DNA from: Streptomyces sp. NBC_00440
GTDB taxonomy: Bacteria; Actinomycetota; Actinomycetes; Streptomycetales; Streptomycetaceae
Assembly: GCF_036014215.1 (NCBI RefSeq)
Contig: NZ_CP107921.1
Span: 5,277,501-5,341,500, forward strand
Direction: 5' to 3'
DNA length: 64,000 nucleotides
Part shown: positions 1 through 64,000 of the stretch, piece after piece
Layout of the letters: every line of letters starts with the position of its first letter
Position numbering within the stretch: position 1 is the first letter of the stretch
Notes under the pieces: model-generated
What the model saw: the letters and a program-made list of their open reading frames with translations, nothing else
The model's database searches: none
What the model was told of the DNA's origin: nothing
Position numbers and translations under genes: made by a program

Positions 1-142
1 AATGGGGGCGGGTGATGGAGCGGGGTCTGGACCGGGTGGTGGGGGTTGTCCCCAGGGGTGTGCTCTTCCCCGTAACCCCCTCTTGCGTTAAGAATGCGCA
101 TGTCAAACCGGAAGAACTTCGGTCACAGAGGGGACCCCCCAC

Positions 143-970
143 ATGAAGAAGCCTCTCGTCGGCGCACTGCTCGCCCTTTTCCTCATGGGCGCGGCAGCGA
201 CACCCGCGGTGGCGGCCACCAGCCGCCCCACGGTCAAAGCAGCCGACTTCGCGGGAACGGTGGCGCTGAGCAACTGCTCGGGCTCCGTCGTCCGCACGCC
301 GGACTCCCAGCCGGACGACCCCGCGCTGGTGCTCTCCAACGGTCACTGCCTGGAGACCGGCTTCCCGGCCGCCGGACAGGTCATCACCGACCAGCCGTCC
401 AGCCGTACCTTCTCGCTGCTCAATGCCGCGGGCAGTTCGGTCGCCACGCTCAAGGCGAGCAAGGTTGCCTACGCGACGATGACCGACACGGACATCTCGC
501 TGTACCAGCTCACCTCCACGTACGCGCAGATACAGAGCAAGTACGGGATTTCGGCGCTGGAGCTGAACGCCGCCCATCCCACGCAGGGCACGGCGATCAG
601 TGTGGTCTCCGGGTACTGGAAGAAGATCTACAGCTGCAACGTGGACGGCTTCGTCTACCGCCTCAAGGAGGGTGACTGGACCTGGAAGGACTCGGTCCGC
701 TACACCTCGGCCTGCGACACCATCGGTGGCACCTCGGGATCGCCGGTGGTCGACACCGCGACGGGCAAGGTCGTCGCGGTGAACAACACGGGTAACGAGG
801 ACGGCGAGCGCTGCACGGAGAACAACCCGTGCGAGGTGGACGAGAACGGCAACGTCACCATCCACCAGGGCATCAACTACGCCGAGGAGACGTACGGGAT
901 CGTGCCGTGCGTCGGCGCCGGCAGCAAGATCGACCTGAGCCGCTCGGGCTGCACCCTGCCCAAGCCGTAG
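143..970 (+). CDS. Secreted trypsin-like serine protease
   Basis: Predicted 275-aa exported serine protease of the trypsin/chymotrypsin fold, acting outside the cell. Residues 1 to about 25 form a Sec signal peptide (MKK, hydrophobic core, AVAA cleavage region). The triad is readable: His68 in SNGHC, Asp117 in DTDIS and Ser198 in GGTSGSP. Several Cys residues in the mature part suggest disulfides. The ATG is preceded by a purine-rich GAGGGG ribosome site about 9 nt upstream. A strong hairpin follows the stop, so it looks monocistronic. The substrate cannot be read from sequence; general proteolysis or a more specific processing role are both possible. Confidence 0.88.
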   Translation: MKKPLVGALLALFLMGAAATPAVAATSRPTVKAADFAGTVALSNCSGSVVRTPDSQPDDPALVLSNGHCLETGFPAAGQVITDQPSSRTFSLLNAAGSSVATLKASKVAYATMTDTDISLYQLTSTYAQIQSKYGISALELNAAHPTQGTAISVVSGYWKKIYSCNVDGFVYRLKEGDWTWKDSVRYTSACDTIGGTSGSPVVDTATGKVVAVNNTGNEDGERCTENNPCEVDENGNVTIHQGINYAEETYGIVPCVGAGSKIDLSRSGCTLPKP

Positions 971-989
971 GGATCCGGCCGCATCGGTG

Positions 990-1021
990 ACGGCGCCCGC
1001 CGGGGGACCGGCGGGCGCCGT
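990..1021 (+). terminator. Hairpin terminator after the serine protease
   Basis: A perfect 12-bp inverted repeat (ACGGCGCCCGCC / GGCGGGCGCCGT) with an 8-nt loop starts 20 bases after the protease stop codon. There is no long T-tract, which is usual for high-GC actinobacterial terminators. Confidence 0.75.
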
Positions 1022-1073
1022 CGTGCGCCCGGTCATACTGGGCGGTGAACCGAGAGCAGGAGGGGGCCCGCAC

Positions 1074-1511
1074 ATGTCAGGGACCGGACAGTACGGTGGC
1101 ACGGCCCCGGAGCCGTACTCCCCGGCCCAGCAGCCGCAGGGCTTCGGGCCGCCGCCCCCGCCGTACGCTCCGGCGCCGCCACCCGTGCCTCAACAACCCG
1201 CGGGCTCCGCGTCCTTCGCGGACGGCGGCCCCGACTTCCTCGCCACGGACCGGCGGAACGCCGTGGTCGTCGACAGTGAAGGCGTCTCCTTCGAACGGGG
1301 CGGCCGGACGGCCGATTTCGCCTGGAGCCACATCCGGGCGGTGCCCTACAAGGGTTCCTACGGGGGCACCACGCTCATGGTGGCGGTGGTGCTGGCCGAC
1401 GGCCTGTACTACGAGTGCGCCGTGGACGCCCGGAACGGCGCCACGCTTCAGCAGTGGTTCGTCGAACTGGCCCCGGTGCTCGGGTACTACCTCGGCGGAC
1501 GGCCGCAGTAG
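1074..1511 (+). CDS. Small Pro/Gln-rich protein with PH-like C-terminal domain
   Basis: A 145-aa protein of unknown function. I chose the ATG at 1074, which has an AGGAGGGGG ribosome site just upstream; earlier in-frame starts add only low-complexity residues. Residues 1-45 are Pro/Gln/Gly/Tyr-rich and probably disordered. Residues 55-145 form a compact beta-rich domain (VVVDSEGVSFERGG, FAWSHIRAVPYKG) of the kind that often has a PH-like fold in actinobacterial hypothetical proteins; that fold is an inference. No signal peptide or membrane segment is seen. A hairpin follows the stop. Confidence 0.75.
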   Translation: MSGTGQYGGTAPEPYSPAQQPQGFGPPPPPYAPAPPPVPQQPAGSASFADGGPDFLATDRRNAVVVDSEGVSFERGGRTADFAWSHIRAVPYKGSYGGTTLMVAVVLADGLYYECAVDARNGATLQQWFVELAPVLGYYLGGRPQ

Positions 1512-1533
1512 CCGGCCGGTCCCGTACGCACGG

Positions 1534-1567
1534 CGGCAGCGCCGCCGGGGGAGCGGCGGCGCTGCCG
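1534..1567. terminator. Hairpin between convergent genes
   Basis: A perfect 13-bp stem (CGGCAGCGCCGCC / GGCGGCGCTGCCG) with an 8-nt loop lies between the stop of the 145-aa gene (1511) and the converging chitinase stop (1618). Its symmetry allows it to end transcription from both sides. Confidence 0.75.
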
Positions 1568-1617
1568 TGCTGGGTGCAGCGGTCGATACGGGCTGCGATC
1601 GCTGCGGGCTGTTCCGG

Positions 1618-2658
1618 CTACAGGCTGTGGACGTGCGGTCCGACCGCGCCGGACCAGGCGTTGCCGGCCGTGGCGTCCCAGTTGGTGGACCAGGTCATCG
1701 CGCCGCGCAGTCCGGGATAGGTCTTCGAGGGCTTGAAGGAGCCGCAGTTGCTGCCCTTGGTGAGGCAGTCGAGCGCGTTGTTGACGACGCTCGGTGCGAC
1801 ATAGCCGCTGCCCGCCGCACTCGACGACGCGGGGACGCCGAGACCGACCTGCGAGGGGTCGAGGCCGCCCTCCAGCTGGATGCAGGCGAGCGCGGTGAGG
1901 AAGTCCACCGTGCCCTGCGAGTAGACCTTGCCGTCGCAGCCGAGCATGGAGCCGCTGTTGTAGTACTGCATATTGACGACGGTCAGGATGTCCTTGATGG
2001 CGAGCGCCGTCTTGAAGTACTCGTTCGAGGTCGACTGCATGTCGATGGTCTGCGGGGCCATCGTGACGACCAGGCCCGAACCGGCCTTCGACGCGAGCGA
2101 CTTGAGTGCCTGCGACATATAGGTGGAGTTGAGGCCGTTCTCCAGGTCGATGTCGACGCCGTTGAAGCCGTACTCCTGCATCAGCGCGTAGACGGAGTTG
2201 GCGAAGTTGTCGGCCGACGCCGAGTCGCTGACCGAGACGGTGCCGTTCTGACCGCCGATCGAGATGACGACGGACTTGCCCGCCGCCTGCTTGGCCTTGA
2301 TGTCGGCCTTGAACTGGTCGGGGGTGTAGCCGTCGAGCCCGGCCGAGTCCAGGTTGAAGGTGACGGCGCCCGGCGAGCTGCCGGTGTCGGCGAAGGCGAC
2401 CGCGATGATGTCGTAGTCCGCCGGTACGTCGCTGAGCTTCTGGACGGCGGCGCCGTTGTTGAAGTTCTGCCAGTAGCCCGTGACGGCGTGGGCGGGCGGG
2501 GCGGCTGTGGCGACCCGGGCGGTCGTGGTGGAAGTGGCAGCCTTGCCCGCCGTGTTGGTGGCGGCCTGGGCCGTCGTCCCGGCGAAGGAGAGGGCTGCTG
2601 CCGCGAGCGCTGCTACGGCGGTGCCCAGCCAGGCGCGGGTGGATCGTCTGGATTTCAC
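1618..2658 (-). CDS. Secreted GH18 chitinase
   Basis: A 346-aa family 18 glycoside hydrolase that should cleave chitin outside the cell. The GTG at 2656-2658 begins a signal peptide of about 30 residues (KSRR, hydrophobic run, AQAA). The mature catalytic barrel starts near residue 59 (TGYWQNFNNG). The GH18 active-site signature is GVDIDLE, with Asp169, Asp171 and catalytic Glu173. SIGG, typical of a barrel strand, lies upstream, and MAPQ and QYYNSG substrate-cleft motifs follow. No carbohydrate-binding module is attached; only a short Thr/Ala linker separates signal and catalytic domain. The promoter carries a DasR-type operator, so GlcNAc-responsive control is expected. Confidence 0.93.
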   Translation of the reverse strand: MKSRRSTRAWLGTAVAALAAAALSFAGTTAQAATNTAGKAATSTTTARVATAAPPAHAVTGYWQNFNNGAAVQKLSDVPADYDIIAVAFADTGSSPGAVTFNLDSAGLDGYTPDQFKADIKAKQAAGKSVVISIGGQNGTVSVSDSASADNFANSVYALMQEYGFNGVDIDLENGLNSTYMSQALKSLASKAGSGLVVTMAPQTIDMQSTSNEYFKTALAIKDILTVVNMQYYNSGSMLGCDGKVYSQGTVDFLTALACIQLEGGLDPSQVGLGVPASSSAAGSGYVAPSVVNNALDCLTKGSNCGSFKPSKTYPGLRGAMTWSTNWDATAGNAWSGAVGPHVHSL

Positions 2659-2726
2659 GTACGGCCTCCAGGTGTGGGGGGTGGGGGCTGGGATACGGAA
2701 CGGTGGCCACCGCTGAATGCCACCAA

Positions 2727-2753
2727 GCTGGTCCAGACCAATTGCAATGTCAA
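2727..2753 (-). promoter_or_regulatory. Chitinase promoter with DasR-type operator
   Basis: The palindromic core TGGTCCAGACCA (2729-2740) matches the known DasR-responsive element of Streptomyces chitinase genes (consensus near ACTGGTCTAGACCACT). On the minus strand a TTGACA -35 hexamer lies at 2748-2753, so the operator sits between -35 and -10, where a bound repressor would block polymerase. The start codon lies about 70 bases downstream. The -10 box itself is weak. Confidence 0.75.
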
Positions 2754-2919
2754 GGGATCTGTCCGGGCGGCGGCATCTTCTCCACCGTTTCTCCGTCTTC
2801 CGGGCCGGTTGCCCGCCGGCCAAGATCCAATGAATCTTGGGCAGTTGTGGTTCTTCCGGCGTGTCCCCTGGATACAGTGCTGAGGCAGGAGCAACTCGCT
2901 GTGAACGGGGGACCACGAC

Positions 2920-3774
2920 GTGCCGACCGCCATAGCTGTCACCAGCGGCGACCTCGTGCTGCCGTCGTCCGACCGGCACACCCCGCTCGCCGCCGTGCTC
3001 CAGCCGCCGTCCGCGCAGTCGCTCGAAGCCGCCGTCGCCGACCTGCACGCGCTTCTCGAACAGCACGGCTACGTCATCGTGCCGTACGCGGCGGCGCTGC
3101 CCGCGCACTGCGTCCAGCGGCTGCACGCCGTCCGCTCGGTCCTGGAGAGCGACCGCATCGCCCTGCTGCCCGTCGACCTGCCGCCGCTCGGTGTCGCGGT
3201 GCTCGTCCGGCAGCTGCGCCAGCTCTCCGTCTGCGACTTCAGCCCCGGTGTCCTCGCGTCGGCGGCCCGGCTGCTCGCCCACTACATCTACGCGGGGGCG
3301 CTGCTGCCGACGGTCACCCGGCTCGACCACGTACCGGTCTCCCTGACGGCGCACGCCAAGTCCTGGCTGCCGGGCTCCCAGTTCGCCGTACTGGCCTCGC
3401 CCGTACCGCAGTTGGCCAAGGTGACCGGCGCCGAACCCGGCCTGCTCGAAGGGCCGTCGTTCGCGACCCGGCTGCTCGTGGCCAGGGGCCAGCTCCAGTC
3501 CGACTGGGTGACCACGGTGCTCGCCCCGGCCTGGCGGGTCCAGGGCCATCTGGAGACCGCGCTGCCCGCCGACTCGGCCGGCTGGTGGGCGACACCCCGG
3601 CTCGTGGAGTTCGCCGCGGCCATCCCCGAGCTCTCCGTCCTCCACCAGCTGGTCTCCTCCGTACGCCGCGAGCTGTGCCGCTGGTGCGGGCTCGAACTCA
3701 TAGGAGACCGCTGCGGGTTCTGCTCCGCGCCGTTCGCCGATCCGCACGCCCAGCTTGAGAGGCCCGCCCAGTGA
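2920..3774 (+). CDS. tad-operon first gene, unknown, C-terminal zinc ribbon
   Basis: A 284-aa protein I cannot assign to a named family. The GTG start opens the tad operon, and its stop overlaps the next gene's start (GTGA). The body is Leu/Ala-rich and mostly helical with no signal peptide, suggesting a soluble cytoplasmic protein. Residues about 250-270 carry two CxxC pairs (CRWCG, CGFCS) spaced 12 residues apart, a probable zinc ribbon. Position and coupling to CpaB suggest an accessory role in pilus assembly or its control; this is inference from context only. Confidence 0.8.
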   Translation: MPTAIAVTSGDLVLPSSDRHTPLAAVLQPPSAQSLEAAVADLHALLEQHGYVIVPYAAALPAHCVQRLHAVRSVLESDRIALLPVDLPPLGVAVLVRQLRQLSVCDFSPGVLASAARLLAHYIYAGALLPTVTRLDHVPVSLTAHAKSWLPGSQFAVLASPVPQLAKVTGAEPGLLEGPSFATRLLVARGQLQSDWVTTVLAPAWRVQGHLETALPADSAGWWATPRLVEFAAAIPELSVLHQLVSSVRRELCRWCGLELIGDRCGFCSAPFADPHAQLERPAQ

Positions 3775-4484
3775 ACTCCCGCCAGCGCCGCGGCGTCGTC
3801 CTGCTGATCCTGTCGGCCGTCTGCGCCGTCGCCGCGATCATCGGTGTGCTCTCGGTCATCCGCGACGTGAATGCGAAAGTCGGCCCCGAGGTCACGGCGT
3901 ACCGCGTCAGAAGCGACATAGCCCCGTACAAGCAGCTCACCCCGGGCGACTTCGAGGAGACGCGGATGCCACGGAAGTGGCTCTCCGGCAACGCGGTGAC
4001 CGATCTCGCCCAGGTGCGCGGCAAGATCGCCGTCACCCAGCTGCGCAAGGGCTCACTGCTGCAGAGCGACATGATCGTCCAGCAGCCCGAACTCGGCGCG
4101 GGCGAGCAGGAGATCGCCATCATGATCGACGCCTCCACCGGGGTGGCGGGCAAGATCACACCGGGCTCCGACGTCAACATCTACGCGACGTTCAAGGGCG
4201 ACGACAAGGGCGTCCCCGACACCTCCAAGGTCATCGTCTCCAACGCGCGCGTCGTGGACGTCGGCAAGCTCACCGCCCTCGACCCCGGTCAGAACGAGAG
4301 CGACCGCTCCCGGCAGGCCACCGACGCCGTCCCGATCACCTTCGCCCTCAAGACGCTCGACGCCCAGCGCGTCGCGTACGCGGAGTCCTTCGCGACCCAT
4401 GTCCGGCTGGCGCTCGTCGCGGCAGGCGGCAGCCCGGCCGTCCCGCAGCGCGACCGCACCTACACCCTCGACGGCGACAAGTGA
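3771..4484 (+). CDS. cpaB: CpaB/RcpC-like pilus assembly protein (SAF domain)
   Basis: A 237-aa Flp pilus assembly protein of the CpaB/RcpC family. One N-terminal transmembrane helix (residues 8-29) is followed by a SAF-type domain (TAYRVRSDIAPYKQLTPGDFE) and a C-terminal CpaB domain (PGSDVNIYATF). In other bacteria CpaB sits in the envelope and helps secretion of the pilus. The GTG start overlaps the upstream stop by 4 bases, indicating translational coupling. It is short because actinobacteria lack the outer-membrane secretin partner. Confidence 0.88.
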   Translation: MNSRQRRGVVLLILSAVCAVAAIIGVLSVIRDVNAKVGPEVTAYRVRSDIAPYKQLTPGDFEETRMPRKWLSGNAVTDLAQVRGKIAVTQLRKGSLLQSDMIVQQPELGAGEQEIAIMIDASTGVAGKITPGSDVNIYATFKGDDKGVPDTSKVIVSNARVVDVGKLTALDPGQNESDRSRQATDAVPITFALKTLDAQRVAYAESFATHVRLALVAAGGSPAVPQRDRTYTLDGDK

Positions 4485-4491
4485 GGGACCG

Positions 4492-6102
4492 ATGACGACT
4501 CGTATCCTCCCCGTGGCCGGTGACCCGGACGCGGCGCGCGCGGTGATCACCCTGCTCAGCCAGCTCCCCGACGCGGAACCCTTCCCGCCGGTCGCCGACT
4601 CGACCTCGCTGCTCGACCTGCTCGCCCGGCTGGCCGCCGAGTCGCTCGACGAGCTGCCCGAGGTCGTCCTCGTCCACGAACGGATCGGCCCGGCCCCCGC
4701 GCTGGAACTGATCAGGGAGGTCGCGCTGCGCTTCCCGGCGGTCGGCGTCGTCCTCATCACCGCCGACATCAGCCCGCTGCTCTACACATCGGCGATGGAC
4801 GCGGGCGCCCGCGGCCTCATCGGACTGCCCCTCGGCTACGAGGAGCTGGCGGCCCGGGTGCAGAACGCGGCCTCCTGGTCCACCGGCGTACGCCGCCACC
4901 TCGGCGGCGGGCCCGACCCGGCCGCCGGACCCGGCGGCACGGTCGTCACGGTCACCGGGGCGAAGGGCGGGGTCGGCGCCACCGTCACCGCGGTCCAGCT
5001 CGCGCTGGCCGCCCAGGCGTCCGGCAGGTCCGTCGCCCTGGTCGACCTCGACCTCCAGTCCGGTGACGTCGCCTCCTACCTCGACGTACAGTTCCGCCGC
5101 TCCATCGCCGACCTGGCGGGCATCGCCGACATCTCGCCCCGGGTCATCCAGGACGCGGTGTACGCGCACCCGACCGGGATCGGACTGCTGCTTGCGCCGG
5201 GCGACGGCGAACGCGGCGAAGAGGTCACCGACCGGGTCGCCCGGCAGGCGATCGGCGCGCTGCGCAACCGGTACGAGATCGTGGTCGTGGACTGCGGCAC
5301 CCAGCTGACCGGCGCCAACGCGGCGGCGGTCGAAATGGCCGACCACGCGCTGCTGTTGGTCACCCCCGACGTGGTGGCCGTCCGGGCCGCCAAGCGGATG
5401 GTGCGGATGTGGGACCGGCTCCAGGTCCGCAAGGCGGAGGAGACGGTCACCGTCGTCAACCGGGCCACCCGGAGCGCCGAGATCCAGCCGCCGCTGGTGG
5501 AGCGCATCACCGGCACGAAGGCGGCCCGCGCCGCGATCCCGGCCGGGTTCAAGGAACTCCAGGGGGCGGTGGACGCGGGCCGGATGCAGGACCTGGACAG
5601 CCGCTCCACGGTCAAGCAGGCCATGTGGGGCCTGGCCGGGGAACTCGGCCTGGTGAAGGCGCCCGCGTCGGCCTCGCACGGCAGGGGCGCCCGGGGAGGC
5701 CGGCTGCGCGTCCGGGGCAGCAAGCTCGACAGCGACCGGGGCGCGGTGCTGGTCGAGTTCGCCGGGATGGCCCCGCTGATCGCCTTCGTCCTGGTGGCGA
5801 TGTGGCAGTGCGTGCTGTGGGGCTACACGTTCTCCCTGGCGGGCAACGCGGCGGACGAGGCGGCACGGACGGCCACGTCCTCGTACGCGGTCGACGGCTC
5901 GACGGCGGGCTGCCGGGAGGCGGGCCTGAAACGGTTGCCGGCCAACTGGCGCGGGGCGGCGACGGTGTCCTGCGGCGCGTCGGGAAACCTGATGAAGGCG
6001 ACGGTCCACCTGCGCACCCCGGTGCTCTTCCCGGGGGCCGGAAACTTTCCGTGGCCGGTGGACGGGAGCGCGGGGGCGGCGCTTGAGGGGGACGGGGGAT
6101 GA
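4492..6102 (+). CDS. tadZ: TadZ/CpaE-like ATPase fused to a TadE-like pseudopilin domain
   Basis: A 536-aa protein combining two usually separate tad functions. Residues 1-135 resemble the receiver-like N-terminus of TadZ/CpaE. Residues 150-390 are a ParA/MinD-type ATPase with deviant Walker A AKGGVGAT (157-164) and VDLDLQSGDVAS; TadZ proteins place the pilus machine at the membrane. From about residue 412 the chain continues without interruption into DRGAVLVEFAGM, a TadE-like hydrophobic N-terminus, a transmembrane helix and a short Cys-containing outer domain. The ATG at 4492 follows the cpaB stop by 7 bases; the stop overlaps the next start (ATGA). A GTG near 5651 could in principle start the TadE part separately. 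Confidence 0.85.
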   Translation: MTTRILPVAGDPDAARAVITLLSQLPDAEPFPPVADSTSLLDLLARLAAESLDELPEVVLVHERIGPAPALELIREVALRFPAVGVVLITADISPLLYTSAMDAGARGLIGLPLGYEELAARVQNAASWSTGVRRHLGGGPDPAAGPGGTVVTVTGAKGGVGATVTAVQLALAAQASGRSVALVDLDLQSGDVASYLDVQFRRSIADLAGIADISPRVIQDAVYAHPTGIGLLLAPGDGERGEEVTDRVARQAIGALRNRYEIVVVDCGTQLTGANAAAVEMADHALLLVTPDVVAVRAAKRMVRMWDRLQVRKAEETVTVVNRATRSAEIQPPLVERITGTKAARAAIPAGFKELQGAVDAGRMQDLDSRSTVKQAMWGLAGELGLVKAPASASHGRGARGGRLRVRGSKLDSDRGAVLVEFAGMAPLIAFVLVAMWQCVLWGYTFSLAGNAADEAARTATSSYAVDGSTAGCREAGLKRLPANWRGAATVSCGASGNLMKATVHLRTPVLFPGAGNFPWPVDGSAGAALEGDGG

Positions 6103-6586
6103 AGCGGCAAGAACAAGCCCGTCCTGGGGGTCCCCCCGGACGAAGTCCGGGGGCAATTGAGGACCGGGGGTCCGGGGGCGGAGCCCCCGAAACCCGCATC
6201 CGCCGCCGCGACGACCGTGGCACCGCCATCCTCGAATTCACCGGCATGCTCCCGATCCTCCTCTTCATCGGCATGGCCGCCATCCAGCTCGGCATCGTCG
6301 GCTACACCGCCAACCAGGCAGGCACCGCGGCCCGCGCCGCCGCCCGCACCGAAGCCCTGGAGGCCGGTACGGGGAGCGCCGCCGGACAGGACGCCGTGTC
6401 CGGCTGGCTCCAGGGCAACACCACCGTCCGTGTCAGCGGCGGCGACACCGTGAGCGCGACCGCCACCATCGCCGTCCCGTCCGTGCTGCCGGGCTTCCAC
6501 CTCTTCGGCCCGGTCCACCGCACCGTCGTCATGCCGAACGACACCACAGCCGCGAGTGCCACAGCCGGGAACGACAGGGAGGCACC

Positions 6587-6590
<4 letters not shown>
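6099..6590 (+). CDS. TadE-like pilus protein with repeat-derived N-terminus
   Basis: A 163-aa TadE/TadG-type pseudopilin-like protein. The diagnostic segment DDRGTAILEFTGM begins near residue 38, leading into a membrane helix (LPILLFIGMAAIQLGIV) and a small extracytoplasmic domain. ATGA overlaps at both ends couple it to tadZ and tadA. Residues about 9-31 (PGGPPGRSPG..., GSGGGAPE) are encoded by a palindromic GGGGTCC-type intergenic repeat, so the cytoplasmic tail is longer than usual and low in information. No better start lies after the repeat. Confidence 0.82.
6125..6190. repeat. Streptomyces REP-like palindromic repeat inside tadE
   Basis: A roughly 66-bp element made of nested palindromes (GGGGGTCCCCCC, CCGGACGAAGTCCGG, GGGGGCGGAGCCCCC). 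It resembles the GGGTCCGGGGCGGAGCCCC repeat that is common between genes in Streptomyces genomes. Here it lies in frame within the start of the TadE-like gene. Confidence 0.6.
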
Positions 6591-7924
<1,334 letters not shown>

Positions 7925-7933
7925 GGCAGCACC

Positions 7934-8872
7934 ATGACCAACATCGCTCTGCTGGCGATCGGCGGCACGCTGCTCTGCGGTGTGCTCGCCGTCGCCGGTA
8001 TCCATACGTACGCCACCGGGAAGGCGCAGCGCGAAGCCCTGGTCGACCGGCTCTCGTACAGCGGACCGCGTCCGCAGGGGCTGCGCGTCCGCCGCTTCGG
8101 CGGAGTCGACCGCAGGCTCCGCGGGACGGCCTTCGGCAAGCGGCTCCAGCTGCGGCTGGCCGCGACCGGACTGGATCTGACGGCGGGCGAGTTCACCGTG
8201 TACGTCGTCGGGGGATTCGCCGCACTCTGGCTGATCGCCTCCGCGGCGCTGGCCCCGTTCTTCGGCCCGGTCGCCGGCCTGGTCGCCCTGTGGGCGGGCA
8301 ACACCTTCCTCAACTGGCAGCGCCAGAAGCGCATCGAGGCGTTCATCAACCAGCTCCCCGAGCTGTCCCGGATCCTGGCCAACGCGACGGCCGCCGGGCT
8401 CGCTCTCCGTACCGCACTGGGCATGGCGGCGGAGGAGCTGGAGGCACCCGCAGGCGAGGAACTGGCCACGGTCACCGCCCAGCTGGCGCTGGGCAGGTCG
8501 ATCGACGAGACCCTGGGCGAGCTGGCGGCCCGGCTGCCCTCCCGGGAACTGGTCGTCCTCGTCACCACCCTGGTCCTCTCCAACCGTGCGGGCGGCACGG
8601 TCGTCGGCAGCCTGCGCAACCTCACCGAGACCCTGGAGGAGCGCAAGGAGACCAGGCGCGAGGTCGTGACGATGCTCTCCGAGGTCAACGCCACCGCGTA
8701 CACGCTGCCGTTGCTCGGCCTGGGCGCCATGATCATGCTCAACTCGATGGACTCCGGCTCGCTGGCCCGGATGACCGGCCACCCGCTGGGCCAGGCGGCC
8801 GTGCTGATCGCCCTCGCTCTGTACGCCGTCGGGTTCATCGGGATGCGGCGCCTCGGCAAGATCGACGTCTGA
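7934..8872 (+). CDS. tadB: TadB pilus platform protein (T2SS-F family)
   Basis: A 312-aa integral membrane protein of the type II secretion F family, forming the inner-membrane platform of the Tad machine with TadC. It has an N-terminal membrane helix, a central pair near residues 95-125 and a C-terminal pair. Between them is the cytoplasmic T2SF domain (FINQLPELSRILANATAAGL, followed by LVLVTTLVLSNRAGG-like sequence). It lies 9 bases after tadA and 18 before tadC. Confidence 0.92.
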   Translation: MTNIALLAIGGTLLCGVLAVAGIHTYATGKAQREALVDRLSYSGPRPQGLRVRRFGGVDRRLRGTAFGKRLQLRLAATGLDLTAGEFTVYVVGGFAALWLIASAALAPFFGPVAGLVALWAGNTFLNWQRQKRIEAFINQLPELSRILANATAAGLALRTALGMAAEELEAPAGEELATVTAQLALGRSIDETLGELAARLPSRELVVLVTTLVLSNRAGGTVVGSLRNLTETLEERKETRREVVTMLSEVNATAYTLPLLGLGAMIMLNSMDSGSLARMTGHPLGQAAVLIALALYAVGFIGMRRLGKIDV

Positions 8873-8890
8873 GGGGACGGGACAACCGCC

Positions 8891-9781
8891 ATGGTGGGAC
8901 TGCTGCTCGCACTGGCACTCGGCGCGGCCGTCGCCGGGATGTTCCTGGGCGTCCGGATGTACCGCTCCGATGTGAAGGTTCCCAGCGACCTCGCCGTCGC
9001 ACTCGAAGTCGGCGCCACCCGGGTGGGCGGCGCCGAGGCGGCGGTCGACCGGGCGGGGATGCGCTTCGCGCCCGCCGTGCTGAGGGCGATGGGCCCCCGG
9101 GCGGTGGAGAAGAAGCGCCGCAGGATCGACTCGGCGGGCAATCCGGGCGGCCTGACCGTCGACCGCTATGCGGCCCGCCGCGCGGTGTACGGCATCTTCG
9201 GCGGCCTCGCGGGCCTCGCGCTCCTCACCAACGGCAGCTGGATCTTCGCTGTCTTCGCCTTCGCCTACGGGGCGTTCGCAGCCGACGCGACGATCTGGCA
9301 GGCCATCCGCAAGCGCCGGGACATCATCGAGCGGACCCTGCCCGACTTCCTGGATGTCCTGGCCGTGGTCGTCAGTGCGGGACTCGGCTTCCGGCAGGCA
9401 CTGGAGCGGGTCGCCGAGAAGTACGAGGGGCCCTGGGCCGACGAACTGCGCATCACCCTGCGCCAGATGGACATGGGTGTCAGCCGCCGCCAGGCGTTCG
9501 ACGAACTGCGCAGGCGCAACGAGTCCGAGCAGGTCTCGCAGTTCGTCAGCGCGCTCCAGCAGGGCGAGGAACTGGGCGCGCCGATCGCGGACACCCTCAT
9601 ACAGATCGCCAACGACATGCGACGTACCGACGCGCAGAACTCCCGCCGCCGGGCGGCGAAGGCGATCCCGCAGGCCACAGTGGTCACGCTGATCACCATG
9701 GTCCCGGCGACGCTCATCCTGATCGTGACGAACATGTTCCTGGGCTCCACCACCGACTTCGGCTCGCTGTTCGGGAACTGA
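8891..9781 (+). CDS. tadC: TadC pilus platform protein (T2SS-F family)
   Basis: A 296-aa second T2SS-F platform protein. It has a membrane helix at the N-terminus, a pair near residues 100-130 and a C-terminal helix. The cytoplasmic domain carries the typical LPDFLDVLAVVVSAGLGFRQAL and a Gln/Arg-rich helical hairpin (QQGEELGAPIADTL). It pairs with TadB around the TadA ATPase. The ATG follows a GGGGACGGGACAACC leader. A 365-base gene-poor gap follows before flp. Confidence 0.92.
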   Translation: MVGLLLALALGAAVAGMFLGVRMYRSDVKVPSDLAVALEVGATRVGGAEAAVDRAGMRFAPAVLRAMGPRAVEKKRRRIDSAGNPGGLTVDRYAARRAVYGIFGGLAGLALLTNGSWIFAVFAFAYGAFAADATIWQAIRKRRDIIERTLPDFLDVLAVVVSAGLGFRQALERVAEKYEGPWADELRITLRQMDMGVSRRQAFDELRRRNESEQVSQFVSALQQGEELGAPIADTLIQIANDMRRTDAQNSRRRAAKAIPQATVVTLITMVPATLILIVTNMFLGSTTDFGSLFGN

Positions 9782-10146
9782 GCGATGAGACCACGGAGGG
9801 CGCGGCTGTTGATACGGAGGGTGGGATCCGGCCACTTTCTGTCAGCTGCTTCGAGGCCGCAACCCTTTGTGCCACCCTCTCCCCAGGGATATGACTTCGG
9901 GCCGAGTCCGAGGGAGGCGGAGGTCATGCACCGTACCGCCTCCGGCAGGAGCGACCAGCAGTTCGCCGCTGCCAGCAGCATCCGAACCAGCACCAACAGC
10001 CTTACAGCGGAAGCGATATGGCTGGGAACGTCCGCGCGGGAGCCCGGCCGCCATGGCTGAATCCCTGCGCGGTGAGGGGAGGCGGGGCGCCGCGCACGGC
10101 AGCCCGGCCGCAGAGACGGAGTCGTACGTTCCCGAAGGGGCAGAGC
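9782..10146. other. Gap between tadC and flp, likely flp promoter and leader
   Basis: This 365-base stretch holds no gene I can support. An open frame begins at an ATG 3 bases after the tadC stop (9785-10060, 91 codons), but the predicted protein is Arg/Ser/Pro-rich, has no recognisable motif and changes character across the gap. The region is less GC-biased than its neighbours and plausibly carries a separate promoter, giving the abundant pilin stronger expression than the machine genes. No clear -35/-10 pair is evident. Confidence 0.4.
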
Positions 10147-10374
10147 ATGGCGAAGGACATCACGCTCAAGGCGTATCTGGCGTTCGGCACCTGGCGCGAC
10201 ACGGTCGTCTCCCGGATGCGGAGGCGCGCGGGCGACAGCGGCGCGAGCATCGTGGAGTACGGCGGGCTGCTGGTGATCGTGGCGCTGATCGTGGTGGCGG
10301 TGCGGGGGCTGGGGCTGCAGAACATCATCTCGAAGGCGATCGGTACTGCCGTCAACTCCATCACCGGGGGCTGA
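10147..10374 (+). CDS. flp: Flp-type major pilin prepilin
   Basis: A 75-aa Flp/TadE-family prepilin. A basic cytoplasmic leader (residues 1-35, including SRMRRRAGDSG) precedes the class IVb signature G/ASIVEY, in which prepilin peptidase would cut after Gly and the fifth residue is Glu, followed by Tyr. The next 20 residues (GGLLVIVALIVVAV) are the pilin helix. The ATG at 10147 has a GAAGGGGCAG ribosome site; longer upstream starts add non-pilin residues. The stop overlaps the proposed CTG start of the next gene. Confidence 0.88.
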   Translation: MAKDITLKAYLAFGTWRDTVVSRMRRRAGDSGASIVEYGGLLVIVALIVVAVRGLGLQNIISKAIGTAVNSITGG

Positions 10375-10979
10375 GGGCGAGGGCGCCCCGCGCCGGGGAC
10401 GACCGGGGCCAGACCATCCTCATCTACGTCGTCGTGGTGGGCGGACTGCTCTTTCTGGCCTTCGCCTACTTCGCCTTCGCGCAAGCCGCCGTGGCCCGCA
10501 ACGGTGCCCAGTCGGCCGCGGACGCCGCAGCACTCGCGGCGGCCCAGGACGTCCGGGACCAGATGGCCGACGGCCTGACCGGCTCGCTGGGGCAGAAGGA
10601 CGCATGGGCGGGCTGGCTGCTCGGCGACCACCCTGTCGCCGGTACGGGGAGTGCCGCAGCGGCCCGGCTCGCGGGCGACAACGACGCCACCCTCGACGGG
10701 CTCGCGCCGACGACGGTCAAGGGGTATCCCGCCTTCGAGGCGAGCATCACCACCCGGTTCACCGTCGGCAAGTCCGTCATCCCCGGTACGGAGGGCAGGC
10801 ACGCCAAGGCCCATGCCGTCGCGATGATCGAGCCGCGCTGCTCTGTCACGCCGTCCGGAGACCCGAAGCTCGTCGAATTCGACTGTGACGGCCGGCACTG
10901 GGAGATCGACCCGAAGAAGCTGGACACGATTGAACTGCCCCAGCCGAAGGACCTGTTCGCTGTCCACCTGGCCGAGTGA
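10371..10979 (+). CDS. TadG/pilus-associated single-pass protein, probable CTG start
   Basis: A 202-aa tad-locus protein. The conserved start of TadE/G-like proteins is readable as GDDRGQTILIYVVVVGG, followed by AAVARNGAQSAADAAALAAAQ, typical of TadG-like exported proteins. The C-terminal part is an extracytoplasmic domain with a Cys pair. No ATG, GTG or TTG in this frame lies at a sensible place before DDRGQ. The best start is CTG at 10371, overlapping the flp stop (CTGA) and preceded by GGGGG. An internal GTG at 10434 would destroy the membrane helix. Confidence 0.78.
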   Translation: MRARAPRAGDDRGQTILIYVVVVGGLLFLAFAYFAFAQAAVARNGAQSAADAAALAAAQDVRDQMADGLTGSLGQKDAWAGWLLGDHPVAGTGSAAAARLAGDNDATLDGLAPTTVKGYPAFEASITTRFTVGKSVIPGTEGRHAKAHAVAMIEPRCSVTPSGDPKLVEFDCDGRHWEIDPKKLDTIELPQPKDLFAVHLAE

Positions 10980-10992
10980 GGATGAGTAGTAG

Positions 10993-11586
10993 ATGAACAT
11001 GCGTCGCACCTTGAGGGCCCGCAGGGCGCTGGCCACTGTGGCAGTCACAGCGGGCCTGGCGCTCACCGTGGCGGGCTGCGGAGGCGACGGCGGGGGAACG
11101 GACAAGGGGAGCGCGTCGCCCCCCGCGGCCGGTGCGAAGGGGAGCGGCGACACCGCACAGCCGGCTCCGTCCGCGTCGGCCGACAAGACCCTGGCACAGG
11201 TCAAGGGCGGGGCTGACATCACCCTGACCATCACCTCGGCGGTGCGCGACACCGGTGGCTTCCTCACCGTCAGCGGAACGGTGAAGAACGGAAGCGGCAA
11301 GTACTGGCTCGAACCCAGCTGGGCGGGGGACGAGAAGGAACTGGCCGCCAACTCCACGTCCATGGCCGGGGCCGCGCTCGTCGACCAGGCAGGCAAGAAG
11401 AAGTACCTCATCCTGCGGGACACCGACGGACGCTGCCTCTGCACGAAGTTCAGCGGCGGGATCCAGGCGGACGAGGAGAAGCCGTTCTACGCCCAGTTCC
11501 CCGCCCCGCCCGCCAGTACCAAGTCCGTGGAGTTCCAGATCGGCGACATGCCTCCTGCCACCATCGACATCTCCGACGGGCAGTGA
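10993..11586 (+). CDS. Putative lipoprotein of the tad locus
   Basis: A 197-aa predicted lipoprotein. Basic N-terminus MNMRRTLRARR, a hydrophobic run and the lipobox LTVAGC at about residues 24-29 predict lipidation at Cys29 and anchoring to the outer face of the membrane. A Gly/Ser/Ala/Pro linker follows, then a beta-rich domain from about residue 75 (DITLTITSAVRDTGGFLTVSGTVKN) with a CLC motif near residue 145. It lies 13 bases after the TadG-like gene and 3 bases before the OmpA-like gene, so all three are probably co-transcribed. Confidence 0.82.
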   Translation: MNMRRTLRARRALATVAVTAGLALTVAGCGGDGGGTDKGSASPPAAGAKGSGDTAQPAPSASADKTLAQVKGGADITLTITSAVRDTGGFLTVSGTVKNGSGKYWLEPSWAGDEKELAANSTSMAGAALVDQAGKKKYLILRDTDGRCLCTKFSGGIQADEEKPFYAQFPAPPASTKSVEFQIGDMPPATIDISDGQ

Positions 11587-11589
11587 CCG

Positions 11590-12234
11590 ATGAGACGACC
11601 ACGCCGCCCCGCGGCCACCCTCGCCGCCACCCTCCTGCTCACCGGGCTGACCGTCACCGGGGCACATGCCGCCGGTCCCAGCCCCGGCCCCAGCGCGCCC
11701 CCGGACAGCACGACGTCCTCGCCACCGCCCGCCATCGACCCCGCCGCCCCCGGGCTCCGGCTCGGCGACGGGGCGACGCTCGCGCCCTCCCATGTCCTCG
11801 ACATCAAGTCCGTCGTCGAGGACCTCGGCGGTGAGGAGCGCCGTGAGGACACCAACGCCGATGTGACGTTCGCGCTCCAGGCAGAAGTCCTCTTCCCCAA
11901 GGACAGCCCCAAGCTCAATCCGGAGGCCAGGGCGCGCATCAAGGCCATCGCCGACGAAGCCCTCGCCCAGCACGCCACCAAGGTCCGGGTCTTCGGGTTC
12001 ACCGACAACCTCGGCTCGTACGAGCACGGCAAGGTCCTCTCCAAGCGGCGCGCCGACTCCGTGCAGGAGGAGCTGGCCAAGTCGCTCGGCTCCGATGTCA
12101 CGTTCGACATCCGCGGATACAGCGAGGACTACCCGATCGCCTCGAACGCCACCGAAGAGGGCCGTACGAAGAACCGCCGCGTCGAGATCTCCTTCCCCCG
12201 TGGCGAGAAGCCCGGGTCCGGCTCCGCCTCGTAG
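11590..12234 (+). CDS. Exported OmpA-family domain protein
   Basis: A 214-aa exported protein. Signal peptide about residues 1-28 (MRRPRRP, hydrophobic core, GAHAA) is followed by a Pro/Ser-rich linker and a C-terminal OmpA-like peptidoglycan-binding domain. Visible landmarks are VLFPKDSPKLNPEARARI, VFGFTDNLGSYEHG, LSKRRADSV and the closing KNRRVEI. Such domains bind cell-wall peptide side chains. At the end of the tad operon it could anchor pili or the lipoprotein to peptidoglycan (inference). Short imperfect tandem repeats begin just past its stop. Confidence 0.88.
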   Translation: MRRPRRPAATLAATLLLTGLTVTGAHAAGPSPGPSAPPDSTTSSPPPAIDPAAPGLRLGDGATLAPSHVLDIKSVVEDLGGEERREDTNADVTFALQAEVLFPKDSPKLNPEARARIKAIADEALAQHATKVRVFGFTDNLGSYEHGKVLSKRRADSVQEELAKSLGSDVTFDIRGYSEDYPIASNATEEGRTKNRRVEISFPRGEKPGSGSAS

Positions 12235-12235
12235 G

Positions 12236-12290
12236 ACCGGGCAGGACAGGACCGGGCAGGGCAGGGCAGGGCAGGACAGGACAGGACCGG
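12236..12290. repeat. Imperfect 5-bp tandem repeats (GGACA/GGGCA)
   Basis: About ten back-to-back copies of a GGRCA-type pentamer (GGACA, GGGCA, GGACC variants) start right after the OmpA-like stop codon. They are non-coding and show no hairpin symmetry. The tract looks like a slippage-prone microsatellite. Confidence 0.75.
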
Positions 12291-12603
12291 ACACGACGAT
12301 CTGGCTCCGCCGGGGCGCGGCAGCAACGGCTTCTGCTGGTGGCCGAATTCGGTTGCCCCGCGTACGGGCGTGCGGGCACTGTGTCGCGAGGCCATTCGGC
12401 TCCGGGGCGTGCGTTCCGGGGCGCGCGATGCGAGACGTGCGTTCTGGGCGGGCGACCCGCGTCGTGCGGGGGTCCTGCGCCTACGGGGGTGGGGCCGGAC
12501 CCCCGCGCTCCACGGCCCGGCCCGTGCCGCCCGGGGCCACGGCGGCGCGGCCCGGACGGGGGGAGATCCCCGTTTCGTATACCCCGGCCTTCATCATGGA
12601 CCG
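12291..12603. other. Gene-free leader before the DMT transporter
   Basis: Very GC-rich with no codon structure I can support on either strand. A TATACC hexamer at 12578-12583 lies 20 bases before the transporter start and could be a -10 box, but no -35 partner is clear. Confidence 0.35.
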
Positions 12604-13476
12604 GTGATCAGTGTCCTCTTCGCCGTGCTCACCGCGCTCAGTAACGGCGCCGCATCCGTGTTCCAGCGCCGTGCCGCCGCGAAGGTGCCCGACGCCGAGG
12701 CGATGCATGTGTCCCTCTTCGGCCACCTGATCCGCCAGCGGGTGTGGCTGGCCGGGGTCGGTCTGGTGATCGTCGCAGCCGTCTGCCAGGCCGTCGCCCT
12801 GGCCACCGGACCGATCGCCGTGGTGCAGCCGATCTTCGTCATCGAACTCCCCGCGACCCTGCTGCTCGCCGGCTACCTCATGCGCGTACGGCTGCCCCGC
12901 ACAGTCTGGTACGGCGTGGCCGCCGTCACCGTGGGCCTCGCTCTCGGGATGGCCACCGCGGCTCCGGGCGGCGGTGGCGAGACCGTGGACGGGCTGCGGT
13001 GGATCCCGGCGCTGATCCTCACCGGGATCTTCGAGACGGTCCTGATCGGTGCGGCCCTCAAGACCCGTGGCAACTCCCGCGGGGCCCTCCTCGGGCTGGC
13101 CGCCGCCTGCGGCTACGCACTCACCGCCGCACTCATGAAGGACGCCATGGCGCGGCTCAGCGACGCCGACGGATGGGTGGAACTCCTCAAGTCCTGGCAG
13201 CTCTACGGCACGGCCGCAGCCGGCGTGGGCTCGCTCTTCCTGCTGCAGAACGCCCTCCAGGCGGGCACCCTGGTCGCGGTCCAGCCGATGCTCACCCTCG
13301 GCGACGCGCTCATCAGCATCCTGTACGGCGTGACCCTGTTCGGTGAGACGCTGCGCACCGGCTGGTGGCTGGTGCCTGAGCTGGCCGCGCTCGCCCTGGT
13401 CGGCCTCGGCTGTGTCGAGCTGGCCCGCTCCCCGCTGGCCTCCGGCAGCACCGGCCCGCCGTCCAGGGTGAAATAA
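12604..13476 (+). CDS. DMT-superfamily transporter (EamA/NIPA-like)
   Basis: A 290-aa polytopic membrane protein. Nine to ten hydrophobic segments are visible, arranged as two halves, which is the drug/metabolite transporter plan. The GTG at 12604 opens directly into the first helix (ISVLFAVLTALSNGAASVFQRR); upstream in-frame starts would add a GC-shadow extension. GPIAVVQPIFVIELPATLLLAG and LVAVQPMLTLGDALISI are the conserved helix-loop segments of the two halves. Substrate cannot be deduced. The stop codon lies in the loop of a terminator hairpin. Confidence 0.88.
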   Translation: MISVLFAVLTALSNGAASVFQRRAAAKVPDAEAMHVSLFGHLIRQRVWLAGVGLVIVAAVCQAVALATGPIAVVQPIFVIELPATLLLAGYLMRVRLPRTVWYGVAAVTVGLALGMATAAPGGGGETVDGLRWIPALILTGIFETVLIGAALKTRGNSRGALLGLAAACGYALTAALMKDAMARLSDADGWVELLKSWQLYGTAAAGVGSLFLLQNALQAGTLVAVQPMLTLGDALISILYGVTLFGETLRTGWWLVPELAALALVGLGCVELARSPLASGSTGPPSRVK

Positions 13477-13488
13477 ACGGCGGGCCGG
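13451..13488. terminator. Bidirectional hairpin overlapping the transporter stop
   Basis: CCGGCCCGCCGT (13451-13462) pairs perfectly with ACGGCGGGCCGG (13477-13488); the 14-base loop contains the transporter stop codon. It lies 12 bases before the end of the converging membrane-protein gene and can serve both. Confidence 0.78.
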
Positions 13489-13500
13489 GTCCGTTGGGCG

Positions 13501-15054
13501 TTACGCCGTGCACTCCACCCGGATCGCGGACGAGGCATTGTGTGCGTTCTCCCGTGACGACGAACTCCAGTCGTCGCCGCGGTCGTGGAGCTTCACGCTC
13601 AGCACACCTGAGTTGATCTTGTACGAGGGGGCTGCTATCCACTCGCCGCGGTGACTCACCTGGGTGATCGTGAAATGGCCGAGCTGGGTGGAGCCCGCGG
13701 TGCTGGTGCCGTCGTGGACGGTGTAGTACGTGGGCTGGCCGCCGACGTGTCCGACGTTGCTGTCGTTCGGTATGTAGACGCTGACCTTGCAACTGCCGGA
13801 CTTCACGTCACCGGTCCGGAAGTTCCACACCGCGCTGTTGTCGCTGTCGTTGGAGTCGCCCGACATGGGAATCGAGCGGTACCAGCCCGAGCAGCCACCT
13901 GAGGCGTAAGCGCCGTCGTGGGTGGTCCAGCCCTTCTGGTCGTCGGTGTACTTGCCGCGTTCGGTGTACGTGACCGAACTGTTGGAGCAGTGCATTCCGC
14001 CGATCGCGGAGTAGAGCACCTTGGGGGAGGACGACGTCTTGTTCGCCGTGTTGGTGGCGCCGCTGCCCGACGAGGAGTCCGTCTTGGTGTCGGTCTTCCC
14101 CTTGCCCGTGGAGGAGTCCGAGTCGGTCGTGCCCTTCCCGGGATGGCTGTCCGTCTTGGTGTCCCCGGGGCCGTCGGCGCTGTCCGCCGACGCGGCTTCG
14201 TGGATGGGCGGGGCGTTCACGCCGCCCGCCGGGCCCGATCCGCCGGTCCCCTTCGAACCGCCCTTGCCCAGTGGTGCCTTGGAGGCGTCGGACTGCGGTA
14301 CGTAGCCGTCCGCCCCGGCGCCGGGGTCGGTGTATCCGGCGGCGGCGTTCCTGGTGTTGTGCTTGGGTCCGTCCCCGCCGGTGAACGAGGCGACGACGAA
14401 CGGGAGGGACAGCAGCACCACGCCCCCGATCGCGGCCGCCGCGACCATCGGTCGGGAGACCTTGCCGGGTGCCGAGTCCTCCTCCTCCGTACCGGTTCCG
14501 CCGGGGCCGTTCCCGCCCGCGGTGCTCACGGCGGCGGTGGCATCGGAGGAGGTACGGGTGCGAGTACGGCTCCGGGTGAGGCTGCCCAGTACGGCGGTGA
14601 GTGCCGGTATCCCACGGGACGTTGAGGCTGCGGCCGTCGAGGTCGAGGTCGAGGTCGCGGTGGCGCTGGCGGGGGTGGCCGTGGTTTCCGGCTCGGTTGC
14701 GGGGGCCGCCGTGGCATCCGAAGCCGGTTCCGAAGCCGGTTCCGAGGCCGGTTCGGGGGCCGGTTCGGGCTTCTGGGGCTTCTCGGCCTTCTGCGGCTCG
14801 GCCTTCTCGGCGGCCACGGCCTCGGGTGCCGATTCGAGCGTCGTTGCCTTGCTCTCCGTCACGCGGGTGGCGGCAGGCACCTCCGCACCGATCACGCCAC
14901 CGGCGAGCGTCGCGGCGACGTCCTTCGGGGAAGCCCCGCCGGATTCCGTCACCTTCTCCGTCCCGGTCTGCGTACCCTCTCCCGGCGCCGCCTCATCGGA
15001 CGTGTCCGCAGCAGCGGACACCTCGCTGTTCGACTCGGGTTCCGTGCTCGCCAT
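13501..15054 (-). CDS. Single-pass membrane protein with disordered arms and exported beta domain
   Basis: A 517-aa protein directly downstream of the giant gene on the same strand. The ATG at 15054 is chosen because GAGGTG lies 4-5 bases upstream. Residues 1-200 are Ala/Glu/Pro/Thr/Ser-rich with short tandem repeats (EPASEPASEPAS) and likely disordered. One transmembrane helix follows (MVAAAAIGGVVLLSLPFVVASF), then a Gly/Ser/Thr/Lys-rich stalk and a C-terminal domain of about 160 residues with four Cys. That domain (QLGHFTITQV, SVKLHDRGDDW, SSAIRVEC) resembles golvesin/Xly carbohydrate-binding-like beta sandwiches; the match is tentative. A role in surface attachment or display of the giant product is inferred from position only. 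Confidence 0.8.
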   Translation of the reverse strand: MASTEPESNSEVSAAADTSDEAAPGEGTQTGTEKVTESGGASPKDVAATLAGGVIGAEVPAATRVTESKATTLESAPEAVAAEKAEPQKAEKPQKPEPAPEPASEPASEPASDATAAPATEPETTATPASATATSTSTSTAAASTSRGIPALTAVLGSLTRSRTRTRTSSDATAAVSTAGGNGPGGTGTEEEDSAPGKVSRPMVAAAAIGGVVLLSLPFVVASFTGGDGPKHNTRNAAAGYTDPGAGADGYVPQSDASKAPLGKGGSKGTGGSGPAGGVNAPPIHEAASADSADGPGDTKTDSHPGKGTTDSDSSTGKGKTDTKTDSSSGSGATNTANKTSSSPKVLYSAIGGMHCSNSSVTYTERGKYTDDQKGWTTHDGAYASGGCSGWYRSIPMSGDSNDSDNSAVWNFRTGDVKSGSCKVSVYIPNDSNVGHVGGQPTYYTVHDGTSTAGSTQLGHFTITQVSHRGEWIAAPSYKINSGVLSVKLHDRGDDWSSSSRENAHNASSAIRVECTA

Positions 15055-15144
15055 GGCCACCTCGCCTCTCCTGCTTCTCGTACTGCTCTTACTGCTCATG
15101 TGCATTCGTTCGTGTACGTCAGCCGTGTACGGCAGTGGTGCGTG

Positions 15145-18100
15145 TCAGTCGCCCGCGCCGGACAGCGCGGCGAAGATGTCCGTGGACAGTGTCACGGGCG
15201 GACCGTCGTCCTCGAACACACCCCCCGGGTACCGCACGTTGAGCTGCGTCAGCTGGAATTGGACGAACTGCTCGTAGAGGGCCAGTTCCTCCGCCAGCTT
15301 GGTGGGCAGCGGCCCGGATCGCCGGGCGAGGTCCACTGTCAGGAACAGATCGGCCTGGAACTTCCCCTTCTCGCGCGGGTCGAAGTCCGCAGGCACCTGA
15401 TCGGTGCCGTCGTTGGTCTTCCTGCGCCAGTGCCCCACCAACTCTCGCAGGCGCTGATCCGTGAAGACGTTCAGGCCCAGGTGCTGCGCCTCCGCCGACC
15501 AGTGCACGAAGGAGCGGAACCGCTGCTCCGCGAGGCCGGGTTCGCTGCCCAGCAGCTCGTCGGCCGCGGCAAGGAACCGTGCGCGGTCGCGGCCGATGCG
15601 GGCCTCTTCCTGCCGCTGACGTTCGTTGTCCCGGTACTTCTGCGCCACCGCCTCGGGCGAAAGGGGCTGCTGCCAGAAGGACTTGTCCTCGCCCAGAGAG
15701 ATGATGTCCGCCGTGGGCACCCGGAGGGCGTCCGCCAGCCGTGTCAGGTATCTCGGGTGTACGCCCAGCGCGTAGGCATGGAGCTCGGTCTCGTTCGGGA
15801 CCTGCGGCAGCGGATGGATGCGCGAGTCGTTGAACAGCTTCTGGGCCCCGGCCCGGTCCATGCTGATCACGTCGGACATCAGGCCCTGCTTGGTGTGCAG
15901 ATAGGACGCGAAGTGCCACCACTCGGAGAGCGGCGCGCCGATCTCCGACATCCGCCGGATGAGCGCGCTCGTGGTGTGCGGCCGGGCTTCCAGCCGGGTG
16001 GCCAGTTGGTCGAGTGCGTCGAGGGCGGAGCGGAGAGGGGCGGGTCCCTGGAGGGCGACCTTGATGCTGGCGAGGGCGGTGGGGTGCAGTCCGAGGGCCT
16101 GGGCCGCCGCGGCCGTACGGTCCAGGCCGGTACCGGTGTCGGCAGCGGTGCTCGTGCCGGTTCCTGTGCCGGTGTTCTCGGTCCCGCCCGGATGCGTGTC
16201 CGTGCTCGGGCTCGGGCTCGTGGTCGCGTCCGTGAGCGGGCCGGTCGGCTCCAGGCTCCGGTGCTGCTCCAACAGCCCTCGTACGCCGGGCTCGTCGAGC
16301 AGCCCGGACGGGGTGTTGCGGCGTACCGAAGCCGTCACGTCCGACGTCCAGACCGGGTCCTGCTCGTGGTGCGGCTGCCCCTGCGGGCCCTGCCAGCCGG
16401 CCGGCAGCTCGGACAGCGGCGGCAGCGTGGGGGCGACGGTGTTCAGGAAGTGGTACAGGCTTGACGGGTCGGAGGCGTCGACCGCCATCAGATCCGGCAG
16501 GGTGCTGTTGTCCACGTCGCCCATCAGGACTGTGAAGATGTCGGAGCGACGTGTGAGCTTCATCGTCGGGTCGGCCGCCGGTGCCAGCTCCACGTCGAAG
16601 GTGACCCGGCTCAGGTCGCGGCGTCCGGCGGGGTCGGGGTGCTGGAATCCGGCGGTCAGCTGCGCACGTATCTGCGGCAGCAGCTCATCGGTCACACGGC
16701 TGTGTTCCGCGGGGTCCAGCGGCGGATACGGCAGGACCCGGGTGACGCGTATCCCCAGCGCCCCGTCCTGGTGGATCACGCGCCGGACCGCGAACTGTGC
16801 CGCCGTGCCATTCGGCTTGTTCACCTGGGTATGCACGGGAGCCGTGAGCGCGAGCACTTCGGAAGAGCTGTGCGGGACCGGCGGCTGGTACGCGGAGGGC
16901 CGGACCCACAGCTGTTCGCCGCCCCGGACGTGTCCGTGCATCCGCACGCCGTTGTACACGCCCTCCCACAGGTAACCGCCCTCCGGGACCTGGACCCACG
17001 AACCCGAGCCGATCGCGTTGCGGTGGGCCACGACCATCGCTTCCCAGACCTGGTGCGTCGACCAGGAGGAGGGGAAGAGCAGCTGGCCGATGGTCGCCGT
17101 GCCGTCGGCGCCGAGCACGGCCCCGTTCTCCCGGTCGCCGAGCTGCCATTCGCGCGGGGGCGGGGTGCCCTTGGCGGCGGCCTGTTCGGTCAGCCCCCGC
17201 AGGTTGGGATCCCTGAACCAGACCGTGGCCCACTGGGTGCCGTTCGGGTGGGCGCTCCACAGCGGGTTGATCAGGACGCCCTGGTCGTACTGTGCCTCGA
17301 CCCCCGCCCGGTCCGGCAGTGCGTAGTGGACGCCGGTCCTGTTGTGGGTGGAGCCGTACGTCACGAAGCGCAGCGTGCCCTCCCCGATCGCGGGTTCGCC
17401 GGTGACTCCGGGCGGCGGTGCGAGATGGGCGAAATAAGGGGGAAGTTCGGGAACGGAGGGCGTTCTGAGGTGGACGGGCGTCACGAGCCCGGTCTGGTCG
17501 GAGTGCGGCGCGAAATCGGTGATGGTCCCCTTGCCGTCGACCGTGCCCTTGATCCGTACGCCCTGGTAGTCGCCGGTGAAGTGGTAGTTGCCCGCCTCGA
17601 TACCGTGGGCGCCCGTGGTGGGCACCAGACCGTCGGTGCTCTGCTGGCGGAGGTAGACCTGGCGGGTGGCGTAGAGCGCCTCTTCGAGGGTCCAGTGGTC
17701 GGGGAACATGGTCCGTGCGCTGCCGTCGGGGTGGGTGCCTGCCTGGTAGGTGCCGTTCGGGTTGCGTTCTTCGGTGGCGATGGCGCGGGGCCGGTCGGTG
17801 GTGCCTTGCGGGGCGAGGAGGCCGGGGATGCCGGTGCGGGGGTTGCCGCGCAGGACGCGTTCCCGTACGTCGAGCGGGATGTCGACGGTGGCCCGCGGCG
17901 CCCCGGGCATCGCCGCCCCGATCGCGGTGCCCATGACCAGGAGGTCGCGGGGCATGATCCGCAGATAGGGCGACCGAACCGACGGCCGCTGGAATTGGGA
18001 GTCGACCGCCGGCCGGCCGAAGAGCGGGTCGGCGTAGATGGCGCCCATCAGCGCGTGCTCGTCGTAGACCGGCCAGTGGGCGAGCCCCGGGGTGTGATCC

Positions 18101-18546
18101 CGGTAGTAGTCCCACAGGCCCAGCAGATGACCGATCTCATGGGCCGGCATCTGCGACTGGGCTTCGATGGTCTCCATGGAGAGGTACCAGTTCGCGCTGT
18201 TCGACCGGCCGTTGCCATCCGGGTTGGGGTGCAGCGCGATGGTGTGGTGCGCCTGTTTCGGGTCGTCCGTGAACTCGGCCCTCACCCGCAGCAGATCGCC
18301 GTTCGGCAGACGGTGGTCCGGGTCGTTGTAGTACTTCTTGAGACCGCCGACCGCCGTGTCCTTGGCGGCCTGGACGACCTCGGGGGTGACACCGGCCTGC
18401 GGGTCCAGGTAGATGCGTACGGTGATCTCCGCCTGGGTGGCCCCGTCCGGCAGCACGGTGCGCCGGGCGCTGAACTTGCGTTCCCAGGCGGGCCCCGTGT
18501 GGCCCGAGCTGTTCATGAACGGGGCCGAGGGGCGGGGGATCTCGGC
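15145..18546 (-). repeat. Giant protein module 5 (C-terminal)
   Basis: Residues about 7908-9040. Zinc site HEIGHLLGLWD starts at His8043 (18103-18141), with Met-turn LMGAIY. Unit A: RERVLRGNPRTGIPG ... TMFPDHWTLEE. Unit B: VTYGSTHNRTGVHYALPD ... LLFPSSWSTHQ. The tail has ALGVHPRYLTRLADAL and SFVHWSAE and ends in GPPVTLSTDIF, so the protein stops at the point where another module would begin. No extra C-terminal toxin domain is attached. Confidence 0.82.
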
Positions 18547-21500
18547 GCTGGGCTGCGCAGGGGCGGGCGGCGTTACGGGATGCGGCAGGCTCGCGTCCAC
18601 GGGTGTCTGCGGGGGGACGGGGAGCGGAGGCGGTGCCGAATCCGACCGGCCGCGGGTTGTGGGCCGCTGCGGGAGGACGGCGGGCGCGGACCGGTGGGGC
18701 GGGTGCGGGTCCGTGGACGGTGTCACGGGCACGACGGCGTCCTTGGCCACGCCCCCCGGGACGGCGTCCTTGGCGACGCCCCCCTCGTACCAGAGGTCCA
18801 GCAGCTCCGTCTTGGACCGGATGTACCGCTTGTACTTGTTCAGCGTCTCCGTCAGTTCCTTGGACAGGTGTCCCGACTGCTCGGCGAGGTCGACCTCATG
18901 GAGGAGAGCGGCATGCTTCTCCCGTTCCTTGCGCGGGTCGAAGTCCTCGGGGACCGGGTCGGTGCCGTCCTCCGTGTCCTCACGCCAGTGCTCGGCCAGC
19001 TCTTGCAGGCGCTCGTCCGTGAAGATGTGCAGCCCCACGTCCGAGACCGTGGACCAGTGCATGAAGGAGCGGAACCGCTGCTCCGTGACGGTGGGGTCGC
19101 TGCCGAGGAGTCTGTCGGCGACCTTGTCGAACCGTGCGTGGTCGCGGGTGAAGTGGAGATCCGCCACCTTCTGCTGCTTGCTGATCCGGTAGTCCAGCGC
19201 CACGGCCTCGGGTGAGAGGGGCTGCTGCCAGCGGAACTTGTCCTCGCCCAGTTCGACGATGTCCGCCGGGTCCACCTGGAGGGCGTCCGCCAGCCGTTGC
19301 AGATAGGCCGGGTGCACGCCCAGTGCGTAGGCCTGTTCCGCCGTCCCGTGCGGGATGCGCGGCAGCGGGTTGGCGAACGAATCCTTGTACAGCTTCCAGG
19401 CCTGGGGCAGATCCATGTCGAGCATGTCGTTCATCGTCAGCTGCTTGGAGTGCAGGTACGACGAGAAGTCCCACCACCCGGGGAGCGGCGCACCGAGTTC
19501 CGTCATCCGCCGGACGAGCGCGCCCGTGGAGTGCTTCCAGGCCTCCATGCGGGCGGCCAGCTGGTCGAGTTCGGTGAGGGTCGGGCCCAGGAGGGTGGAG
19601 CCCCGCAGGGCGACCTTGATGCTCGCGAGAGCGGAGGAGGGTATGCCGAGCTCCTTCGCCGCCGCGGCCATACGGTCGGCGCCTGCGCCTGCGCCTGTGT
19701 CTGCTTCTGCGCCTGCTTCTGTGTCTGTGCTCGTGCTCGCCTTCGCTGTTGTCTTCCCGTCGGCGCCCGTCCCCGCGCCCGTCCCCGCGCCCGTCCCCGC
19801 GCCCGTCCCCGCGTCCGCGCCCGCGTCCGCGCCCGCGTCCGCGTCGGTGAGCGGGCCGGGCGTGTCCTGGCTGCTTCGGTGCTGCTCCAACAGCCCCTTC
19901 ACGCCGGGCTCTTCGAGTATTCCGGCCGGGGTGTTGCGGTGCAGCGAAGTCGCCACGTCCGACTCCCAGACCGAGCGTCGTGTGTGGTGCGGCAGCCCCT
20001 GCGGTCGCTGCCAGCCGGCCGGTTTCCGCGGTACCGGCGGCAGCAGGTTGACCACGTTGTGCAGGAAGGTGTCCAGGCCCTGCTGGTCGGTGGGGTCGAG
20101 CAGGGTCAGGTCCTTCAGGATGCTCGTGTCCGAGGAGCCGATCAGGATGTTCATCAGCTCGGGGCTGAACGCGACCATCGTCGGATCGTCCGTCAGTGAC
20201 AGCTCCACGTCGAAGGTGACCTGACTCAGTTCCCGGTGTCCTTGCGGGCTGAGCCGGTTGAAGCCGGCGGCCAGCTGCTTCCGGACCTCAGGCAGCAGGT
20301 GCTCGGTCAGCTCGGTCTGCCGTTCCTCAAGCATCGGCGGATGCGGCAGGACCCTGGTGACGCGCATCCCCAGGTTGCCGTCCTGGTGGATCACCCGCTG
20401 GATATGGAACAGCGCCGTCGAGCCATCGGGTTTGGCCGCGCCGACCTGCAGGGGAGCGGTGACCGCGAGTATCTCGGGCGAGCTGTGCGGGACCGGCGGC
20501 TGGTGGGTGGAGGGCCGGACCCACAGCTGTTCGCCGTCGCGGACGTGTCCGTGCATCCGCACGCCGTCGTGCACGCCCTCCCACAGGTATCCGCCCTCCG
20601 GGACCTGCACCAGCGAACCGGTGTCGAGCGCGTTGCGGTGAGCCATGACCATCGCGGTCCAGAGCTTGCGCGGCGACCAGTCGGAGGGGAACAGCAGATG
20701 GGCGGTGATCCCCGTGCCGTCCGCGCCGAGCGCGGTCCCGTTCTCCGCGTCGCCGAGCTTCAAGGGGCGCGGGGGCGCGGCGCCGTTGGCGACCGCGTGT
20801 GCCGTGTGACCGCGCAGATTCGGGTCCTTGAACCAGATCGTGGCCCACTGGGTGCCGTTCGGGTGGGCGCTCCACAGTGGGTCGATCTGGACGCCCTGGC
20901 CACGCTGCGCGGCGGCCCCGTCCGGGCCGGGCAGCGCGTAGTGGACGCCGGTCCTGCTGTGGGTGGAGCCGTACGTCACGAAGCGCAGCGTGCCTTCCCC
21001 GATCGCGGGCTCGTTGCTGGTCGGGGCCGGCATGACGAGATGGTCGGGCGGCACGATGTCGGCCTGGTCGGAGTGCGGCGCGAAGTCCGTAATGGTGCCG
21101 GTCAGGTCGGCTGTGCCCTTGATCCGTACGCCCTGGTAGTAACCGTCGAAGTGGTGGCTTCCCGGCTCGATCCCGGGGGTTTCCGTGGTGGGCACGAGGC
21201 CGCCGGTGCTCTGTTGGCGGAGGTAGACCTGGCGGGTGGCGTAGAGCGCCTCTTCGAGGGTCCAGTGGTCGGGGAACATGGTCCGTGCGCTGCCGTCGGG
21301 GTGGGTGCCTGCCTGGTAGGTGCCGTTCGGGTTGCGTTCTGTGGTGGGGGTGGGGCGGAGCCGGTCGGTGGCGCCTTGTGGGGCGAGGAGGCCGGGGGTG
21401 CCGGTGCGGGGGTTGCCGCGCAGGACGCGTTCCCGTACGTCGAGCGGGATGTCGGCGGTGCCCCACGGCGCGTGCGGCATCGCCGACTTGATCGCGGTGC

Positions 21501-24500
21501 CCAGCACCAGCAGGTCGCGGGGCATGACACGCAGATGCGGCGACAACGTCATCGGGCGCGGGAAGTGGTTGTCGACCGAGATCCGGCCGAAGAGCGGGTC
21601 GGCGTAGTTGCCGCCCATCAGCGCGTGGTCGTCGTAGACCGGCCAGTGGGCAAGCCCCGGGGTGTGGCGCCGGTAGTAGTCCCACAGGCCCATCAGATGG
21701 CCGATCTCGTGGGCCGGCATGTGCGGCTTGGACTCGATGGACTGCGCGGAGACGTACCAGTTTCCGGCGTCGTCCGGGCCGTTGCCGTTGGGGTCGGGGT
21801 GCAGCACGACGGTGTGGTGCGCCTGGGCCGGGTCGTCGGTGAACTCGGCCTTCACCACCAGCAGATCGCCGTTCGGCAGACGGTGGCGCGGCGCGTTGAA
21901 GTACTTGGTGAGGCTGCGGGCCGTGACGTCCTTGGTGGCTTCGATGTCCTCCGGGGTGACACCGTCCTTGGCGTCCAGGTGGATGCGTACGGTGATCTCC
22001 GAGCGGCTGACACCGTTCGGCAGCTCGATGCGCCGGGCGCTGAACTGGCGCATCCAGATGGGTCCGGTGTAGCCCGCGCTGTTCCTGAAGGCGGCGGTGG
22101 GCCGGGGGATCTCGACACTGCCCGGAGTGGAACTGGCGGTGGGGGCGGGGGTCTGTGGAGCGGCAGGGGCATGCGGGGCGGCAGAGGACTGCGGGGGGTT
22201 CGCGGGGCTCTGCGGGAGGACGGTGGGCGGTGACTGGAGGTGCGGGCGCGGGGCCGCGGGCTGCTGAGTCGCGGGCGGGGCCGTGGACGGTGTTACGGGC
22301 GGCCCGTCGCCCTGGGACACGCCCCCCGGGTACTGCTCGTCCAGCTGGGTCAGCCGGGTCTGTATGTGCCGCTCGTACTTGTCCAGGGCCTCCTCCCGTG
22401 CCGGGTCCAGCAGGGGTGCCGACTTGTCGGCCAGATGGAGCAGATCGGCATGCTGCTCCCGTTCCACGAACGGGTCGTAGTCCTCGGGCACGTGGGTGGT
22501 GCCGTCATTCGTTTCCACCCGCCAGTGCCCCACCAACTCCCGCAGGCGCTGGTCGGTGAAGATGTGCAGCCCCTCGCTCGCGACCCCGGACCAGTGCATG
22601 AAGGAGCGGAACCTCGCGTATGCGAGGTCGGGGTCGCTGCCCAGCAGTTCGTCGGCGACCGTGTTGAACCGTGTGTGACTGCGGGCGAAGCGGACATCCT
22701 CCAGCGTCTGGTGGTTGTCGAGCCAGTAGTTCCGCGCCAGGGCCTCAGGGGCGTGGGGCTGCTGCCGGAACGTCTCGTACTCGCCCAGATTGAGGACATC
22801 CGACGGATGCACGTGGAGGGCGTCGGCCAGCCGTTGCAGATAGGTCGGGTGCATGCCCAGGGTGTAGGCGAAGAAGCGTGTGTCGTCCGGAACCCGCGGC
22901 ATCGGGTGGGCGCGCGAGTCTGCGTACAGCTTCTTGGCCCTGGCCGGATCCATGGAGGCCACCCTGGACAGCGTGTGCCCCTTGGTGTGCAGATACGACG
23001 AGAAGTGCGACCACTCGGAGAGCGGCACACCAATGTCCGTCATCTGCTTCACGAGCTGGCGCGTGGACCTCCCGAGGCCCAGTCGGGCGGCCAACTGGTT
23101 GAGTGAGTCGAGGGCCGTGCGGAGGGGGGTGGTCCCCTGCAGGGCGGCCGTGATGCTGGTGAGGTCGGAGGGCCGCAGTGTGAGGACCCCGGCCGCTGCC
23201 GCCAGGCGATGGGGGCTTACGACCGTGTCCGTGCCGGTGTTCGTGAGCGGGCTGGATGGTTCCTGGCTTCGGTATGGGGCCAACAACGCCCGTACGCCGG
23301 GCTCGTCGAGTATCCCGGCCGGGGTGTTGCGGTGCACGGAAGTCGTCACGTCCGACTCCCAGACCGATTTCAGGACCGGGTTCTGCTCGTGCTGCGGCTG
23401 CCCCTGCGGGCCCTGCCAGTCGGCCGGTAGCTCCGACACCGGCGGCAGCATGCCTCGAACGCTTTGCAGGAGGGCGTCCATGCCCGCTTCGTCGATGGAG
23501 TCGACCGTCATCAGGTCCGACAGGAGGGAGCTCAGGTCCCCGTCGTTCTGTGCGATCTTGACCAGCTCGGAGTCGTCCCCGAGTTCCATCGCGGGGTCTT
23601 CGGTCGGTGACAGTTCTATGTCGAAGGTGACCAGGCTCAGCTCGCGGTGTCTGTAGGGGGAGAGCCGATTGAAGTCGGCGGCCAGCTGCTCACGCAGGTC
23701 CGGCAGCATCTCGTCGCGCAGGTATTCGTGGAACTCGTCGGCCAGCGGGGGACGCTCCAGGACCCGGGTGATGTGGAGCCCCAGGGTGCCGTCCTCGTGG
23801 ATCACCCGCTGGACGTGGAACGGCAGCGGCGTGCCGTCCGGTGTGTTCAAGGAGATCCGTACGGGATCGGTGACCGCGAGCACCTTGGCAGACATGGCCG
23901 AGATCAGCGGTTGGTCCGTCGAGGGCCGGGCCCACAGGTGTTCGCCGTCGCGGACGTATCCGTGCATCCTTACGCCGTCGTGCACGCCCTCCCAGAGGTA
24001 GCCGCCCTCCGGGACCTCCACCCACGAACCGGCGTTGCGCGCGGTGCGGTGGGCTCCGGCTATCGCGTCCCGGAGAGTGGGCAGCGACCAGTGGTGGGGG
24101 AAGAGAAGCTGACCGGCGGCGGTCAAGCCGTCGGGGTTGAACACGGTCCCGTTCTCCCGGTCGCCGAGCTGCCATTCGAGAGGGGGCGGGGAGCCCTTGG
24201 CGACGGCCTGCGCCGTCCGCCCCCGCAGGTTCGGGTCCTTGAACAGGACCGTGGCCCACTGGGTGCCGTTCGGGTGTGCGGGCCACAGCGGTTCGATGTG
24301 GACGCCGTGATGGCGCTGCGCGAAGGTCCCGGCCTCCTCCGGCAGCGAGTGGTGGACGCCGGTTCTGTCGGCGGTGGAGCCGTAGGTCAGGAAGCGCAGT
24401 GCGACGTCCCCGATCGCGGGTTCGTCGGTGGGCTTGCGGGGTGGTGGCGGTTCGAGGTGGGTGGGCGGCTGAAGGCCGTTCTGGTCGGGGTGGGGTGCGA

Positions 24501-27500
24501 AGTCGATGATGGTGCCGATGGCGTCGGCGGTGCCCTTGATGCGTACGCCTTGGTAGACGCCGTCGAAGGTCTGGCGGCCTGAGCGTTCGGAGTCGGTGGT
24601 CAGGCTGTTGGTCCTGACGTGGTCGAGGTAGACCTGGCGGGTGGCGTGCAGGGCTTCTTCGGGGCTCCAGTGGTCGGGGAACATCGTCTGGTCGCTGCCG
24701 TCGGGCCGTTTGCCCGCCCGGTAGGTGCCGTTGGGGTTGCGCGGTCCGGTCGCTTCGGGGCGGAACCGCCCGGCGGGGCCGCGCGGGGCGAGGAGGCCGG
24801 CGGCGCCGGTGCTGGGATTGCCGCGCAGGACCCGGTCCCGTACGTCGAGCGGGATGTGTGCCCTGGCCTTGTCGTGCGGGCCCGTGCCCACGCCGGGAGT
24901 GTGTGCCCAGGCGGCGTCGACCGCCGTGGAAAGCATCAGCAGGTCCCGCGGCACGACCCGAAGGTTCGGCGAGAGCCGATCGAAGGGAGGCAGGTTCATG
25001 TCGAACTGGATGAGCCCCGACTCGTCGATGTCGGGACCGGACATCAGCGAGTGGTCGTCGTGCACCGGTCGGAGCGGGATGCCCGCCTTGGCCTCGCGGT
25101 ACTGGTCCTGGAAGCCGAGGAGATGGCCGGTCTCGTGTGCGATGACGTACGACTTGTCCTCCGCGCCCTTCCCGATCTCGGAGACGTACCAGGTGCCACT
25201 GTTGTCGCGGCCGTCCCCGTCCGGGTCCGGGTGCAGCTCCACCGTGTGGTGCGCCTGCGCGGGAGTGTCGACGAACTCCACCTTCACCCGCAGCAGATCC
25301 CCGTTCGGGAGACGGTGTTTCGGGGCGTTGTAGTACGTGTCGATGCCGCGCTTCGCCATGTCCTTGGCGTTCGCGACGTGGTTCTCGGTGGCGCCGGGCC
25401 GGCGGTCCAGATGGATACGGACCGTGATGTCGGAGCGCACACTGCCGTCGCTGAGCTCGGTGCGCTCGACGGAGAACCCGCGCTCCCAGACGGACGCGGC
25501 GGCCCCGCCCAGGTCCATGACCCGGTCACTGGGCGGGAGCACCTCCGCCGTACCCAGCGAACGGACGTCGGTGACCGGTGGGCGGGGGACCGAGGCGGAG
25601 GAGTGCGGGGGGATCTCGGCGATGGGGGTCGGGGCGACGGGGGCCGTGGGGACATCGGTGACGGCGTGGACGGCGGCGGGTGTGGGCGTGGGTGCCGGGG
25701 CCCTGTGCGGGCTGGCGTGCGGCGTGCGGAGCGGGACGTTCTGCGAGGCGTGCTGCTGAGTGGAGGACGACTGGGCGGGGTTCGGGGCCGTGGGCAGCGT
25801 CACGGGCGGGCCGTCGTCCTGATGCACGTCCCCCTCGTGCCACAAGTCCAGCAGCGTCAACTGCGCCTTGATGTCCGCGTCGCGCCTGGCCAGGGCCTTC
25901 TCCAGTTTCTGGGGTAGCGGTCCCGACCGATGGGCGAGTGCCACCATATGGAGCAGCTCGGCCTGGGGCTTCCCCGCCTTGCGCGGGTCGAAGTCCGCGG
26001 GCACCGGGTCGGTGCCGTCATTCGTTTCCAGACGCCAGTGCCCCACCAACTCTCGCAGTCGCTGATCCGGGAGGACGTCCAGGCCCAGGTGCGCGACCGT
26101 GGACCAGTGCATGAAGGAGCGGAACTCCTCCTCGGTGCGGGTGGATCGGCTGCCCAGCAGCTCGTCGGCGGCGTCGTCGAAGCGTCTGTGGTCACGGGCC
26201 AGGCGGGCGTCTTCCCGCTTTTCGCGCTCGCTGTCGAGTTCGGCTCGGACCTTCTGTCCCAGGGTCTCGGGTGACAGGGGTTGCTGCCAGAAAGGCTTGC
26301 GCTTGCCCAGGAGGGCGACGTCTTCCGTGCCTACTTTGAGGGCGTCGGCCAACCGCGTGAGATAGCGCGGATGCACGCCCAGTGCGTGCGCCTGGTCCGA
26401 CGTCTCGGCCGAGACGTTCGGCACTGGATGGGCGCGTGAGTCGTCGAGCACCGGCTGGACCCATGTCCGGTCCAGGGCGACCATGTCGGACATCGAGGCC
26501 CTCTTGGTGTGCAGATACGAGGAGAAGTCCCACCACTCGGAGAGCGGCACATCGAGTTCTGTCATCCGCTTCACGAAGGGGCCTGTGGGCCCGGCATCCA
26601 GTCGGGCCGCCAGCTGGTTGAGTGCGTCGAGGGCCGGGCGGATGAGGGCGGAGCCCTTCAGGGCGCTCTCGATGCTGGTGAGGTCGGAGGGTTGCAGTCC
26701 GAGGGCGTCGGCCACCGCGGCCATGCGGTCGGTGTGTGTGCCTGCACCCGCGTCCGCGCCGACGGTGTGTGTGTCTGCGCCCGTGTCGGTGGTGTTGGTG
26801 TCTGTGTTCGTGAGCGGGCTGGGCGGTTCCTGGCCTCGGTGCTGCGCCAACAACGCCTTGACTCCGGGCTCGTCGAGCAGTCCGGCCAGGGTGTTGCGGC
26901 GAACCGAAGTCGTCACGTCCGACGTCCAGGCCGGGTCCTGCTCGTGGTGCGGCTGCCCCTGCGGGCCCTGCCAGCCGGCCGGTAGCTCCGACACCGGCGG
27001 CAGCCGGTCGGCGGCCTCGCGCAGGAAGGTGTTCACGGCCTCCTGGTCGTTGAGGTCGAGCACCATCAGGTCCTGCACCATGTTCGGATTGAAGAAGTCC
27101 GTCGCGATGTTCGACAGCTCCGGGCTGTACTCGGTCATCGCCGGGTCGTCCGTCGGCGACAGCTCCACGGCAAAGGTGATCAGGCTCAGTTCGCGGTGTG
27201 CGAGTGGGTCGGGCCGGTTGAGTTCGGCGCCCACTTGCAGCTGTACCTCGCGCAGCGGCCCGGCCAGTTCGTTGCTCTGCTCCGGGGACAACGCCGGATG
27301 CGACAGCACCCGGGTGATGCGCATCCCCAGGGAGCCGTCCAGGTGGATTACCCGCTGGACACGGAACGGTGCCGGTGTGTTGCCCGGCCTGGGCATCTCG
27401 AAATCTACCGGGGCGGTGACCGCGAACACCTTGGGCGAGTGGTCCGGGGACGGTGGTTGGTCCGTCGAGGGCCGGGCCCACAGGTGTTCGCCGTCGCGGA

Positions 27501-30500
27501 CGTGGCCGTGTATCCGTACGCCGTCGTGCACGCCCTCCCAGAGGTAGCCGCCCTCCGGGACCTCCACCCATGAACCGTTGCCGCGCGCGTTGCGGTGGGC
27601 CTCGACGATCGAGTCCAAGAGCTGGGGCGTCGACCAGTCGGAGGGGAAGAGCAGATGGGGCGTGGCCACCTCGCCGTCGACGCCGACCATGGCGTCGTTC
27701 TCCCGGTCACCGCGGTGCAATGCGGGCGGCGGCGGGGTGCCGTTGGCGAGGGCCCGTACCGTCTGCTCCCGCAGGTTCGGGTCCTTGAACCAGACGGTGG
27801 CCCACTGGGTGCCGTTCGGGTGCGCGGGCCACAGCGGTTCGATGAAGACGCCGTGATGGCGCTGCGCGAGGACCCCGTTCGGGCCGGGCAGCGTGTAGTG
27901 GACGCCGGTTCTGTCGGCGGTGGAGCCGTAGGTCAGGAAGCGCGTGGCGACGTCCCCGAACGCGGGTTCGTCGGTGGGCTTGCGGGGCGGTGGCGGTTGG
28001 AGGTGGGTGGGGGGCAGCAGCCCGCTCTGGTCGGGGTGGGGCGCGAAGTCGATGATGGTGCCGGTGGTGCCGGCGGTGCCCTTGATGCGTACGCCTTGGT
28101 AGACGCCGTCGAAGGTATGGCGGTTCGAGCGTTCGCGGTCGGTGGTCAGGCTGCCGGTCCTGACGTGGTCGAGGTAGACCTGGCGGGTGGCGTGCAGGAC
28201 CTCTTCGGGGCTCCAGTGGTCGGGGAACATCGTCTGGTCGCTGCCGTCGGGGCGCTTGCCCGCCTGGTAGGTGCCGTTGGGGTTGCGTGGTGTGGTGGGC
28301 TCAGGGCGTACGCGTCCCGAGGGACCGCGTGGGGCGAGAAGGCCGGTGGCGCCGGTGGTGGCGTTGCCGCGCAGGACTCGGTCCCGTACTTCGAGCGGGA
28401 TGTGTGCCCTCGCCTTGTCGAGCGGTCCCGCGCCCACGCCGGGGGCGTGCGACCAGGCGGTGTCGACCGCGGTGGAGAGCAGCAGCAGGTCCCGCGGCAC
28501 GATCCGCAGCGTCGGCGAGAGGGGATGGGTGGAGTGGATCCCGTGGTCCATGCTGAACTGGATGAGTCCCGCGTCGTCGGTGCCGTATCCGGACATCAGC
28601 GAGTGGTCGTCGTGCACCGGTCGGAGCGGACGGCCTGTCCTGGCCTCGCGGTACTGGTCCTGGAAGCCGAGGAGATGGCCGGTCTCGTGCGCGATGACGT
28701 GTGACTTGTCGGCTGAGCCCGCCCCGCCCTCCGACACGTACCAGGTGGCGCTGTTGTCGCGGCCCGTGCCGTCCGGGTCCGGATGCAGCGCCACCTTGCG
28801 GTGTGCCTGCGCGGCGTTGTCGACGAACTCCAGCTCCACGTGCAGGAGATCACCGTTGGGGAGACGGTGTTTCGGGGCGTTGTAGTACGTGTCGATGCCG
28901 CGCTTCGCCATGTCCTTGGCGTTCGCGACGTGCTTCTCGTTGGCACCGGTCTGGAGGTCCAGATGGATACGGACCGTGATGTCGGAACGCACACTGCCGT
29001 CGCTCAGCTTGGTGCGTTCGACGGCGAAACCGCGCTCCCAGACGGACGCGGCGACCCCGCCCTTCGCCATGGTCCGCATACTGGGCCGCTCGATCTCGGC
29101 CGTGCCCAGGGAACTTTCGGGGCGGGGGACCGAGGCGGAGGGGCGCGGGGGGATCTCGGCGACGGAGTAGTCGACGCCGGGTGCCGGGGCGTGGACGGGT
29201 GCAGTGGTCTCGTGCAGGGTGGTGAGGTGCGGGGACGAGTGGGGCCGGTGCGGGCTCGGGGTCATCACGATGTCCCCGTCCCAGTCCATCTGGTCGGCAT
29301 CGCCCATCACGATGTCCTCGTCGAAGACCGTGTGCGTCGGCGTTGCCGGGTGGGAGGAAGGGGTCTGCGCGCCCGGAGTGGCGGGGGTCATGGGGTTCTC
29401 GGACCACAGCTGGGCGAGCCGCTGCTCCCTCTCGGCGCGGTGGTCCGTGACGTAGGGATCCAGCTGAGCCAGGCGTTCCTGCGCGCTGCTGAGCGCCACC
29501 GGGTCCTGGGCCCGGTTCGCCCTGATGACCGCGAACTCGGCCATGTTGCGCTGGTGTTCCACCTCGTACAGCTCGCTCCGGTGGTCAGCGAGATCGAAGC
29601 CGGGCGGGGGCGGCACGATGTCCCTGACCGCCGACCAGTTGCCGATCAGGAAGTCCAGCTCGGCTGTCGTGAAGTGCCGCAGACCTTCGAGAGACATCCT
29701 GCTCCAGTGCAGGAAGCCGTGGTAGTCGAGGTCGGGATCGCCGGTCTCGTTACGGTCCTCGCCGAGGAGGTCGTCGGCGATCTCGTCGAACCGCTCCCGG
29801 TCGATCTCGGCGCGGAGCTCCTCGATCTCCGTGCGGTGCCCGGCCAGATACTCCAGCGCCAGTTCCTCGGGGGTGGCGGGGCGCTGCCAGAAGTCGGCGT
29901 CCATGTTCAGCCGGGTGATGTCCGAAGGGGAGTACAGCCGAAGGGCGTCGGCGAGCCGGGTCAGGGCGAGCGGATGTACGCCCAGCTCGTGGGCGGTGGC
30001 GTCGGTGACGGCGTCGGTGTCCACCACCTCGGTGCGCTGCCACTCGTCGATGCGCTGCCGGCTCTGCTGCAGGTCCGGGCCCAGCAGGCTGCGCATGCTC
30101 TCGCCCTGGCTGTGCTGGAAGGTCGACAGGTCCCACCAGTCGTCGGCGGAGACCCCGAGTTCCGACATCCGCCGGACGAACTCGCCGAGCTGCGGTCCCG
30201 CGTCGAGCCGCGTCGCCAGCGTTTGCAGGGTGTGCAGCGCCTCGCTCGGCGTGGCGGACTGGTGCAGTACGGGCAGAACGCTGCGCAGATATGTGGGGTG
30301 CAGGCCCAACGCCCCTGATATGGCGGCCAGATAAACCGGGTTGACCGGGGTGACGTTGCTGTTCAGGTCGACCGGGGCGTGGTTGCCCGGCTGAGGGGCC
30401 GGGGCCTGCGGGTGCCCGGCCGGGGCTGCCGGCTGCGGCACCCTGACGATCTCGGCGCCGAGGACGACCAGCGAGGTGCTGCTGACGCGGGTGGTGAGCT

Positions 30501-33500
30501 GTACGCCCGGTTCGGGCGTGGTGACGATGGTGAGTGCGCCCGGCTGGTGCGGGTCGGGGGTGCGTGGTGCGCTGCTGCGGGCTGCCCGCAGTGCGGCCAG
30601 TCGCAGTCGGTCCGGGGTCCAACCGCCCGGGAGCTGGTCGTCCGGGGTCCGGGTGTAGCCGGGCGCGAATTCGCCCTCGGTAAGGGCGGCGAGCGCTGCC
30701 TCGGTCGATTCCTTGGTGACGTGCGGGGCGTGGTCCTGGGACCGGCGGGCGGCCAGCAGTTCCAGTACACCGGGTTCGTCGAAGAGCCCGGCGTGCGTGT
30801 TGCGGCGCAGCGCGGCTTCGACGTCCGCTGTGAGCAGCGGGCTCGGTGTCCCGCCCTGCTGCTGGTTCGGGGGATTCCAGGAGTGGGTGGACCGGGGCGT
30901 CGGGCGGCGGTGTTCGAGGACCTGGCGTACGAGGTCCTGGCGGCCCGCGTCCGGGTCCACGTCGAAGCCCAGCAGCCGGGCCGCGGCGTCTTCGGCGCTG
31001 TGCAGGGACAGCGTTCCGATGTCGGCGCCGTCCTCCGACGGGTTGTTCCTGCTCGTCGGCCGGAGCTCCACGGTGAACCGGGTCTTGGGGAGCCGGCCGT
31101 TCTCCTTGCTCTCCTCCCCGGAGTTGTAGGTGTCGTCGATGTGATCCTGTACGTCGGACAGCTTCTCGCGCAGTTCGGTGAGGGCCCCCGGGTCCATGCC
31201 CTTCGAATACCGGACGACCCGGGTGAGGTTCAGCCCGCGGTCGCCGTTGGTGAACACCACGTGCGACGCACGGAACTCGGCAAGTCCGCCGGACGCCCTG
31301 GTGAACGTCATCGGGGTCTCGGAGGTGGTCGCCGCGATGTCGTGCGCGTCCCACTCCGGGTGCGGCTGGAAGCGGGTCGGACGGAACCAGCGGTGCTCGC
31401 CGTCCTTCACGACCCCCTGCATCCGGACGCCGCCCGCCGAGCCCTCCCACAGGTAGCCGCCGTCGGGCAGTACTTCGAAGAGGCCGTTGGCCAGGGCGTT
31501 GTTGTGCGCGTCCCGTACGGCCTCGCGCAGATCACCGGGGGCCCACTCCTCGGGGAACAGCATCCGCGGATTGGTGCCCCAGCCGTCCTGGCCGACCCCG
31601 TCGGGCGAGTCGCCGTCGCCGACCTTCAGAGTCTTCGGCCCGGGTCCCGTCGGCGGGTTCCGGAACCACACCTCGGCCCGGCGCACGCCGTTGAAATCGG
31701 GGTCCGTCAGCTTCTCGAAGATGATTCCGCGGTCCGTCTGGGCCAGCTCGCGCCGGTCCTCGCTGTGCGCGTACTGCACCCCGGTCAGCGTCGGGACGTC
31801 GCCGCGCAGCATGAAGCGCATGGAGGCGTCGCTGAACGCGGGCTCGTCGGTGAGCTTGCGGGGCGGTGGCGGTTCGAGGTGGGTGGGCGGCTGAAGGCCG
31901 CTCTGGTCGGGGTGGGGTGCGAAGTCGATGATGGTGCCGATGGCGTCGGCGGTGCCCTTGATGCGTACGCCCTGGTACACACCGTCGAAGGTCTGGCGGC
32001 CTGAGCGTTCGGTGTCCGTCCTCAGGCTGCCGGTCCTGACATGGTCGAGGTACACCTGGCGGGTCGCGTGGAGGACTTCGTCGCGGCTCCAGTGGTCCGG
32101 GAACATCGTCTGGACGGTGCCGTCGGGGCGTTTGCCCGCCCGGTAGGTGCCGTTGGGGTTCAGCGGTCCGGTGGCTTCGGGGCGGAAGCGTCCGGACGGG
32201 CCGCGTGGGGCGAGCAGACCGTTGGCGCCGGTGCCGGCATTGCCACGCAGCACTCGTTCGCGTACGTCGAGCGGGATGTGTGCCCTGGCCTTGTCGTGCG
32301 GGGCCGCGCCCGCGCCCGGAGTGTGCGACCAGGCGGCGTCCACGGCCGTGGAGAGCAGCAGCAGATCTCGCGGCATGATCCGCAGCGACGGCGAGAGGGT
32401 GTGGTCGGACGTCATGTGGTCCATGTCGAACTGCACGCGTCCCGATGCGTCGATGCCGTAACCGGACATCAGCGAGTGGTCGTCGTACACCGGCCGGAAC
32501 GGACGGCCCTGCTTGGCCTCGCGGTACTGGTCCTGGAAGCCGAGGAGGTGGCCGGTCTCGTGCGCGATGACGTACGACTTGTCGATCGAGCCCGCCCCGC
32601 CCTCCGAGACGTACCAGGTGGCGCTGTTGTCGCGGCCCGTGCCGCCCGGGTCCGGGTGCAGCTTCACCTTTCGGTGCGCGTCTGCGGGATCGAAGACGAA
32701 CTCCAGCTTCACCTGGAGCAGATCACCGTTCGGGAGACGGTGTTTCGGGTCGTTGTAGTACGTGTCGATGCCGCGCTTCGCCATTGCTTTGGCGTTCGCC
32801 ACGTGGTTCGCGTTGGCACCCGGCTGTACGTCCAGATGGATGCGCACCGTGACGTCGGAGCGCACACTGCCGTCGCTGAGCAGGGTGCGCTCCACGGCGA
32901 ACCCGCGCTCCCAGACGGACGCGGCGGCCCCGCCCTCGTCCATGGTCCGGTCACTGGGCGGCAGGATCTCGGCCGTGCCCAGCGAACTGACGTCGGCGAC
33001 CGGATGGGGGGCCGTGGCCGAGCGGTGCGGGGGGATTTCGACGACGGAGTAGTCGGCGGTGAGCGTGGGCGTGGCGGCAGGCTTGTGCAGGGGAACGGGT
33101 GCCGGGGCCTCCAGCGGGCCGGTGTGCCGCGTGTGGAGCGGGGCGTTCGGCGAGGCACCCGGGACACGGAACGATTCGGTCCGCGGACGGGCGGTCGGCT
33201 CCGTCGTCCCGTCGAAGTGCGAGCCGTTCTGCTGGAGGTGTACGGAGAGCGGTGCACCACCCCCGGGCGGGGGCCGGAACCGGTCCGACCCGCCGGGGTT
33301 ACCGCCGGACGGCGCGGTGTGCACGGTGAGGTCCACCCCGAAGGTATCGGCCAGCAGCGGCAGGAAGCTCTGGGACCAGGGGGAGTCCCCGCTGTGTTCC
33401 CACGCGGCGACGGCCGTCTTCACCTCCTTGAACATGAGGTTCACGGCCCGGTACATGGCGCGTCGGTTGCCCTGGGTGAACTGCGGGACGAGGTGGGGCA

Positions 33501-36500
33501 TCCGCATGGCGAGCCCGCGGGCGCCCAGCTCCACCACATGGGCGTGCACGGCCTCCTTCATGCCGAGCACCAGCGTGTGCAGGTCCTGGTGGTGCTCGAC
33601 GCCGGACGCGGCCGAGGCAGTGGCGCGCAGCTCGTCCGGGGAGCCGACCAGGTTCCGCAGTTTCTGACCGAGGTGGGGGAGCTTCGGAGCGACTGCCGAG
33701 GGCGCGCTGACCAGCAGCGAAGTGAGCTGCGAATAGCCGTCGTCCGGCACCTTGACCACCGGGCGGGGCGTACCCGGCACGGGTTCGAGGTCGGACCCGT
33801 CGTCGGAGACCGAGTCGTTGTCGGAGACCGAGTCGTTGTCGGACGGCGGGTCCTGTGGCGGCCTCAGGTCCTGGGTCTGGTCCACATAGCGGTAGTGGCC
33901 GTCCTTCAGCAGCAGTTCGACGCCGCGGTTGCCCGGGTTGCCCGTCGCCTCGCTGCCGTTGGGCATGAACGTATGACGTCTGCCGCCCACCATCACCGTC
34001 ACCGGAACCCCGAACAGCTGGGCAGCCAGCGGCGGATACAGGTCACCCGCGCTGTCCTTGGCAGCGGACTCCTCGTTGGCGGGCCGCGTCGTCTGCGACG
34101 CGGCGAGCGAGGTCCGCTGCTCCGGGGTCAGTACCGCACGGTGGTTCTCGGTCGGGCGGCCCGCCGAGTGCGGAATCCACTTGCCCTCGGTGTACTCCCG
34201 GCCCTGCGGGGTGGACCTGTCCAGCAGGGTGTCCAGCCCGGCCGCTCGGATCTCGTCGGGCTCGAACTTGTCGGTGAGGTCCGGGTGGATGTAGTCCGCC
34301 AGGGGGTCGGGACTGTCCCTGTCCTCGCGGAGGTTCTTGCCGAACAGCGTGCGCAGCTCGTTCACCGTATCGGTGAGATCGTGGCCCTTCGGGACGGTGA
34401 TGCCCTGCGTGGTCAGCAGGTCCGGATCGATCCGGACCAGGTGTGCGGCCAGGTGGTGGAAGAAGCCGTTGCCGTCCTTCGTGGTCGGACCGACCTCGTG
34501 GATCTCCCCGGACACCACGTTCTTCAGGCTGGTGACTTCACCGGCTTCGTTCGTGAACTCCTCGTACTCGGCGCCGTGTTCGGGCTTCTCCACACCGTGG
34601 TCGTGCTCCACGGTCGCGTCGTACGCCAGCGACTCGGGCGCCGTGCCGGTGCGCTCGTTCTCCGGGAGCCGGTGCCAGTCGTTGAGGGCGTCGGCGGCCG
34701 ACCGCAGATTGCGGTAGTGCTCGCCCGCGTCCCGCAGCTTCTGGGTCAGCGACTCCAGCTTCGGCCGGACCGTCTCCCGTGCCGCGTTCAGCTCGGCGTT
34801 CGCCGTGTCCAGCGCCTGCTGGGCCGCTTGCCGGGCCTCGGGGGTGGTCGCCACGTCCAGCCGGTGCTGCGCGTCCTGCACCACGAAGGCCAGGTCGGTC
34901 AGCGGGCGGTAGGTGCTCCAGTACGCGTCGTGGTTGGCCTTCCAGGTCTTCCACCCCTTGGCCACGTCGTCCCACTGGCTGGACAGCGCCGCGGGGTGGT
35001 TCTGGTCGGTGATGAGCCCCAGATCCCGGGCCACGTCCTCGCGGATCCAGGCGAGCACATCGGTGTCCGTCTCACCGGCCTGGAGGCCCGGCGGGTCGTA
35101 GCCTTCCCAGGTCAGCCCGCGAGTGGCCACCTGGCCGAACGAGCTGTCCTTGAAGTGGCGGTGCACCCCGGCGACGGCCAGCCACTTCGTGGGTACGGAG
35201 AAGAGGAAGGCCCGCCCGGTGTCCGGCTTCATATTGATCTTGGCGGCGGTCGCCTCGTTGAACTTGTACTCCTCCGACGAGCCGACGCCCGGCGCGATGA
35301 CCGGGGTGATCTGGTAGGTCGTGTTGTGCGAGTCGGCCCCGATGGCGTCACCGCCCAGCCCGCCGTTCTTGCCGTGGACCTGCCCCTCACCCACGTCGAA
35401 GCTCTCACCGGTGCCGGTGGCGAACTCCATCCGCACATCGGCCGTCGCGAGCAGTTTGGCCCCCGACAGGTCGAAGGCCGGGTGGAGTTGGAGTGAGCCC
35501 GTGGAGCCGCTGATGAGGGTGTCGTCGACCAGACCGAGCGGCTGGTAGCCGTTCTCGCCGAGTGCCGAACCGTCGATGAGCGAACCGGTCAGGGACAGCT
35601 CGTTGGTGCCGGCGGTCAGGGTGTCGCCGCCGCCCTTGCCGGGCGACAGCAGCTTGACGTTCGCGGCCTTGGCGCGGGCCTGGGCCAGCTGGTCACCGGT
35701 GAGTACCCCGTGGGTCTCCGGGCCCTTGCCCGCGTGACCGCCGTTGAGGTGCGGGGTCTGGGCCTTCGCCAGGGTGATGTGAGCCAGCGCCTCGACATTC
35801 TCCGAGCCGAGTACCCGTGTGAAGTGCACCCCGTTGCTGGGGACCAGCCCGGCGGGGCGGTTGTCGCCGGACACGTGCTGGGCGAGGTGCCGGCTGATCC
35901 TGTCAGGCGTCGCGTTGGCCGACTGCCACACGTCCACGGAGGCGGGCGGCGGTGTGTACACATCGCCCTCGGTCTCCCCGCCCGGCTTGAGCAGCGCCAG
36001 TGGCTCCTGGCTCCTCGCGCTGCCCGCGGGCCAGGTGTGTTCCAGTACGACATCGCCCTTGTTGTCCAGGACCGTGACCACGACGTCGTACGAGGTGGAG
36101 ACGGTGGCGAGCGGGCCGGGGATGACCGTCACCTGTGCCACGGTGTCCGACTCCGAGCTGCTGTGGCCACCGCTCGTTCCCGTCGAGCCGCTGGAGTTGC
36201 CCAGCGGGCCGCCCGACGAACCGTTCGGCCCGGTGATGCGTTCGGTGATGTTCGCGGAAAGGCCGCGGGAACGGGTGACGCCCCGCGAATCGGTGGTGCT
36301 GGTGGTGACGGACTGACCGCTCTCCACATCGCCGAAGCCGAAGTCCTCGACGCTCCGCGCGCCGGGGACCTGCTTCACCGTCACCCGGTATTCCTTGCCC
36401 CCGAGCGGGAGACTCTCGGTGAAACCGCGCCAGGGCGCACGGCCCCGGTACTGCTGCGGAATACCGGACTCGACCATGGCCTGCCCGTGTCGTTCGGACA

Positions 36501-39500
36501 GCAGTGTCCTGATGGACTCCAGGCTGTTGCGGGTGAACCGCAGATTGCGCAGGCTCCGCATGAACTGCGCACGGTTCGCGTCCGGACCGCTCGGCGCCGA
36601 CACCGGGACGACCCCGAGCGGACTCTCCTTGAACCACGAGGAGTGCGACCAGGCCCCGGCCCCTTCGGCGAGCCTGGGCACCTGCGCGATACCGGTGTTG
36701 AACAGGTTCAGCGCGTGGGCCGCCTGTTCGGAGACCAGTCCGCGCCAGCCATTCGCCTTGTCCACCAGCTGCCCGGTCCATGCGGGCAGCTTCGAGCGGA
36801 ACGGGGTGAGGGCGCCGAGCTTGTCGGCGGACATCTCGACCCGGTACTCGGCGTTCGCAGCGACCGGCACCCACTGACCGTTCTCCGGGACGATGTTGAC
36901 GGACCGGCTGTTGGTCCGGCCGCCGCCCGTCGAGGTCATGCTGGAGCGCGAGTACGGAGTGGCACCGAAGCCGTAACGCGTCGTGGTGGGCACGCTCGTG
37001 TGCTGCGCGGGGAAGTGCCCGGCGTTCAGGTCGAACGACAGCACCCAGCCCTTGCCGTCCCCTCCCGACACCGCCAGGTCCAGGCTGTTGTTCAGCTCCG
37101 GCTTGAGATCGACGGGGCCGCCCACGGCGGTCGGGTTCCCACGCCGTCCGACGAGGCGGATGTCGCCCGTCGCGCCGTACAGGAATCCGGGGGCGCGTAC
37201 GTCGTTGAGCTGCTTGCCCGTCGGGGAGAACACCTGGTCGGAGTCAGCGGTCAGCGACATCGAGCCGAGGGCGTTCTTCATCCGCTGGTGCTGGCTGGTC
37301 CCCTCGGTCGTCAGCGACCACTCACCGCGGGTCGCACGGTTCGCGACCAGCGGCCCCGCCTCCTGGATGTGATGGTCCGTCGGCACGTACTGGGTGATCA
37401 CCGGGATGTTCTTGAGCGTGTCCGCGCGCTGCCACGCCGACGGCGCCCACAGGTCCTCGGTCTCGTCCTGTGTCAGCTCCCTGGTGGTGGTCGCGTGTTC
37501 GACGGCGTACGGGTTGGCCGCGCCCTCCGCATGCGGGTCGACCTTCGGCATGTACTGCTCCGACAGATGGAGCATCACGCTGAAGTCCCCGAGCGTGGCC
37601 CCGGGGCCGCCCACGGTGACCGGCTCGTGGATCTTGCGCCCCGCTCGGCCGAGTGTGAGGGCCCGGTACGTCGCGTGCCACTGGTGCACACCCACCAGCT
37701 CGGCCGTGAACCGGCCGGTCGCCGAGAAGGAATGCACCCCGGCCGGGGAGGCCGTCACGTCCTCGCGGCCGGCGGTGAACACGGTGCCGTTGCTCCGGGT
37801 GTGCTGGCGGCTCGCCCCCGCCCTGGCCCCCAGCACGCCGATATGGTCCGGCGTGCCCTTACGGAACGTCTCGTTCGAGCGCAGTTCGACAGTGCCGCCC
37901 GCCTGGGCCCCGAAGGTGTGCGTGGTGCTGTGGGCGTTGCCCACGCGCTCACCGGCGTTGTTGTTCTGGCGGGTCATCCGGTCACGGTCGGTGCCCTGGT
38001 AGACCGGCCGGTCGAGCTCGGCCTTCAGGTTCAGCGAGAAGAGGTTTTCCTTGGTGAGGTTGCGGCCGAACAACTTGACGGACAGCCCGTCGTGGGCGAG
38101 TTCGTTGAGCGTCGTCGCCAGGTTCCGTTCGTCGAACTTGGCCATGATGATGCGGGTGTTGGCCTGCGCCCGGCTCCGTTCGCCGCTGATGGCCTGCAGG
38201 AACTTCGTCAGTTGGCCGCGTGGATCGGCGCTGTTCCCGTCCGGACGCGGGGCGACCAGCACCGAGTCGCCGTGCGTCCGGTTGATCCAGTCGAGTACCC
38301 GGTCGACGAGTACGTTCGGGGACGTCGGGTCCGTGGCGTGAGTGTTGTCGATGACGAGGTCGGTGGCCCTGGTGTGCGTCAGGTCGTAGTCGCCGTTGCG
38401 CCAGTGCGCGGGCAGCGGCGGCTCGCTCCCCTCGGGACGGGTATGCGTGTCGGGGTCCCAGCCCGCCCGCTCGCGCGCCTCGCGCACCGGCAGCCGTACG
38501 AGACTCCAGGTGTCGAGGGTGTGCGTCTCGCCCTCGAAGGTGACGGGGACCTGGAGCTCCTGGAGGTAGAGGGCCGTGTCGCTGCCCTTCACCCGCCCGG
38601 TGATCTTGCGGCCCACGTTGCCGCCCTGGAGCGAGACCTCGCTGGAGTCGTGGCTGTAGTGCAGGGTCAGCCCGAGCTGCATGAAGATGTGCGGCGCCTG
38701 ATCGGTCGGGATGGCGAACCGCGAACCGCCGAAGAAGGCCACCACGTAACGCCGGTTGTCCTGGACCAGGACCTCGTTCTTCACGGTGATGGCATCCGTG
38801 ATGCGCATCTCGGCGTCGCCCACGACCTCGATCAGATGGTGCTCGCCGGATATCGCCTTGCCCACCTGGAAGGTGCCTGCGGACTGGCCGTTGCGCCTGC
38901 GCACGTCGAGTGGTGCCAGCGGTCCGCGGGCGATCTCGTCGGACCTGCTGTGGAAGTGGTCCGAGCTGAAGTAGTCGCTGAGCTGCTTGTGCTTGTACCC
39001 GCCGGGCCTGGCGTCGAGCTTCTGGACCGCCCAGTCGAAGACCGACTTCACCGGCCCGAAGCCCTCGGTGCTCGGCGAGCCGGGGCGCGCGCCGGGCGGC
39101 GGGGTGAAGTTGTGCGGTACGCGCAGCTCCGACTCCTTGGGCACGGCGGAGTCCTTGGAGACCCGGGTCGTCATCCCGTTCTTGACGCCCGTTCCGAAGG
39201 CGTCGATCCGCTCGTCCGGGTGGAACTCGACCTTGTAGTAGACGTCCTGGTGGAAGGACTCGCTGCCGCCCGTCGTGCGCGTCTCACGCTGGAACGAACG
39301 CTGGTCGTGGCTGCCGATCACATGCTTCTGGTTGTGACTGGCGCTCCCGCGGAGGTCGAACAGCATCCGGGCGTCGGAGGGCAGCGCCCCGGCGGCGAGT
39401 CCCAGCTGGAGACCGGTGCCCCGGGACGTGCCGGTGTTCGTACCGGTCTGCTGCTGGAGCTGCTGGGAGGTGTCCAGCTTGTGCGGGTCGCGGGCGTCGG

Positions 39501-42267
39501 AATCCGGGTGGTGGGTCCACCTGTCGGCGTACGGGACGGCCGTGACGGTCATCACGGTCCGCTTCGCCTTGGTGAGACTCGTCCCGAGGAAGGGGACGCT
39601 GTGCTTGACGACGAACCGGCGGCCGTCGCCGAGGAACGAGCCCGGGTGCCGGGCCAGTTCGTCGTCGATCTCCTTGATCACGGATTCATCGGCCCGGTCG
39701 CCGGTGCGCTTGAGATTGAGCGCGGCGTTGAGTTTGTCGTGGAGCGTGCGACCGATGCTCCTGCCGCCCGGCTGAAGCAGCTTGGTGCTGCTGTGGCCTG
39801 CGGTGGAGCCGGTGGGGAGCGGACGCTCAGCGGGGCGGGGATGCGTGGCGTTCGGCTTGACGTACTGACTCACGTCATGCTGCCAGAGCGGAGGACGGGG
39901 GGAGCCCGCGGTGGTCTCTCCGGGCCTGTTCGCGGGGGTGGGGGGCGTCAGGGTGTCGTCGTGCTCGGGGCCGCCGGCCGGGCTTTCTTCGTTGTTCTGC
40001 TGATTGACCTGCTGATTGACCTGCTGATTGACCTGCTGATTGACCTGCTGATTGACCTGTTGGGTGTTCTGTTCGGTGATCTGGTTGTTGGCCTGGTCGT
40101 TGTTCTGCTGATCGGTGTGCTGGTTGTTCTGGAGCTGATCCGTGTCGAGTGCCGAGTTGTTCTGGTGCTCGGTGGAGACGGTGTTGGTGTGGGACAGCGG
40201 CCTCGGAGGGGGCGTCTCCGAGACCGTCTCGTCAACCGTCTCGTTGACATGGACCGTCTCGGTCACCGTCTCCGTGACGTTGTTCGCCGTCGACTCCGGG
40301 GCCGTGACCAATTCGTTGTTCGGCGTGAGCGACGAGTCGAAGTCGGTGGAAGTGGTCTGGGTCGAAGTCGGGCGCGGCAGGGGCTTCAGCTCGATACTGC
40401 TGCTTCCTTCGCCGTTGTTCGGCAGAAGGGGGGACTGGTTCGGACGGCGGGGCGGGGGCGCCGCATTGGGGAGGTGGGGCGATGACGAGGGTGTGGACGA
40501 CAGGTTCGGCGAGGTGGTCGATGCCGTGTTGGCGTGGGGCACGGAAGGGGCCGGTGCTGCCTGCGAGACGGGAGCGATCGGCGTCACCGGGGCCTCGGAC
40601 TCGTTCCGGGAGTCCGAAGTGTTCGTGTGCTGAACGTCGTTCGAGTGGTTGACCGTGTGGACCGTCGTGTTCGAGGAGCTCGTCGGCACAGGTGTCACCG
40701 GCGTCACCGAGTCATGGGACGTGTCGTCGGTGGTGTTGCTGTACAGCGAGTCGGTGTCGCTGTGGCTGTACAGCGACTCCGTGTCGCTCACATCGAGATG
40801 GTCGAGGTGATCGTCCAGCTGCCCGTCCAGGTTCTTGTCCAGGCCCTTGGGCGGGTCCAGGTCGAAGTTCTTGTCCAGGCCCTTGTCGAACCCGCCGTCG
40901 AGTCCCGATGTGTCGAAGTGGTGGGACATGGCATGCACGACGGGGTGGACGAGATAGACGTGCCCGCCGTGACTCAGTCCGCCGGTCAGCATGCCCGCGA
41001 CGAAGGTGTCCCACGACGTGGAGAAGCCGTCCTGGTAGATCAGGTTGTAGAAACCCTCACCGAGGTTCTGGCCTATGGACTCGACGAGCAGCCCACTGCC
41101 GACCATGCCCAGCCGGAAGCGCTTGTTGCCCTGGAAACCCATGTGCATCAGGGTCTGGGGCATGTCGTGGGCGAGCACCTTCAGCGCGTTCTTGTCGAGC
41201 GTGCTGCCCAGTTCCCTGGTGAGTTCCTTGCTGAGTGCTTCCGCCGCCCCCTTGGCCGGGCCCGACCAGTGCTCCGTGACGGTCTTGGCCCAGGTCTTGC
41301 CGATCTGACGGGACTCCTCCTTCGTCAGCCCGTTGATGGGGGATTTGGCGAACTCCTTGCCCATGTTCTTGATGAAGTTCTCGGTCGTGGCCTTGGCGCC
41401 CTCCTTCCCACCGAGCTTGGTGAAGCCCTTGGTGAGGCTGAGGTCGTGGTCGCTCAGCAGCTTGGCCACGTTCTTGGCCAGGTCACTGGCTCCGCCCTTG
41501 CCCCCGACCTTCTCCAGGGTCTTGAAGAGCGTCGTCAGCTCCGTGGTGAGGAGCTTCGACAGACCCTTGCCGAGCTTGTTGCCCAGCCACTTGCCGATCC
41601 CCGGGGCGAGCAGGCTGAGCGGCCCGGTGACCAGGCCCTGGATCGCGCCGAACTTGACCGCGTCCAGCAGTAGTTTGTTGTCGAACTTGTCCCGGTTGCC
41701 CTGGCCGATCTGGACCAGCTGGATGATGCGGTCCATCGCGATGCCCATGCCGACCCCGAGGGCGACGTGCTGGGCGATCCTCTTGAGCAGCTCCTTGATC
41801 AGCATCTTGAGGAACACCCGGGTGAAGAGCGTGCGCCAGCTCAGCCCCTCCAGCAGTGCTTCACCGAAGCCGGGCACCCACGAGAACGCCATGGCGTACA
41901 TGAACTCGGCCAGCAGCTCGATGAGCTGGGCGAGCATCATCCATTTCGTGTACTCGGCCTGGTTCGCGGTGTCCCGGGCGGTCTTCGCCATTTGCTGGGA
42001 CTGCTCCGCCGCCGCATCGAGGAACGAGTTGTCGCCGCCCGCGATGACCTGTCCCAGATTGAGGAACGCGGTGGCCGCGTCGCCCTCGAAGTTCTGCCGG
42101 ATGCTCTGGAGCAGCTGTACGAGCTGGTCGTCGAGCTGCTTGTAGTCGTTGCCCACGGAGTCGTAGAGATCCGCTGCGTTGCGGAGCTCGTCCTCGTTGG
42201 CCTGTGGCCACTTCATGCCCGTGAGGGCATGCATGATCCACTCGATCGCGGGGGAGGGCGTCAGCAT
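15145..42267 (-). CDS. Giant T7SS-linked multi-metzincin protein (9040 aa)
   Basis: One uninterrupted frame of 9040 codons, about 1 MDa. Residues 1-140 resemble the WXG100-like leader of CpnT-type type VII substrates (MLTPSPAIEWI, GMKWPQANEDELR, FEGDAATAFLNLG); hydrophobic and amphipathic helices follow to about 450. Residues 450-810 form a Ser/Thr/Asn/Gln/Pro linker with five VNQQ repeats. Residues 810-2390 look beta-strand-rich and match no family I know. Residues 2580-3020 hold two OTU-like regions without catalytic Cys. From about 3070 to the end are five tandem modules, each with a metzincin domain, two EndoU-like units and a helical HWS region. It starts 13 bases after a 108-aa Esx-like gene in the T7SS operon. 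Export through EccC is the likely fate. Related large Streptomyces proteins carry a lonely-Cys-domain annotation in databases; membership here is unchecked. Confidence 0.93.
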   Translation of the reverse strand: MLTPSPAIEWIMHALTGMKWPQANEDELRNAADLYDSVGNDYKQLDDQLVQLLQSIRQNFEGDAATAFLNLGQVIAGGDNSFLDAAAEQSQQMAKTARDTANQAEYTKWMMLAQLIELLAEFMYAMAFSWVPGFGEALLEGLSWRTLFTRVFLKMLIKELLKRIAQHVALGVGMGIAMDRIIQLVQIGQGNRDKFDNKLLLDAVKFGAIQGLVTGPLSLLAPGIGKWLGNKLGKGLSKLLTTELTTLFKTLEKVGGKGGASDLAKNVAKLLSDHDLSLTKGFTKLGGKEGAKATTENFIKNMGKEFAKSPINGLTKEESRQIGKTWAKTVTEHWSGPAKGAAEALSKELTRELGSTLDKNALKVLAHDMPQTLMHMGFQGNKRFRLGMVGSGLLVESIGQNLGEGFYNLIYQDGFSTSWDTFVAGMLTGGLSHGGHVYLVHPVVHAMSHHFDTSGLDGGFDKGLDKNFDLDPPKGLDKNLDGQLDDHLDHLDVSDTESLYSHSDTDSLYSNTTDDTSHDSVTPVTPVPTSSSNTTVHTVNHSNDVQHTNTSDSRNESEAPVTPIAPVSQAAPAPSVPHANTASTTSPNLSSTPSSSPHLPNAAPPPRRPNQSPLLPNNGEGSSSIELKPLPRPTSTQTTSTDFDSSLTPNNELVTAPESTANNVTETVTETVHVNETVDETVSETPPPRPLSHTNTVSTEHQNNSALDTDQLQNNQHTDQQNNDQANNQITEQNTQQVNQQVNQQVNQQVNQQVNQQNNEESPAGGPEHDDTLTPPTPANRPGETTAGSPRPPLWQHDVSQYVKPNATHPRPAERPLPTGSTAGHSSTKLLQPGGRSIGRTLHDKLNAALNLKRTGDRADESVIKEIDDELARHPGSFLGDGRRFVVKHSVPFLGTSLTKAKRTVMTVTAVPYADRWTHHPDSDARDPHKLDTSQQLQQQTGTNTGTSRGTGLQLGLAAGALPSDARMLFDLRGSASHNQKHVIGSHDQRSFQRETRTTGGSESFHQDVYYKVEFHPDERIDAFGTGVKNGMTTRVSKDSAVPKESELRVPHNFTPPPGARPGSPSTEGFGPVKSVFDWAVQKLDARPGGYKHKQLSDYFSSDHFHSRSDEIARGPLAPLDVRRRNGQSAGTFQVGKAISGEHHLIEVVGDAEMRITDAITVKNEVLVQDNRRYVVAFFGGSRFAIPTDQAPHIFMQLGLTLHYSHDSSEVSLQGGNVGRKITGRVKGSDTALYLQELQVPVTFEGETHTLDTWSLVRLPVREARERAGWDPDTHTRPEGSEPPLPAHWRNGDYDLTHTRATDLVIDNTHATDPTSPNVLVDRVLDWINRTHGDSVLVAPRPDGNSADPRGQLTKFLQAISGERSRAQANTRIIMAKFDERNLATTLNELAHDGLSVKLFGRNLTKENLFSLNLKAELDRPVYQGTDRDRMTRQNNNAGERVGNAHSTTHTFGAQAGGTVELRSNETFRKGTPDHIGVLGARAGASRQHTRSNGTVFTAGREDVTASPAGVHSFSATGRFTAELVGVHQWHATYRALTLGRAGRKIHEPVTVGGPGATLGDFSVMLHLSEQYMPKVDPHAEGAANPYAVEHATTTRELTQDETEDLWAPSAWQRADTLKNIPVITQYVPTDHHIQEAGPLVANRATRGEWSLTTEGTSQHQRMKNALGSMSLTADSDQVFSPTGKQLNDVRAPGFLYGATGDIRLVGRRGNPTAVGGPVDLKPELNNSLDLAVSGGDGKGWVLSFDLNAGHFPAQHTSVPTTTRYGFGATPYSRSSMTSTGGGRTNSRSVNIVPENGQWVPVAANAEYRVEMSADKLGALTPFRSKLPAWTGQLVDKANGWRGLVSEQAAHALNLFNTGIAQVPRLAEGAGAWSHSSWFKESPLGVVPVSAPSGPDANRAQFMRSLRNLRFTRNSLESIRTLLSERHGQAMVESGIPQQYRGRAPWRGFTESLPLGGKEYRVTVKQVPGARSVEDFGFGDVESGQSVTTSTTDSRGVTRSRGLSANITERITGPNGSSGGPLGNSSGSTGTSGGHSSSESDTVAQVTVIPGPLATVSTSYDVVVTVLDNKGDVVLEHTWPAGSARSQEPLALLKPGGETEGDVYTPPPASVDVWQSANATPDRISRHLAQHVSGDNRPAGLVPSNGVHFTRVLGSENVEALAHITLAKAQTPHLNGGHAGKGPETHGVLTGDQLAQARAKAANVKLLSPGKGGGDTLTAGTNELSLTGSLIDGSALGENGYQPLGLVDDTLISGSTGSLQLHPAFDLSGAKLLATADVRMEFATGTGESFDVGEGQVHGKNGGLGGDAIGADSHNTTYQITPVIAPGVGSSEEYKFNEATAAKINMKPDTGRAFLFSVPTKWLAVAGVHRHFKDSSFGQVATRGLTWEGYDPPGLQAGETDTDVLAWIREDVARDLGLITDQNHPAALSSQWDDVAKGWKTWKANHDAYWSTYRPLTDLAFVVQDAQHRLDVATTPEARQAAQQALDTANAELNAARETVRPKLESLTQKLRDAGEHYRNLRSAADALNDWHRLPENERTGTAPESLAYDATVEHDHGVEKPEHGAEYEEFTNEAGEVTSLKNVVSGEIHEVGPTTKDGNGFFHHLAAHLVRIDPDLLTTQGITVPKGHDLTDTVNELRTLFGKNLREDRDSPDPLADYIHPDLTDKFEPDEIRAAGLDTLLDRSTPQGREYTEGKWIPHSAGRPTENHRAVLTPEQRTSLAASQTTRPANEESAAKDSAGDLYPPLAAQLFGVPVTVMVGGRRHTFMPNGSEATGNPGNRGVELLLKDGHYRYVDQTQDLRPPQDPPSDNDSVSDNDSVSDDGSDLEPVPGTPRPVVKVPDDGYSQLTSLLVSAPSAVAPKLPHLGQKLRNLVGSPDELRATASAASGVEHHQDLHTLVLGMKEAVHAHVVELGARGLAMRMPHLVPQFTQGNRRAMYRAVNLMFKEVKTAVAAWEHSGDSPWSQSFLPLLADTFGVDLTVHTAPSGGNPGGSDRFRPPPGGGAPLSVHLQQNGSHFDGTTEPTARPRTESFRVPGASPNAPLHTRHTGPLEAPAPVPLHKPAATPTLTADYSVVEIPPHRSATAPHPVADVSSLGTAEILPPSDRTMDEGGAAASVWERGFAVERTLLSDGSVRSDVTVRIHLDVQPGANANHVANAKAMAKRGIDTYYNDPKHRLPNGDLLQVKLEFVFDPADAHRKVKLHPDPGGTGRDNSATWYVSEGGAGSIDKSYVIAHETGHLLGFQDQYREAKQGRPFRPVYDDHSLMSGYGIDASGRVQFDMDHMTSDHTLSPSLRIMPRDLLLLSTAVDAAWSHTPGAGAAPHDKARAHIPLDVRERVLRGNAGTGANGLLAPRGPSGRFRPEATGPLNPNGTYRAGKRPDGTVQTMFPDHWSRDEVLHATRQVYLDHVRTGSLRTDTERSGRQTFDGVYQGVRIKGTADAIGTIIDFAPHPDQSGLQPPTHLEPPPPRKLTDEPAFSDASMRFMLRGDVPTLTGVQYAHSEDRRELAQTDRGIIFEKLTDPDFNGVRRAEVWFRNPPTGPGPKTLKVGDGDSPDGVGQDGWGTNPRMLFPEEWAPGDLREAVRDAHNNALANGLFEVLPDGGYLWEGSAGGVRMQGVVKDGEHRWFRPTRFQPHPEWDAHDIAATTSETPMTFTRASGGLAEFRASHVVFTNGDRGLNLTRVVRYSKGMDPGALTELREKLSDVQDHIDDTYNSGEESKENGRLPKTRFTVELRPTSRNNPSEDGADIGTLSLHSAEDAAARLLGFDVDPDAGRQDLVRQVLEHRRPTPRSTHSWNPPNQQQGGTPSPLLTADVEAALRRNTHAGLFDEPGVLELLAARRSQDHAPHVTKESTEAALAALTEGEFAPGYTRTPDDQLPGGWTPDRLRLAALRAARSSAPRTPDPHQPGALTIVTTPEPGVQLTTRVSSTSLVVLGAEIVRVPQPAAPAGHPQAPAPQPGNHAPVDLNSNVTPVNPVYLAAISGALGLHPTYLRSVLPVLHQSATPSEALHTLQTLATRLDAGPQLGEFVRRMSELGVSADDWWDLSTFQHSQGESMRSLLGPDLQQSRQRIDEWQRTEVVDTDAVTDATAHELGVHPLALTRLADALRLYSPSDITRLNMDADFWQRPATPEELALEYLAGHRTEIEELRAEIDRERFDEIADDLLGEDRNETGDPDLDYHGFLHWSRMSLEGLRHFTTAELDFLIGNWSAVRDIVPPPPGFDLADHRSELYEVEHQRNMAEFAVIRANRAQDPVALSSAQERLAQLDPYVTDHRAEREQRLAQLWSENPMTPATPGAQTPSSHPATPTHTVFDEDIVMGDADQMDWDGDIVMTPSPHRPHSSPHLTTLHETTAPVHAPAPGVDYSVAEIPPRPSASVPRPESSLGTAEIERPSMRTMAKGGVAASVWERGFAVERTKLSDGSVRSDITVRIHLDLQTGANEKHVANAKDMAKRGIDTYYNAPKHRLPNGDLLHVELEFVDNAAQAHRKVALHPDPDGTGRDNSATWYVSEGGAGSADKSHVIAHETGHLLGFQDQYREARTGRPLRPVHDDHSLMSGYGTDDAGLIQFSMDHGIHSTHPLSPTLRIVPRDLLLLSTAVDTAWSHAPGVGAGPLDKARAHIPLEVRDRVLRGNATTGATGLLAPRGPSGRVRPEPTTPRNPNGTYQAGKRPDGSDQTMFPDHWSPEEVLHATRQVYLDHVRTGSLTTDRERSNRHTFDGVYQGVRIKGTAGTTGTIIDFAPHPDQSGLLPPTHLQPPPPRKPTDEPAFGDVATRFLTYGSTADRTGVHYTLPGPNGVLAQRHHGVFIEPLWPAHPNGTQWATVWFKDPNLREQTVRALANGTPPPPALHRGDRENDAMVGVDGEVATPHLLFPSDWSTPQLLDSIVEAHRNARGNGSWVEVPEGGYLWEGVHDGVRIHGHVRDGEHLWARPSTDQPPSPDHSPKVFAVTAPVDFEMPRPGNTPAPFRVQRVIHLDGSLGMRITRVLSHPALSPEQSNELAGPLREVQLQVGAELNRPDPLAHRELSLITFAVELSPTDDPAMTEYSPELSNIATDFFNPNMVQDLMVLDLNDQEAVNTFLREAADRLPPVSELPAGWQGPQGQPHHEQDPAWTSDVTTSVRRNTLAGLLDEPGVKALLAQHRGQEPPSPLTNTDTNTTDTGADTHTVGADAGAGTHTDRMAAVADALGLQPSDLTSIESALKGSALIRPALDALNQLAARLDAGPTGPFVKRMTELDVPLSEWWDFSSYLHTKRASMSDMVALDRTWVQPVLDDSRAHPVPNVSAETSDQAHALGVHPRYLTRLADALKVGTEDVALLGKRKPFWQQPLSPETLGQKVRAELDSEREKREDARLARDHRRFDDAADELLGSRSTRTEEEFRSFMHWSTVAHLGLDVLPDQRLRELVGHWRLETNDGTDPVPADFDPRKAGKPQAELLHMVALAHRSGPLPQKLEKALARRDADIKAQLTLLDLWHEGDVHQDDGPPVTLPTAPNPAQSSSTQQHASQNVPLRTPHASPHRAPAPTPTPAAVHAVTDVPTAPVAPTPIAEIPPHSSASVPRPPVTDVRSLGTAEVLPPSDRVMDLGGAAASVWERGFSVERTELSDGSVRSDITVRIHLDRRPGATENHVANAKDMAKRGIDTYYNAPKHRLPNGDLLRVKVEFVDTPAQAHHTVELHPDPDGDGRDNSGTWYVSEIGKGAEDKSYVIAHETGHLLGFQDQYREAKAGIPLRPVHDDHSLMSGPDIDESGLIQFDMNLPPFDRLSPNLRVVPRDLLMLSTAVDAAWAHTPGVGTGPHDKARAHIPLDVRDRVLRGNPSTGAAGLLAPRGPAGRFRPEATGPRNPNGTYRAGKRPDGSDQTMFPDHWSPEEALHATRQVYLDHVRTNSLTTDSERSGRQTFDGVYQGVRIKGTADAIGTIIDFAPHPDQNGLQPPTHLEPPPPRKPTDEPAIGDVALRFLTYGSTADRTGVHHSLPEEAGTFAQRHHGVHIEPLWPAHPNGTQWATVLFKDPNLRGRTAQAVAKGSPPPLEWQLGDRENGTVFNPDGLTAAGQLLFPHHWSLPTLRDAIAGAHRTARNAGSWVEVPEGGYLWEGVHDGVRMHGYVRDGEHLWARPSTDQPLISAMSAKVLAVTDPVRISLNTPDGTPLPFHVQRVIHEDGTLGLHITRVLERPPLADEFHEYLRDEMLPDLREQLAADFNRLSPYRHRELSLVTFDIELSPTEDPAMELGDDSELVKIAQNDGDLSSLLSDLMTVDSIDEAGMDALLQSVRGMLPPVSELPADWQGPQGQPQHEQNPVLKSVWESDVTTSVHRNTPAGILDEPGVRALLAPYRSQEPSSPLTNTGTDTVVSPHRLAAAAGVLTLRPSDLTSITAALQGTTPLRTALDSLNQLAARLGLGRSTRQLVKQMTDIGVPLSEWSHFSSYLHTKGHTLSRVASMDPARAKKLYADSRAHPMPRVPDDTRFFAYTLGMHPTYLQRLADALHVHPSDVLNLGEYETFRQQPHAPEALARNYWLDNHQTLEDVRFARSHTRFNTVADELLGSDPDLAYARFRSFMHWSGVASEGLHIFTDQRLRELVGHWRVETNDGTTHVPEDYDPFVEREQHADLLHLADKSAPLLDPAREEALDKYERHIQTRLTQLDEQYPGGVSQGDGPPVTPSTAPPATQQPAAPRPHLQSPPTVLPQSPANPPQSSAAPHAPAAPQTPAPTASSTPGSVEIPRPTAAFRNSAGYTGPIWMRQFSARRIELPNGVSRSEITVRIHLDAKDGVTPEDIEATKDVTARSLTKYFNAPRHRLPNGDLLVVKAEFTDDPAQAHHTVVLHPDPNGNGPDDAGNWYVSAQSIESKPHMPAHEIGHLMGLWDYYRRHTPGLAHWPVYDDHALMGGNYADPLFGRISVDNHFPRPMTLSPHLRVMPRDLLVLGTAIKSAMPHAPWGTADIPLDVRERVLRGNPRTGTPGLLAPQGATDRLRPTPTTERNPNGTYQAGTHPDGSARTMFPDHWTLEEALYATRQVYLRQQSTGGLVPTTETPGIEPGSHHFDGYYQGVRIKGTADLTGTITDFAPHSDQADIVPPDHLVMPAPTSNEPAIGEGTLRFVTYGSTHSRTGVHYALPGPDGAAAQRGQGVQIDPLWSAHPNGTQWATIWFKDPNLRGHTAHAVANGAAPPRPLKLGDAENGTALGADGTGITAHLLFPSDWSPRKLWTAMVMAHRNALDTGSLVQVPEGGYLWEGVHDGVRMHGHVRDGEQLWVRPSTHQPPVPHSSPEILAVTAPLQVGAAKPDGSTALFHIQRVIHQDGNLGMRVTRVLPHPPMLEERQTELTEHLLPEVRKQLAAGFNRLSPQGHRELSQVTFDVELSLTDDPTMVAFSPELMNILIGSSDTSILKDLTLLDPTDQQGLDTFLHNVVNLLPPVPRKPAGWQRPQGLPHHTRRSVWESDVATSLHRNTPAGILEEPGVKGLLEQHRSSQDTPGPLTDADAGADAGADAGTGAGTGAGTGAGTGADGKTTAKASTSTDTEAGAEADTGAGAGADRMAAAAKELGIPSSALASIKVALRGSTLLGPTLTELDQLAARMEAWKHSTGALVRRMTELGAPLPGWWDFSSYLHSKQLTMNDMLDMDLPQAWKLYKDSFANPLPRIPHGTAEQAYALGVHPAYLQRLADALQVDPADIVELGEDKFRWQQPLSPEAVALDYRISKQQKVADLHFTRDHARFDKVADRLLGSDPTVTEQRFRSFMHWSTVSDVGLHIFTDERLQELAEHWREDTEDGTDPVPEDFDPRKEREKHAALLHEVDLAEQSGHLSKELTETLNKYKRYIRSKTELLDLWYEGGVAKDAVPGGVAKDAVVPVTPSTDPHPPHRSAPAVLPQRPTTRGRSDSAPPPLPVPPQTPVDASLPHPVTPPAPAQPSAEIPRPSAPFMNSSGHTGPAWERKFSARRTVLPDGATQAEITVRIYLDPQAGVTPEVVQAAKDTAVGGLKKYYNDPDHRLPNGDLLRVRAEFTDDPKQAHHTIALHPNPDGNGRSNSANWYLSMETIEAQSQMPAHEIGHLLGLWDYYRDHTPGLAHWPVYDEHALMGAIYADPLFGRPAVDSQFQRPSVRSPYLRIMPRDLLVMGTAIGAAMPGAPRATVDIPLDVRERVLRGNPRTGIPGLLAPQGTTDRPRAIATEERNPNGTYQAGTHPDGSARTMFPDHWTLEEALYATRQVYLRQQSTDGLVPTTGAHGIEAGNYHFTGDYQGVRIKGTVDGKGTITDFAPHSDQTGLVTPVHLRTPSVPELPPYFAHLAPPPGVTGEPAIGEGTLRFVTYGSTHNRTGVHYALPDRAGVEAQYDQGVLINPLWSAHPNGTQWATVWFRDPNLRGLTEQAAAKGTPPPREWQLGDRENGAVLGADGTATIGQLLFPSSWSTHQVWEAMVVAHRNAIGSGSWVQVPEGGYLWEGVYNGVRMHGHVRGGEQLWVRPSAYQPPVPHSSSEVLALTAPVHTQVNKPNGTAAQFAVRRVIHQDGALGIRVTRVLPYPPLDPAEHSRVTDELLPQIRAQLTAGFQHPDPAGRRDLSRVTFDVELAPAADPTMKLTRRSDIFTVLMGDVDNSTLPDLMAVDASDPSSLYHFLNTVAPTLPPLSELPAGWQGPQGQPHHEQDPVWTSDVTASVRRNTPSGLLDEPGVRGLLEQHRSLEPTGPLTDATTSPSPSTDTHPGGTENTGTGTGTSTAADTGTGLDRTAAAAQALGLHPTALASIKVALQGPAPLRSALDALDQLATRLEARPHTTSALIRRMSEIGAPLSEWWHFASYLHTKQGLMSDVISMDRAGAQKLFNDSRIHPLPQVPNETELHAYALGVHPRYLTRLADALRVPTADIISLGEDKSFWQQPLSPEAVAQKYRDNERQRQEEARIGRDRARFLAAADELLGSEPGLAEQRFRSFVHWSAEAQHLGLNVFTDQRLRELVGHWRRKTNDGTDQVPADFDPREKGKFQADLFLTVDLARRSGPLPTKLAEELALYEQFVQFQLTQLNVRYPGGVFEDDGPPVTLSTDIFAALSGAGD
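17645..17770 (-). repeat. 126-bp block identical to 21215-21340
   Basis: By eye, every base of 17645-17770 (module 5) matches 21215-21340 (module 4), a distance of 3,570 bp. The block codes the EndoU-like A-unit stretch around PDGSARTMFPDHW. Synonymous positions are conserved too, which protein-level selection alone would not produce. Confidence 0.9.
18547..22123 (-). repeat. Giant protein module 4 (second metzincin subclass)
   Basis: Residues about 6715-7907. Zinc site HEIGHLMGLWD starts at His6853 (21673-21711), with Met-turn LMGGNY. Modules 4 and 5 form a subclass with LWDYY instead of FQDQY after the zinc ligands and EIPRP instead of EIPPH at the head. Unit A: RERVLRGNPRTGTPG ... TMFPDHWTLEE. 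Unit B: VTYGSTHSRTGVHYALPG ... LLFPSDWSPRK. The linker after unit B contains a long run of Gly-Ala-Asp/Thr repeats (19680-19860). Confidence 0.82.
21215..21340 (-). repeat. 126-bp block identical to 17645-17770
   Basis: Module 4 partner of the identical block in module 5. Sequence diverges at once on both sides (t/c before, g/t after), giving sharp edges as expected of a conversion tract. Confidence 0.9.
22124..25621 (-). repeat. Giant protein module 3
   Basis: Residues about 5549-6714. Zinc site HETGHLLGFQD starts at His5711 (25099-25137), with Met-turn LMSGPD. Unit A: RDRVLRGNPSTG ... TMFPDHWSPEE ... GVRIKGTAD. Unit B: LTYGSTADRTGVHHSLPE ... LLFPHHWSLPT ... GVRMHGYVRDG. The tail has TLGMHPTYLQRLADAL and SFMHWSGV. 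Parts of its DNA match non-adjacent module 1 better than adjacent module 2. Confidence 0.82.
25622..29175 (-). repeat. Giant protein module 2
   Basis: Residues about 4364-5548. Zinc site HETGHLLGFQD starts at His4527 (28651-28689), with Met-turn LMSGYG. Unit A: RDRVLRGNATTG ... TMFPDHWSPEE ... GVRIKGTAG. Unit B: LTYGSTADRTGVHYTLPG ... LLFPSDWSTPQ ... GVRIHGHVRDG. The tail has ALGVHPRYLTRLADAL and SFMHWSTV. It follows an AEIPPRPSASVPRP linker that recurs at the head of the other modules. Confidence 0.82.
29176..33050 (-). repeat. Giant protein module 1 (metzincin + EndoU-like pair)
   Basis: Residues about 3070-4364. The zinc site HETGHLLGFQD starts at His3236 (DNA 32524-32562) and the Met-turn LMSGYG follows some 30 residues later. 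EndoU-like unit A reads VRERVLRGN ... TMFPDHWSRDE ... GVRIKGTAD ... IDFAPH. Unit B is the most divergent (GVQYAHS, MLFPEEWAPGD, GVRMQGVVKDG), with Gln where the other modules have His. The helical tail has ELGVHPLALTRLADAL and FLHWS. This is the longest module, with an insert before the tail. It ends in a linker carrying two DIVM motifs. Confidence 0.8.
33205..34530 (-). other. Two OTU-like regions in the giant protein, nucleophile missing
   Basis: Region 1 (residues about 2580-2800) starts KDGNGFFHHLAAHL and ends LKDGHYRYVD. This mirrors OTU cysteine peptidases, which open with DGNC-x-F and close with a strand ending in HY; the Cys position is Gly here. Region 2 (about 2836-3020) opens PDDGYSQLTSLL and ends HLQQNGSHFDG, again with no Cys. 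Both also have the middle LFGVPVTVMVGG / TFGVDLTVHTAP strand. OTU-like assignment is by motif order only. Confidence 0.45.
39997..40056 (-). repeat. Five perfect 12-bp tandem repeats encoding VNQQ
   Basis: CTGCTGATTGAC is repeated five times without a mismatch on the plus strand, coding Val-Asn-Gln-Gln on the minus strand at residues 738-757 of the giant protein. The flanks are Asn/Gln-rich with decayed versions. The unit keeps the reading frame, so copy-number change would lengthen or shorten the linker without breaking the gene. Confidence 0.95.
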
Positions 42268-42280
42268 CCGTGGGTTCTCA

Positions 42281-42607
42281 TCACTTGGAGTCGTTCGACC
42301 AACTGGTCGCGAGTGACTTGGCTTCGTCCTCTACCCGGTCGAACAGGGCCATCACGTCGGATCCCGAGTACCCGACCTGCTCGACCAGGGTCTTGAGCAG
42401 GGTCAGCAGGTCATGCAGGTGTTTCATACCGGGGTCGATGGTCTCGTGGTACTGCTTGGCGATCTCGTCGTCCTTGCCGCCGCCATCGATATTGATCTTG
42501 TCGATCTGGGCCAGGTAGTCGCCGATCTGCTTGATCAGCTGCCCGATCTGCGGGTACTGGGCGAACTGCTGCTTGAGCTGGTCGATGGTGGTGATCTTCT
42601 CAGCCAC
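42281..42607 (-). CDS. Esx/WXG100-like helical protein
   Basis: A 108-aa, mostly helical, acidic/amphipathic protein without signal peptide. Size, two-helix pattern (IDQLKQQFAQYPQIGQLIKQIGDYLAQ; PGMKHLHDLLTLLKTLVEQVGY) and place in a T7SS operon suggest a WXG100-type partner or secretion chaperone. No WxG turn is present. The ATG overlaps the YbaB-like stop by 8 bases, and the giant gene starts 13 bases downstream, so translation is coupled. A direct partnership with the WXG100-like leader of the giant protein is plausible but inferred. Confidence 0.8.
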   Translation of the reverse strand: MAEKITTIDQLKQQFAQYPQIGQLIKQIGDYLAQIDKINIDGGGKDDEIAKQYHETIDPGMKHLHDLLTLLKTLVEQVGYSGSDVMALFDRVEDEAKSLATSWSNDSK

Positions 42608-43061
42608 CCGAGGTACCGCCCTTCCCCTTGCCCGTGCCGTTCCGCCCGGCGCCCGGTGTGCCGCCCGGCCCCTCGGGGCCCGGCCACATCTCCCGCAACG
42701 GACCCATCAGGTCGTCGAATTCGCTGCCGCCCGTCATCGACTTGCGCATGGCGGCGCCCGCCCCCTGGAACGGCGACATGGTCTCGCGGACCTTCTGCCC
42801 GGCCTGCTCCCTGGCCTTGCCGATGACCTCGACCAACGCCGCGCCCAACTCGGCAGGCGCCATGTCGCGGTACGCGTCCGTATGGAACTTGATCTCCCGC
42901 ACGTCGCCCTGGGCGCCCGCGACGACCGTCAGCAACCGGTCCTTCGACTGCACGGTGACCGTGTACTTGGCCAGCTCCCGCTGGGTCGCGAGGAGGGAAT
43001 CGCGGTGCTCGGCGAGCTTTCCCATCATCTCGTCGAGCTGTTCCTGGAATCCGTTACCCAT
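42600..43061 (-). CDS. YbaB/EbfC-like protein of the T7SS operon
   Basis: A 153-aa YbaB/EbfC-type protein. The central KDRLLTVVAGAQGDVREIKFHTDAYRDM followed by LVEVIGKAREQAGQKV matches the YbaB core of a beta sheet flanked by helices. A Gly/Pro/Lys-rich tail follows. YbaB proteins are small nucleoid-associated dimers; YbaB-like proteins such as EspL also occur in mycobacterial ESX-1 loci, where they support substrate stability. ATGA overlap with the upstream gene and an 8-base overlap with the downstream gene suggest fixed stoichiometry. Confidence 0.82.
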   Translation of the reverse strand: MGNGFQEQLDEMMGKLAEHRDSLLATQRELAKYTVTVQSKDRLLTVVAGAQGDVREIKFHTDAYRDMAPAELGAALVEVIGKAREQAGQKVRETMSPFQGAGAAMRKSMTGGSEFDDLMGPLREMWPGPEGPGGTPGAGRNGTGKGKGGTSGG

Positions 43062-45109
43062 CAGCCGATCACTCCCGGTGCTGCTGCCTGGGAGGTGCCC
43101 CAGGTCTCTTCGTCCTCTGCCAGCCAGGTGCGGCGCTCACGGTCCCGCTCGCCGCCGCCCCCGCCGCCGCCTCCGCCACCCATGGGAGGCATCATCGGCT
43201 GGCCGTTGGACGACGTGCGGTTCATCGCGGAGGACTGCCTGACCGCGGACTCCTCCGCGGCCAGATTGGGCTCGTCGGCCGAGGTGCGGGTCCGGACGCG
43301 GTCCGAGACCGAGGTCTTGGGGTCGCCGATGCTCCGGCTGTTGGGGAGCCGCTCGTTGCCCCGGGGCGGCAGCTCCTCCAGGTTCAGTTTGTTCTTGCCG
43401 CCGCCTCCGGTCTTGTTCCCGTACCCGTTGCCGCTGGTCTCGGTACGGGCGTCACCGCGAATCTGGGAGAGGGCCTTCTGGTAGGCCTTCTCCTGCTCGA
43501 CCTCCTGGGCCTCCTGCGCCTTCCGCTGCTTGAGCTGCTTCTCCTGCAGATCCTGCTGGTCCTTCAGCTGCTGCTGCTGGTTGACCTTCTGCTGCTTGAT
43601 CTGCTTCTCCGCCAGCTCCTGCTGCTCCTTCAGCTGCTGCTGGCCGGTCTTGCTGTTGCTATTGCTGTTGCCGGTCGTCGTACCGGGGCCGATGTGGGAG
43701 TTCGGCGGAGCCATGAGGGGCTTCTTGTCGGCGCCCAACAGCAGTTTGCCGTCGGGCCCGGTGATCGTGCCGTCCTTGTTGATGTGGGACCCGGGCGGGA
43801 TCTGGGTTTCGTTGCCCTTCGAGTCCTTGATCGACTGGTTGTTCTTGTCGAGCAGCGTGTTGCCGGCGCCGTTACCCTCGTTGGTCTGCGGGGGGCCGGT
43901 CGTCTTCGACTGCGGCGGCGGGGGCGGGACGTTGGATTCGGTCTTCGGCGGCCCGGTGATGCCCGAACCCGGCGGCTTGTCACCGGTGTTGGTGTCGTCC
44001 CCGGGGGGCTTCTTGTCGCCGGTGTCGGTGTCGTCGCCGGGCGGATTTTTGTCACCGGTGTCGGTGTCGTCGCCGGGGGGTTTTTTGTCGCCGGAGTTGG
44101 TGTCGTCGCCCGGCGGCTTCGGTGCGTTGAGATCGCGGTACGGCGGCTTGGTGAGGGCGGCCGCCGGGATCACGTCGATTGCGGCCTGGTAGGCGGTTTG
44201 CACGTAGCCCATCTGGGGCTTGGCGACGATGTCCAGCACATCCGCCACCCCCTTCAACCAGGCGTCCTTCGACTGCTGCTCCAGCGTGGACCAGAATTCC
44301 GGCTTGACTGGATTTCCGAGTCCTGGGACGTCGAGAGTGACGGAACCCCTGTCCGCGCTGAACGTGAGTGTCGCGCCGGCCATGGCGTTGAAGAAAATGT
44401 CGTGGACATGGGTGGCGGGCCAGCCGCCCGGGGCGTTGCGGAAGGTGTCGGCCGCGTTGACCAACGCGGCCATCGCATCGTGGAGCTTGACACGCGCACT
44501 GTCCATGAGAGTCGGGATGTCCCCGCGGTTCACCACCTCCTGGTGGAGGTACGCCACCTGCTGCTGCACGGCCACGAGGACCCGCTTGAAGGCCCCGGCC
44601 GCCGTGCCCTGCATCTCGGAGTCCGGCACGTTGATGTCCTTGACCCACGCCTTGATGTCGTTCTCCAGGAAATCCATGTGATTGAGAACGTTGCGCAGCA
44701 TCATCGCCCCGTCGTCGAAACTGCCGACGCTGATCGAGGAGTTGCCGATCAGGGTGTTCAACGGCGGCCCGATGATGGCCCAGGGTTCGTGGATGAACTT
44801 GGACAGCGCGGTGTCCGAGCCGTTATCTCCGACCTCGGGCGTCAGGCTGAACCCGATCTGGTACGTGTACCTGCTGCCGCCACTGGCCGCCCAGCCCTGC
44901 GACCAGCCGTAGTCATAACCTGAGGGAGGGCCGGCGTCGCCGTTGGTATCCGAGACTGCCACGTGATCGGTCTTGAACCACGGATCCTTGGTCACATCCG
45001 TGCGGTTGGTCACCTTGGCCAGATCGCCGTCTTTGGGGGCGACGAACGCGAGTGCGTCCTCCCACTTCCGGTCGGGGAATGAGTCCTCCGGCTTCGAGGG
45101 GGTGGCCAT
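43061..45109 (-). CDS. T7SS-locus 682-aa protein with repeat stalk and coiled coil
   Basis: A 682-aa protein I cannot name. Residues 1-330 are a helix-rich domain (DFLENDIKAWVKDINVPDSEMQGTA, then QQQVAYLHQEVV) recalling PPE/EspB-like long helical hairpins, preceded by a YDYGWSQGW segment. Four 12-aa repeats (KPPGDDTDTGDK type) follow, then a Pro stalk, a Gln/Lys-rich coiled coil (about 475-535), a poly-Gly run and a closing TWLAEDEETWG motif. There is no signal peptide. The gene layout suggests a T7SS substrate or extracellular accessory factor. Its stop overlaps the YbaB-like start. Confidence 0.78.
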   Translation of the reverse strand: MATPSKPEDSFPDRKWEDALAFVAPKDGDLAKVTNRTDVTKDPWFKTDHVAVSDTNGDAGPPSGYDYGWSQGWAASGGSRYTYQIGFSLTPEVGDNGSDTALSKFIHEPWAIIGPPLNTLIGNSSISVGSFDDGAMMLRNVLNHMDFLENDIKAWVKDINVPDSEMQGTAAGAFKRVLVAVQQQVAYLHQEVVNRGDIPTLMDSARVKLHDAMAALVNAADTFRNAPGGWPATHVHDIFFNAMAGATLTFSADRGSVTLDVPGLGNPVKPEFWSTLEQQSKDAWLKGVADVLDIVAKPQMGYVQTAYQAAIDVIPAAALTKPPYRDLNAPKPPGDDTNSGDKKPPGDDTDTGDKNPPGDDTDTGDKKPPGDDTNTGDKPPGSGITGPPKTESNVPPPPPQSKTTGPPQTNEGNGAGNTLLDKNNQSIKDSKGNETQIPPGSHINKDGTITGPDGKLLLGADKKPLMAPPNSHIGPGTTTGNSNSNSKTGQQQLKEQQELAEKQIKQQKVNQQQQLKDQQDLQEKQLKQRKAQEAQEVEQEKAYQKALSQIRGDARTETSGNGYGNKTGGGGKNKLNLEELPPRGNERLPNSRSIGDPKTSVSDRVRTRTSADEPNLAAEESAVRQSSAMNRTSSNGQPMMPPMGGGGGGGGGGERDRERRTWLAEDEETWGTSQAAAPGVIG
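43971..44118 (-). repeat. Four 36-bp tandem repeats encoding a GDDT stalk
   Basis: Four near-identical 36-bp units code for KPPGDDTNSGDK, KPPGDDTDTGDK, NPPGDDTDTGDK and KPPGDDTNTGDK in the 682-aa protein. They form a charged, Pro-rich spacer and vary mostly at the Asp/Asn/Ser positions. Confidence 0.9.
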
Positions 45110-45181
45110 GGCGGGTTCCTTACGGGTGTGAAGCAGACAGTTGCGCAGTGCGGAGGCTGAGCGGTGGAGGCGCAGGACGGT

Positions 45182-45217
45182 CCGGCACCGCCCGACGCTG
45201 GCGTCGGACGGTGCCGG
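45182..45217 (-). terminator. Long intra-operon hairpin upstream of the 682-aa gene
   Basis: Two 17-base arms (CCGGCACCGCCCGACGC / GCGTCGGACGGTGCCGG) pair with a single internal mismatch and a 2-base loop. It lies between the stop of the 142-aa gene (45233) and the start of the 682-aa gene (45109). It could be a terminator or attenuator that lowers transcription into the second half of the operon, including the giant gene, or an mRNA-stabilising stem. Confidence 0.7.
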
Positions 45218-45232
45218 TGCCGCGTACCGGAG

Positions 45233-45661
45233 TTACGGGCTGGGAGGAGCGGTGGGAGCGCCGCCGAACTCCTTGAGGGCGTTCGCCAGCTCCATGTCCA
45301 TCTCCGCCGCCGTCAGGGCGGCGTCGTCCTCGCTGTTCTGGAGAATGGTGTCGACGGTCGCCATGTCGATCGACAGGGTGGTGAAACCGTCCCCGATGAC
45401 GTCCAGCTGCGTCTTGAGGCTTGAGCAGAGCTGAGTGAACACCTTGTGCAGAGTCGCGTCGGCGCCCAGGGTGCCCGAGCCCGCGAGGAGTCCCTTGTGG
45501 ACGCCCGACTCGGTTGCGTATTCGCCCAGCGTCGCGTAGTCGGGGCCCGACTGGAGCCAGCCCTGGAGCCCGAGGACCCTGGTACGGGCCTCACCCTTGA
45601 GCCAGCCCTCGGTCACCTTGAAGGTGCCGGTGTCCCCGTCGTCGCCGTCGTCCTTGGCCAT
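45233..45661 (-). CDS. T7SS-locus 142-aa helical protein
   Basis: A 142-aa acidic, mostly helical protein of unknown family. The N-terminus is Asp/Gly-rich (MAKDDGDDGDTG). A central GWLQSGPDYATLGEYATESG segment is followed by two long helices (HKVFTQLCSSLKTQLDVIGDGF; DTILQNSEDDAALTAAEMDMELANALKEF). The shape resembles other small Esx-operon proteins. It starts 2 bases after the Esx stop at 45664, so the two are translationally linked. Confidence 0.78.
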   Translation of the reverse strand: MAKDDGDDGDTGTFKVTEGWLKGEARTRVLGLQGWLQSGPDYATLGEYATESGVHKGLLAGSGTLGADATLHKVFTQLCSSLKTQLDVIGDGFTTLSIDMATVDTILQNSEDDAALTAAEMDMELANALKEFGGAPTAPPSP

Positions 45662-45663
45662 GG

Positions 45664-45948
45664 TCAGAACATCCCTGAGCCGCGCTTGTCACCCGCGACC
45701 TGCCCGTCGACCATTTCCTTCAGGGCCTGCTGGCCGGTGCCGAACTGGGCGTTCATCGTCTGGATGGCGGTGTTGGCCTGGTTCTGGAAGTCCTCGTACA
45801 CCGCCGCGGTCTGACCGGAGAAGGACGCCTTGAGCGGGCCGAGCTGACTGAGCAGTTCCTGGAGCGCGTTCACCATGTCCGTGTTGGCCTTGACCATGTC
45901 GTCGATGGCCGCGTTGGCACGCTGGACTTCGAGTGTGACGTCCGCCAT
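45664..45948 (-). CDS. WXG100-family Esx protein (FSG variant)
   Basis: A 94-aa WXG100/ESAT-6-like protein. It has the family length and helix-turn-helix layout, with FSG in place of the WxG turn (PLKASFSGQTAAVYEDF) about 45 residues in. Such proteins travel as dimers through the EccC channel. The ATG at 45948 is preceded by AAAGGA. It pairs with the neighbouring 115-aa gene, in the usual tandem arrangement of Esx partners. Confidence 0.87.
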   Translation of the reverse strand: MADVTLEVQRANAAIDDMVKANTDMVNALQELLSQLGPLKASFSGQTAAVYEDFQNQANTAIQTMNAQFGTGQQALKEMVDGQVAGDKRGSGMF

Positions 45949-46021
45949 GTCCGGTCGTCCTTTCGGGAGATGTGGGAGAGGGAGGGGAAGGGGCCGTGCT
46001 GGTGGGCGAGTTGGCCGTGGA

Positions 46022-46369
46022 TCAGCCGGAGAGGGCCTGGTAGTAGCCGCTGCCGCCGCCGTCCCAGGCGCTCGCGTACTGGGAGGCGTCCATCTCACTG
46101 GTGTTGTGGATGGAGTCGGCCGCCGTCAGCGAGGAGTGCAGAGCGTCGACCTTGCCCTTGATGTCGTTGTACGACTGCATCCACTGCTGGAGCTTGCTGC
46201 TGAAGATGCTGGAGGAGTCGGCGACGTACGCCATCCGTACGTCGTCGTGGATCGCCGATACCGTGGCACCCGCGCGGGCCATGGTGGCCACGTGGTTCTC
46301 CAGGGCCGTACGGGCCTTGTCGACGTCTACTTGCTGCCGGTTGAACAGTCCAGGCGCGTTATCGCTCAT
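46022..46369 (-). CDS. WXG100-like Esx protein
   Basis: A 115-aa Esx-like helical protein (MSDNAPGLFNRQQVDVDKARTAL). A possible turn lies at AYVADSSSIF, without a WxG motif, followed by a second long helix (LQQWMQSYNDIKGKVDALHSSL). The ATG at 46369 is preferred to one four codons earlier because GGGGCCGACC sits upstream. It heads the Esx part of the operon after a 119-base gap from eccB, where a separate promoter may lie. Confidence 0.82.
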   Translation of the reverse strand: MSDNAPGLFNRQQVDVDKARTALENHVATMARAGATVSAIHDDVRMAYVADSSSIFSSKLQQWMQSYNDIKGKVDALHSSLTAADSIHNTSEMDASQYASAWDGGGSGYYQALSG

Positions 46370-46488
46370 GGTCGGCCCCATTCACATCAGGTCACATCAG
46401 GATTCGGACATGTGTCGTCACGATACTCATGAGAAGCGCTCAACTGACCCTGCTGGATCAACATTTGATCTTCGCTTGAGCTTTGACG

Positions 46489-47994
46489 TCAATTGTTGCT
46501 GCATCGTTCATTGGATTGATTCGGGGTGCCTGCAACTCTTTCCTTACCGGTACCTTCCGCAGTGGGCTGGCCGGCCCCTACTATTCCGCCCCGCGCCAGC
46601 GCCTGCGGGTCGAGACTCGGTCCGGTCGGCAGCAGGTCCAGCAGCGGCGCGGGCAGCTGTACCGACTCGCTCACCGGGTAGCCGAGCTGCTTGAGCGCAT
46701 CGTCGCCGGGCACCGGGTACGCGGCGCCCGCATCAGTGACCAGATAACGGGTGGAACCGGTGCCCGCCGTGGAGTGGGCCGTCACCAGGGCGCCCGAGCC
46801 CGGTCGCACCCAGACCCGGTCCGCGGCCAGGCACCCGGCTCGTACACCCGGTTCGGCGTCCGGCGCCCCGCCCGGCACCTGTGTGGCGTCGACCAGTGCC
46901 ACCGTCGTGGTGTGCCCGGAGCCGCTGGGAGCGACCCGGGCGCACACGTCCTGACCTGCGGTGGCCGACACCGGATGCGGTGCGGTCGCGGGCAGGTCGG
47001 CGGCGAGCGCCGCACCTGCCGACGCCGGGACCTGATGGGCGGCCAGGTCGGCCGGGCCCACCGCGCGTTCGCGCACTGCGGCGCCGCCGTACGCCTGCGC
47101 CTGGGTGCGCGGGTCGCCGAGCAGCAGCCGGTGCAGGGTGTCCGTCAGCGGTACGAGCCCGTCCTTGCGCAGCAGATAGTGCTGGCCGCCGTCGCCGGTG
47201 AACAGCTGGCCGGTCCGGCTCGCCGCACCCGCCAGCCGCGGACCCGCCCCGCCACGGCCCGGCACCTCGGGGGCCGCCAGGTCGGGCCCGGCCACCAGCG
47301 AGGCGAGGAAGGCGTCGCCGACCGGGTACGGGGCGGTGGTCCCCGCCCAGCCGAGCGCCGCAGCCGCACCGTGCTTGGTGTCGACCGCGAACCGCCTTCC
47401 CTGCCAGAGGAGTTGGACCCCTCCATGGGGTGACGACACCAGTACGCCGTCCTTGGCGCCCAGTCCGTTGCCGCCCGGTTCGGCACCGATCACCGCGGAG
47501 GTGACCGTGCTGGTGCCGCCGGTTCCGGTGTCCTTGCGGCCCGCACAGACCGACCAGGTGCCCCGGTCGAGCGAGCCCTTCGGCAGCCCGTCGGGCGCAC
47601 CCACGATGCCGAGCGGCGTCCCGCGCGGAGTGTCCCCGAGGGAGGCCGCTGCGACCTGCTGGACGGACAGCTTGTCCCCGGCCAGCAGCCGCGCCGACGC
47701 CTCGTTCAGTACGGGGTGCAGCGTGCCGCCGACGTAGACGTACCGGGCCCCCGAGTCCTTGACCACCACCAGTGCGCCGTCGGTGCGCCAGGACGTCGCG
47801 CCGCCGGGCGAGATCAGGCCGTACAACGTCGTGACCAGCGCGGCGAGACAGGCGGCCAGCAGGCCCCAGATGATCCCGCGCCAGGTCCGGGCGGTCGGGG
47901 TGTCGGGTGCGTCCGGTTCGGCGCGCTGCATACCGGAGGAGAGCCGGCCCATGACGAACAAATGGGCCTGGACCTGGTCACGCCTGGACTGCAT
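46489..47994 (-). CDS. eccB: EccB, T7SS core membrane protein
   Basis: A 501-aa EccB-family subunit of the type VII core complex. The cytoplasmic N-terminus has the family signature MQSRRDQVQAHLFVMGRLSSGM. One transmembrane helix follows (GIIWGLLAACLAALVTTLYGL, residues about 40-61). The large extracytoplasmic domain has repeated R1-R4-type units (VYVGGTLHPVLNEASARLL; LLRKDGLVPLTDTLHRLLLG; YPVPGDDALKQLGY) and a Cys pair (SVCAGRK, DVCARVA). It follows eccD after 52 bases on the same strand. Confidence 0.95.
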   Translation of the reverse strand: MQSRRDQVQAHLFVMGRLSSGMQRAEPDAPDTPTARTWRGIIWGLLAACLAALVTTLYGLISPGGATSWRTDGALVVVKDSGARYVYVGGTLHPVLNEASARLLAGDKLSVQQVAAASLGDTPRGTPLGIVGAPDGLPKGSLDRGTWSVCAGRKDTGTGGTSTVTSAVIGAEPGGNGLGAKDGVLVSSPHGGVQLLWQGRRFAVDTKHGAAAALGWAGTTAPYPVGDAFLASLVAGPDLAAPEVPGRGGAGPRLAGAASRTGQLFTGDGGQHYLLRKDGLVPLTDTLHRLLLGDPRTQAQAYGGAAVRERAVGPADLAAHQVPASAGAALAADLPATAPHPVSATAGQDVCARVAPSGSGHTTTVALVDATQVPGGAPDAEPGVRAGCLAADRVWVRPGSGALVTAHSTAGTGSTRYLVTDAGAAYPVPGDDALKQLGYPVSESVQLPAPLLDLLPTGPSLDPQALARGGIVGAGQPTAEGTGKERVAGTPNQSNERCSNN

Positions 47995-48046
47995 GGGTGT
48001 TCCTCACTGCTCTGCTTCCTCAGTGTGCTGATCGTGAGCGGGGCCG

Positions 48047-49435
48047 TCAGCCCCAGATGCCGCGCAGCGTGCCGAACACCCCGGCCAGCAGCAGTGCGAG
48101 CGGCAGAAGCACGAGCGCCGTCAGGCTGTGCAGCATGTCGGCCGCGCGCCCCCAGTACGGCACCAGCCTGCGGCCGGGCACGGTCCAGGCGGCGATCACC
48201 GTGACCGCCGCTGCGGCCGTCAGGATGCCGGTGACCTCCAGCCGCCCCGGCAGGCCGGTACCGACCGCGTCCGTGCAGGCCGCGAGTACCAGGGCGTACG
48301 CCCCGGGCACCGCCATGACCAGACGCTGCCAGGCACCGCCGACGGTCCGGGTGTGCAGCAGCAGCAGCAGGCCGAGCGTCACCGCGAGGACCGGCGCCGG
48401 CCAGCCGTCGGATTCGGGCCCGGTGAGCAGCGCCGTCACACAGCCCGCGAGGATCAGCCCCAGCGCGGCGGAGCAGCCGGTGGCGTAGGCGTCGGCGGAC
48501 CGGGCACGCACCCGGACCCGCTCGGCCTCGAAGGGCTCGATGCCCTCCTGGAGTTCGTCGGCGCTGGACGGCAGTGGTGGCAGCCGCAGCCCGGCCAGGC
48601 GGAAGGCCAGACCCGGTACGAAGCTTCCGGTGGCGACCGCGCCCACCGCGAGATAGCCGGCGGTGTGCGACAGCGGCACACCGCCCGCGCAGACGATGCC
48701 GCCGACCGCAGCGAACAGGGCGACGGTGAAGGCCCCCAGGAACAGCGGGGCGAACGCGCCGACCGCGGCCAGCGCGAGGACCGCGGCGCCCGCCGCGGCA
48801 GCGCCGCCTGCCAGCAGCCGCGGCCCGAACACGGACTCGCCGTGCCCGGCGGTCGGCAACAGCGCCCCGGCCAGCGCCAGATGGGGCACGGCCATCAGCC
48901 CGAGAGCAGCGCCCGCCCCCGCGTCCCCGACAGCGCGCGACGCGGCCGTGGCCCCGGCGAGCAGCAGTACGGCGAGTACGGCGGCAGCGGCGGCCCGCCA
49001 GCCGGTGGGGCCGGGCAGCGCGACGGTGAACAGAGCCGCCGTCAGACCGGCCACGGCAAGACCGATCAGCAGCCGTCTGGTCAGCGCGGGACGCCAGGTG
49101 TCGGGCCGGGCCCGCAGCGTCTCGCCGATTCCGTCGACCAGATCATCGAAGTCGACTTCGGGAAGCGTCTCGTGACGGGCCCGCAGGTACAGCGTCTCGC
49201 CGTCGCGCAACTCCAGCGACTGCGGGGTCCCTTCCTCGTCCAGGGGGGCGGCGCCCAGCCGCTGGAGGGTCCAGCCGCCATGGGCGGCGCCCTGCTCGTG
49301 CGGCTCCCCGCCGGCGTACTCGACGAGGACGGGGATGAGGTCGGCCAGCGGTACGTCGACCGGTACGCCCAACTCATAGGAATTTTCAGGCGCTCTTACG
49401 GCTATTCGGCACAATCCGACGGTGGTGTCGCTCAC
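48047..49435 (-). CDS. eccD: EccD, T7SS membrane channel subunit
   Basis: A 462-aa EccD-family protein. Residues 1-100 form a ubiquitin-like (YukD-type) cytoplasmic domain (CRIAVRAPENSYELGVPVDVPLADLIPVLVEY). A linker with a WRPALTRR segment leads into about eleven hydrophobic helices. EccD dimers form the membrane vestibule of the T7SS pore. The ATG at 49435 starts the long minus-strand operon; eccC is divergent on the other side of a 218-base region. Confidence 0.95.
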   Translation of the reverse strand: MSDTTVGLCRIAVRAPENSYELGVPVDVPLADLIPVLVEYAGGEPHEQGAAHGGWTLQRLGAAPLDEEGTPQSLELRDGETLYLRARHETLPEVDFDDLVDGIGETLRARPDTWRPALTRRLLIGLAVAGLTAALFTVALPGPTGWRAAAAAVLAVLLLAGATAASRAVGDAGAGAALGLMAVPHLALAGALLPTAGHGESVFGPRLLAGGAAAAGAAVLALAAVGAFAPLFLGAFTVALFAAVGGIVCAGGVPLSHTAGYLAVGAVATGSFVPGLAFRLAGLRLPPLPSSADELQEGIEPFEAERVRVRARSADAYATGCSAALGLILAGCVTALLTGPESDGWPAPVLAVTLGLLLLLHTRTVGGAWQRLVMAVPGAYALVLAACTDAVGTGLPGRLEVTGILTAAAAVTVIAAWTVPGRRLVPYWGRAADMLHSLTALVLLPLALLLAGVFGTLRGIWG

Positions 49436-49653
49436 GGCGTTTCGATTCTCTCCCGTCCGGGGGTGCGGGTCGACCCGGGAACGGGGCGAACACTATCGTG
49501 AGTTCGAACCGATCATCGGATCAACTACCTGGCCGTCAATGGTGGGTGGTTGATGAAATTCTCCTGCGGCACAACGGACAACTGTTTCTTATCCGTCCGT
49601 TAACCCACAGGTAATTCAACTCTGTCTCCTTGGACCAGGAAGGCCCTGCCCTC
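49436..49653. promoter_or_regulatory. Divergent promoter region of eccD and eccC
   Basis: A 218-base non-coding stretch separates the two divergent halves of the T7SS locus. It is clearly less GC-rich (for example 49535-49625) than the flanking genes, as is typical of promoter DNA. No pair of -35/-10 boxes is convincing enough to place. Direct-repeat-like CCGATCATCGGATCA (49509-49523) is a partial palindrome that could bind a regulator. Confidence 0.5.
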
Positions 49654-52600
49654 TTGAGCACCGTCACGTTCAGGCGCCCCCCGCGCCGGCCGGGCCCGCA
49701 GCTGCCGCAGGGCGAGCTGACCCTCCAGGAACCACCCGCACTGCCCGAGTCCCAGAGCGCCATGAGCGGCGTCATCACCTATCTGCCCATGGCGCTGAGC
49801 TCGCTCGGCATGGTACTGATCTTCATCAGGCCCGGCGAGAGCAGCGGCATCCTGATGTGGGTCGCCATCGGGATGATGCTGCTGTCCGCGGTCGGCATGC
49901 TCATCAGCCAGTTCATCCGCGCGGCCGGAGACCGCAAACGGCGGCTGCGCGGCGAACGGCGCGACTACCTGCGCTACCTGGCCACCAGCCGCCGCCGTAT
50001 CCGCAAGGCCATCGACGAGCAGCGGCGCGCCGATGCCTGGCACCACCCCGAGCCCGGTTCGCTCGTCTCGCTGGTGCGCGGCGGGCGGCTCTGGGAACGC
50101 CGCACCACTCATGAGGACTTCGCCGAGATCCGGGTCGCCACCGGCACCCGTCAGCTCGCGCTCACCCTCAACCCGCTCTCCACCAAGCCCGTCGAAGACC
50201 TCGAACCGCTCTGCGCACACGCGCTGCGCCGCTTCATCCGGGCGTACTCGACGGTGCCGGGGCAGCCGATCGCCGTCCGGATGCGCTCCTTCGCCCGGGT
50301 GATCCTGCTGTCCGGCAGCAAGGCCGGGGAGGAGACCGGACCCCATGGCGCGGACGCCGCCGCGACGGCCGCGCGCAATCTGGAGACCGCCCGCGGCGCC
50401 GCCCGCGCCATGGTCGGACAGCTCGCCGTGCTGCACGCACCGGAGGATCTCGCCGTCGTGGTCGTCGCCGACGGCGGCGCGATCCCGGACTGGGAGTGGG
50501 TGAAGTGGCTGCCGCACGCCCAGCACCCGTCCGACACCGACGGCGCGGGCACCTCCCGCCTCGTCGCCGAGGCCGTCTCCGAGCTGGAGCCGCTGCTGGG
50601 CGAGGAGTTCGGCGGGCGCCCGGCGTTCGAGCCGGGCGCCGAACCGAGCCGCGACGAGCCGTACACCGTCATCGTCCTGGACACCGCCGCCGTCCCCGCC
50701 GGCGCGCGGATAGCCGGGCCCGGCTACCGCAACGCCCTGGTCCTCGACGTACGCGGGGCCCTCGACGGGGCCTCCGCGCGCGGCACACTACGCTTCCGCG
50801 TCACCCCCGACGAACTCTCGATGGTCACCACCGACCCGGACGGCAAGACCGCTGAGACGCCCGTGGGCCGCCCCGAGACCCTCGGCCCGCGTGCCGCGCG
50901 CGCACTGGCCGCGGCCGTGGCCCCGTACCGGCTGGGCGCCACCGCCCGCTCCGAGCAGCCGCTCCAGGAGGACATGGAGCTGACCGGTCTGCTCGGCATC
51001 CACGATCTGCACTCCGCCGACCTCACCCGGCTGCACGAACGGCGTGCGTCCGGCGACCGGCTGCGCGTCCCCGTCGGTCTCGCCGCCGACGGCAGCCAAG
51101 TGGTCCTGGACATCAAGGAGTCGGCGCAGGGCGGCATGGGCCCGCACGGGATGCTCATCGGCGCCACCGGATCGGGCAAGTCGGAGCTGCTGCGCACCCT
51201 GGTGCTCGGCCTCGCGCTCACCCACTCGTCCGAGACGCTCAACTTCGTACTCGTCGACTTCAAGGGCGGCGCGACCTTCCTCGGTCTCGACCGGCTGCCG
51301 CACACCTCCGCCGTCATCACCAACCTCGCCGACGAGGTAGCACTCGTGGACCGTATGCGGGACGCCCTGCACGGTGAACTGATGCGCCGCCAGGAACTCC
51401 TGCGCAGGGCGGGCAACTACGCCTCGCTCCTTGAGTACGAGAAGGCCCGCGAAGGCGGCGCCGATCTCGCGCCGCTGCCCACGCTCTTCGTCGTCGTCGA
51501 CGAGTTCAGTGAACTCCTCGCCGCCCACCGGGACTTCCTCGACCTGTTCGTCATGATCGGACGGCTCGGCCGTAGCCTCGGGGTGCATCTGCTGCTGGCA
51601 TCGCAGCGCCTGGACGAGGGCCGCATCCACCAGCTGGAGTCCCATCTCTCCTACCGGGTGGGGCTGCGGACCTTCTCCGCGATGGAGAGCCGCGGCGTGC
51701 TCGGCGTCCCGGACGCCTACGAGCTGCCGCCGCAGCCGGGCAGCGGCCTGCTGAAGAACGACGTCGGCACGCTCACCCGGTTCAAGGCCGCCTTCGTCTC
51801 CGGGCCCTACCGGGTCGTCCGCCCCGCGGTACGCCAGGCGGTCGTCGCCGGACAGGTCGTGCCGTTCCAGGCCGGCTGGGTTCCGCCGAGGCAACTGCCG
51901 AAGAGTGAAGTCGAGCCGGAAGGCGCGCCCGCCGAGACGGCTCCGGCCGACGAGGCCACCGCCAGTCTGCTCACCATCGCCGTCGAGCGCCTGGAGGACT
52001 CGGGCCCGCACGCCCACCAGGTGTGGCTGCCCCCGCTCGCCGAACCGCCCACGCTCGATCTGCTGCTGCCCCCGCCCGGATCGCCCGAAGCGCGCCGCCC
52101 GCTCACCGTGCCGGTCGGCATCGTGGACCGGCCGTTCGACCAGCGGCGCGACGAGCTGACCGCGGATCTCTCCGGTGCGGGCGGGCACGTCGGCATCGCG
52201 GGTGGCCCGCAGAGCGGCAAGAGCACCCTCGTCCGTACGCTCATCACCGCCGTCGCCCGCACCCACACCCCGCGCGAGGTGCAGTTCTACTGCCTCGACC
52301 TGGGAGGCGGCGGGCTCTCCGCGCTCTCCGGACTCCCGCACGTCGGCGGTGTCACCGGCCGTCTCGACCCGGAGCGGCTGCTCCGCACCGTCGCCGAGAT
52401 CACCGCGCTGATCGCTCGCCGTGAGCGGCAGTTCGCCGATCACGGCCTGGCCTCCATGGCCGACTTCCGGCGCAAGCGTGCGGCCGGTGAGTTCGCCGAC
52501 GACGCCTACGGTGACGTCTTCCTCGTCGTCGACGGCTGGAGCACGATCCGCCAGGACTTCATGGACCTGGTGCCGACCTTCACCCTCATCGCGTCCCGCG

Positions 52601-53679
52601 GGCTCAACTTCGGCGTCCACCTGATCATCGCCGCCACCCGCTGGGGCGAGATCGGCAGCGCCCTGCGCGACCAGCTCGGCACCCGCTTCGAACTGCGGCT
52701 CGGTGACCCGGTCGACTCCGCGATCAACATGCGGGCCGCCGCGACCGTGCCGAAGATCCCCGGCCGGGGGCTCACCGACGAGCGGCTGCACTTCCTGGCC
52801 GCGCTGCCCCGTATCGACGGAGAACCCTCGGTCGACACCCTCTCGGACGGCGTGGACGCCCTGGTCCGCGAGACGGCCGCCGCTTGGGACGGGCCCAAGG
52901 CACCGCCCGTACGGATGCTGCCGCTCACCCTGCCCGCGTCCGAACTGCCCGAACCGGACGGTGACCTGCGCGTCCCGATCGGCCTCCGGGACGTCCAACT
53001 GGACACCTTCCGCCACGACTTCGAGGAGAACCCGCACCTGGTCGTGGTCGGCGACGCCGAGTCCGGCAAGACCAACCTGCTCGCCATGGTCTGCGAAGCC
53101 GTCACCCGGCGGTACGGCCCCGGCGAGGCCCGGGTCATGGTCACCGACTACCGCCGCCGCCTGGCCGGAGCCGTACCGGAGCCCTACCGCCTCGGGTACG
53201 CCGTCGGCCCGGCCCAGCTCCAGGAGATGGTCAGCGGCTCCGCCCGCGCCATGGCCGACCGGGTGCCGGGCCCGGACATCGCACCGGAGCGGCTGGCGAA
53301 GCGCGACTGGTGGAAGGGCCCGCGGCTGTTCGTCGTCATCGACGACTACGAGCTGATCGGCAGCGGTGGACCCGACCCGTTCGCCCCGCTGCTGCCGTAT
53401 CTGGCGCAGGGCACCGAGGTCGGGCTGCACGTCATCGTGGCCCGCAGCGCCAACGGCGCGTCCCGCTCGATGATGACCGACCAGCTGCTGCGCCGCCTCG
53501 TCGAGGCCAACACGCCGGTGCTCCAGCTGTCCTGCCCGCCCACCGAGGGGCAGATCATCACCGGCACCAAGCCGAGGCTGCTCCCGCCCGGCCGGGGTCT
53601 GTACATCACGCGCCGCAGCACGGTGCAGGTACAGACGGCGCTGCGCGACGAGCGGGCGGAGCGGGAAGCGGGGGAGTAG
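49654..53679 (+). CDS. eccC: EccC, T7SS FtsK/SpoIIIE-type motor ATPase
   Basis: A 1341-aa fused EccCa/EccCb motor that recognises and drives T7SS substrates. TTG at 49654 is chosen because STVTFRRPPRRPGPQLPQGE matches the usual EccC N-terminus and AGGAAGG lies upstream; an in-frame TTG at 49630 would add eight residues. Two membrane helices lie at about residues 38-85. Three FtsK/SpoIIIE ATPase modules follow, with Walker A motifs GATGSGKSE (503), GGPQSGKST (850) and GDAESGKTN (1133). Module 1 has Walker B region FVLVDFKGGATF. All three P-loops look intact. Confidence 0.96.
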   Translation: MSTVTFRRPPRRPGPQLPQGELTLQEPPALPESQSAMSGVITYLPMALSSLGMVLIFIRPGESSGILMWVAIGMMLLSAVGMLISQFIRAAGDRKRRLRGERRDYLRYLATSRRRIRKAIDEQRRADAWHHPEPGSLVSLVRGGRLWERRTTHEDFAEIRVATGTRQLALTLNPLSTKPVEDLEPLCAHALRRFIRAYSTVPGQPIAVRMRSFARVILLSGSKAGEETGPHGADAAATAARNLETARGAARAMVGQLAVLHAPEDLAVVVVADGGAIPDWEWVKWLPHAQHPSDTDGAGTSRLVAEAVSELEPLLGEEFGGRPAFEPGAEPSRDEPYTVIVLDTAAVPAGARIAGPGYRNALVLDVRGALDGASARGTLRFRVTPDELSMVTTDPDGKTAETPVGRPETLGPRAARALAAAVAPYRLGATARSEQPLQEDMELTGLLGIHDLHSADLTRLHERRASGDRLRVPVGLAADGSQVVLDIKESAQGGMGPHGMLIGATGSGKSELLRTLVLGLALTHSSETLNFVLVDFKGGATFLGLDRLPHTSAVITNLADEVALVDRMRDALHGELMRRQELLRRAGNYASLLEYEKAREGGADLAPLPTLFVVVDEFSELLAAHRDFLDLFVMIGRLGRSLGVHLLLASQRLDEGRIHQLESHLSYRVGLRTFSAMESRGVLGVPDAYELPPQPGSGLLKNDVGTLTRFKAAFVSGPYRVVRPAVRQAVVAGQVVPFQAGWVPPRQLPKSEVEPEGAPAETAPADEATASLLTIAVERLEDSGPHAHQVWLPPLAEPPTLDLLLPPPGSPEARRPLTVPVGIVDRPFDQRRDELTADLSGAGGHVGIAGGPQSGKSTLVRTLITAVARTHTPREVQFYCLDLGGGGLSALSGLPHVGGVTGRLDPERLLRTVAEITALIARRERQFADHGLASMADFRRKRAAGEFADDAYGDVFLVVDGWSTIRQDFMDLVPTFTLIASRGLNFGVHLIIAATRWGEIGSALRDQLGTRFELRLGDPVDSAINMRAAATVPKIPGRGLTDERLHFLAALPRIDGEPSVDTLSDGVDALVRETAAAWDGPKAPPVRMLPLTLPASELPEPDGDLRVPIGLRDVQLDTFRHDFEENPHLVVVGDAESGKTNLLAMVCEAVTRRYGPGEARVMVTDYRRRLAGAVPEPYRLGYAVGPAQLQEMVSGSARAMADRVPGPDIAPERLAKRDWWKGPRLFVVIDDYELIGSGGPDPFAPLLPYLAQGTEVGLHVIVARSANGASRSMMTDQLLRRLVEANTPVLQLSCPPTEGQIITGTKPRLLPPGRGLYITRRSTVQVQTALRDERAEREAGE

Positions 53680-53824
53680 GCGGAGCGGGATGCCGAGGTG
53701 GGGGCTGACTCCGGAGTCCGCGGGCCGCGATCCGAACGGCCCTGCGGGTCTACCGGCAGGCGCGGCGCCGCGCCCCTAACCTCGGCACCCCACCACGCGA
53801 TCGGCCGCACCTGAGGAGCGCATC

Positions 53825-54403
53825 ATGACCGCTGCCTACACCTTCGACGTCTTTTCCACCCTCGACGGCTTCGGCACCGCGAGCAGCGGGTGGAGCGGCT
53901 ACTGGGGCAAGCAGGGCCCCGAGCTTCTGGCCCATCGCCTCGCCCTGTACGCCGAGGAGCAGCGGATGGTCCTCGGGGCCAACACCTACCGGGCGTTCGC
54001 ACAGCTGCTGGCCGCGAGCAGCGAGGAGTCGGACGTACGTGACCCCTGGGTGACACGGATGAGGAGCCTGCCCGCAACGGTGGTGTCGAGCACTCTGGAA
54101 GGCCCCCTCGACTGGCCGGACGCGACCGTCGTGGCCGGAGACGCCGTCGACGTCGTCGCCCGGCTCAAGGAGGAGTCCGGGGTGCCGCTGCGCTCGCACG
54201 GCAGCCTGTCGATGAACCGGGCGCTGATGGCCGCCGGTCTGGTCGACCGCGTACAGGTGACGCTCTTCCCTGTGGTCACCGGACGCACCGGAGAGAACCC
54301 GATCTTCCGGGGTGCGGCCGACTTCGACCTGGAACTGATCGAGTCCCGAACGCTCGACAGCCATATCCAGGAACTCACCTACCGCCCCACCCTGCATGTC
54401 TGA
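53825..54403 (+). CDS. Dihydrofolate reductase-like (RibD C-terminal) protein
   Basis: A 192-aa protein of the DHFR/RibD C-terminal family, NADPH-dependent reductases of mostly unknown substrate. Visible landmarks are TFDVFSTLDGFGTA, MVLGANTYRAF, PATVVSSTL, SHGSLSMNRALMAAGLVDRVQVTLFPVVTG and the closing beta segment. The ATG follows GAGGAGCGCATC. It begins a block of genes without visible secretion function that separates eccC from the mycosin. Confidence 0.88.
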   Translation: MTAAYTFDVFSTLDGFGTASSGWSGYWGKQGPELLAHRLALYAEEQRMVLGANTYRAFAQLLAASSEESDVRDPWVTRMRSLPATVVSSTLEGPLDWPDATVVAGDAVDVVARLKEESGVPLRSHGSLSMNRALMAAGLVDRVQVTLFPVVTGRTGENPIFRGAADFDLELIESRTLDSHIQELTYRPTLHV

Positions 54404-54469
54404 CGCAGCGGGCACGGAGCCGACCTCACGACGCGGGCCGTACTGAACCGAGGCCCGCGATGCGTGCCG

Positions 54470-55057
54470 TCAGCTTTCGGGGTGCTGTGGCGGTTTCAGC
54501 CCGTCCAGGATGAGGTCGAGGAGACGTTCGGCCTGGTCCCGTTGCTCGGGTTTCGCCGAAGTGACGGCGATGCCGGCGAGGGCGGCGAACATGTCGGTCG
54601 GGCGGATGTCGGAGCGCAGGGCGCCGGCGGCGGTACCGGCTTCCATGAGGGTCGTGATGGCGGCCTGGATCATGTCGCGGCTGTGGCCGTACGGGTCGCC
54701 TCCCGAGGCGACGACGGCGCGCAGGGCTTCGGCCATGCCGAGTTTGGCGGTGACGTAGTCGATGAAACGACCTGTCCAGGCGCGCAGGGCCTCATGTGGC
54801 GGCATCGTCGCCAAGAGCTCGGGGACGGCGTCGCACAGCCGCGCCACTTCGTTGCGGTAGGCCGCCTCGATCAGGACCTCCCGGGTCGGGAAGTTGCGGT
54901 AGAGCGTGCCGGTCCCCACGCCCGCCTCCCTGGCGATCCGTTCGAGGTGGGCGTCCAGTCCCTCTTCGGTGAACACCCGCACCGCGGTGGCCAGGATCTT
55001 GTCCCGGTTGCGCTGTGCGTCAGCCCTCAGCGGCCGTCCCGCATCCCGTGCCGTCAA
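54470..55057 (-). CDS. TetR/AcrR-family repressor
   Basis: A 195-aa one-component regulator. The N-terminal helix-turn-helix is clear (RDKILATAVRVFTEEGLDAHLERIAREAGVGTGTLYRNF). The remainder is a helical ligand domain with an Ala/Met-rich core. It is divergent from the SDR gene with 141 bases between, and an inverted repeat in that gap is a likely operator for both. By family habit it would repress itself and the SDR until an unknown ligand appears. Confidence 0.93.
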   Translation of the reverse strand: MTARDAGRPLRADAQRNRDKILATAVRVFTEEGLDAHLERIAREAGVGTGTLYRNFPTREVLIEAAYRNEVARLCDAVPELLATMPPHEALRAWTGRFIDYVTAKLGMAEALRAVVASGGDPYGHSRDMIQAAITTLMEAGTAAGALRSDIRPTDMFAALAGIAVTSAKPEQRDQAERLLDLILDGLKPPQHPES

Positions 55058-55084
55058 TGGCTCGCTCCCTCATGCCTGTTTGCG

Positions 55085-55135
55085 AAGTGGAGGCGTGTCC
55101 ACTTACAGTGCAGCTAACCGGCGGCGCCTCCACTT
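55085..55135. promoter_or_regulatory. Probable TetR operator between regulator and SDR
   Basis: AAGTGGAGGCG (55085-55095) recurs inverted as CGCCTCCACTT (55125-55135). The first copy is also the left arm of a tighter palindrome, AAGTGGA-6 nt-TCCACTT (55085-55104). A third near copy, TCCACTG, lies at 55135-55141. Such repeated half-sites in a divergent gap are typical of TetR-family operators. Confidence 0.65.
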
Positions 55136-55198
55136 CCACTGTAGACGCTGTGGACGGTGCGCTGTACTCATGCCCCTGTCGGAGCTTCGGAGGATCTC

Positions 55199-55933
55199 AT
55201 GTCGGGAATCGAAGGCAAGGTCGTTGTGATCACGGGCGCCAGCAGCGGGATCGGCGAGGCGACCGCGCTGCTGCTGGCCGAGCGGGGGGCGAAAGTGGTG
55301 CTCGGCGCACGTCGGCCGGAGCGTCTTGAGGCGCTGGCCGCCCGCATCGAGCAGGCCGGCGGCCAGGCCGCGCACGCACGCACGGACGTGAAGCGCCGGG
55401 AGGACCTGACCGGTCTGGTCGCGCTGGCCCGTGACCGCTACGGCAAGGTCGATGTCCTCGTCAGCAATGCCGGGGTCGGCCGGATCTCCCCGCTGGACGA
55501 ACTGCGCGTCGAGGACTGGGAGGAGATGATCGACGTCAACCTCAAGGGGGTCCTGTACGGGATCGCCGCAGCGCTGCCTGTCTTCCGGGAGCAGGGCTTC
55601 GGGCACTTCGTGAACACGGTCTCCACCGCCGGGCTGCGCATCGTGCCGCTCCAGTCGGTGTACGCCGGCACCAAGAACGCCGTACGCACCATCTCCGAGG
55701 GGCTGCGCCAGGAGGCCGGGGGCAGTCTGCGCGTCACCGTTGTCTCGCCCGGGTTCACGCGCACGGAGTTCTCGGATTCCATGGCTCCGGAGATGAGGGC
55801 CGAAACCCTGGCCCGTATGGGCGACATCGCCATCCCGCCGGACGCCATCGCCCGCGCGATCGCCTTCGCCATCGAGCAGCCGGACAGTGTCGACGTGGGC
55901 GACATCGTCGTCCGCCCCACGGCGCAGAGCTAG
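55199..55933 (+). CDS. Short-chain dehydrogenase/reductase
   Basis: A 244-aa classical SDR, an NAD(P)-dependent oxidoreductase. It has the nucleotide-binding TGASSGIG (residues 12-19), SNAG, an active-site Ser in NTVSTAG and the catalytic YAGTK (Tyr155, Lys159). ARRPER after strand 2 suggests NADPH preference. The ATG at 55199 has a strong GGAGG ribosome site; an earlier start would be poorly supported. It is probably controlled by the divergent TetR gene. Substrate unknown. Confidence 0.94.
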   Translation: MSGIEGKVVVITGASSGIGEATALLLAERGAKVVLGARRPERLEALAARIEQAGGQAAHARTDVKRREDLTGLVALARDRYGKVDVLVSNAGVGRISPLDELRVEDWEEMIDVNLKGVLYGIAAALPVFREQGFGHFVNTVSTAGLRIVPLQSVYAGTKNAVRTISEGLRQEAGGSLRVTVVSPGFTRTEFSDSMAPEMRAETLARMGDIAIPPDAIARAIAFAIEQPDSVDVGDIVVRPTAQS

Positions 55934-55968
55934 CTCGCCGGATCACCCGCCGGACACGGGGCGCTCCG

Positions 55969-56379
55969 TCACGCCACCGTCGACAACAGCACCCGCGCGC
56001 CAATCAGGAAGATCACGGCTCCGAAGACACAGAAGACGACCATGCCACCGCCGCCGGAGTGGCCGTCGATGGCCATCCGCTGCGGCTTGGCCGGGTCGTA
56101 GTGGACGGTGACAGGCGAGCCGGCTCGAAGGCTGCTCCGCCGGCTTTTCCCTTGCGAGGACCTGACCTCCATCACCTGGCCGTTGGCGGTCTGATACTGC
56201 ACCACCGGGTGGTAGCTCGACCCGCCTTCACCGGAGGTCCTGGCCAGCCGGATGACGGTGCCGTACGCCCGCGCCCCGTGGCGTCGCAGCCAACGCGCCT
56301 TGAACAGGCTCGCGCCGCCCACGGCCCCGAAGAGCAAGCCGAACGCCATGACGGATATCGACCCCTGTTCTGGACCCAT
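55969..56379 (-). CDS. DUF3592-like two-helix membrane protein
   Basis: A 136-aa protein. A membrane helix at residues about 8-28, a beta-rich middle (AYGTVIRLARTSGEGGSSYHPVVQYQTANGQ ... GSPVTVHYDPAKPQRM) and a C-terminal helix give the usual DUF3592 layout. Function of the family is unknown. It converges on the SDR gene with a 35-base gap. Confidence 0.85.
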   Translation of the reverse strand: MGPEQGSISVMAFGLLFGAVGGASLFKARWLRRHGARAYGTVIRLARTSGEGGSSYHPVVQYQTANGQVMEVRSSQGKSRRSSLRAGSPVTVHYDPAKPQRMAIDGHSGGGGMVVFCVFGAVIFLIGARVLLSTVA

Positions 56380-56603
56380 GAACTCTCATCTCCCTCTCGG
56401 CTGCGTTCCGCGCGGATCGGTCCGGGACCGTTCCGGTCCCTCACCAAGAACAGACGCGGTACCGGAATGCATGGTTCTCCACAACCGGCCCCGGACCGCA
56501 GCGGCAGGCCGCCGTCCGCCGCGGCCTCCTCGGCTTCGGCGGGCGCATGGCGCGCGAGACGCACGTACGGGGAAAAATGTGCCTTTTGGGCTATTCATTG
56601 TCC

Positions 56604-58427
56604 ATGGATGAACTCGACTACGCAGACAGGTCCGACTTCGAGGACGCCGAGCGGGGCTTCGTCGCCGCCCTCACCCCGGCGGTCGTCCGGGCGGACGACC
56701 GCCGGGTGATCTGGGACAGCGACGCGTACGCGTTCCTCGGCGATGACTGCCCCGGCACCGCGCACCCCAGCCTGTGGCGGCAGAGTCAACTGTGCAACAA
56801 ACAGGGCCTGTTCGAAGTCACCGAGGGGATCTACCAGGTCCGCAACCTGGACCTGTCGAACATGACCCTGGTCGAGGGCGACACCGGGGTCATCGTCATC
56901 GACCCGCTGATTTCCGCCGAGACCGCGGCCGCCGCGCTCGCCCTGTACCGCGAGCACCGCGGGAAGCGCCCGGTCACGGGGATGATCTACACGCACTCGC
57001 ACGGCGACCACTTCGGCGGCTCCCGCGGGATCCTGCCGCACGGCCACCCGCCGGTGCCTGTCCTCGCCCCGGCCGGGTTCCTGGAGCACGCGGTCGCGGA
57101 GAACGTGTACGCGGGCGGTGCGATGACCCGCCGCGCGGTCTACATGTACGGCGCCGAACTGGACAAGGGCCCCGCCGGGCATATCGGCGCGGGGCTGGGG
57201 ATGACGACGTCCAAGGGCACGATCACCCTCGTGCCGCCGACGGTGGACATCACCCGCACCGGCCAGGAAGAGACCCTCGACGGGGTGCGGATCGTCTTCC
57301 AGATGACGCCGGGCACCGAGGCCCCCTCGGAGATGAACTTCTACTTCCCCGACCGGCGCACGCTGTGCATGGCGGAGAACGCGACCCACAACATGCACAA
57401 CATCCTGACCCTGCGCGGCGCGGTGGTCCGCGACACCCGCATCTGGGCCCACTACCTGGGCGAGACGATCACCCTGTTCGGCGACCGGGCGGAGGTCGCG
57501 TTCGCCTCCCACCACTGGCCCACCTGGGGCCGGGACCGCATCGTCGAACATCTGGCGGGGCAGCGGGACATGTGGGCGTACCTGCACGACCAGACCCTGC
57601 GCATGACCAACCAGGGACTGACCGGCATGGAGATCGCCGAGCGGATCGAGCTGCCGCCGGCGATCGCGAACCGGTGGGCCAACCGTGGTTACTACGGCTC
57701 GGTCAGTCACAACGTGAAGGCCATCTACCAGCGCTACATGGGCTGGTTCGACGGCAACCCCGCCCACCTGTGGGAGCACCCGCCGGTCGAGCAGGCCAAG
57801 CGGTTCGCCGCCGACTACGGCGGCGTGTCCGCGCTGGTCGCCAAGGGCCAGGAGTACGCGGCCTCCGGGGACCTGCGCTTCGCCGCGACCCTGCTGGGGC
57901 ACGCCGTCTTCGCCGCCCCCGACGACGCCACCGCCACGCAGGCACTGGCCGCGGTGTACGAAAAGCTCGGCTACGGCGCGGAGAACGGCACCTGGCGCAA
58001 CTTCTACCTGATGGGCGCCCAGGAACTGCGCGGCACCGTCGCGCACACCGCGCTGGAGACGACCAACCCCGAGATGGCGATGGCGCTCACCGTCGACATG
58101 CTCATCGACTCCCTCGCCATCCGCGTCGACGGCCCGCGCGCGTGGAACGAGAAGCTCACGATGAGCTGGAACGTCACGGACGAGGGCCGTACCTGGCACC
58201 TGCTGCTGTCCAACGGAGCCCTCACCTACCGCAGCACCGGCCCGGAGGCGAGCGACCCGGTCCCGGCCGCCGACCTGACCTTGACCCTGACCAAACCGCA
58301 ACTCCTCGCCGTCCTGGCCGGCAAGGGACTGGACGGCGTCCACGTCCAGGGTGATCCCCAGGTCCTCGCGACCCTGGTCGGCCTGCTCGACACCCCCGAC
58401 CCCGATTTCGCCATCGTCACGCCGTGA
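56604..58427 (+). CDS. Alkylsulfatase-type metallo-beta-lactamase-fold hydrolase
   Basis: A 607-aa SdsA1/BDS1-family alkyl sulfatase, expected to hydrolyse primary or secondary alkyl sulfates such as SDS. The binuclear zinc motif THSHGDHFGG is at residues 130-139. Further metal-ligand regions are MAENATHNMHN and SHHWPTWG. A helical dimerisation domain follows, and the C-terminal 120 residues form an SCP2-like domain (VDMLIDSLAIRV ... GDPQVLATLVGLL). There is no signal peptide. ATG at 56604 fits the family N-terminus (MDELDYADRSDF); ATG at 56577, with GGGGA close by, is an alternative. Confidence 0.92.
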   Translation: MDELDYADRSDFEDAERGFVAALTPAVVRADDRRVIWDSDAYAFLGDDCPGTAHPSLWRQSQLCNKQGLFEVTEGIYQVRNLDLSNMTLVEGDTGVIVIDPLISAETAAAALALYREHRGKRPVTGMIYTHSHGDHFGGSRGILPHGHPPVPVLAPAGFLEHAVAENVYAGGAMTRRAVYMYGAELDKGPAGHIGAGLGMTTSKGTITLVPPTVDITRTGQEETLDGVRIVFQMTPGTEAPSEMNFYFPDRRTLCMAENATHNMHNILTLRGAVVRDTRIWAHYLGETITLFGDRAEVAFASHHWPTWGRDRIVEHLAGQRDMWAYLHDQTLRMTNQGLTGMEIAERIELPPAIANRWANRGYYGSVSHNVKAIYQRYMGWFDGNPAHLWEHPPVEQAKRFAADYGGVSALVAKGQEYAASGDLRFAATLLGHAVFAAPDDATATQALAAVYEKLGYGAENGTWRNFYLMGAQELRGTVAHTALETTNPEMAMALTVDMLIDSLAIRVDGPRAWNEKLTMSWNVTDEGRTWHLLLSNGALTYRSTGPEASDPVPAADLTLTLTKPQLLAVLAGKGLDGVHVQGDPQVLATLVGLLDTPDPDFAIVTP

Positions 58428-58508
58428 CCGGCGCGGTGGGCCCCCTCGGTTTCGGATCTTTCGCATTCACCGGCGGGGGCACTCTCATCAACCTGGTCGC
58501 GGCGACCA

Positions 58509-58553
58509 CACGGCAGGCCCGTGCACGGCAGACACGTGCACGGCAGGCCCCCG
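58509..58553. repeat. Three 15-bp tandem repeats between convergent genes
   Basis: CACGGCAGGCCCGTG, CACGGCAGACACGTG and CACGGCAGGCCCCCG lie head to tail in the 175-base gap between the alkylsulfatase and mycosin stops. CCCGGGA direct repeats follow. No gene is present. The partial dyad of each unit may let the transcript fold as a terminator. Confidence 0.8.
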
Positions 58554-58602
58554 GGACGACAGCCCCGGGACGGCTGGGTACAGGAGCCCTGCGGCCCCGG
58601 AG

Positions 58603-59817
58603 TCAGACCCCCGCGCGCCAGCCCCGGCGCCGTGCACGCGGGAGCACCACCGCGAAGAACGCCGTCAGCGCGATGAGCCCCGCCGCGCCACCGGCCACAG
58701 CGACCGCGCCCGCGTGGGCGCTGTGCCCGGTACTGGCCGCGAGCTGCGGTGCGGGTTCGGGGCGTGCGGGGCGGGGCGCCGACGTGGGCAGTACGGCTGT
58801 CACCGCGCCCGCCGGGTCGACCGTTCCGGCGCCCGTCAGCGACCGGGTGCCAGCCGCCCCCGGGTACGCCGTCGACGTCAGCCGGTCCGTGAGCTGCTGG
58901 GCGGTCAGGCCGGGACGGTAGCTGTCCACCAGTGCGGCCGTACCCGCCACGAAACCGGTCGCCAGGTCGGCGCCGCTGCCGCTGAAGTGCCCGCCTCCGC
59001 CCGGGCCGATGCTCATGAGACTGGTGCCGGGGGCCGCGATGCCGGGGGCCGTCGCGGGCGCGGCCCTCTGGTCGGGGCCACCCCCGGGGGTGAGCGCGGC
59101 GACGGCCAGCACGCCCGGCAGCGCTGCCGGATAGGCGGCCGGTGCCGCCTCCCCGGACGAGTTGCTCGGCCCGTACGCCGGGGCCACGACCAGTGCGTCG
59201 TGCCGCACCGCATCCCGTACCGCCGAGGTGAGCGAGGCGCTGCCGCGGTTCAGCGCGAGCGGCACATCCACCACCCGGGCCCCGCCCGCCACCGCCGCCC
59301 GGATTCCGGCGGCCACCTTGTCGGCGGTCGCCGACCCGTCCGCGCCGGTCACCCGGACCGCCAGGATCCGCGCGTCGGGCGCGACCCCTGCGAACCCGAC
59401 GCCGGACTTCTGCCCGGCCGCGACGATCCCCGCCACGAAGGTGCCGTGCCCGACGCAGTCCTTGCCCGCGGTCCCGCCCGACACGACATCGGGCCCGGCG
59501 GTCACCCGCCCCGCCAGCGCGGGTGCCCCGCCGGCATCGACCCCGGTGTCGACCACGGCGACGGTCACCCCGGCGCCGCGCGCGGAGGGCCAGGCCCGGG
59601 AGGGCGCGATGTACCGCTGCGGCCAGGGAGTCAGGTCGGAGTGCTTCTTCGACGGCCGGACACAACCGCCCGCCGCGGGCGGCGCGGACGAGACGGCGGG
59701 CAGCGTCGGGGAGTCGTCGGCCACCGCGGGAGCGGCCGTCCCCGCGACGGTGGCCGCGCCCGCGAGGAGCGTGACGAGGGCGGCTGTGGCCGGGAGTTGA
59801 GCGAGGCGGGGCGGCAT
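58603..59817 (-). CDS. mycP: Mycosin-like S8 protein with degenerate active site
   Basis: A 404-aa membrane-anchored subtilase of the mycosin type, which in T7SS loci stabilises the complex and trims substrates. A signal peptide (1 to about 33), S8 domain and C-terminal helix with RARRRGWR tail are visible. Asp and His are present (AVVDTGVD; GHGTFVAGI). The usual GTSFAAP serine box reads GADLATG: the Ser position is Asp284 (codon 58966-58968). The oxyanion Asn of the AAGN motif is also lost (VVAPAYGPSN). It is probably not an active protease. It lies 4.9 kb downstream of eccC, on the opposite strand. Confidence 0.88.
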   Translation of the reverse strand: MPPRLAQLPATAALVTLLAGAATVAGTAAPAVADDSPTLPAVSSAPPAAGGCVRPSKKHSDLTPWPQRYIAPSRAWPSARGAGVTVAVVDTGVDAGGAPALAGRVTAGPDVVSGGTAGKDCVGHGTFVAGIVAAGQKSGVGFAGVAPDARILAVRVTGADGSATADKVAAGIRAAVAGGARVVDVPLALNRGSASLTSAVRDAVRHDALVVAPAYGPSNSSGEAAPAAYPAALPGVLAVAALTPGGGPDQRAAPATAPGIAAPGTSLMSIGPGGGGHFSGSGADLATGFVAGTAALVDSYRPGLTAQQLTDRLTSTAYPGAAGTRSLTGAGTVDPAGAVTAVLPTSAPRPARPEPAPQLAASTGHSAHAGAVAVAGGAAGLIALTAFFAVVLPRARRRGWRAGV

Positions 59818-59891
59818 GTGCGTGATCCTATCGACCGTGCGGCGCGGGCCGGTGCTGCGTCCCGCGGTCCGGGCCGCACCCGGCCTCTCCG

Positions 59892-60182
59892 TTGTGGACG
59901 CCCGGTGGACGGCGGACGAATTGCCCGCGTGACCCGGCCGGTGGCTACGCGGGCCTGACCCTGTTGCGGGAGGACAGCGAGATCCTCACCGTCGAGTACA
60001 AGATCAACCTGCCGGCGCCCGCCGTGGGTGAGCACATCGAGGCCATCGGGACGGTGCTGAAGTCCGGACGCACGCTGACCGTCTGCCAGTTGGAGGTGTA
60101 CGGCGTGCACGGTGACGGTACGCGCCAGCTCGTCGCGAACGGGCAGCAGACGCTGATGGGCGTCGGCCGGCCCGCCCGGTGA
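59892..60182 (+). pseudogene. 5'-truncated PaaI-type hotdog thioesterase remnant
   Basis: The frame from GGYAGLTLLREDSEILTVEYKINL to the stop matches the C-terminal half of PaaI/4HBT thioesterases, including TVCQLEVYGVHGDG and the final GQQTLM. The N-terminal half with the catalytic loop is missing. Upstream codons (MWTPGGRRTN...) do not resemble the fold, and the mycosin start lies only 75 bases away on the other strand. It reads as a decayed fragment. Confidence 0.65.
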
Positions 60183-60211
60183 CCGGCTGACGCCCCGTTC
60201 GCGCCGGGGCG

Positions 60212-61555
60212 CTACAGCTTGCCTGCCTCCCGGACGGTGTGGAGGTGGACCAGGACGTCGTAGGCCCTGCCGACGGCGATCTCGGGCGTCTTGTCGTTCG
60301 GGTACTGCGTGCCGACGTTGTATGTCGGCCGCGAGATGTCCAGCCAGCTGCGGGCTGCGGCAGGGGCCTTGCGCAGGTCGGCGTAGTAGTCGCGGTACCG
60401 GACCTGGTCGAGCGTGTACTCGTTCGTGCCGGGGCCGGCCGGGCCGACGGTGAACTTCTTCCACTCGCCGCCGAGCGCCTCGTCCTTGGAGAGGAACGCG
60501 CCCCGGTCGAAGGTGGTGCCGATGGCGAGGTAGTCCGCGCCCAGGGTGTCGCGGAGGAACGAGCCCTGGGTCTTCGGGTACGTCGTGGGGTCGGAGGCGA
60601 CGTAGCCTGCGTGGTCGTCGTGGGCCGACAGCAGGATCCTGCCGCCGGTGTGCCGCTGCCACCATGCCGTGGTCTCGGCCATCACCTGGTCGCGGTAGCG
60701 CTCCATGGCGGTCAACGACTCCTGGTCGCCGGGGTCGACGGTCAGGAAGGTGTAGGTCTGGGCGATGTTACGGGCGTTCTGCAGGGCGAACTCGTAGTTG
60801 TCGCCGCCCCCCGACCTCTGGCCTTGTACGAGTTCGAGTACTTGCCGCGCCTTGGCCGCGTTCTGCTGCCGCTCCGCGAGCGGCCGGTTCAGATAGGCGA
60901 TGGCGTCGTCGAGCGGGCGCAGACCGGTGAGGATCTCGTTCAGGCGCGGCAGGGACTCCGGACGGGTCCGCCGTACGTAGTCGGTGACGCTGTCGAAGAC
61001 CTGCTCGTCGAGCTTGGGCGCACCGATGTCGTCGCCCAGGAAGTGGACCGGGCGGTCGGGGTGCCGGCGGTTGTGGTCGCGCATCCACCGGACGAGGGTC
61101 ACGAACTCCTCGCGGTCCCAGGGAGATCCGGCCATCACCTCGTGCACGACCTGCCGCGCGTCGCGGTCACCGTCGCCGTGCTGGAGGTAGTCGTCGATCC
61201 GCATACCCGCCGACCAGCTGATCTCCAGGGCGAAGGTGGTGAATCCCTTCTGCTCCACGAGGTAGCGGAAGACCCGGTCCTTCAGGGCGAAGAACTCGTG
61301 CGAGCCGTGCGTGGCCTCGCCCACGCCGACCACCTTGGCGTCGCCGGCCATCACCCCCAGGGCGTGCAGGTCGGCCGTGCCGGCGCCCGGCTCCGTCGAC
61401 CGCAGCGGATGGGCGATCCGGTCCAGTGCGCGGACGGGGGCCGACGCGACGGCCGGTGCGGACGCCGCCGGCGCTGCGTACGCGGCCGCCGCGGGGGCCA
61501 GCGTCGCGGCCAGGGCGAGAGCCGCTGCCGCGAGCCGCTTCCCGTTGCCGATCAT
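60212..61555 (-). CDS. Secreted erythromycin esterase-family protein
   Basis: A 447-aa member of the erythromycin esterase/succinoglycan-biosynthesis family. An Ala-rich signal peptide (1 to about 28) is present, unlike classical cytoplasmic Ere enzymes. Conserved motifs are GVGEATHGSHEFF, FALEISWSAGMRIDDYL and ILLSAHDDHAGY, which carry the catalytic His/Glu set of the family. Whether it opens macrolides or acts on another ester is unknown. Its stop lies 30 bases from the thioesterase remnant. Confidence 0.9.
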   Translation of the reverse strand: MIGNGKRLAAAALALAATLAPAAAAYAAPAASAPAVASAPVRALDRIAHPLRSTEPGAGTADLHALGVMAGDAKVVGVGEATHGSHEFFALKDRVFRYLVEQKGFTTFALEISWSAGMRIDDYLQHGDGDRDARQVVHEVMAGSPWDREEFVTLVRWMRDHNRRHPDRPVHFLGDDIGAPKLDEQVFDSVTDYVRRTRPESLPRLNEILTGLRPLDDAIAYLNRPLAERQQNAAKARQVLELVQGQRSGGGDNYEFALQNARNIAQTYTFLTVDPGDQESLTAMERYRDQVMAETTAWWQRHTGGRILLSAHDDHAGYVASDPTTYPKTQGSFLRDTLGADYLAIGTTFDRGAFLSKDEALGGEWKKFTVGPAGPGTNEYTLDQVRYRDYYADLRKAPAAARSWLDISRPTYNVGTQYPNDKTPEIAVGRAYDVLVHLHTVREAGKL

Positions 61556-61653
61556 GTGTGATCACTCCCAAGGTGTTTGCTGTCGAGCGCTGCCGAGAAG
61601 ATCGTCGCGCGTGCAGCGGCCCGGGCGCGCTGGGGCCGGCCCGACACCTTCCC

Positions 61654-61667
61654 GGGGGCTAGCCCCC
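61654..61667. promoter_or_regulatory. Perfect 14-bp palindrome upstream of the esterase
   Basis: GGGGGCTAGCCCCC, flanked by CCC/GGG-type arms (CCCGGG at 61671-61676), lies about 100 bases before the esterase start and 120 bases after the AAA+ gene stop. It could be the terminator of the AAA+ gene or an operator for the esterase. The CTAG centre is uncommon in high-GC genomes. Confidence 0.45.
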
Positions 61668-61786
61668 CGACCCGGGATTCAGCGTGCGGCGCCCTGGGCC
61701 CTGGAGGAGCGGGCCGGGAGTGTCCTGTCCCGGGCTTCCTCATGCGCCATCACAGGTGGCTGCCGCTCGCGGCGGGCCGGATCAGC

Positions 61787-64000
61787 TCACACCACCAGGT
61801 CCTCCGGCAGCAGCAGCCGCAGTTCCCGCGGCCCCGCCTCCGGCATCCCGCTCAGCCGGCCCGCCTGCCGCGTCATCATCGACTCCAGCACCCGCCGCGC
61901 GTACCTCGCGTTGCCGAAGTTCGCGTCGCGCGGCACCTCGTCGAAGTGCCGCCCGAGCCGCACCACCGTCTCCGGTGCGCAGTCGTACCCGTCGCGTTCG
62001 CACTGGCGCCGCACGATCTCCACGAGATCTTCCGCCGAGTACGCGCCGAACGTCACCCGGCGCGAGAAGCGCGAGCCCAGACCGGGGTTGGAGCCGAGGA
62101 AGCGGTCCATCTCGCGCTCGTAACCCGCGACCACCACCGCCGTGTCGTCCCGGTGGTCCTCCATCAGCTTCACCAGGGTGTCGACCGCCTCCTGGCCGAA
62201 GTCCGAGCCCGAGCCGCCCGCCGGGGTCAGCGCGTACGCCTCGTCGACGAAGAGCACACCGCCGCGCGCCCGCGCGAAGACCTCCTGGGTGAGCTGGGCG
62301 GTGTGCCCCACATAGCGGCCCACCAGGTCCGCCCGCGCCACCTCGATCAGCTGGCCGCGCGGCAGCACCCCGAGCGCACCGAGCAGTTCCCCGTACAGCC
62401 GGGCCACCGACGTCTTGCCGGTGCCGGGCGGGCCGGTGAAGACCAGATGGTGGCCGACCGAAGGGGCAGGCAGCCCGGCCGCCCGCCGTCTGCGCGCCGT
62501 CGCCAGCAGATTGACCAGGTCCTGCACCTGCGACTTGGCGTCGTCGAGACCCACCAGCGAGGCCAGTTCCGCCATGATCGCGTCGAGCCTGGCGGCGTCG
62601 GCCGGCTCGCTCTCGCCCGCGCCGATCGCCGCCGCTGCCTGCTCGCCCACGTCCGAAGGGAGCAGCGTCGTGAGGTCCTCCTCGGAGACCTCAGGCATGA
62701 CGGCGAGCCGCAGCGCCTGCCGGTCGATCAGCTCCTCGAAGACCTTGCGGGCCGCGCGCGCGTTGCCGAACGACGTGTCCTTGTGCATCCGCTCGAAGTG
62801 CACGGCCAGCGCCCGTTCGGTCTCCTCGCCCACCGTGTAGCGGTTCTGCTCGCACAGCAGCCGGACGATGGTGATCAGCTCGGGGACCGTGTAGTTCTCG
62901 AACTCGACCGTACGGTTGAAACGCGACGCCAGGCCCGGGTTGGAGGCCAGGAAGGTGTGCATCTCGGAGGAGTAGCCGGCCGCGATGACCACCACGTCGT
63001 CCCGGTGGTCCTCCATCAGCTTCACCAGCGTGTCGACGGCCTCCCGCCCGAAGTCCGCGCCGCCGCCCGAAGGGCCGCCCTGGGTCAGCGCATAGGCCTC
63101 GTCGATGAACAGCACACCGCCCAGGGCCTCTTCGAAGACCTCGGTGGTCTTGATCGCGGTACCGCCGACCACCTTCGCCACCAGGTCGGCGCGGGCCACC
63201 TCGACCAGATGGCCGGACCGCAGGACCCCCAGCGTCGCGAGGATGCTCCCGTACAGCCGGGCCACCGACGTCTTGCCGGTGCCGGGCGGGCCCGCGAACA
63301 CCAGATGGCGGGCGGTGGCCGGGACGGGGAGCCCCGCCTCGCGGCGCCGTTCGGCCAGCCGGTTGAGGTTGACCAGGGTGGCGACCTGCTCCTTCACGGC
63401 GCGCAGACCGACCAGTTCGTCCAACCGCGCCAGCGGGCCGCGCGGGTCACCGGGGGCGCCCTCCTGCCCGTCGCTCTCGCCCGTGATGTCGGGCTCGCCG
63501 TTCTCCTCGCTGGTCAGCCGGTCGAGCACCAGCTCGCCCGCGGTGGACCCGCGGCGTACGCCCGCGCCCTTGTTCCCGGTGACCGTGCACCCGGCGGCGC
63601 GCACCCGCAGCCCGCTCACCGTCCGCAGTCCGTCCCCGCCACCCGCCGCGAACACGCACTCGGTCAGCTCGGCGCTCGCGTCCGCCCCGATGCTCGCCCC
63701 GTGCCGGCCCGCACCGCGCACCCGTACCCGTACGGCCGTCAACTCGGCCCCCGCGCCCTCCATTTCGAGCCCGTCGGTGCCGGGTGTCCCGATCTCGCAG
63801 TCGACGAGCGTGACTGCGCCGCCCGCCAGGACCGAGACACCGGCCCGTGCCGCGGACCGTACGACCGTGCCCTGGAAGGACGGCCTGGCCTCCCCGGCGC
63901 GGATGCCGCAGCCGCCCGCCGACGTGACCGTGCACGCCTCGGCCTTCCCGCGGGCCCCGTCCCGTACGTCGATGCCGTGCCCGCCGGTGTCCGTCACCTC
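61787..64000 (-). CDS. EccA/CbbX-like double AAA+ ATPase with beta-helix N-terminus (partial)
   Basis: The gene enters from beyond the window; the GTG at 63997 is internal and not the true start. The visible 736 residues begin in a parallel beta-helix of short repeats (VTLVDCEIGTPGTDGLEMEG; LRVRAAGCTVTGNKGAGVR). Two AAA+ modules of the CbbX/EccA class follow, each with Walker A GPPGTGKTSVARLYG, Walker B region GGVLFIDEAYALT or GGVLFVDEAYALT, and NPGLASRF / NPGLGSRF. EccA proteins are cytoplasmic T7SS ATPases that act on substrates. The beta-helix may be a recognition platform. Confidence 0.9.
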   Translation of the reverse strand, partial: EVTDTGGHGIDVRDGARGKAEACTVTSAGGCGIRAGEARPSFQGTVVRSAARAGVSVLAGGAVTLVDCEIGTPGTDGLEMEGAGAELTAVRVRVRGAGRHGASIGADASAELTECVFAAGGGDGLRTVSGLRVRAAGCTVTGNKGAGVRRGSTAGELVLDRLTSEENGEPDITGESDGQEGAPGDPRGPLARLDELVGLRAVKEQVATLVNLNRLAERRREAGLPVPATARHLVFAGPPGTGKTSVARLYGSILATLGVLRSGHLVEVARADLVAKVVGGTAIKTTEVFEEALGGVLFIDEAYALTQGGPSGGGADFGREAVDTLVKLMEDHRDDVVVIAAGYSSEMHTFLASNPGLASRFNRTVEFENYTVPELITIVRLLCEQNRYTVGEETERALAVHFERMHKDTSFGNARAARKVFEELIDRQALRLAVMPEVSEEDLTTLLPSDVGEQAAAAIGAGESEPADAARLDAIMAELASLVGLDDAKSQVQDLVNLLATARRRRAAGLPAPSVGHHLVFTGPPGTGKTSVARLYGELLGALGVLPRGQLIEVARADLVGRYVGHTAQLTQEVFARARGGVLFVDEAYALTPAGGSGSDFGQEAVDTLVKLMEDHRDDTAVVVAGYEREMDRFLGSNPGLGSRFSRRVTFGAYSAEDLVEIVRRQCERDGYDCAPETVVRLGRHFDEVPRDANFGNARYARRVLESMMTRQAGRLSGMPEAGPRELRLLLPEDLVV

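Follow-up and report, generated by a model that had tools for sequence, protein, structure and literature searches.

The window, i.e. the whole 64-kb stretch of DNA analysed here, has a GC content of 70% and belongs to a Streptomyces genome of 8.68 Mb in two contigs. A run of minus-strand genes encodes EccD, EccB, small proteins, a 682-aa protein, a YbaB-like protein and a 108-aa protein; near its end lie a giant gene and then a gene for a 534-aa protein. The genes of this type VII secretion system (T7SS) locus are listed below.

13501..15105, minus strand: 534-aa protein with one membrane-spanning stretch and then an outer domain with Cys (read by eye), 39 bp downstream of the giant gene
15145..42267, minus strand: giant gene, 9,040 aa, 0 Cys, intact in two other assemblies
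42281..42607, minus strand: small protein of 108 aa, labelled Esx-like on size and position only, with homologues in NBC_01306, G023, G019 and G054
42600..43061, minus strand: YbaB-like protein, 153 aa (Pfam PF02575, E 2.7e-12)
43061..45109, minus strand: 682-aa protein without Cys or assigned family, conserved in NBC_01306 and G023
45664..46098, minus strand: WXG100 protein (PF06013, 27.2 bits, just below the cut-off of 27.3)
46489..47994, minus strand: EccB (profile matches)
48047..49435, minus strand: EccD (profile matches)
49630..53679, plus strand, divergent: EccC, as EccCa + EccCb (TIGR03924, E 3.1e-272; TIGR03925, E 2e-250)
58603..59817, minus strand: mycosin-like protease (TIGR03921, 233 bits, below the cut-off of 278.75)

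The giant gene starts with ATG and continues for 9,040 codons with zero internal stops. Its GC content at the three codon positions (0.69/0.49/0.90) is typical of real high-GC genes. Long frames, the largest of 1,591 aa, are also open antisense to it, as is usual at a GC content this high; within the gene only six antisense frames (64–270 aa) cleared our GC3 filter, which is a crude one. Streptomyces sp. NBC_01306 carries an intact copy of 9,011 aa, identical to the giant in 8,910 of 9,046 columns, and G023, a genome of the same genus, carries an intact orthologue of 9,014 aa with an overall identity of 63%. Each of these orthologues has five zinc sites and lacks Cys. Along residues 1–4250, identity with the G023 protein was 73–95% in 16 of the 17 windows of 250 residues, and 68% in the remaining one, the linker window. 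Between our genome and G023, none of the 13 regions tested had a dN/dS ratio that reached 1; these regions lie inside residues 1–4300 and have a low dS (0.15–0.39).

A frame of this size might be an artefact of assembly or prediction, produced by collapsed repeats or missed stops. Repeats of 3.4–3.9 kb are hard for short reads, and the fragmented assembly of Streptomyces sp. A 4/2 indeed breaks within the repeated modules, where a 4,668-aa part runs up to the contig end. However, the frame is intact in three assemblies with five zinc sites in each, and the codon-position bias runs throughout. We therefore find an artefact hardly credible, and an assembly artefact is rejected because two other assemblies of the genus carry the giant intact. 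The open frame, its codon-position GC and the intact orthologues thus confirm what a reading of the sequence alone (hereafter the sequence-only reading) had claimed, namely a single gene of 9,040 codons at a T7SS locus. As that reading also stated, NRPS and PKS domains are lacking: none occurred among the Pfam or NCBIfam matches, and an NRPS/PKS identity was dropped.

The T7SS setting is supported by the profile matches of EccB, EccC and EccD. The same-strand Esx-like, YbaB-like and eccB/eccD neighbours are present as had been described, with the Esx-like label of the 108-aa protein resting on size and position, since this protein had no Pfam match. A search for EccE returned no match anywhere, controls included. 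The leader and the gene neighbourhood suggest that the giant is exported through the T7SS. The 534-aa protein had no family match in Pfam or NCBIfam, and it adjoins the giant also in NBC_01306 (99% identity), G023 (53%) and G019 (37%, with the C-terminal part aligned). It evolves fast, as the other T7SS-locus neighbours that we compared share 76–94% identity with G023. It may serve as an anchor, a receptor or an immunity partner; among the neighbours, no immunity gene was recognised by Pfam or NCBIfam scans. Elsewhere in the window are Tad/type II-like pilus genes (4399–9781; ParA-TadE, T2SSE ATPase, T2SSF) and an erythromycin esterase-like gene (60212–61555; PF05139).

The giant itself is divided as follows, from its N-terminus onwards; all parts are on the minus strand.

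41824..42246, minus strand: WXG100_2-like leader, residues 8–148 (Pfam PF25547, E 1.4e-12)
40858..41823, minus strand: helical, partly hydrophobic region, residues 149–470 (from sequence)
39868..40830, minus strand: Ser/Thr/Asn/Gln/Pro-rich linker, residues 480–800 (from composition; dN/dS 0.75)
34618..39810, minus strand: conserved core, residues about 820–2550, i.e. ~1,700 residues (dN/dS 0.30–0.55)
33832..34602, minus strand: OTU-like region 1, residues 2556–2812 (DGNGFF replaces DGNC)
33178..33780, minus strand: OTU-like region 2, residues 2830–3030 (DGYSQL replaces DGYC)
29125..32997, minus strand: module 1, residues 3091–4381 (HETGHLLGFQD at 3236; EndoU-like 1 and 2)
25573..29124, minus strand: module 2, residues 4382–5565 (HETGHLLGFQD at 4527; structure model with a zincin and two EndoU-like domains)
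22147..25572, minus strand: module 3, residues 5566–6707 (HETGHLLGFQD at 5711)
18577..22146, minus strand: module 4, residues 6708–7897 (HEIGHLMGLWD at 6853)
15148..18576, minus strand: module 5, residues 7898–9040 (HEIGHLLGLWD at 8043)

The Pfam match bears out the WXG100-type leader that had been proposed. Residues 1–470 showed strong helical amphipathicity (z 8.1 over shuffles). The core had no significant Pfam or NCBIfam match; the idea that it forms an amphipathic beta pore was dropped after a weak test, in which its z of 2.4 was no higher than that of the modules.

For the two OTU-like regions, no Pfam model supports the OTU assignment of the sequence-only reading, and both regions lack the catalytic Cys. 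The Cys position is occupied by Gly in region 1 and by Ser in region 2, and a protein without Cys can offer no catalytic Cys at all. An active OTU peptidase is therefore rejected. Region 2 weakly matched the end of a Cys-bearing OTU-like domain in the genome G068 (E 4.7e-4). Homologues of region 1 after the core of 13 other giants read DGASFF or DGNGFF, except that of G019 (GTSF), and none has Cys, with two of the 13 alignments being weak (G134, E 0.09; G192, E 0.7). The loss of Cys from region 1 is probably old, because the homologues in other giants likewise lack it. With a dN/dS ratio of 0.82 (linker, 0.75), this region seems to be under weak constraint.

The five modules are about 1,180 aa long and are spaced at 3.4–3.9 kb. 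The count and assignment of five protease-EndoU-like modules proposed earlier stand, with the amendment that each module holds two EndoU-like domains and that these lack the catalytic His pair. According to the repeat alignment, the EndoU-like domains of the giant number ten, two per module, and each module also has one intact metzincin motif. All ten modules of the giant and its G023 orthologue had HExxHxxGxxD as well as the Met-turn Met, and the motif and Met were invariant in 13 of 13 aligned rows (five of our giant, four from G023 and four from four other genomes). In the structure model of module 2, residues 36–224 gave metzincin structural matches, in agreement with a metzincin fold, and residues 388–553 an EndoU match. 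In the protein's second half, Pfam scores reached 27.5 for M7 (cut-off 25) and 24.6 for M10 (cut-off 24); those of the first half stayed below the cut-offs. The NCBIfam snapalysin model NF033628 scored 36.3 bits, far below its cut-off of 300.

The EndoU_bacteria profile scored 94 and 173.5 bits (cut-off 25.3) in two overlapping halves of the protein, and in the genome search the Pfam EndoU model picked up seven of these ten copies, with six above cut-off. Two histidines are credited with the activity of bacterial EndoU (PMC9990079), and two full EndoU proteins of the genus retain both (HVLKGEL, GYHFRP). In contrast, this pair was found in none of the ten copies of our giant, and in none of 20 when G023 is included. 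EndoU-like 1 has both His positions replaced in all ten modules of these two proteins; in EndoU-like 2 the first His is replaced in ten of ten, while the second is kept in eight and replaced in two. An active EndoU toxin is therefore rejected. Searches of PDB sequences with alignments of the EndoU-like domains, and with part of module 1, yielded nothing useful. Only the metalloprotease sites of the giant appear intact, a point absent from the sequence-only reading, as was the lack of Cys. A likely misreading of the locus is hereby corrected, as the EndoU-like domains should probably not be taken for active nucleases.

We traced the family by genome searches. The leader had a match in 42 of 101 genomes of the genus, our own included, the best besides our own being that of G023, and the open frames with leader-like matches reach 18,430 codons. 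As core query we used residues 1025–2095, a conserved stretch of some 1,100 aa. Of 295 genomes of the genus, 67 had it, mostly within giant frames; some of these 67 had short weak matches only, and the open frames that contain the long matches measure about 1,500 to 14,900 codons, some of them being cut by contig ends. Among 394 genomes drawn from the class (our own included), ten matched; the long matches were confined to the genus, and the matches in three genomes of another family were short and weak. Past the shared core, the C-terminal parts vary between giants. Hence, a family of giant T7SS-linked proteins, with a conserved core for which no Pfam or NCBIfam model was found, is widespread in Streptomyces.

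Several other large frames were seen along the way. G023 has a second giant (18,347 aa), whose leader match is weak and which contains 17 Cys (L031–L033, G023:C1:2165000-2224999). The giant of G068 has 15,162 aa and five zincin motifs (L038–L040, G068:C1:8713000-8761000), and G135:C17 contains, around 13442–29248, an open frame of 19,630 codons with zincin-profile matches. In G054 a leader-bearing frame of 3,262 aa lies in a T7SS locus with EccB, EccC, EccD and YbaB homologues (G054:C1:8289500-8329499; L042, L030, L041).

The order of module types differs between our giant (AAABB) and its G023 orthologue (ABBAB). When modules were paired by identity, module 1 corresponded to module 1 of G023 and module 3 to module 4, while the others were mosaic. 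The EndoU-like 1 domains of our modules 4 and 5 share 81% identity with each other, against 72–79% with the copies of the same type in G023. This order and mosaicism of the modules is the kind of reshuffling that a polymorphic array should show.

Cys is absent from all 9,040 aa of the giant, where some 69 are expected at the control rate of 0.760% (273 Cys in 35,930 aa). This rate was taken from 92 GC3-chosen frames in ten 20-kb stretches of the same genome, which do not form a set of secreted proteins; the control frames bearing a signal numbered two, too few to use. Nineteen giants together had 94 Cys in 197,408 aa (0.048%), a set that includes three mutual orthologues and two frames, in G005 and G264, that may be N-terminally cut. 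G072 and G057 were left out of it, as they had no GC3-passing frame above 3,000 codons and their stretches are probably cut. At the family rate, about four Cys would be expected in our giant, and zero is only mildly unusual.

The 15,162-aa protein of G068 has exactly four Cys, every one of them part of an OTU-like GDG[NYR]C motif. Overall, 62 of the 94 Cys contexts recur in another giant, for example VLFSCET (caspase-like) and GGGNCLFR (OTU-like active site), although recurrence partly reflects common descent and the catalytic label rests on motifs read by eye. The 32 non-recurring contexts include all 17 of the 18,347-aa protein. Possibly, giant T7SS cargo obeys a rule of cysteine exclusion, in which Cys is purged, almost only catalytic Cys is tolerated and the export route is incompatible with free thiols and disulfides; our giant, with zinc proteases on dead toxin folds, would be the limiting case. 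We put this rule forward tentatively, with less than even confidence. Counting against it, 11 of the 92 control frames were Cys-free. Two of the 34 frames that reach 400 aa are among them (918 and 841 aa, and none longer), and neither resembles T7SS cargo. Exported proteins without Cys occur in other systems, RTX lipases and S-layer proteins among them (PMC3034196). According to a Corynebacterium paper (PMC9974433), Cys is largely kept out of the exported proteins of Firmicutes, whereas roughly 60% of those of Actinobacteria contain Cys in even numbers. If the rule is true, thiols and disulfides would be barred from the export route although the actinobacterial host does export proteins with disulfide bonds, and once the OTU-like Cys was lost, no need for Cys would have remained in our giant. 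The finding offers a testable rule on Cys in very long exported proteins.

We favour, with slightly more confidence than doubt, the explanation that the giant is a T7SS-exported member, of polymorphic-toxin type, of a Streptomyces family and that its working enzymes are the zinc proteases. The WXG100-like leader and small partner proteins would bring the giant to the EccC/EccB/EccD machine. The conserved core, with the OTU-like region behind it, would form a shared carrier part, and the variable C-terminal array the working end. Here, the array would consist of five repeats, each joining an active zinc endopeptidase to two EndoU-fold domains that have lost RNase catalysis and are probably retained as binding or structural parts. 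Once exported, the proteases could act on targets in rivals or in the extracellular space, and possibly cleave the Pro-rich linkers between the modules as well, so freeing the modules. The data show the intact frame, the locus, the family, the intact metzincin motifs, the lost EndoU His pairs, the absence of Cys and the reshuffled modules; export, protease activity, antagonism and release are what we infer.

An alternative explanation might be that the exported giant is directed at the producer itself: the membrane-anchored 534-aa neighbour would keep it on the surface of the mycelium, with its proteases maturing or remodelling the producer's own surface proteins. This would be consistent with the 534-aa protein, with its outer domain, staying beside the giant in NBC_01306, G023 and G019, and with the failure of the Pfam and NCBIfam scans to recognise an immunity gene among the neighbours. 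Yet, the patchy occurrence of the core (67 of 295 genomes) and the reshuffled modules look more like conflict than housekeeping, and we regard a self-directed role as rather unlikely. It is also conceivable, but in our judgement improbable, that the zinc proteases are release enzymes only and that the payload consists of the EndoU-fold domains, which would then act through other residues than the two usual His. Release peptidases are described in polymorphic toxins (Zhang et al., 2012; PMC3482391), and colicin E5 is an RNase of related fold that works without catalytic His (PMC9990079). Furthermore, EndoU-like 1 of module 1 had the lowest dN/dS (0.20) of the 13 regions, and L073, a distant relative, carries in GGHLPP a His that lies close to the second His position of EndoU-like 1 and may correspond to it. 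However, gene conversion between modules can likewise lower the dN/dS of the EndoU-like domains, and the His replacements recur throughout, with both positions affected in every EndoU-like 1 and the first in every EndoU-like 2.

The sequence-only reading had called the giant a new type of T7SS cargo. This claim does not hold, because Zhang et al. (2012; PMC3482391) describe giant multi-domain, toxin-like proteins of actinobacteria, including Streptomyces multi-toxin proteins, the longest having 13,652 aa; the leader-like matches in still longer frames point the same way. Our giant probably belongs with the giant T7SS polymorphic-toxin proteins, as it has a WXG-type leader, EccB, EccC and EccD alongside, and a variable multi-domain chain. 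Such proteins presumably go by the name 'lonely Cys domain-containing protein', under which we found no papers. Among the matches listed, titles and the starts of abstracts named neither this giant nor a Cys rule for T7SS giants, with subscription journals mostly outside the search. This analysis adds the module architecture of a metzincin with two EndoU-like domains, the loss of catalysis elsewhere in the chain, the core family and the absence of Cys.

Several known systems invite comparison. The metzincins, including snapalysin (Peptidase M7/M10/M12; PDB 1c7k, 4hx3), share HExxHxxGxxD, the Met-turn and the fold match with our zincin domains, which differ from snapalysin in scoring far under the NCBIfam cut-off and in occurring five times inside one giant. 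Bacterial EndoU toxins (PF14436), such as CdiA-CT of E. coli STEC_O31 (PDB 5hkq), differ from the giant's copies, which never keep both catalytic His. OTU domains occur in WXG-led proteins (Zhang et al., 2012; PMC3482391), and our OTU-like regions resemble them in this placement and, by eye, in the DG motif and a later His, whereas here Cys is replaced by Gly or Ser and Pfam OTU does not match. Another parallel by description, on which the comparison is based, is SACTE_5178 of Streptomyces sp. SirexAA-E (PMC3482391), that 13,652-aa protein, which is likewise a Streptomyces giant with several peptidase and toxin-type domains per chain. It is described as carrying lethal-factor-like metallopeptidases, caspase, ART and MCF1-SHE domains, whereas our giant combines five modules of a metzincin and a double EndoU-like part, and has no Cys.
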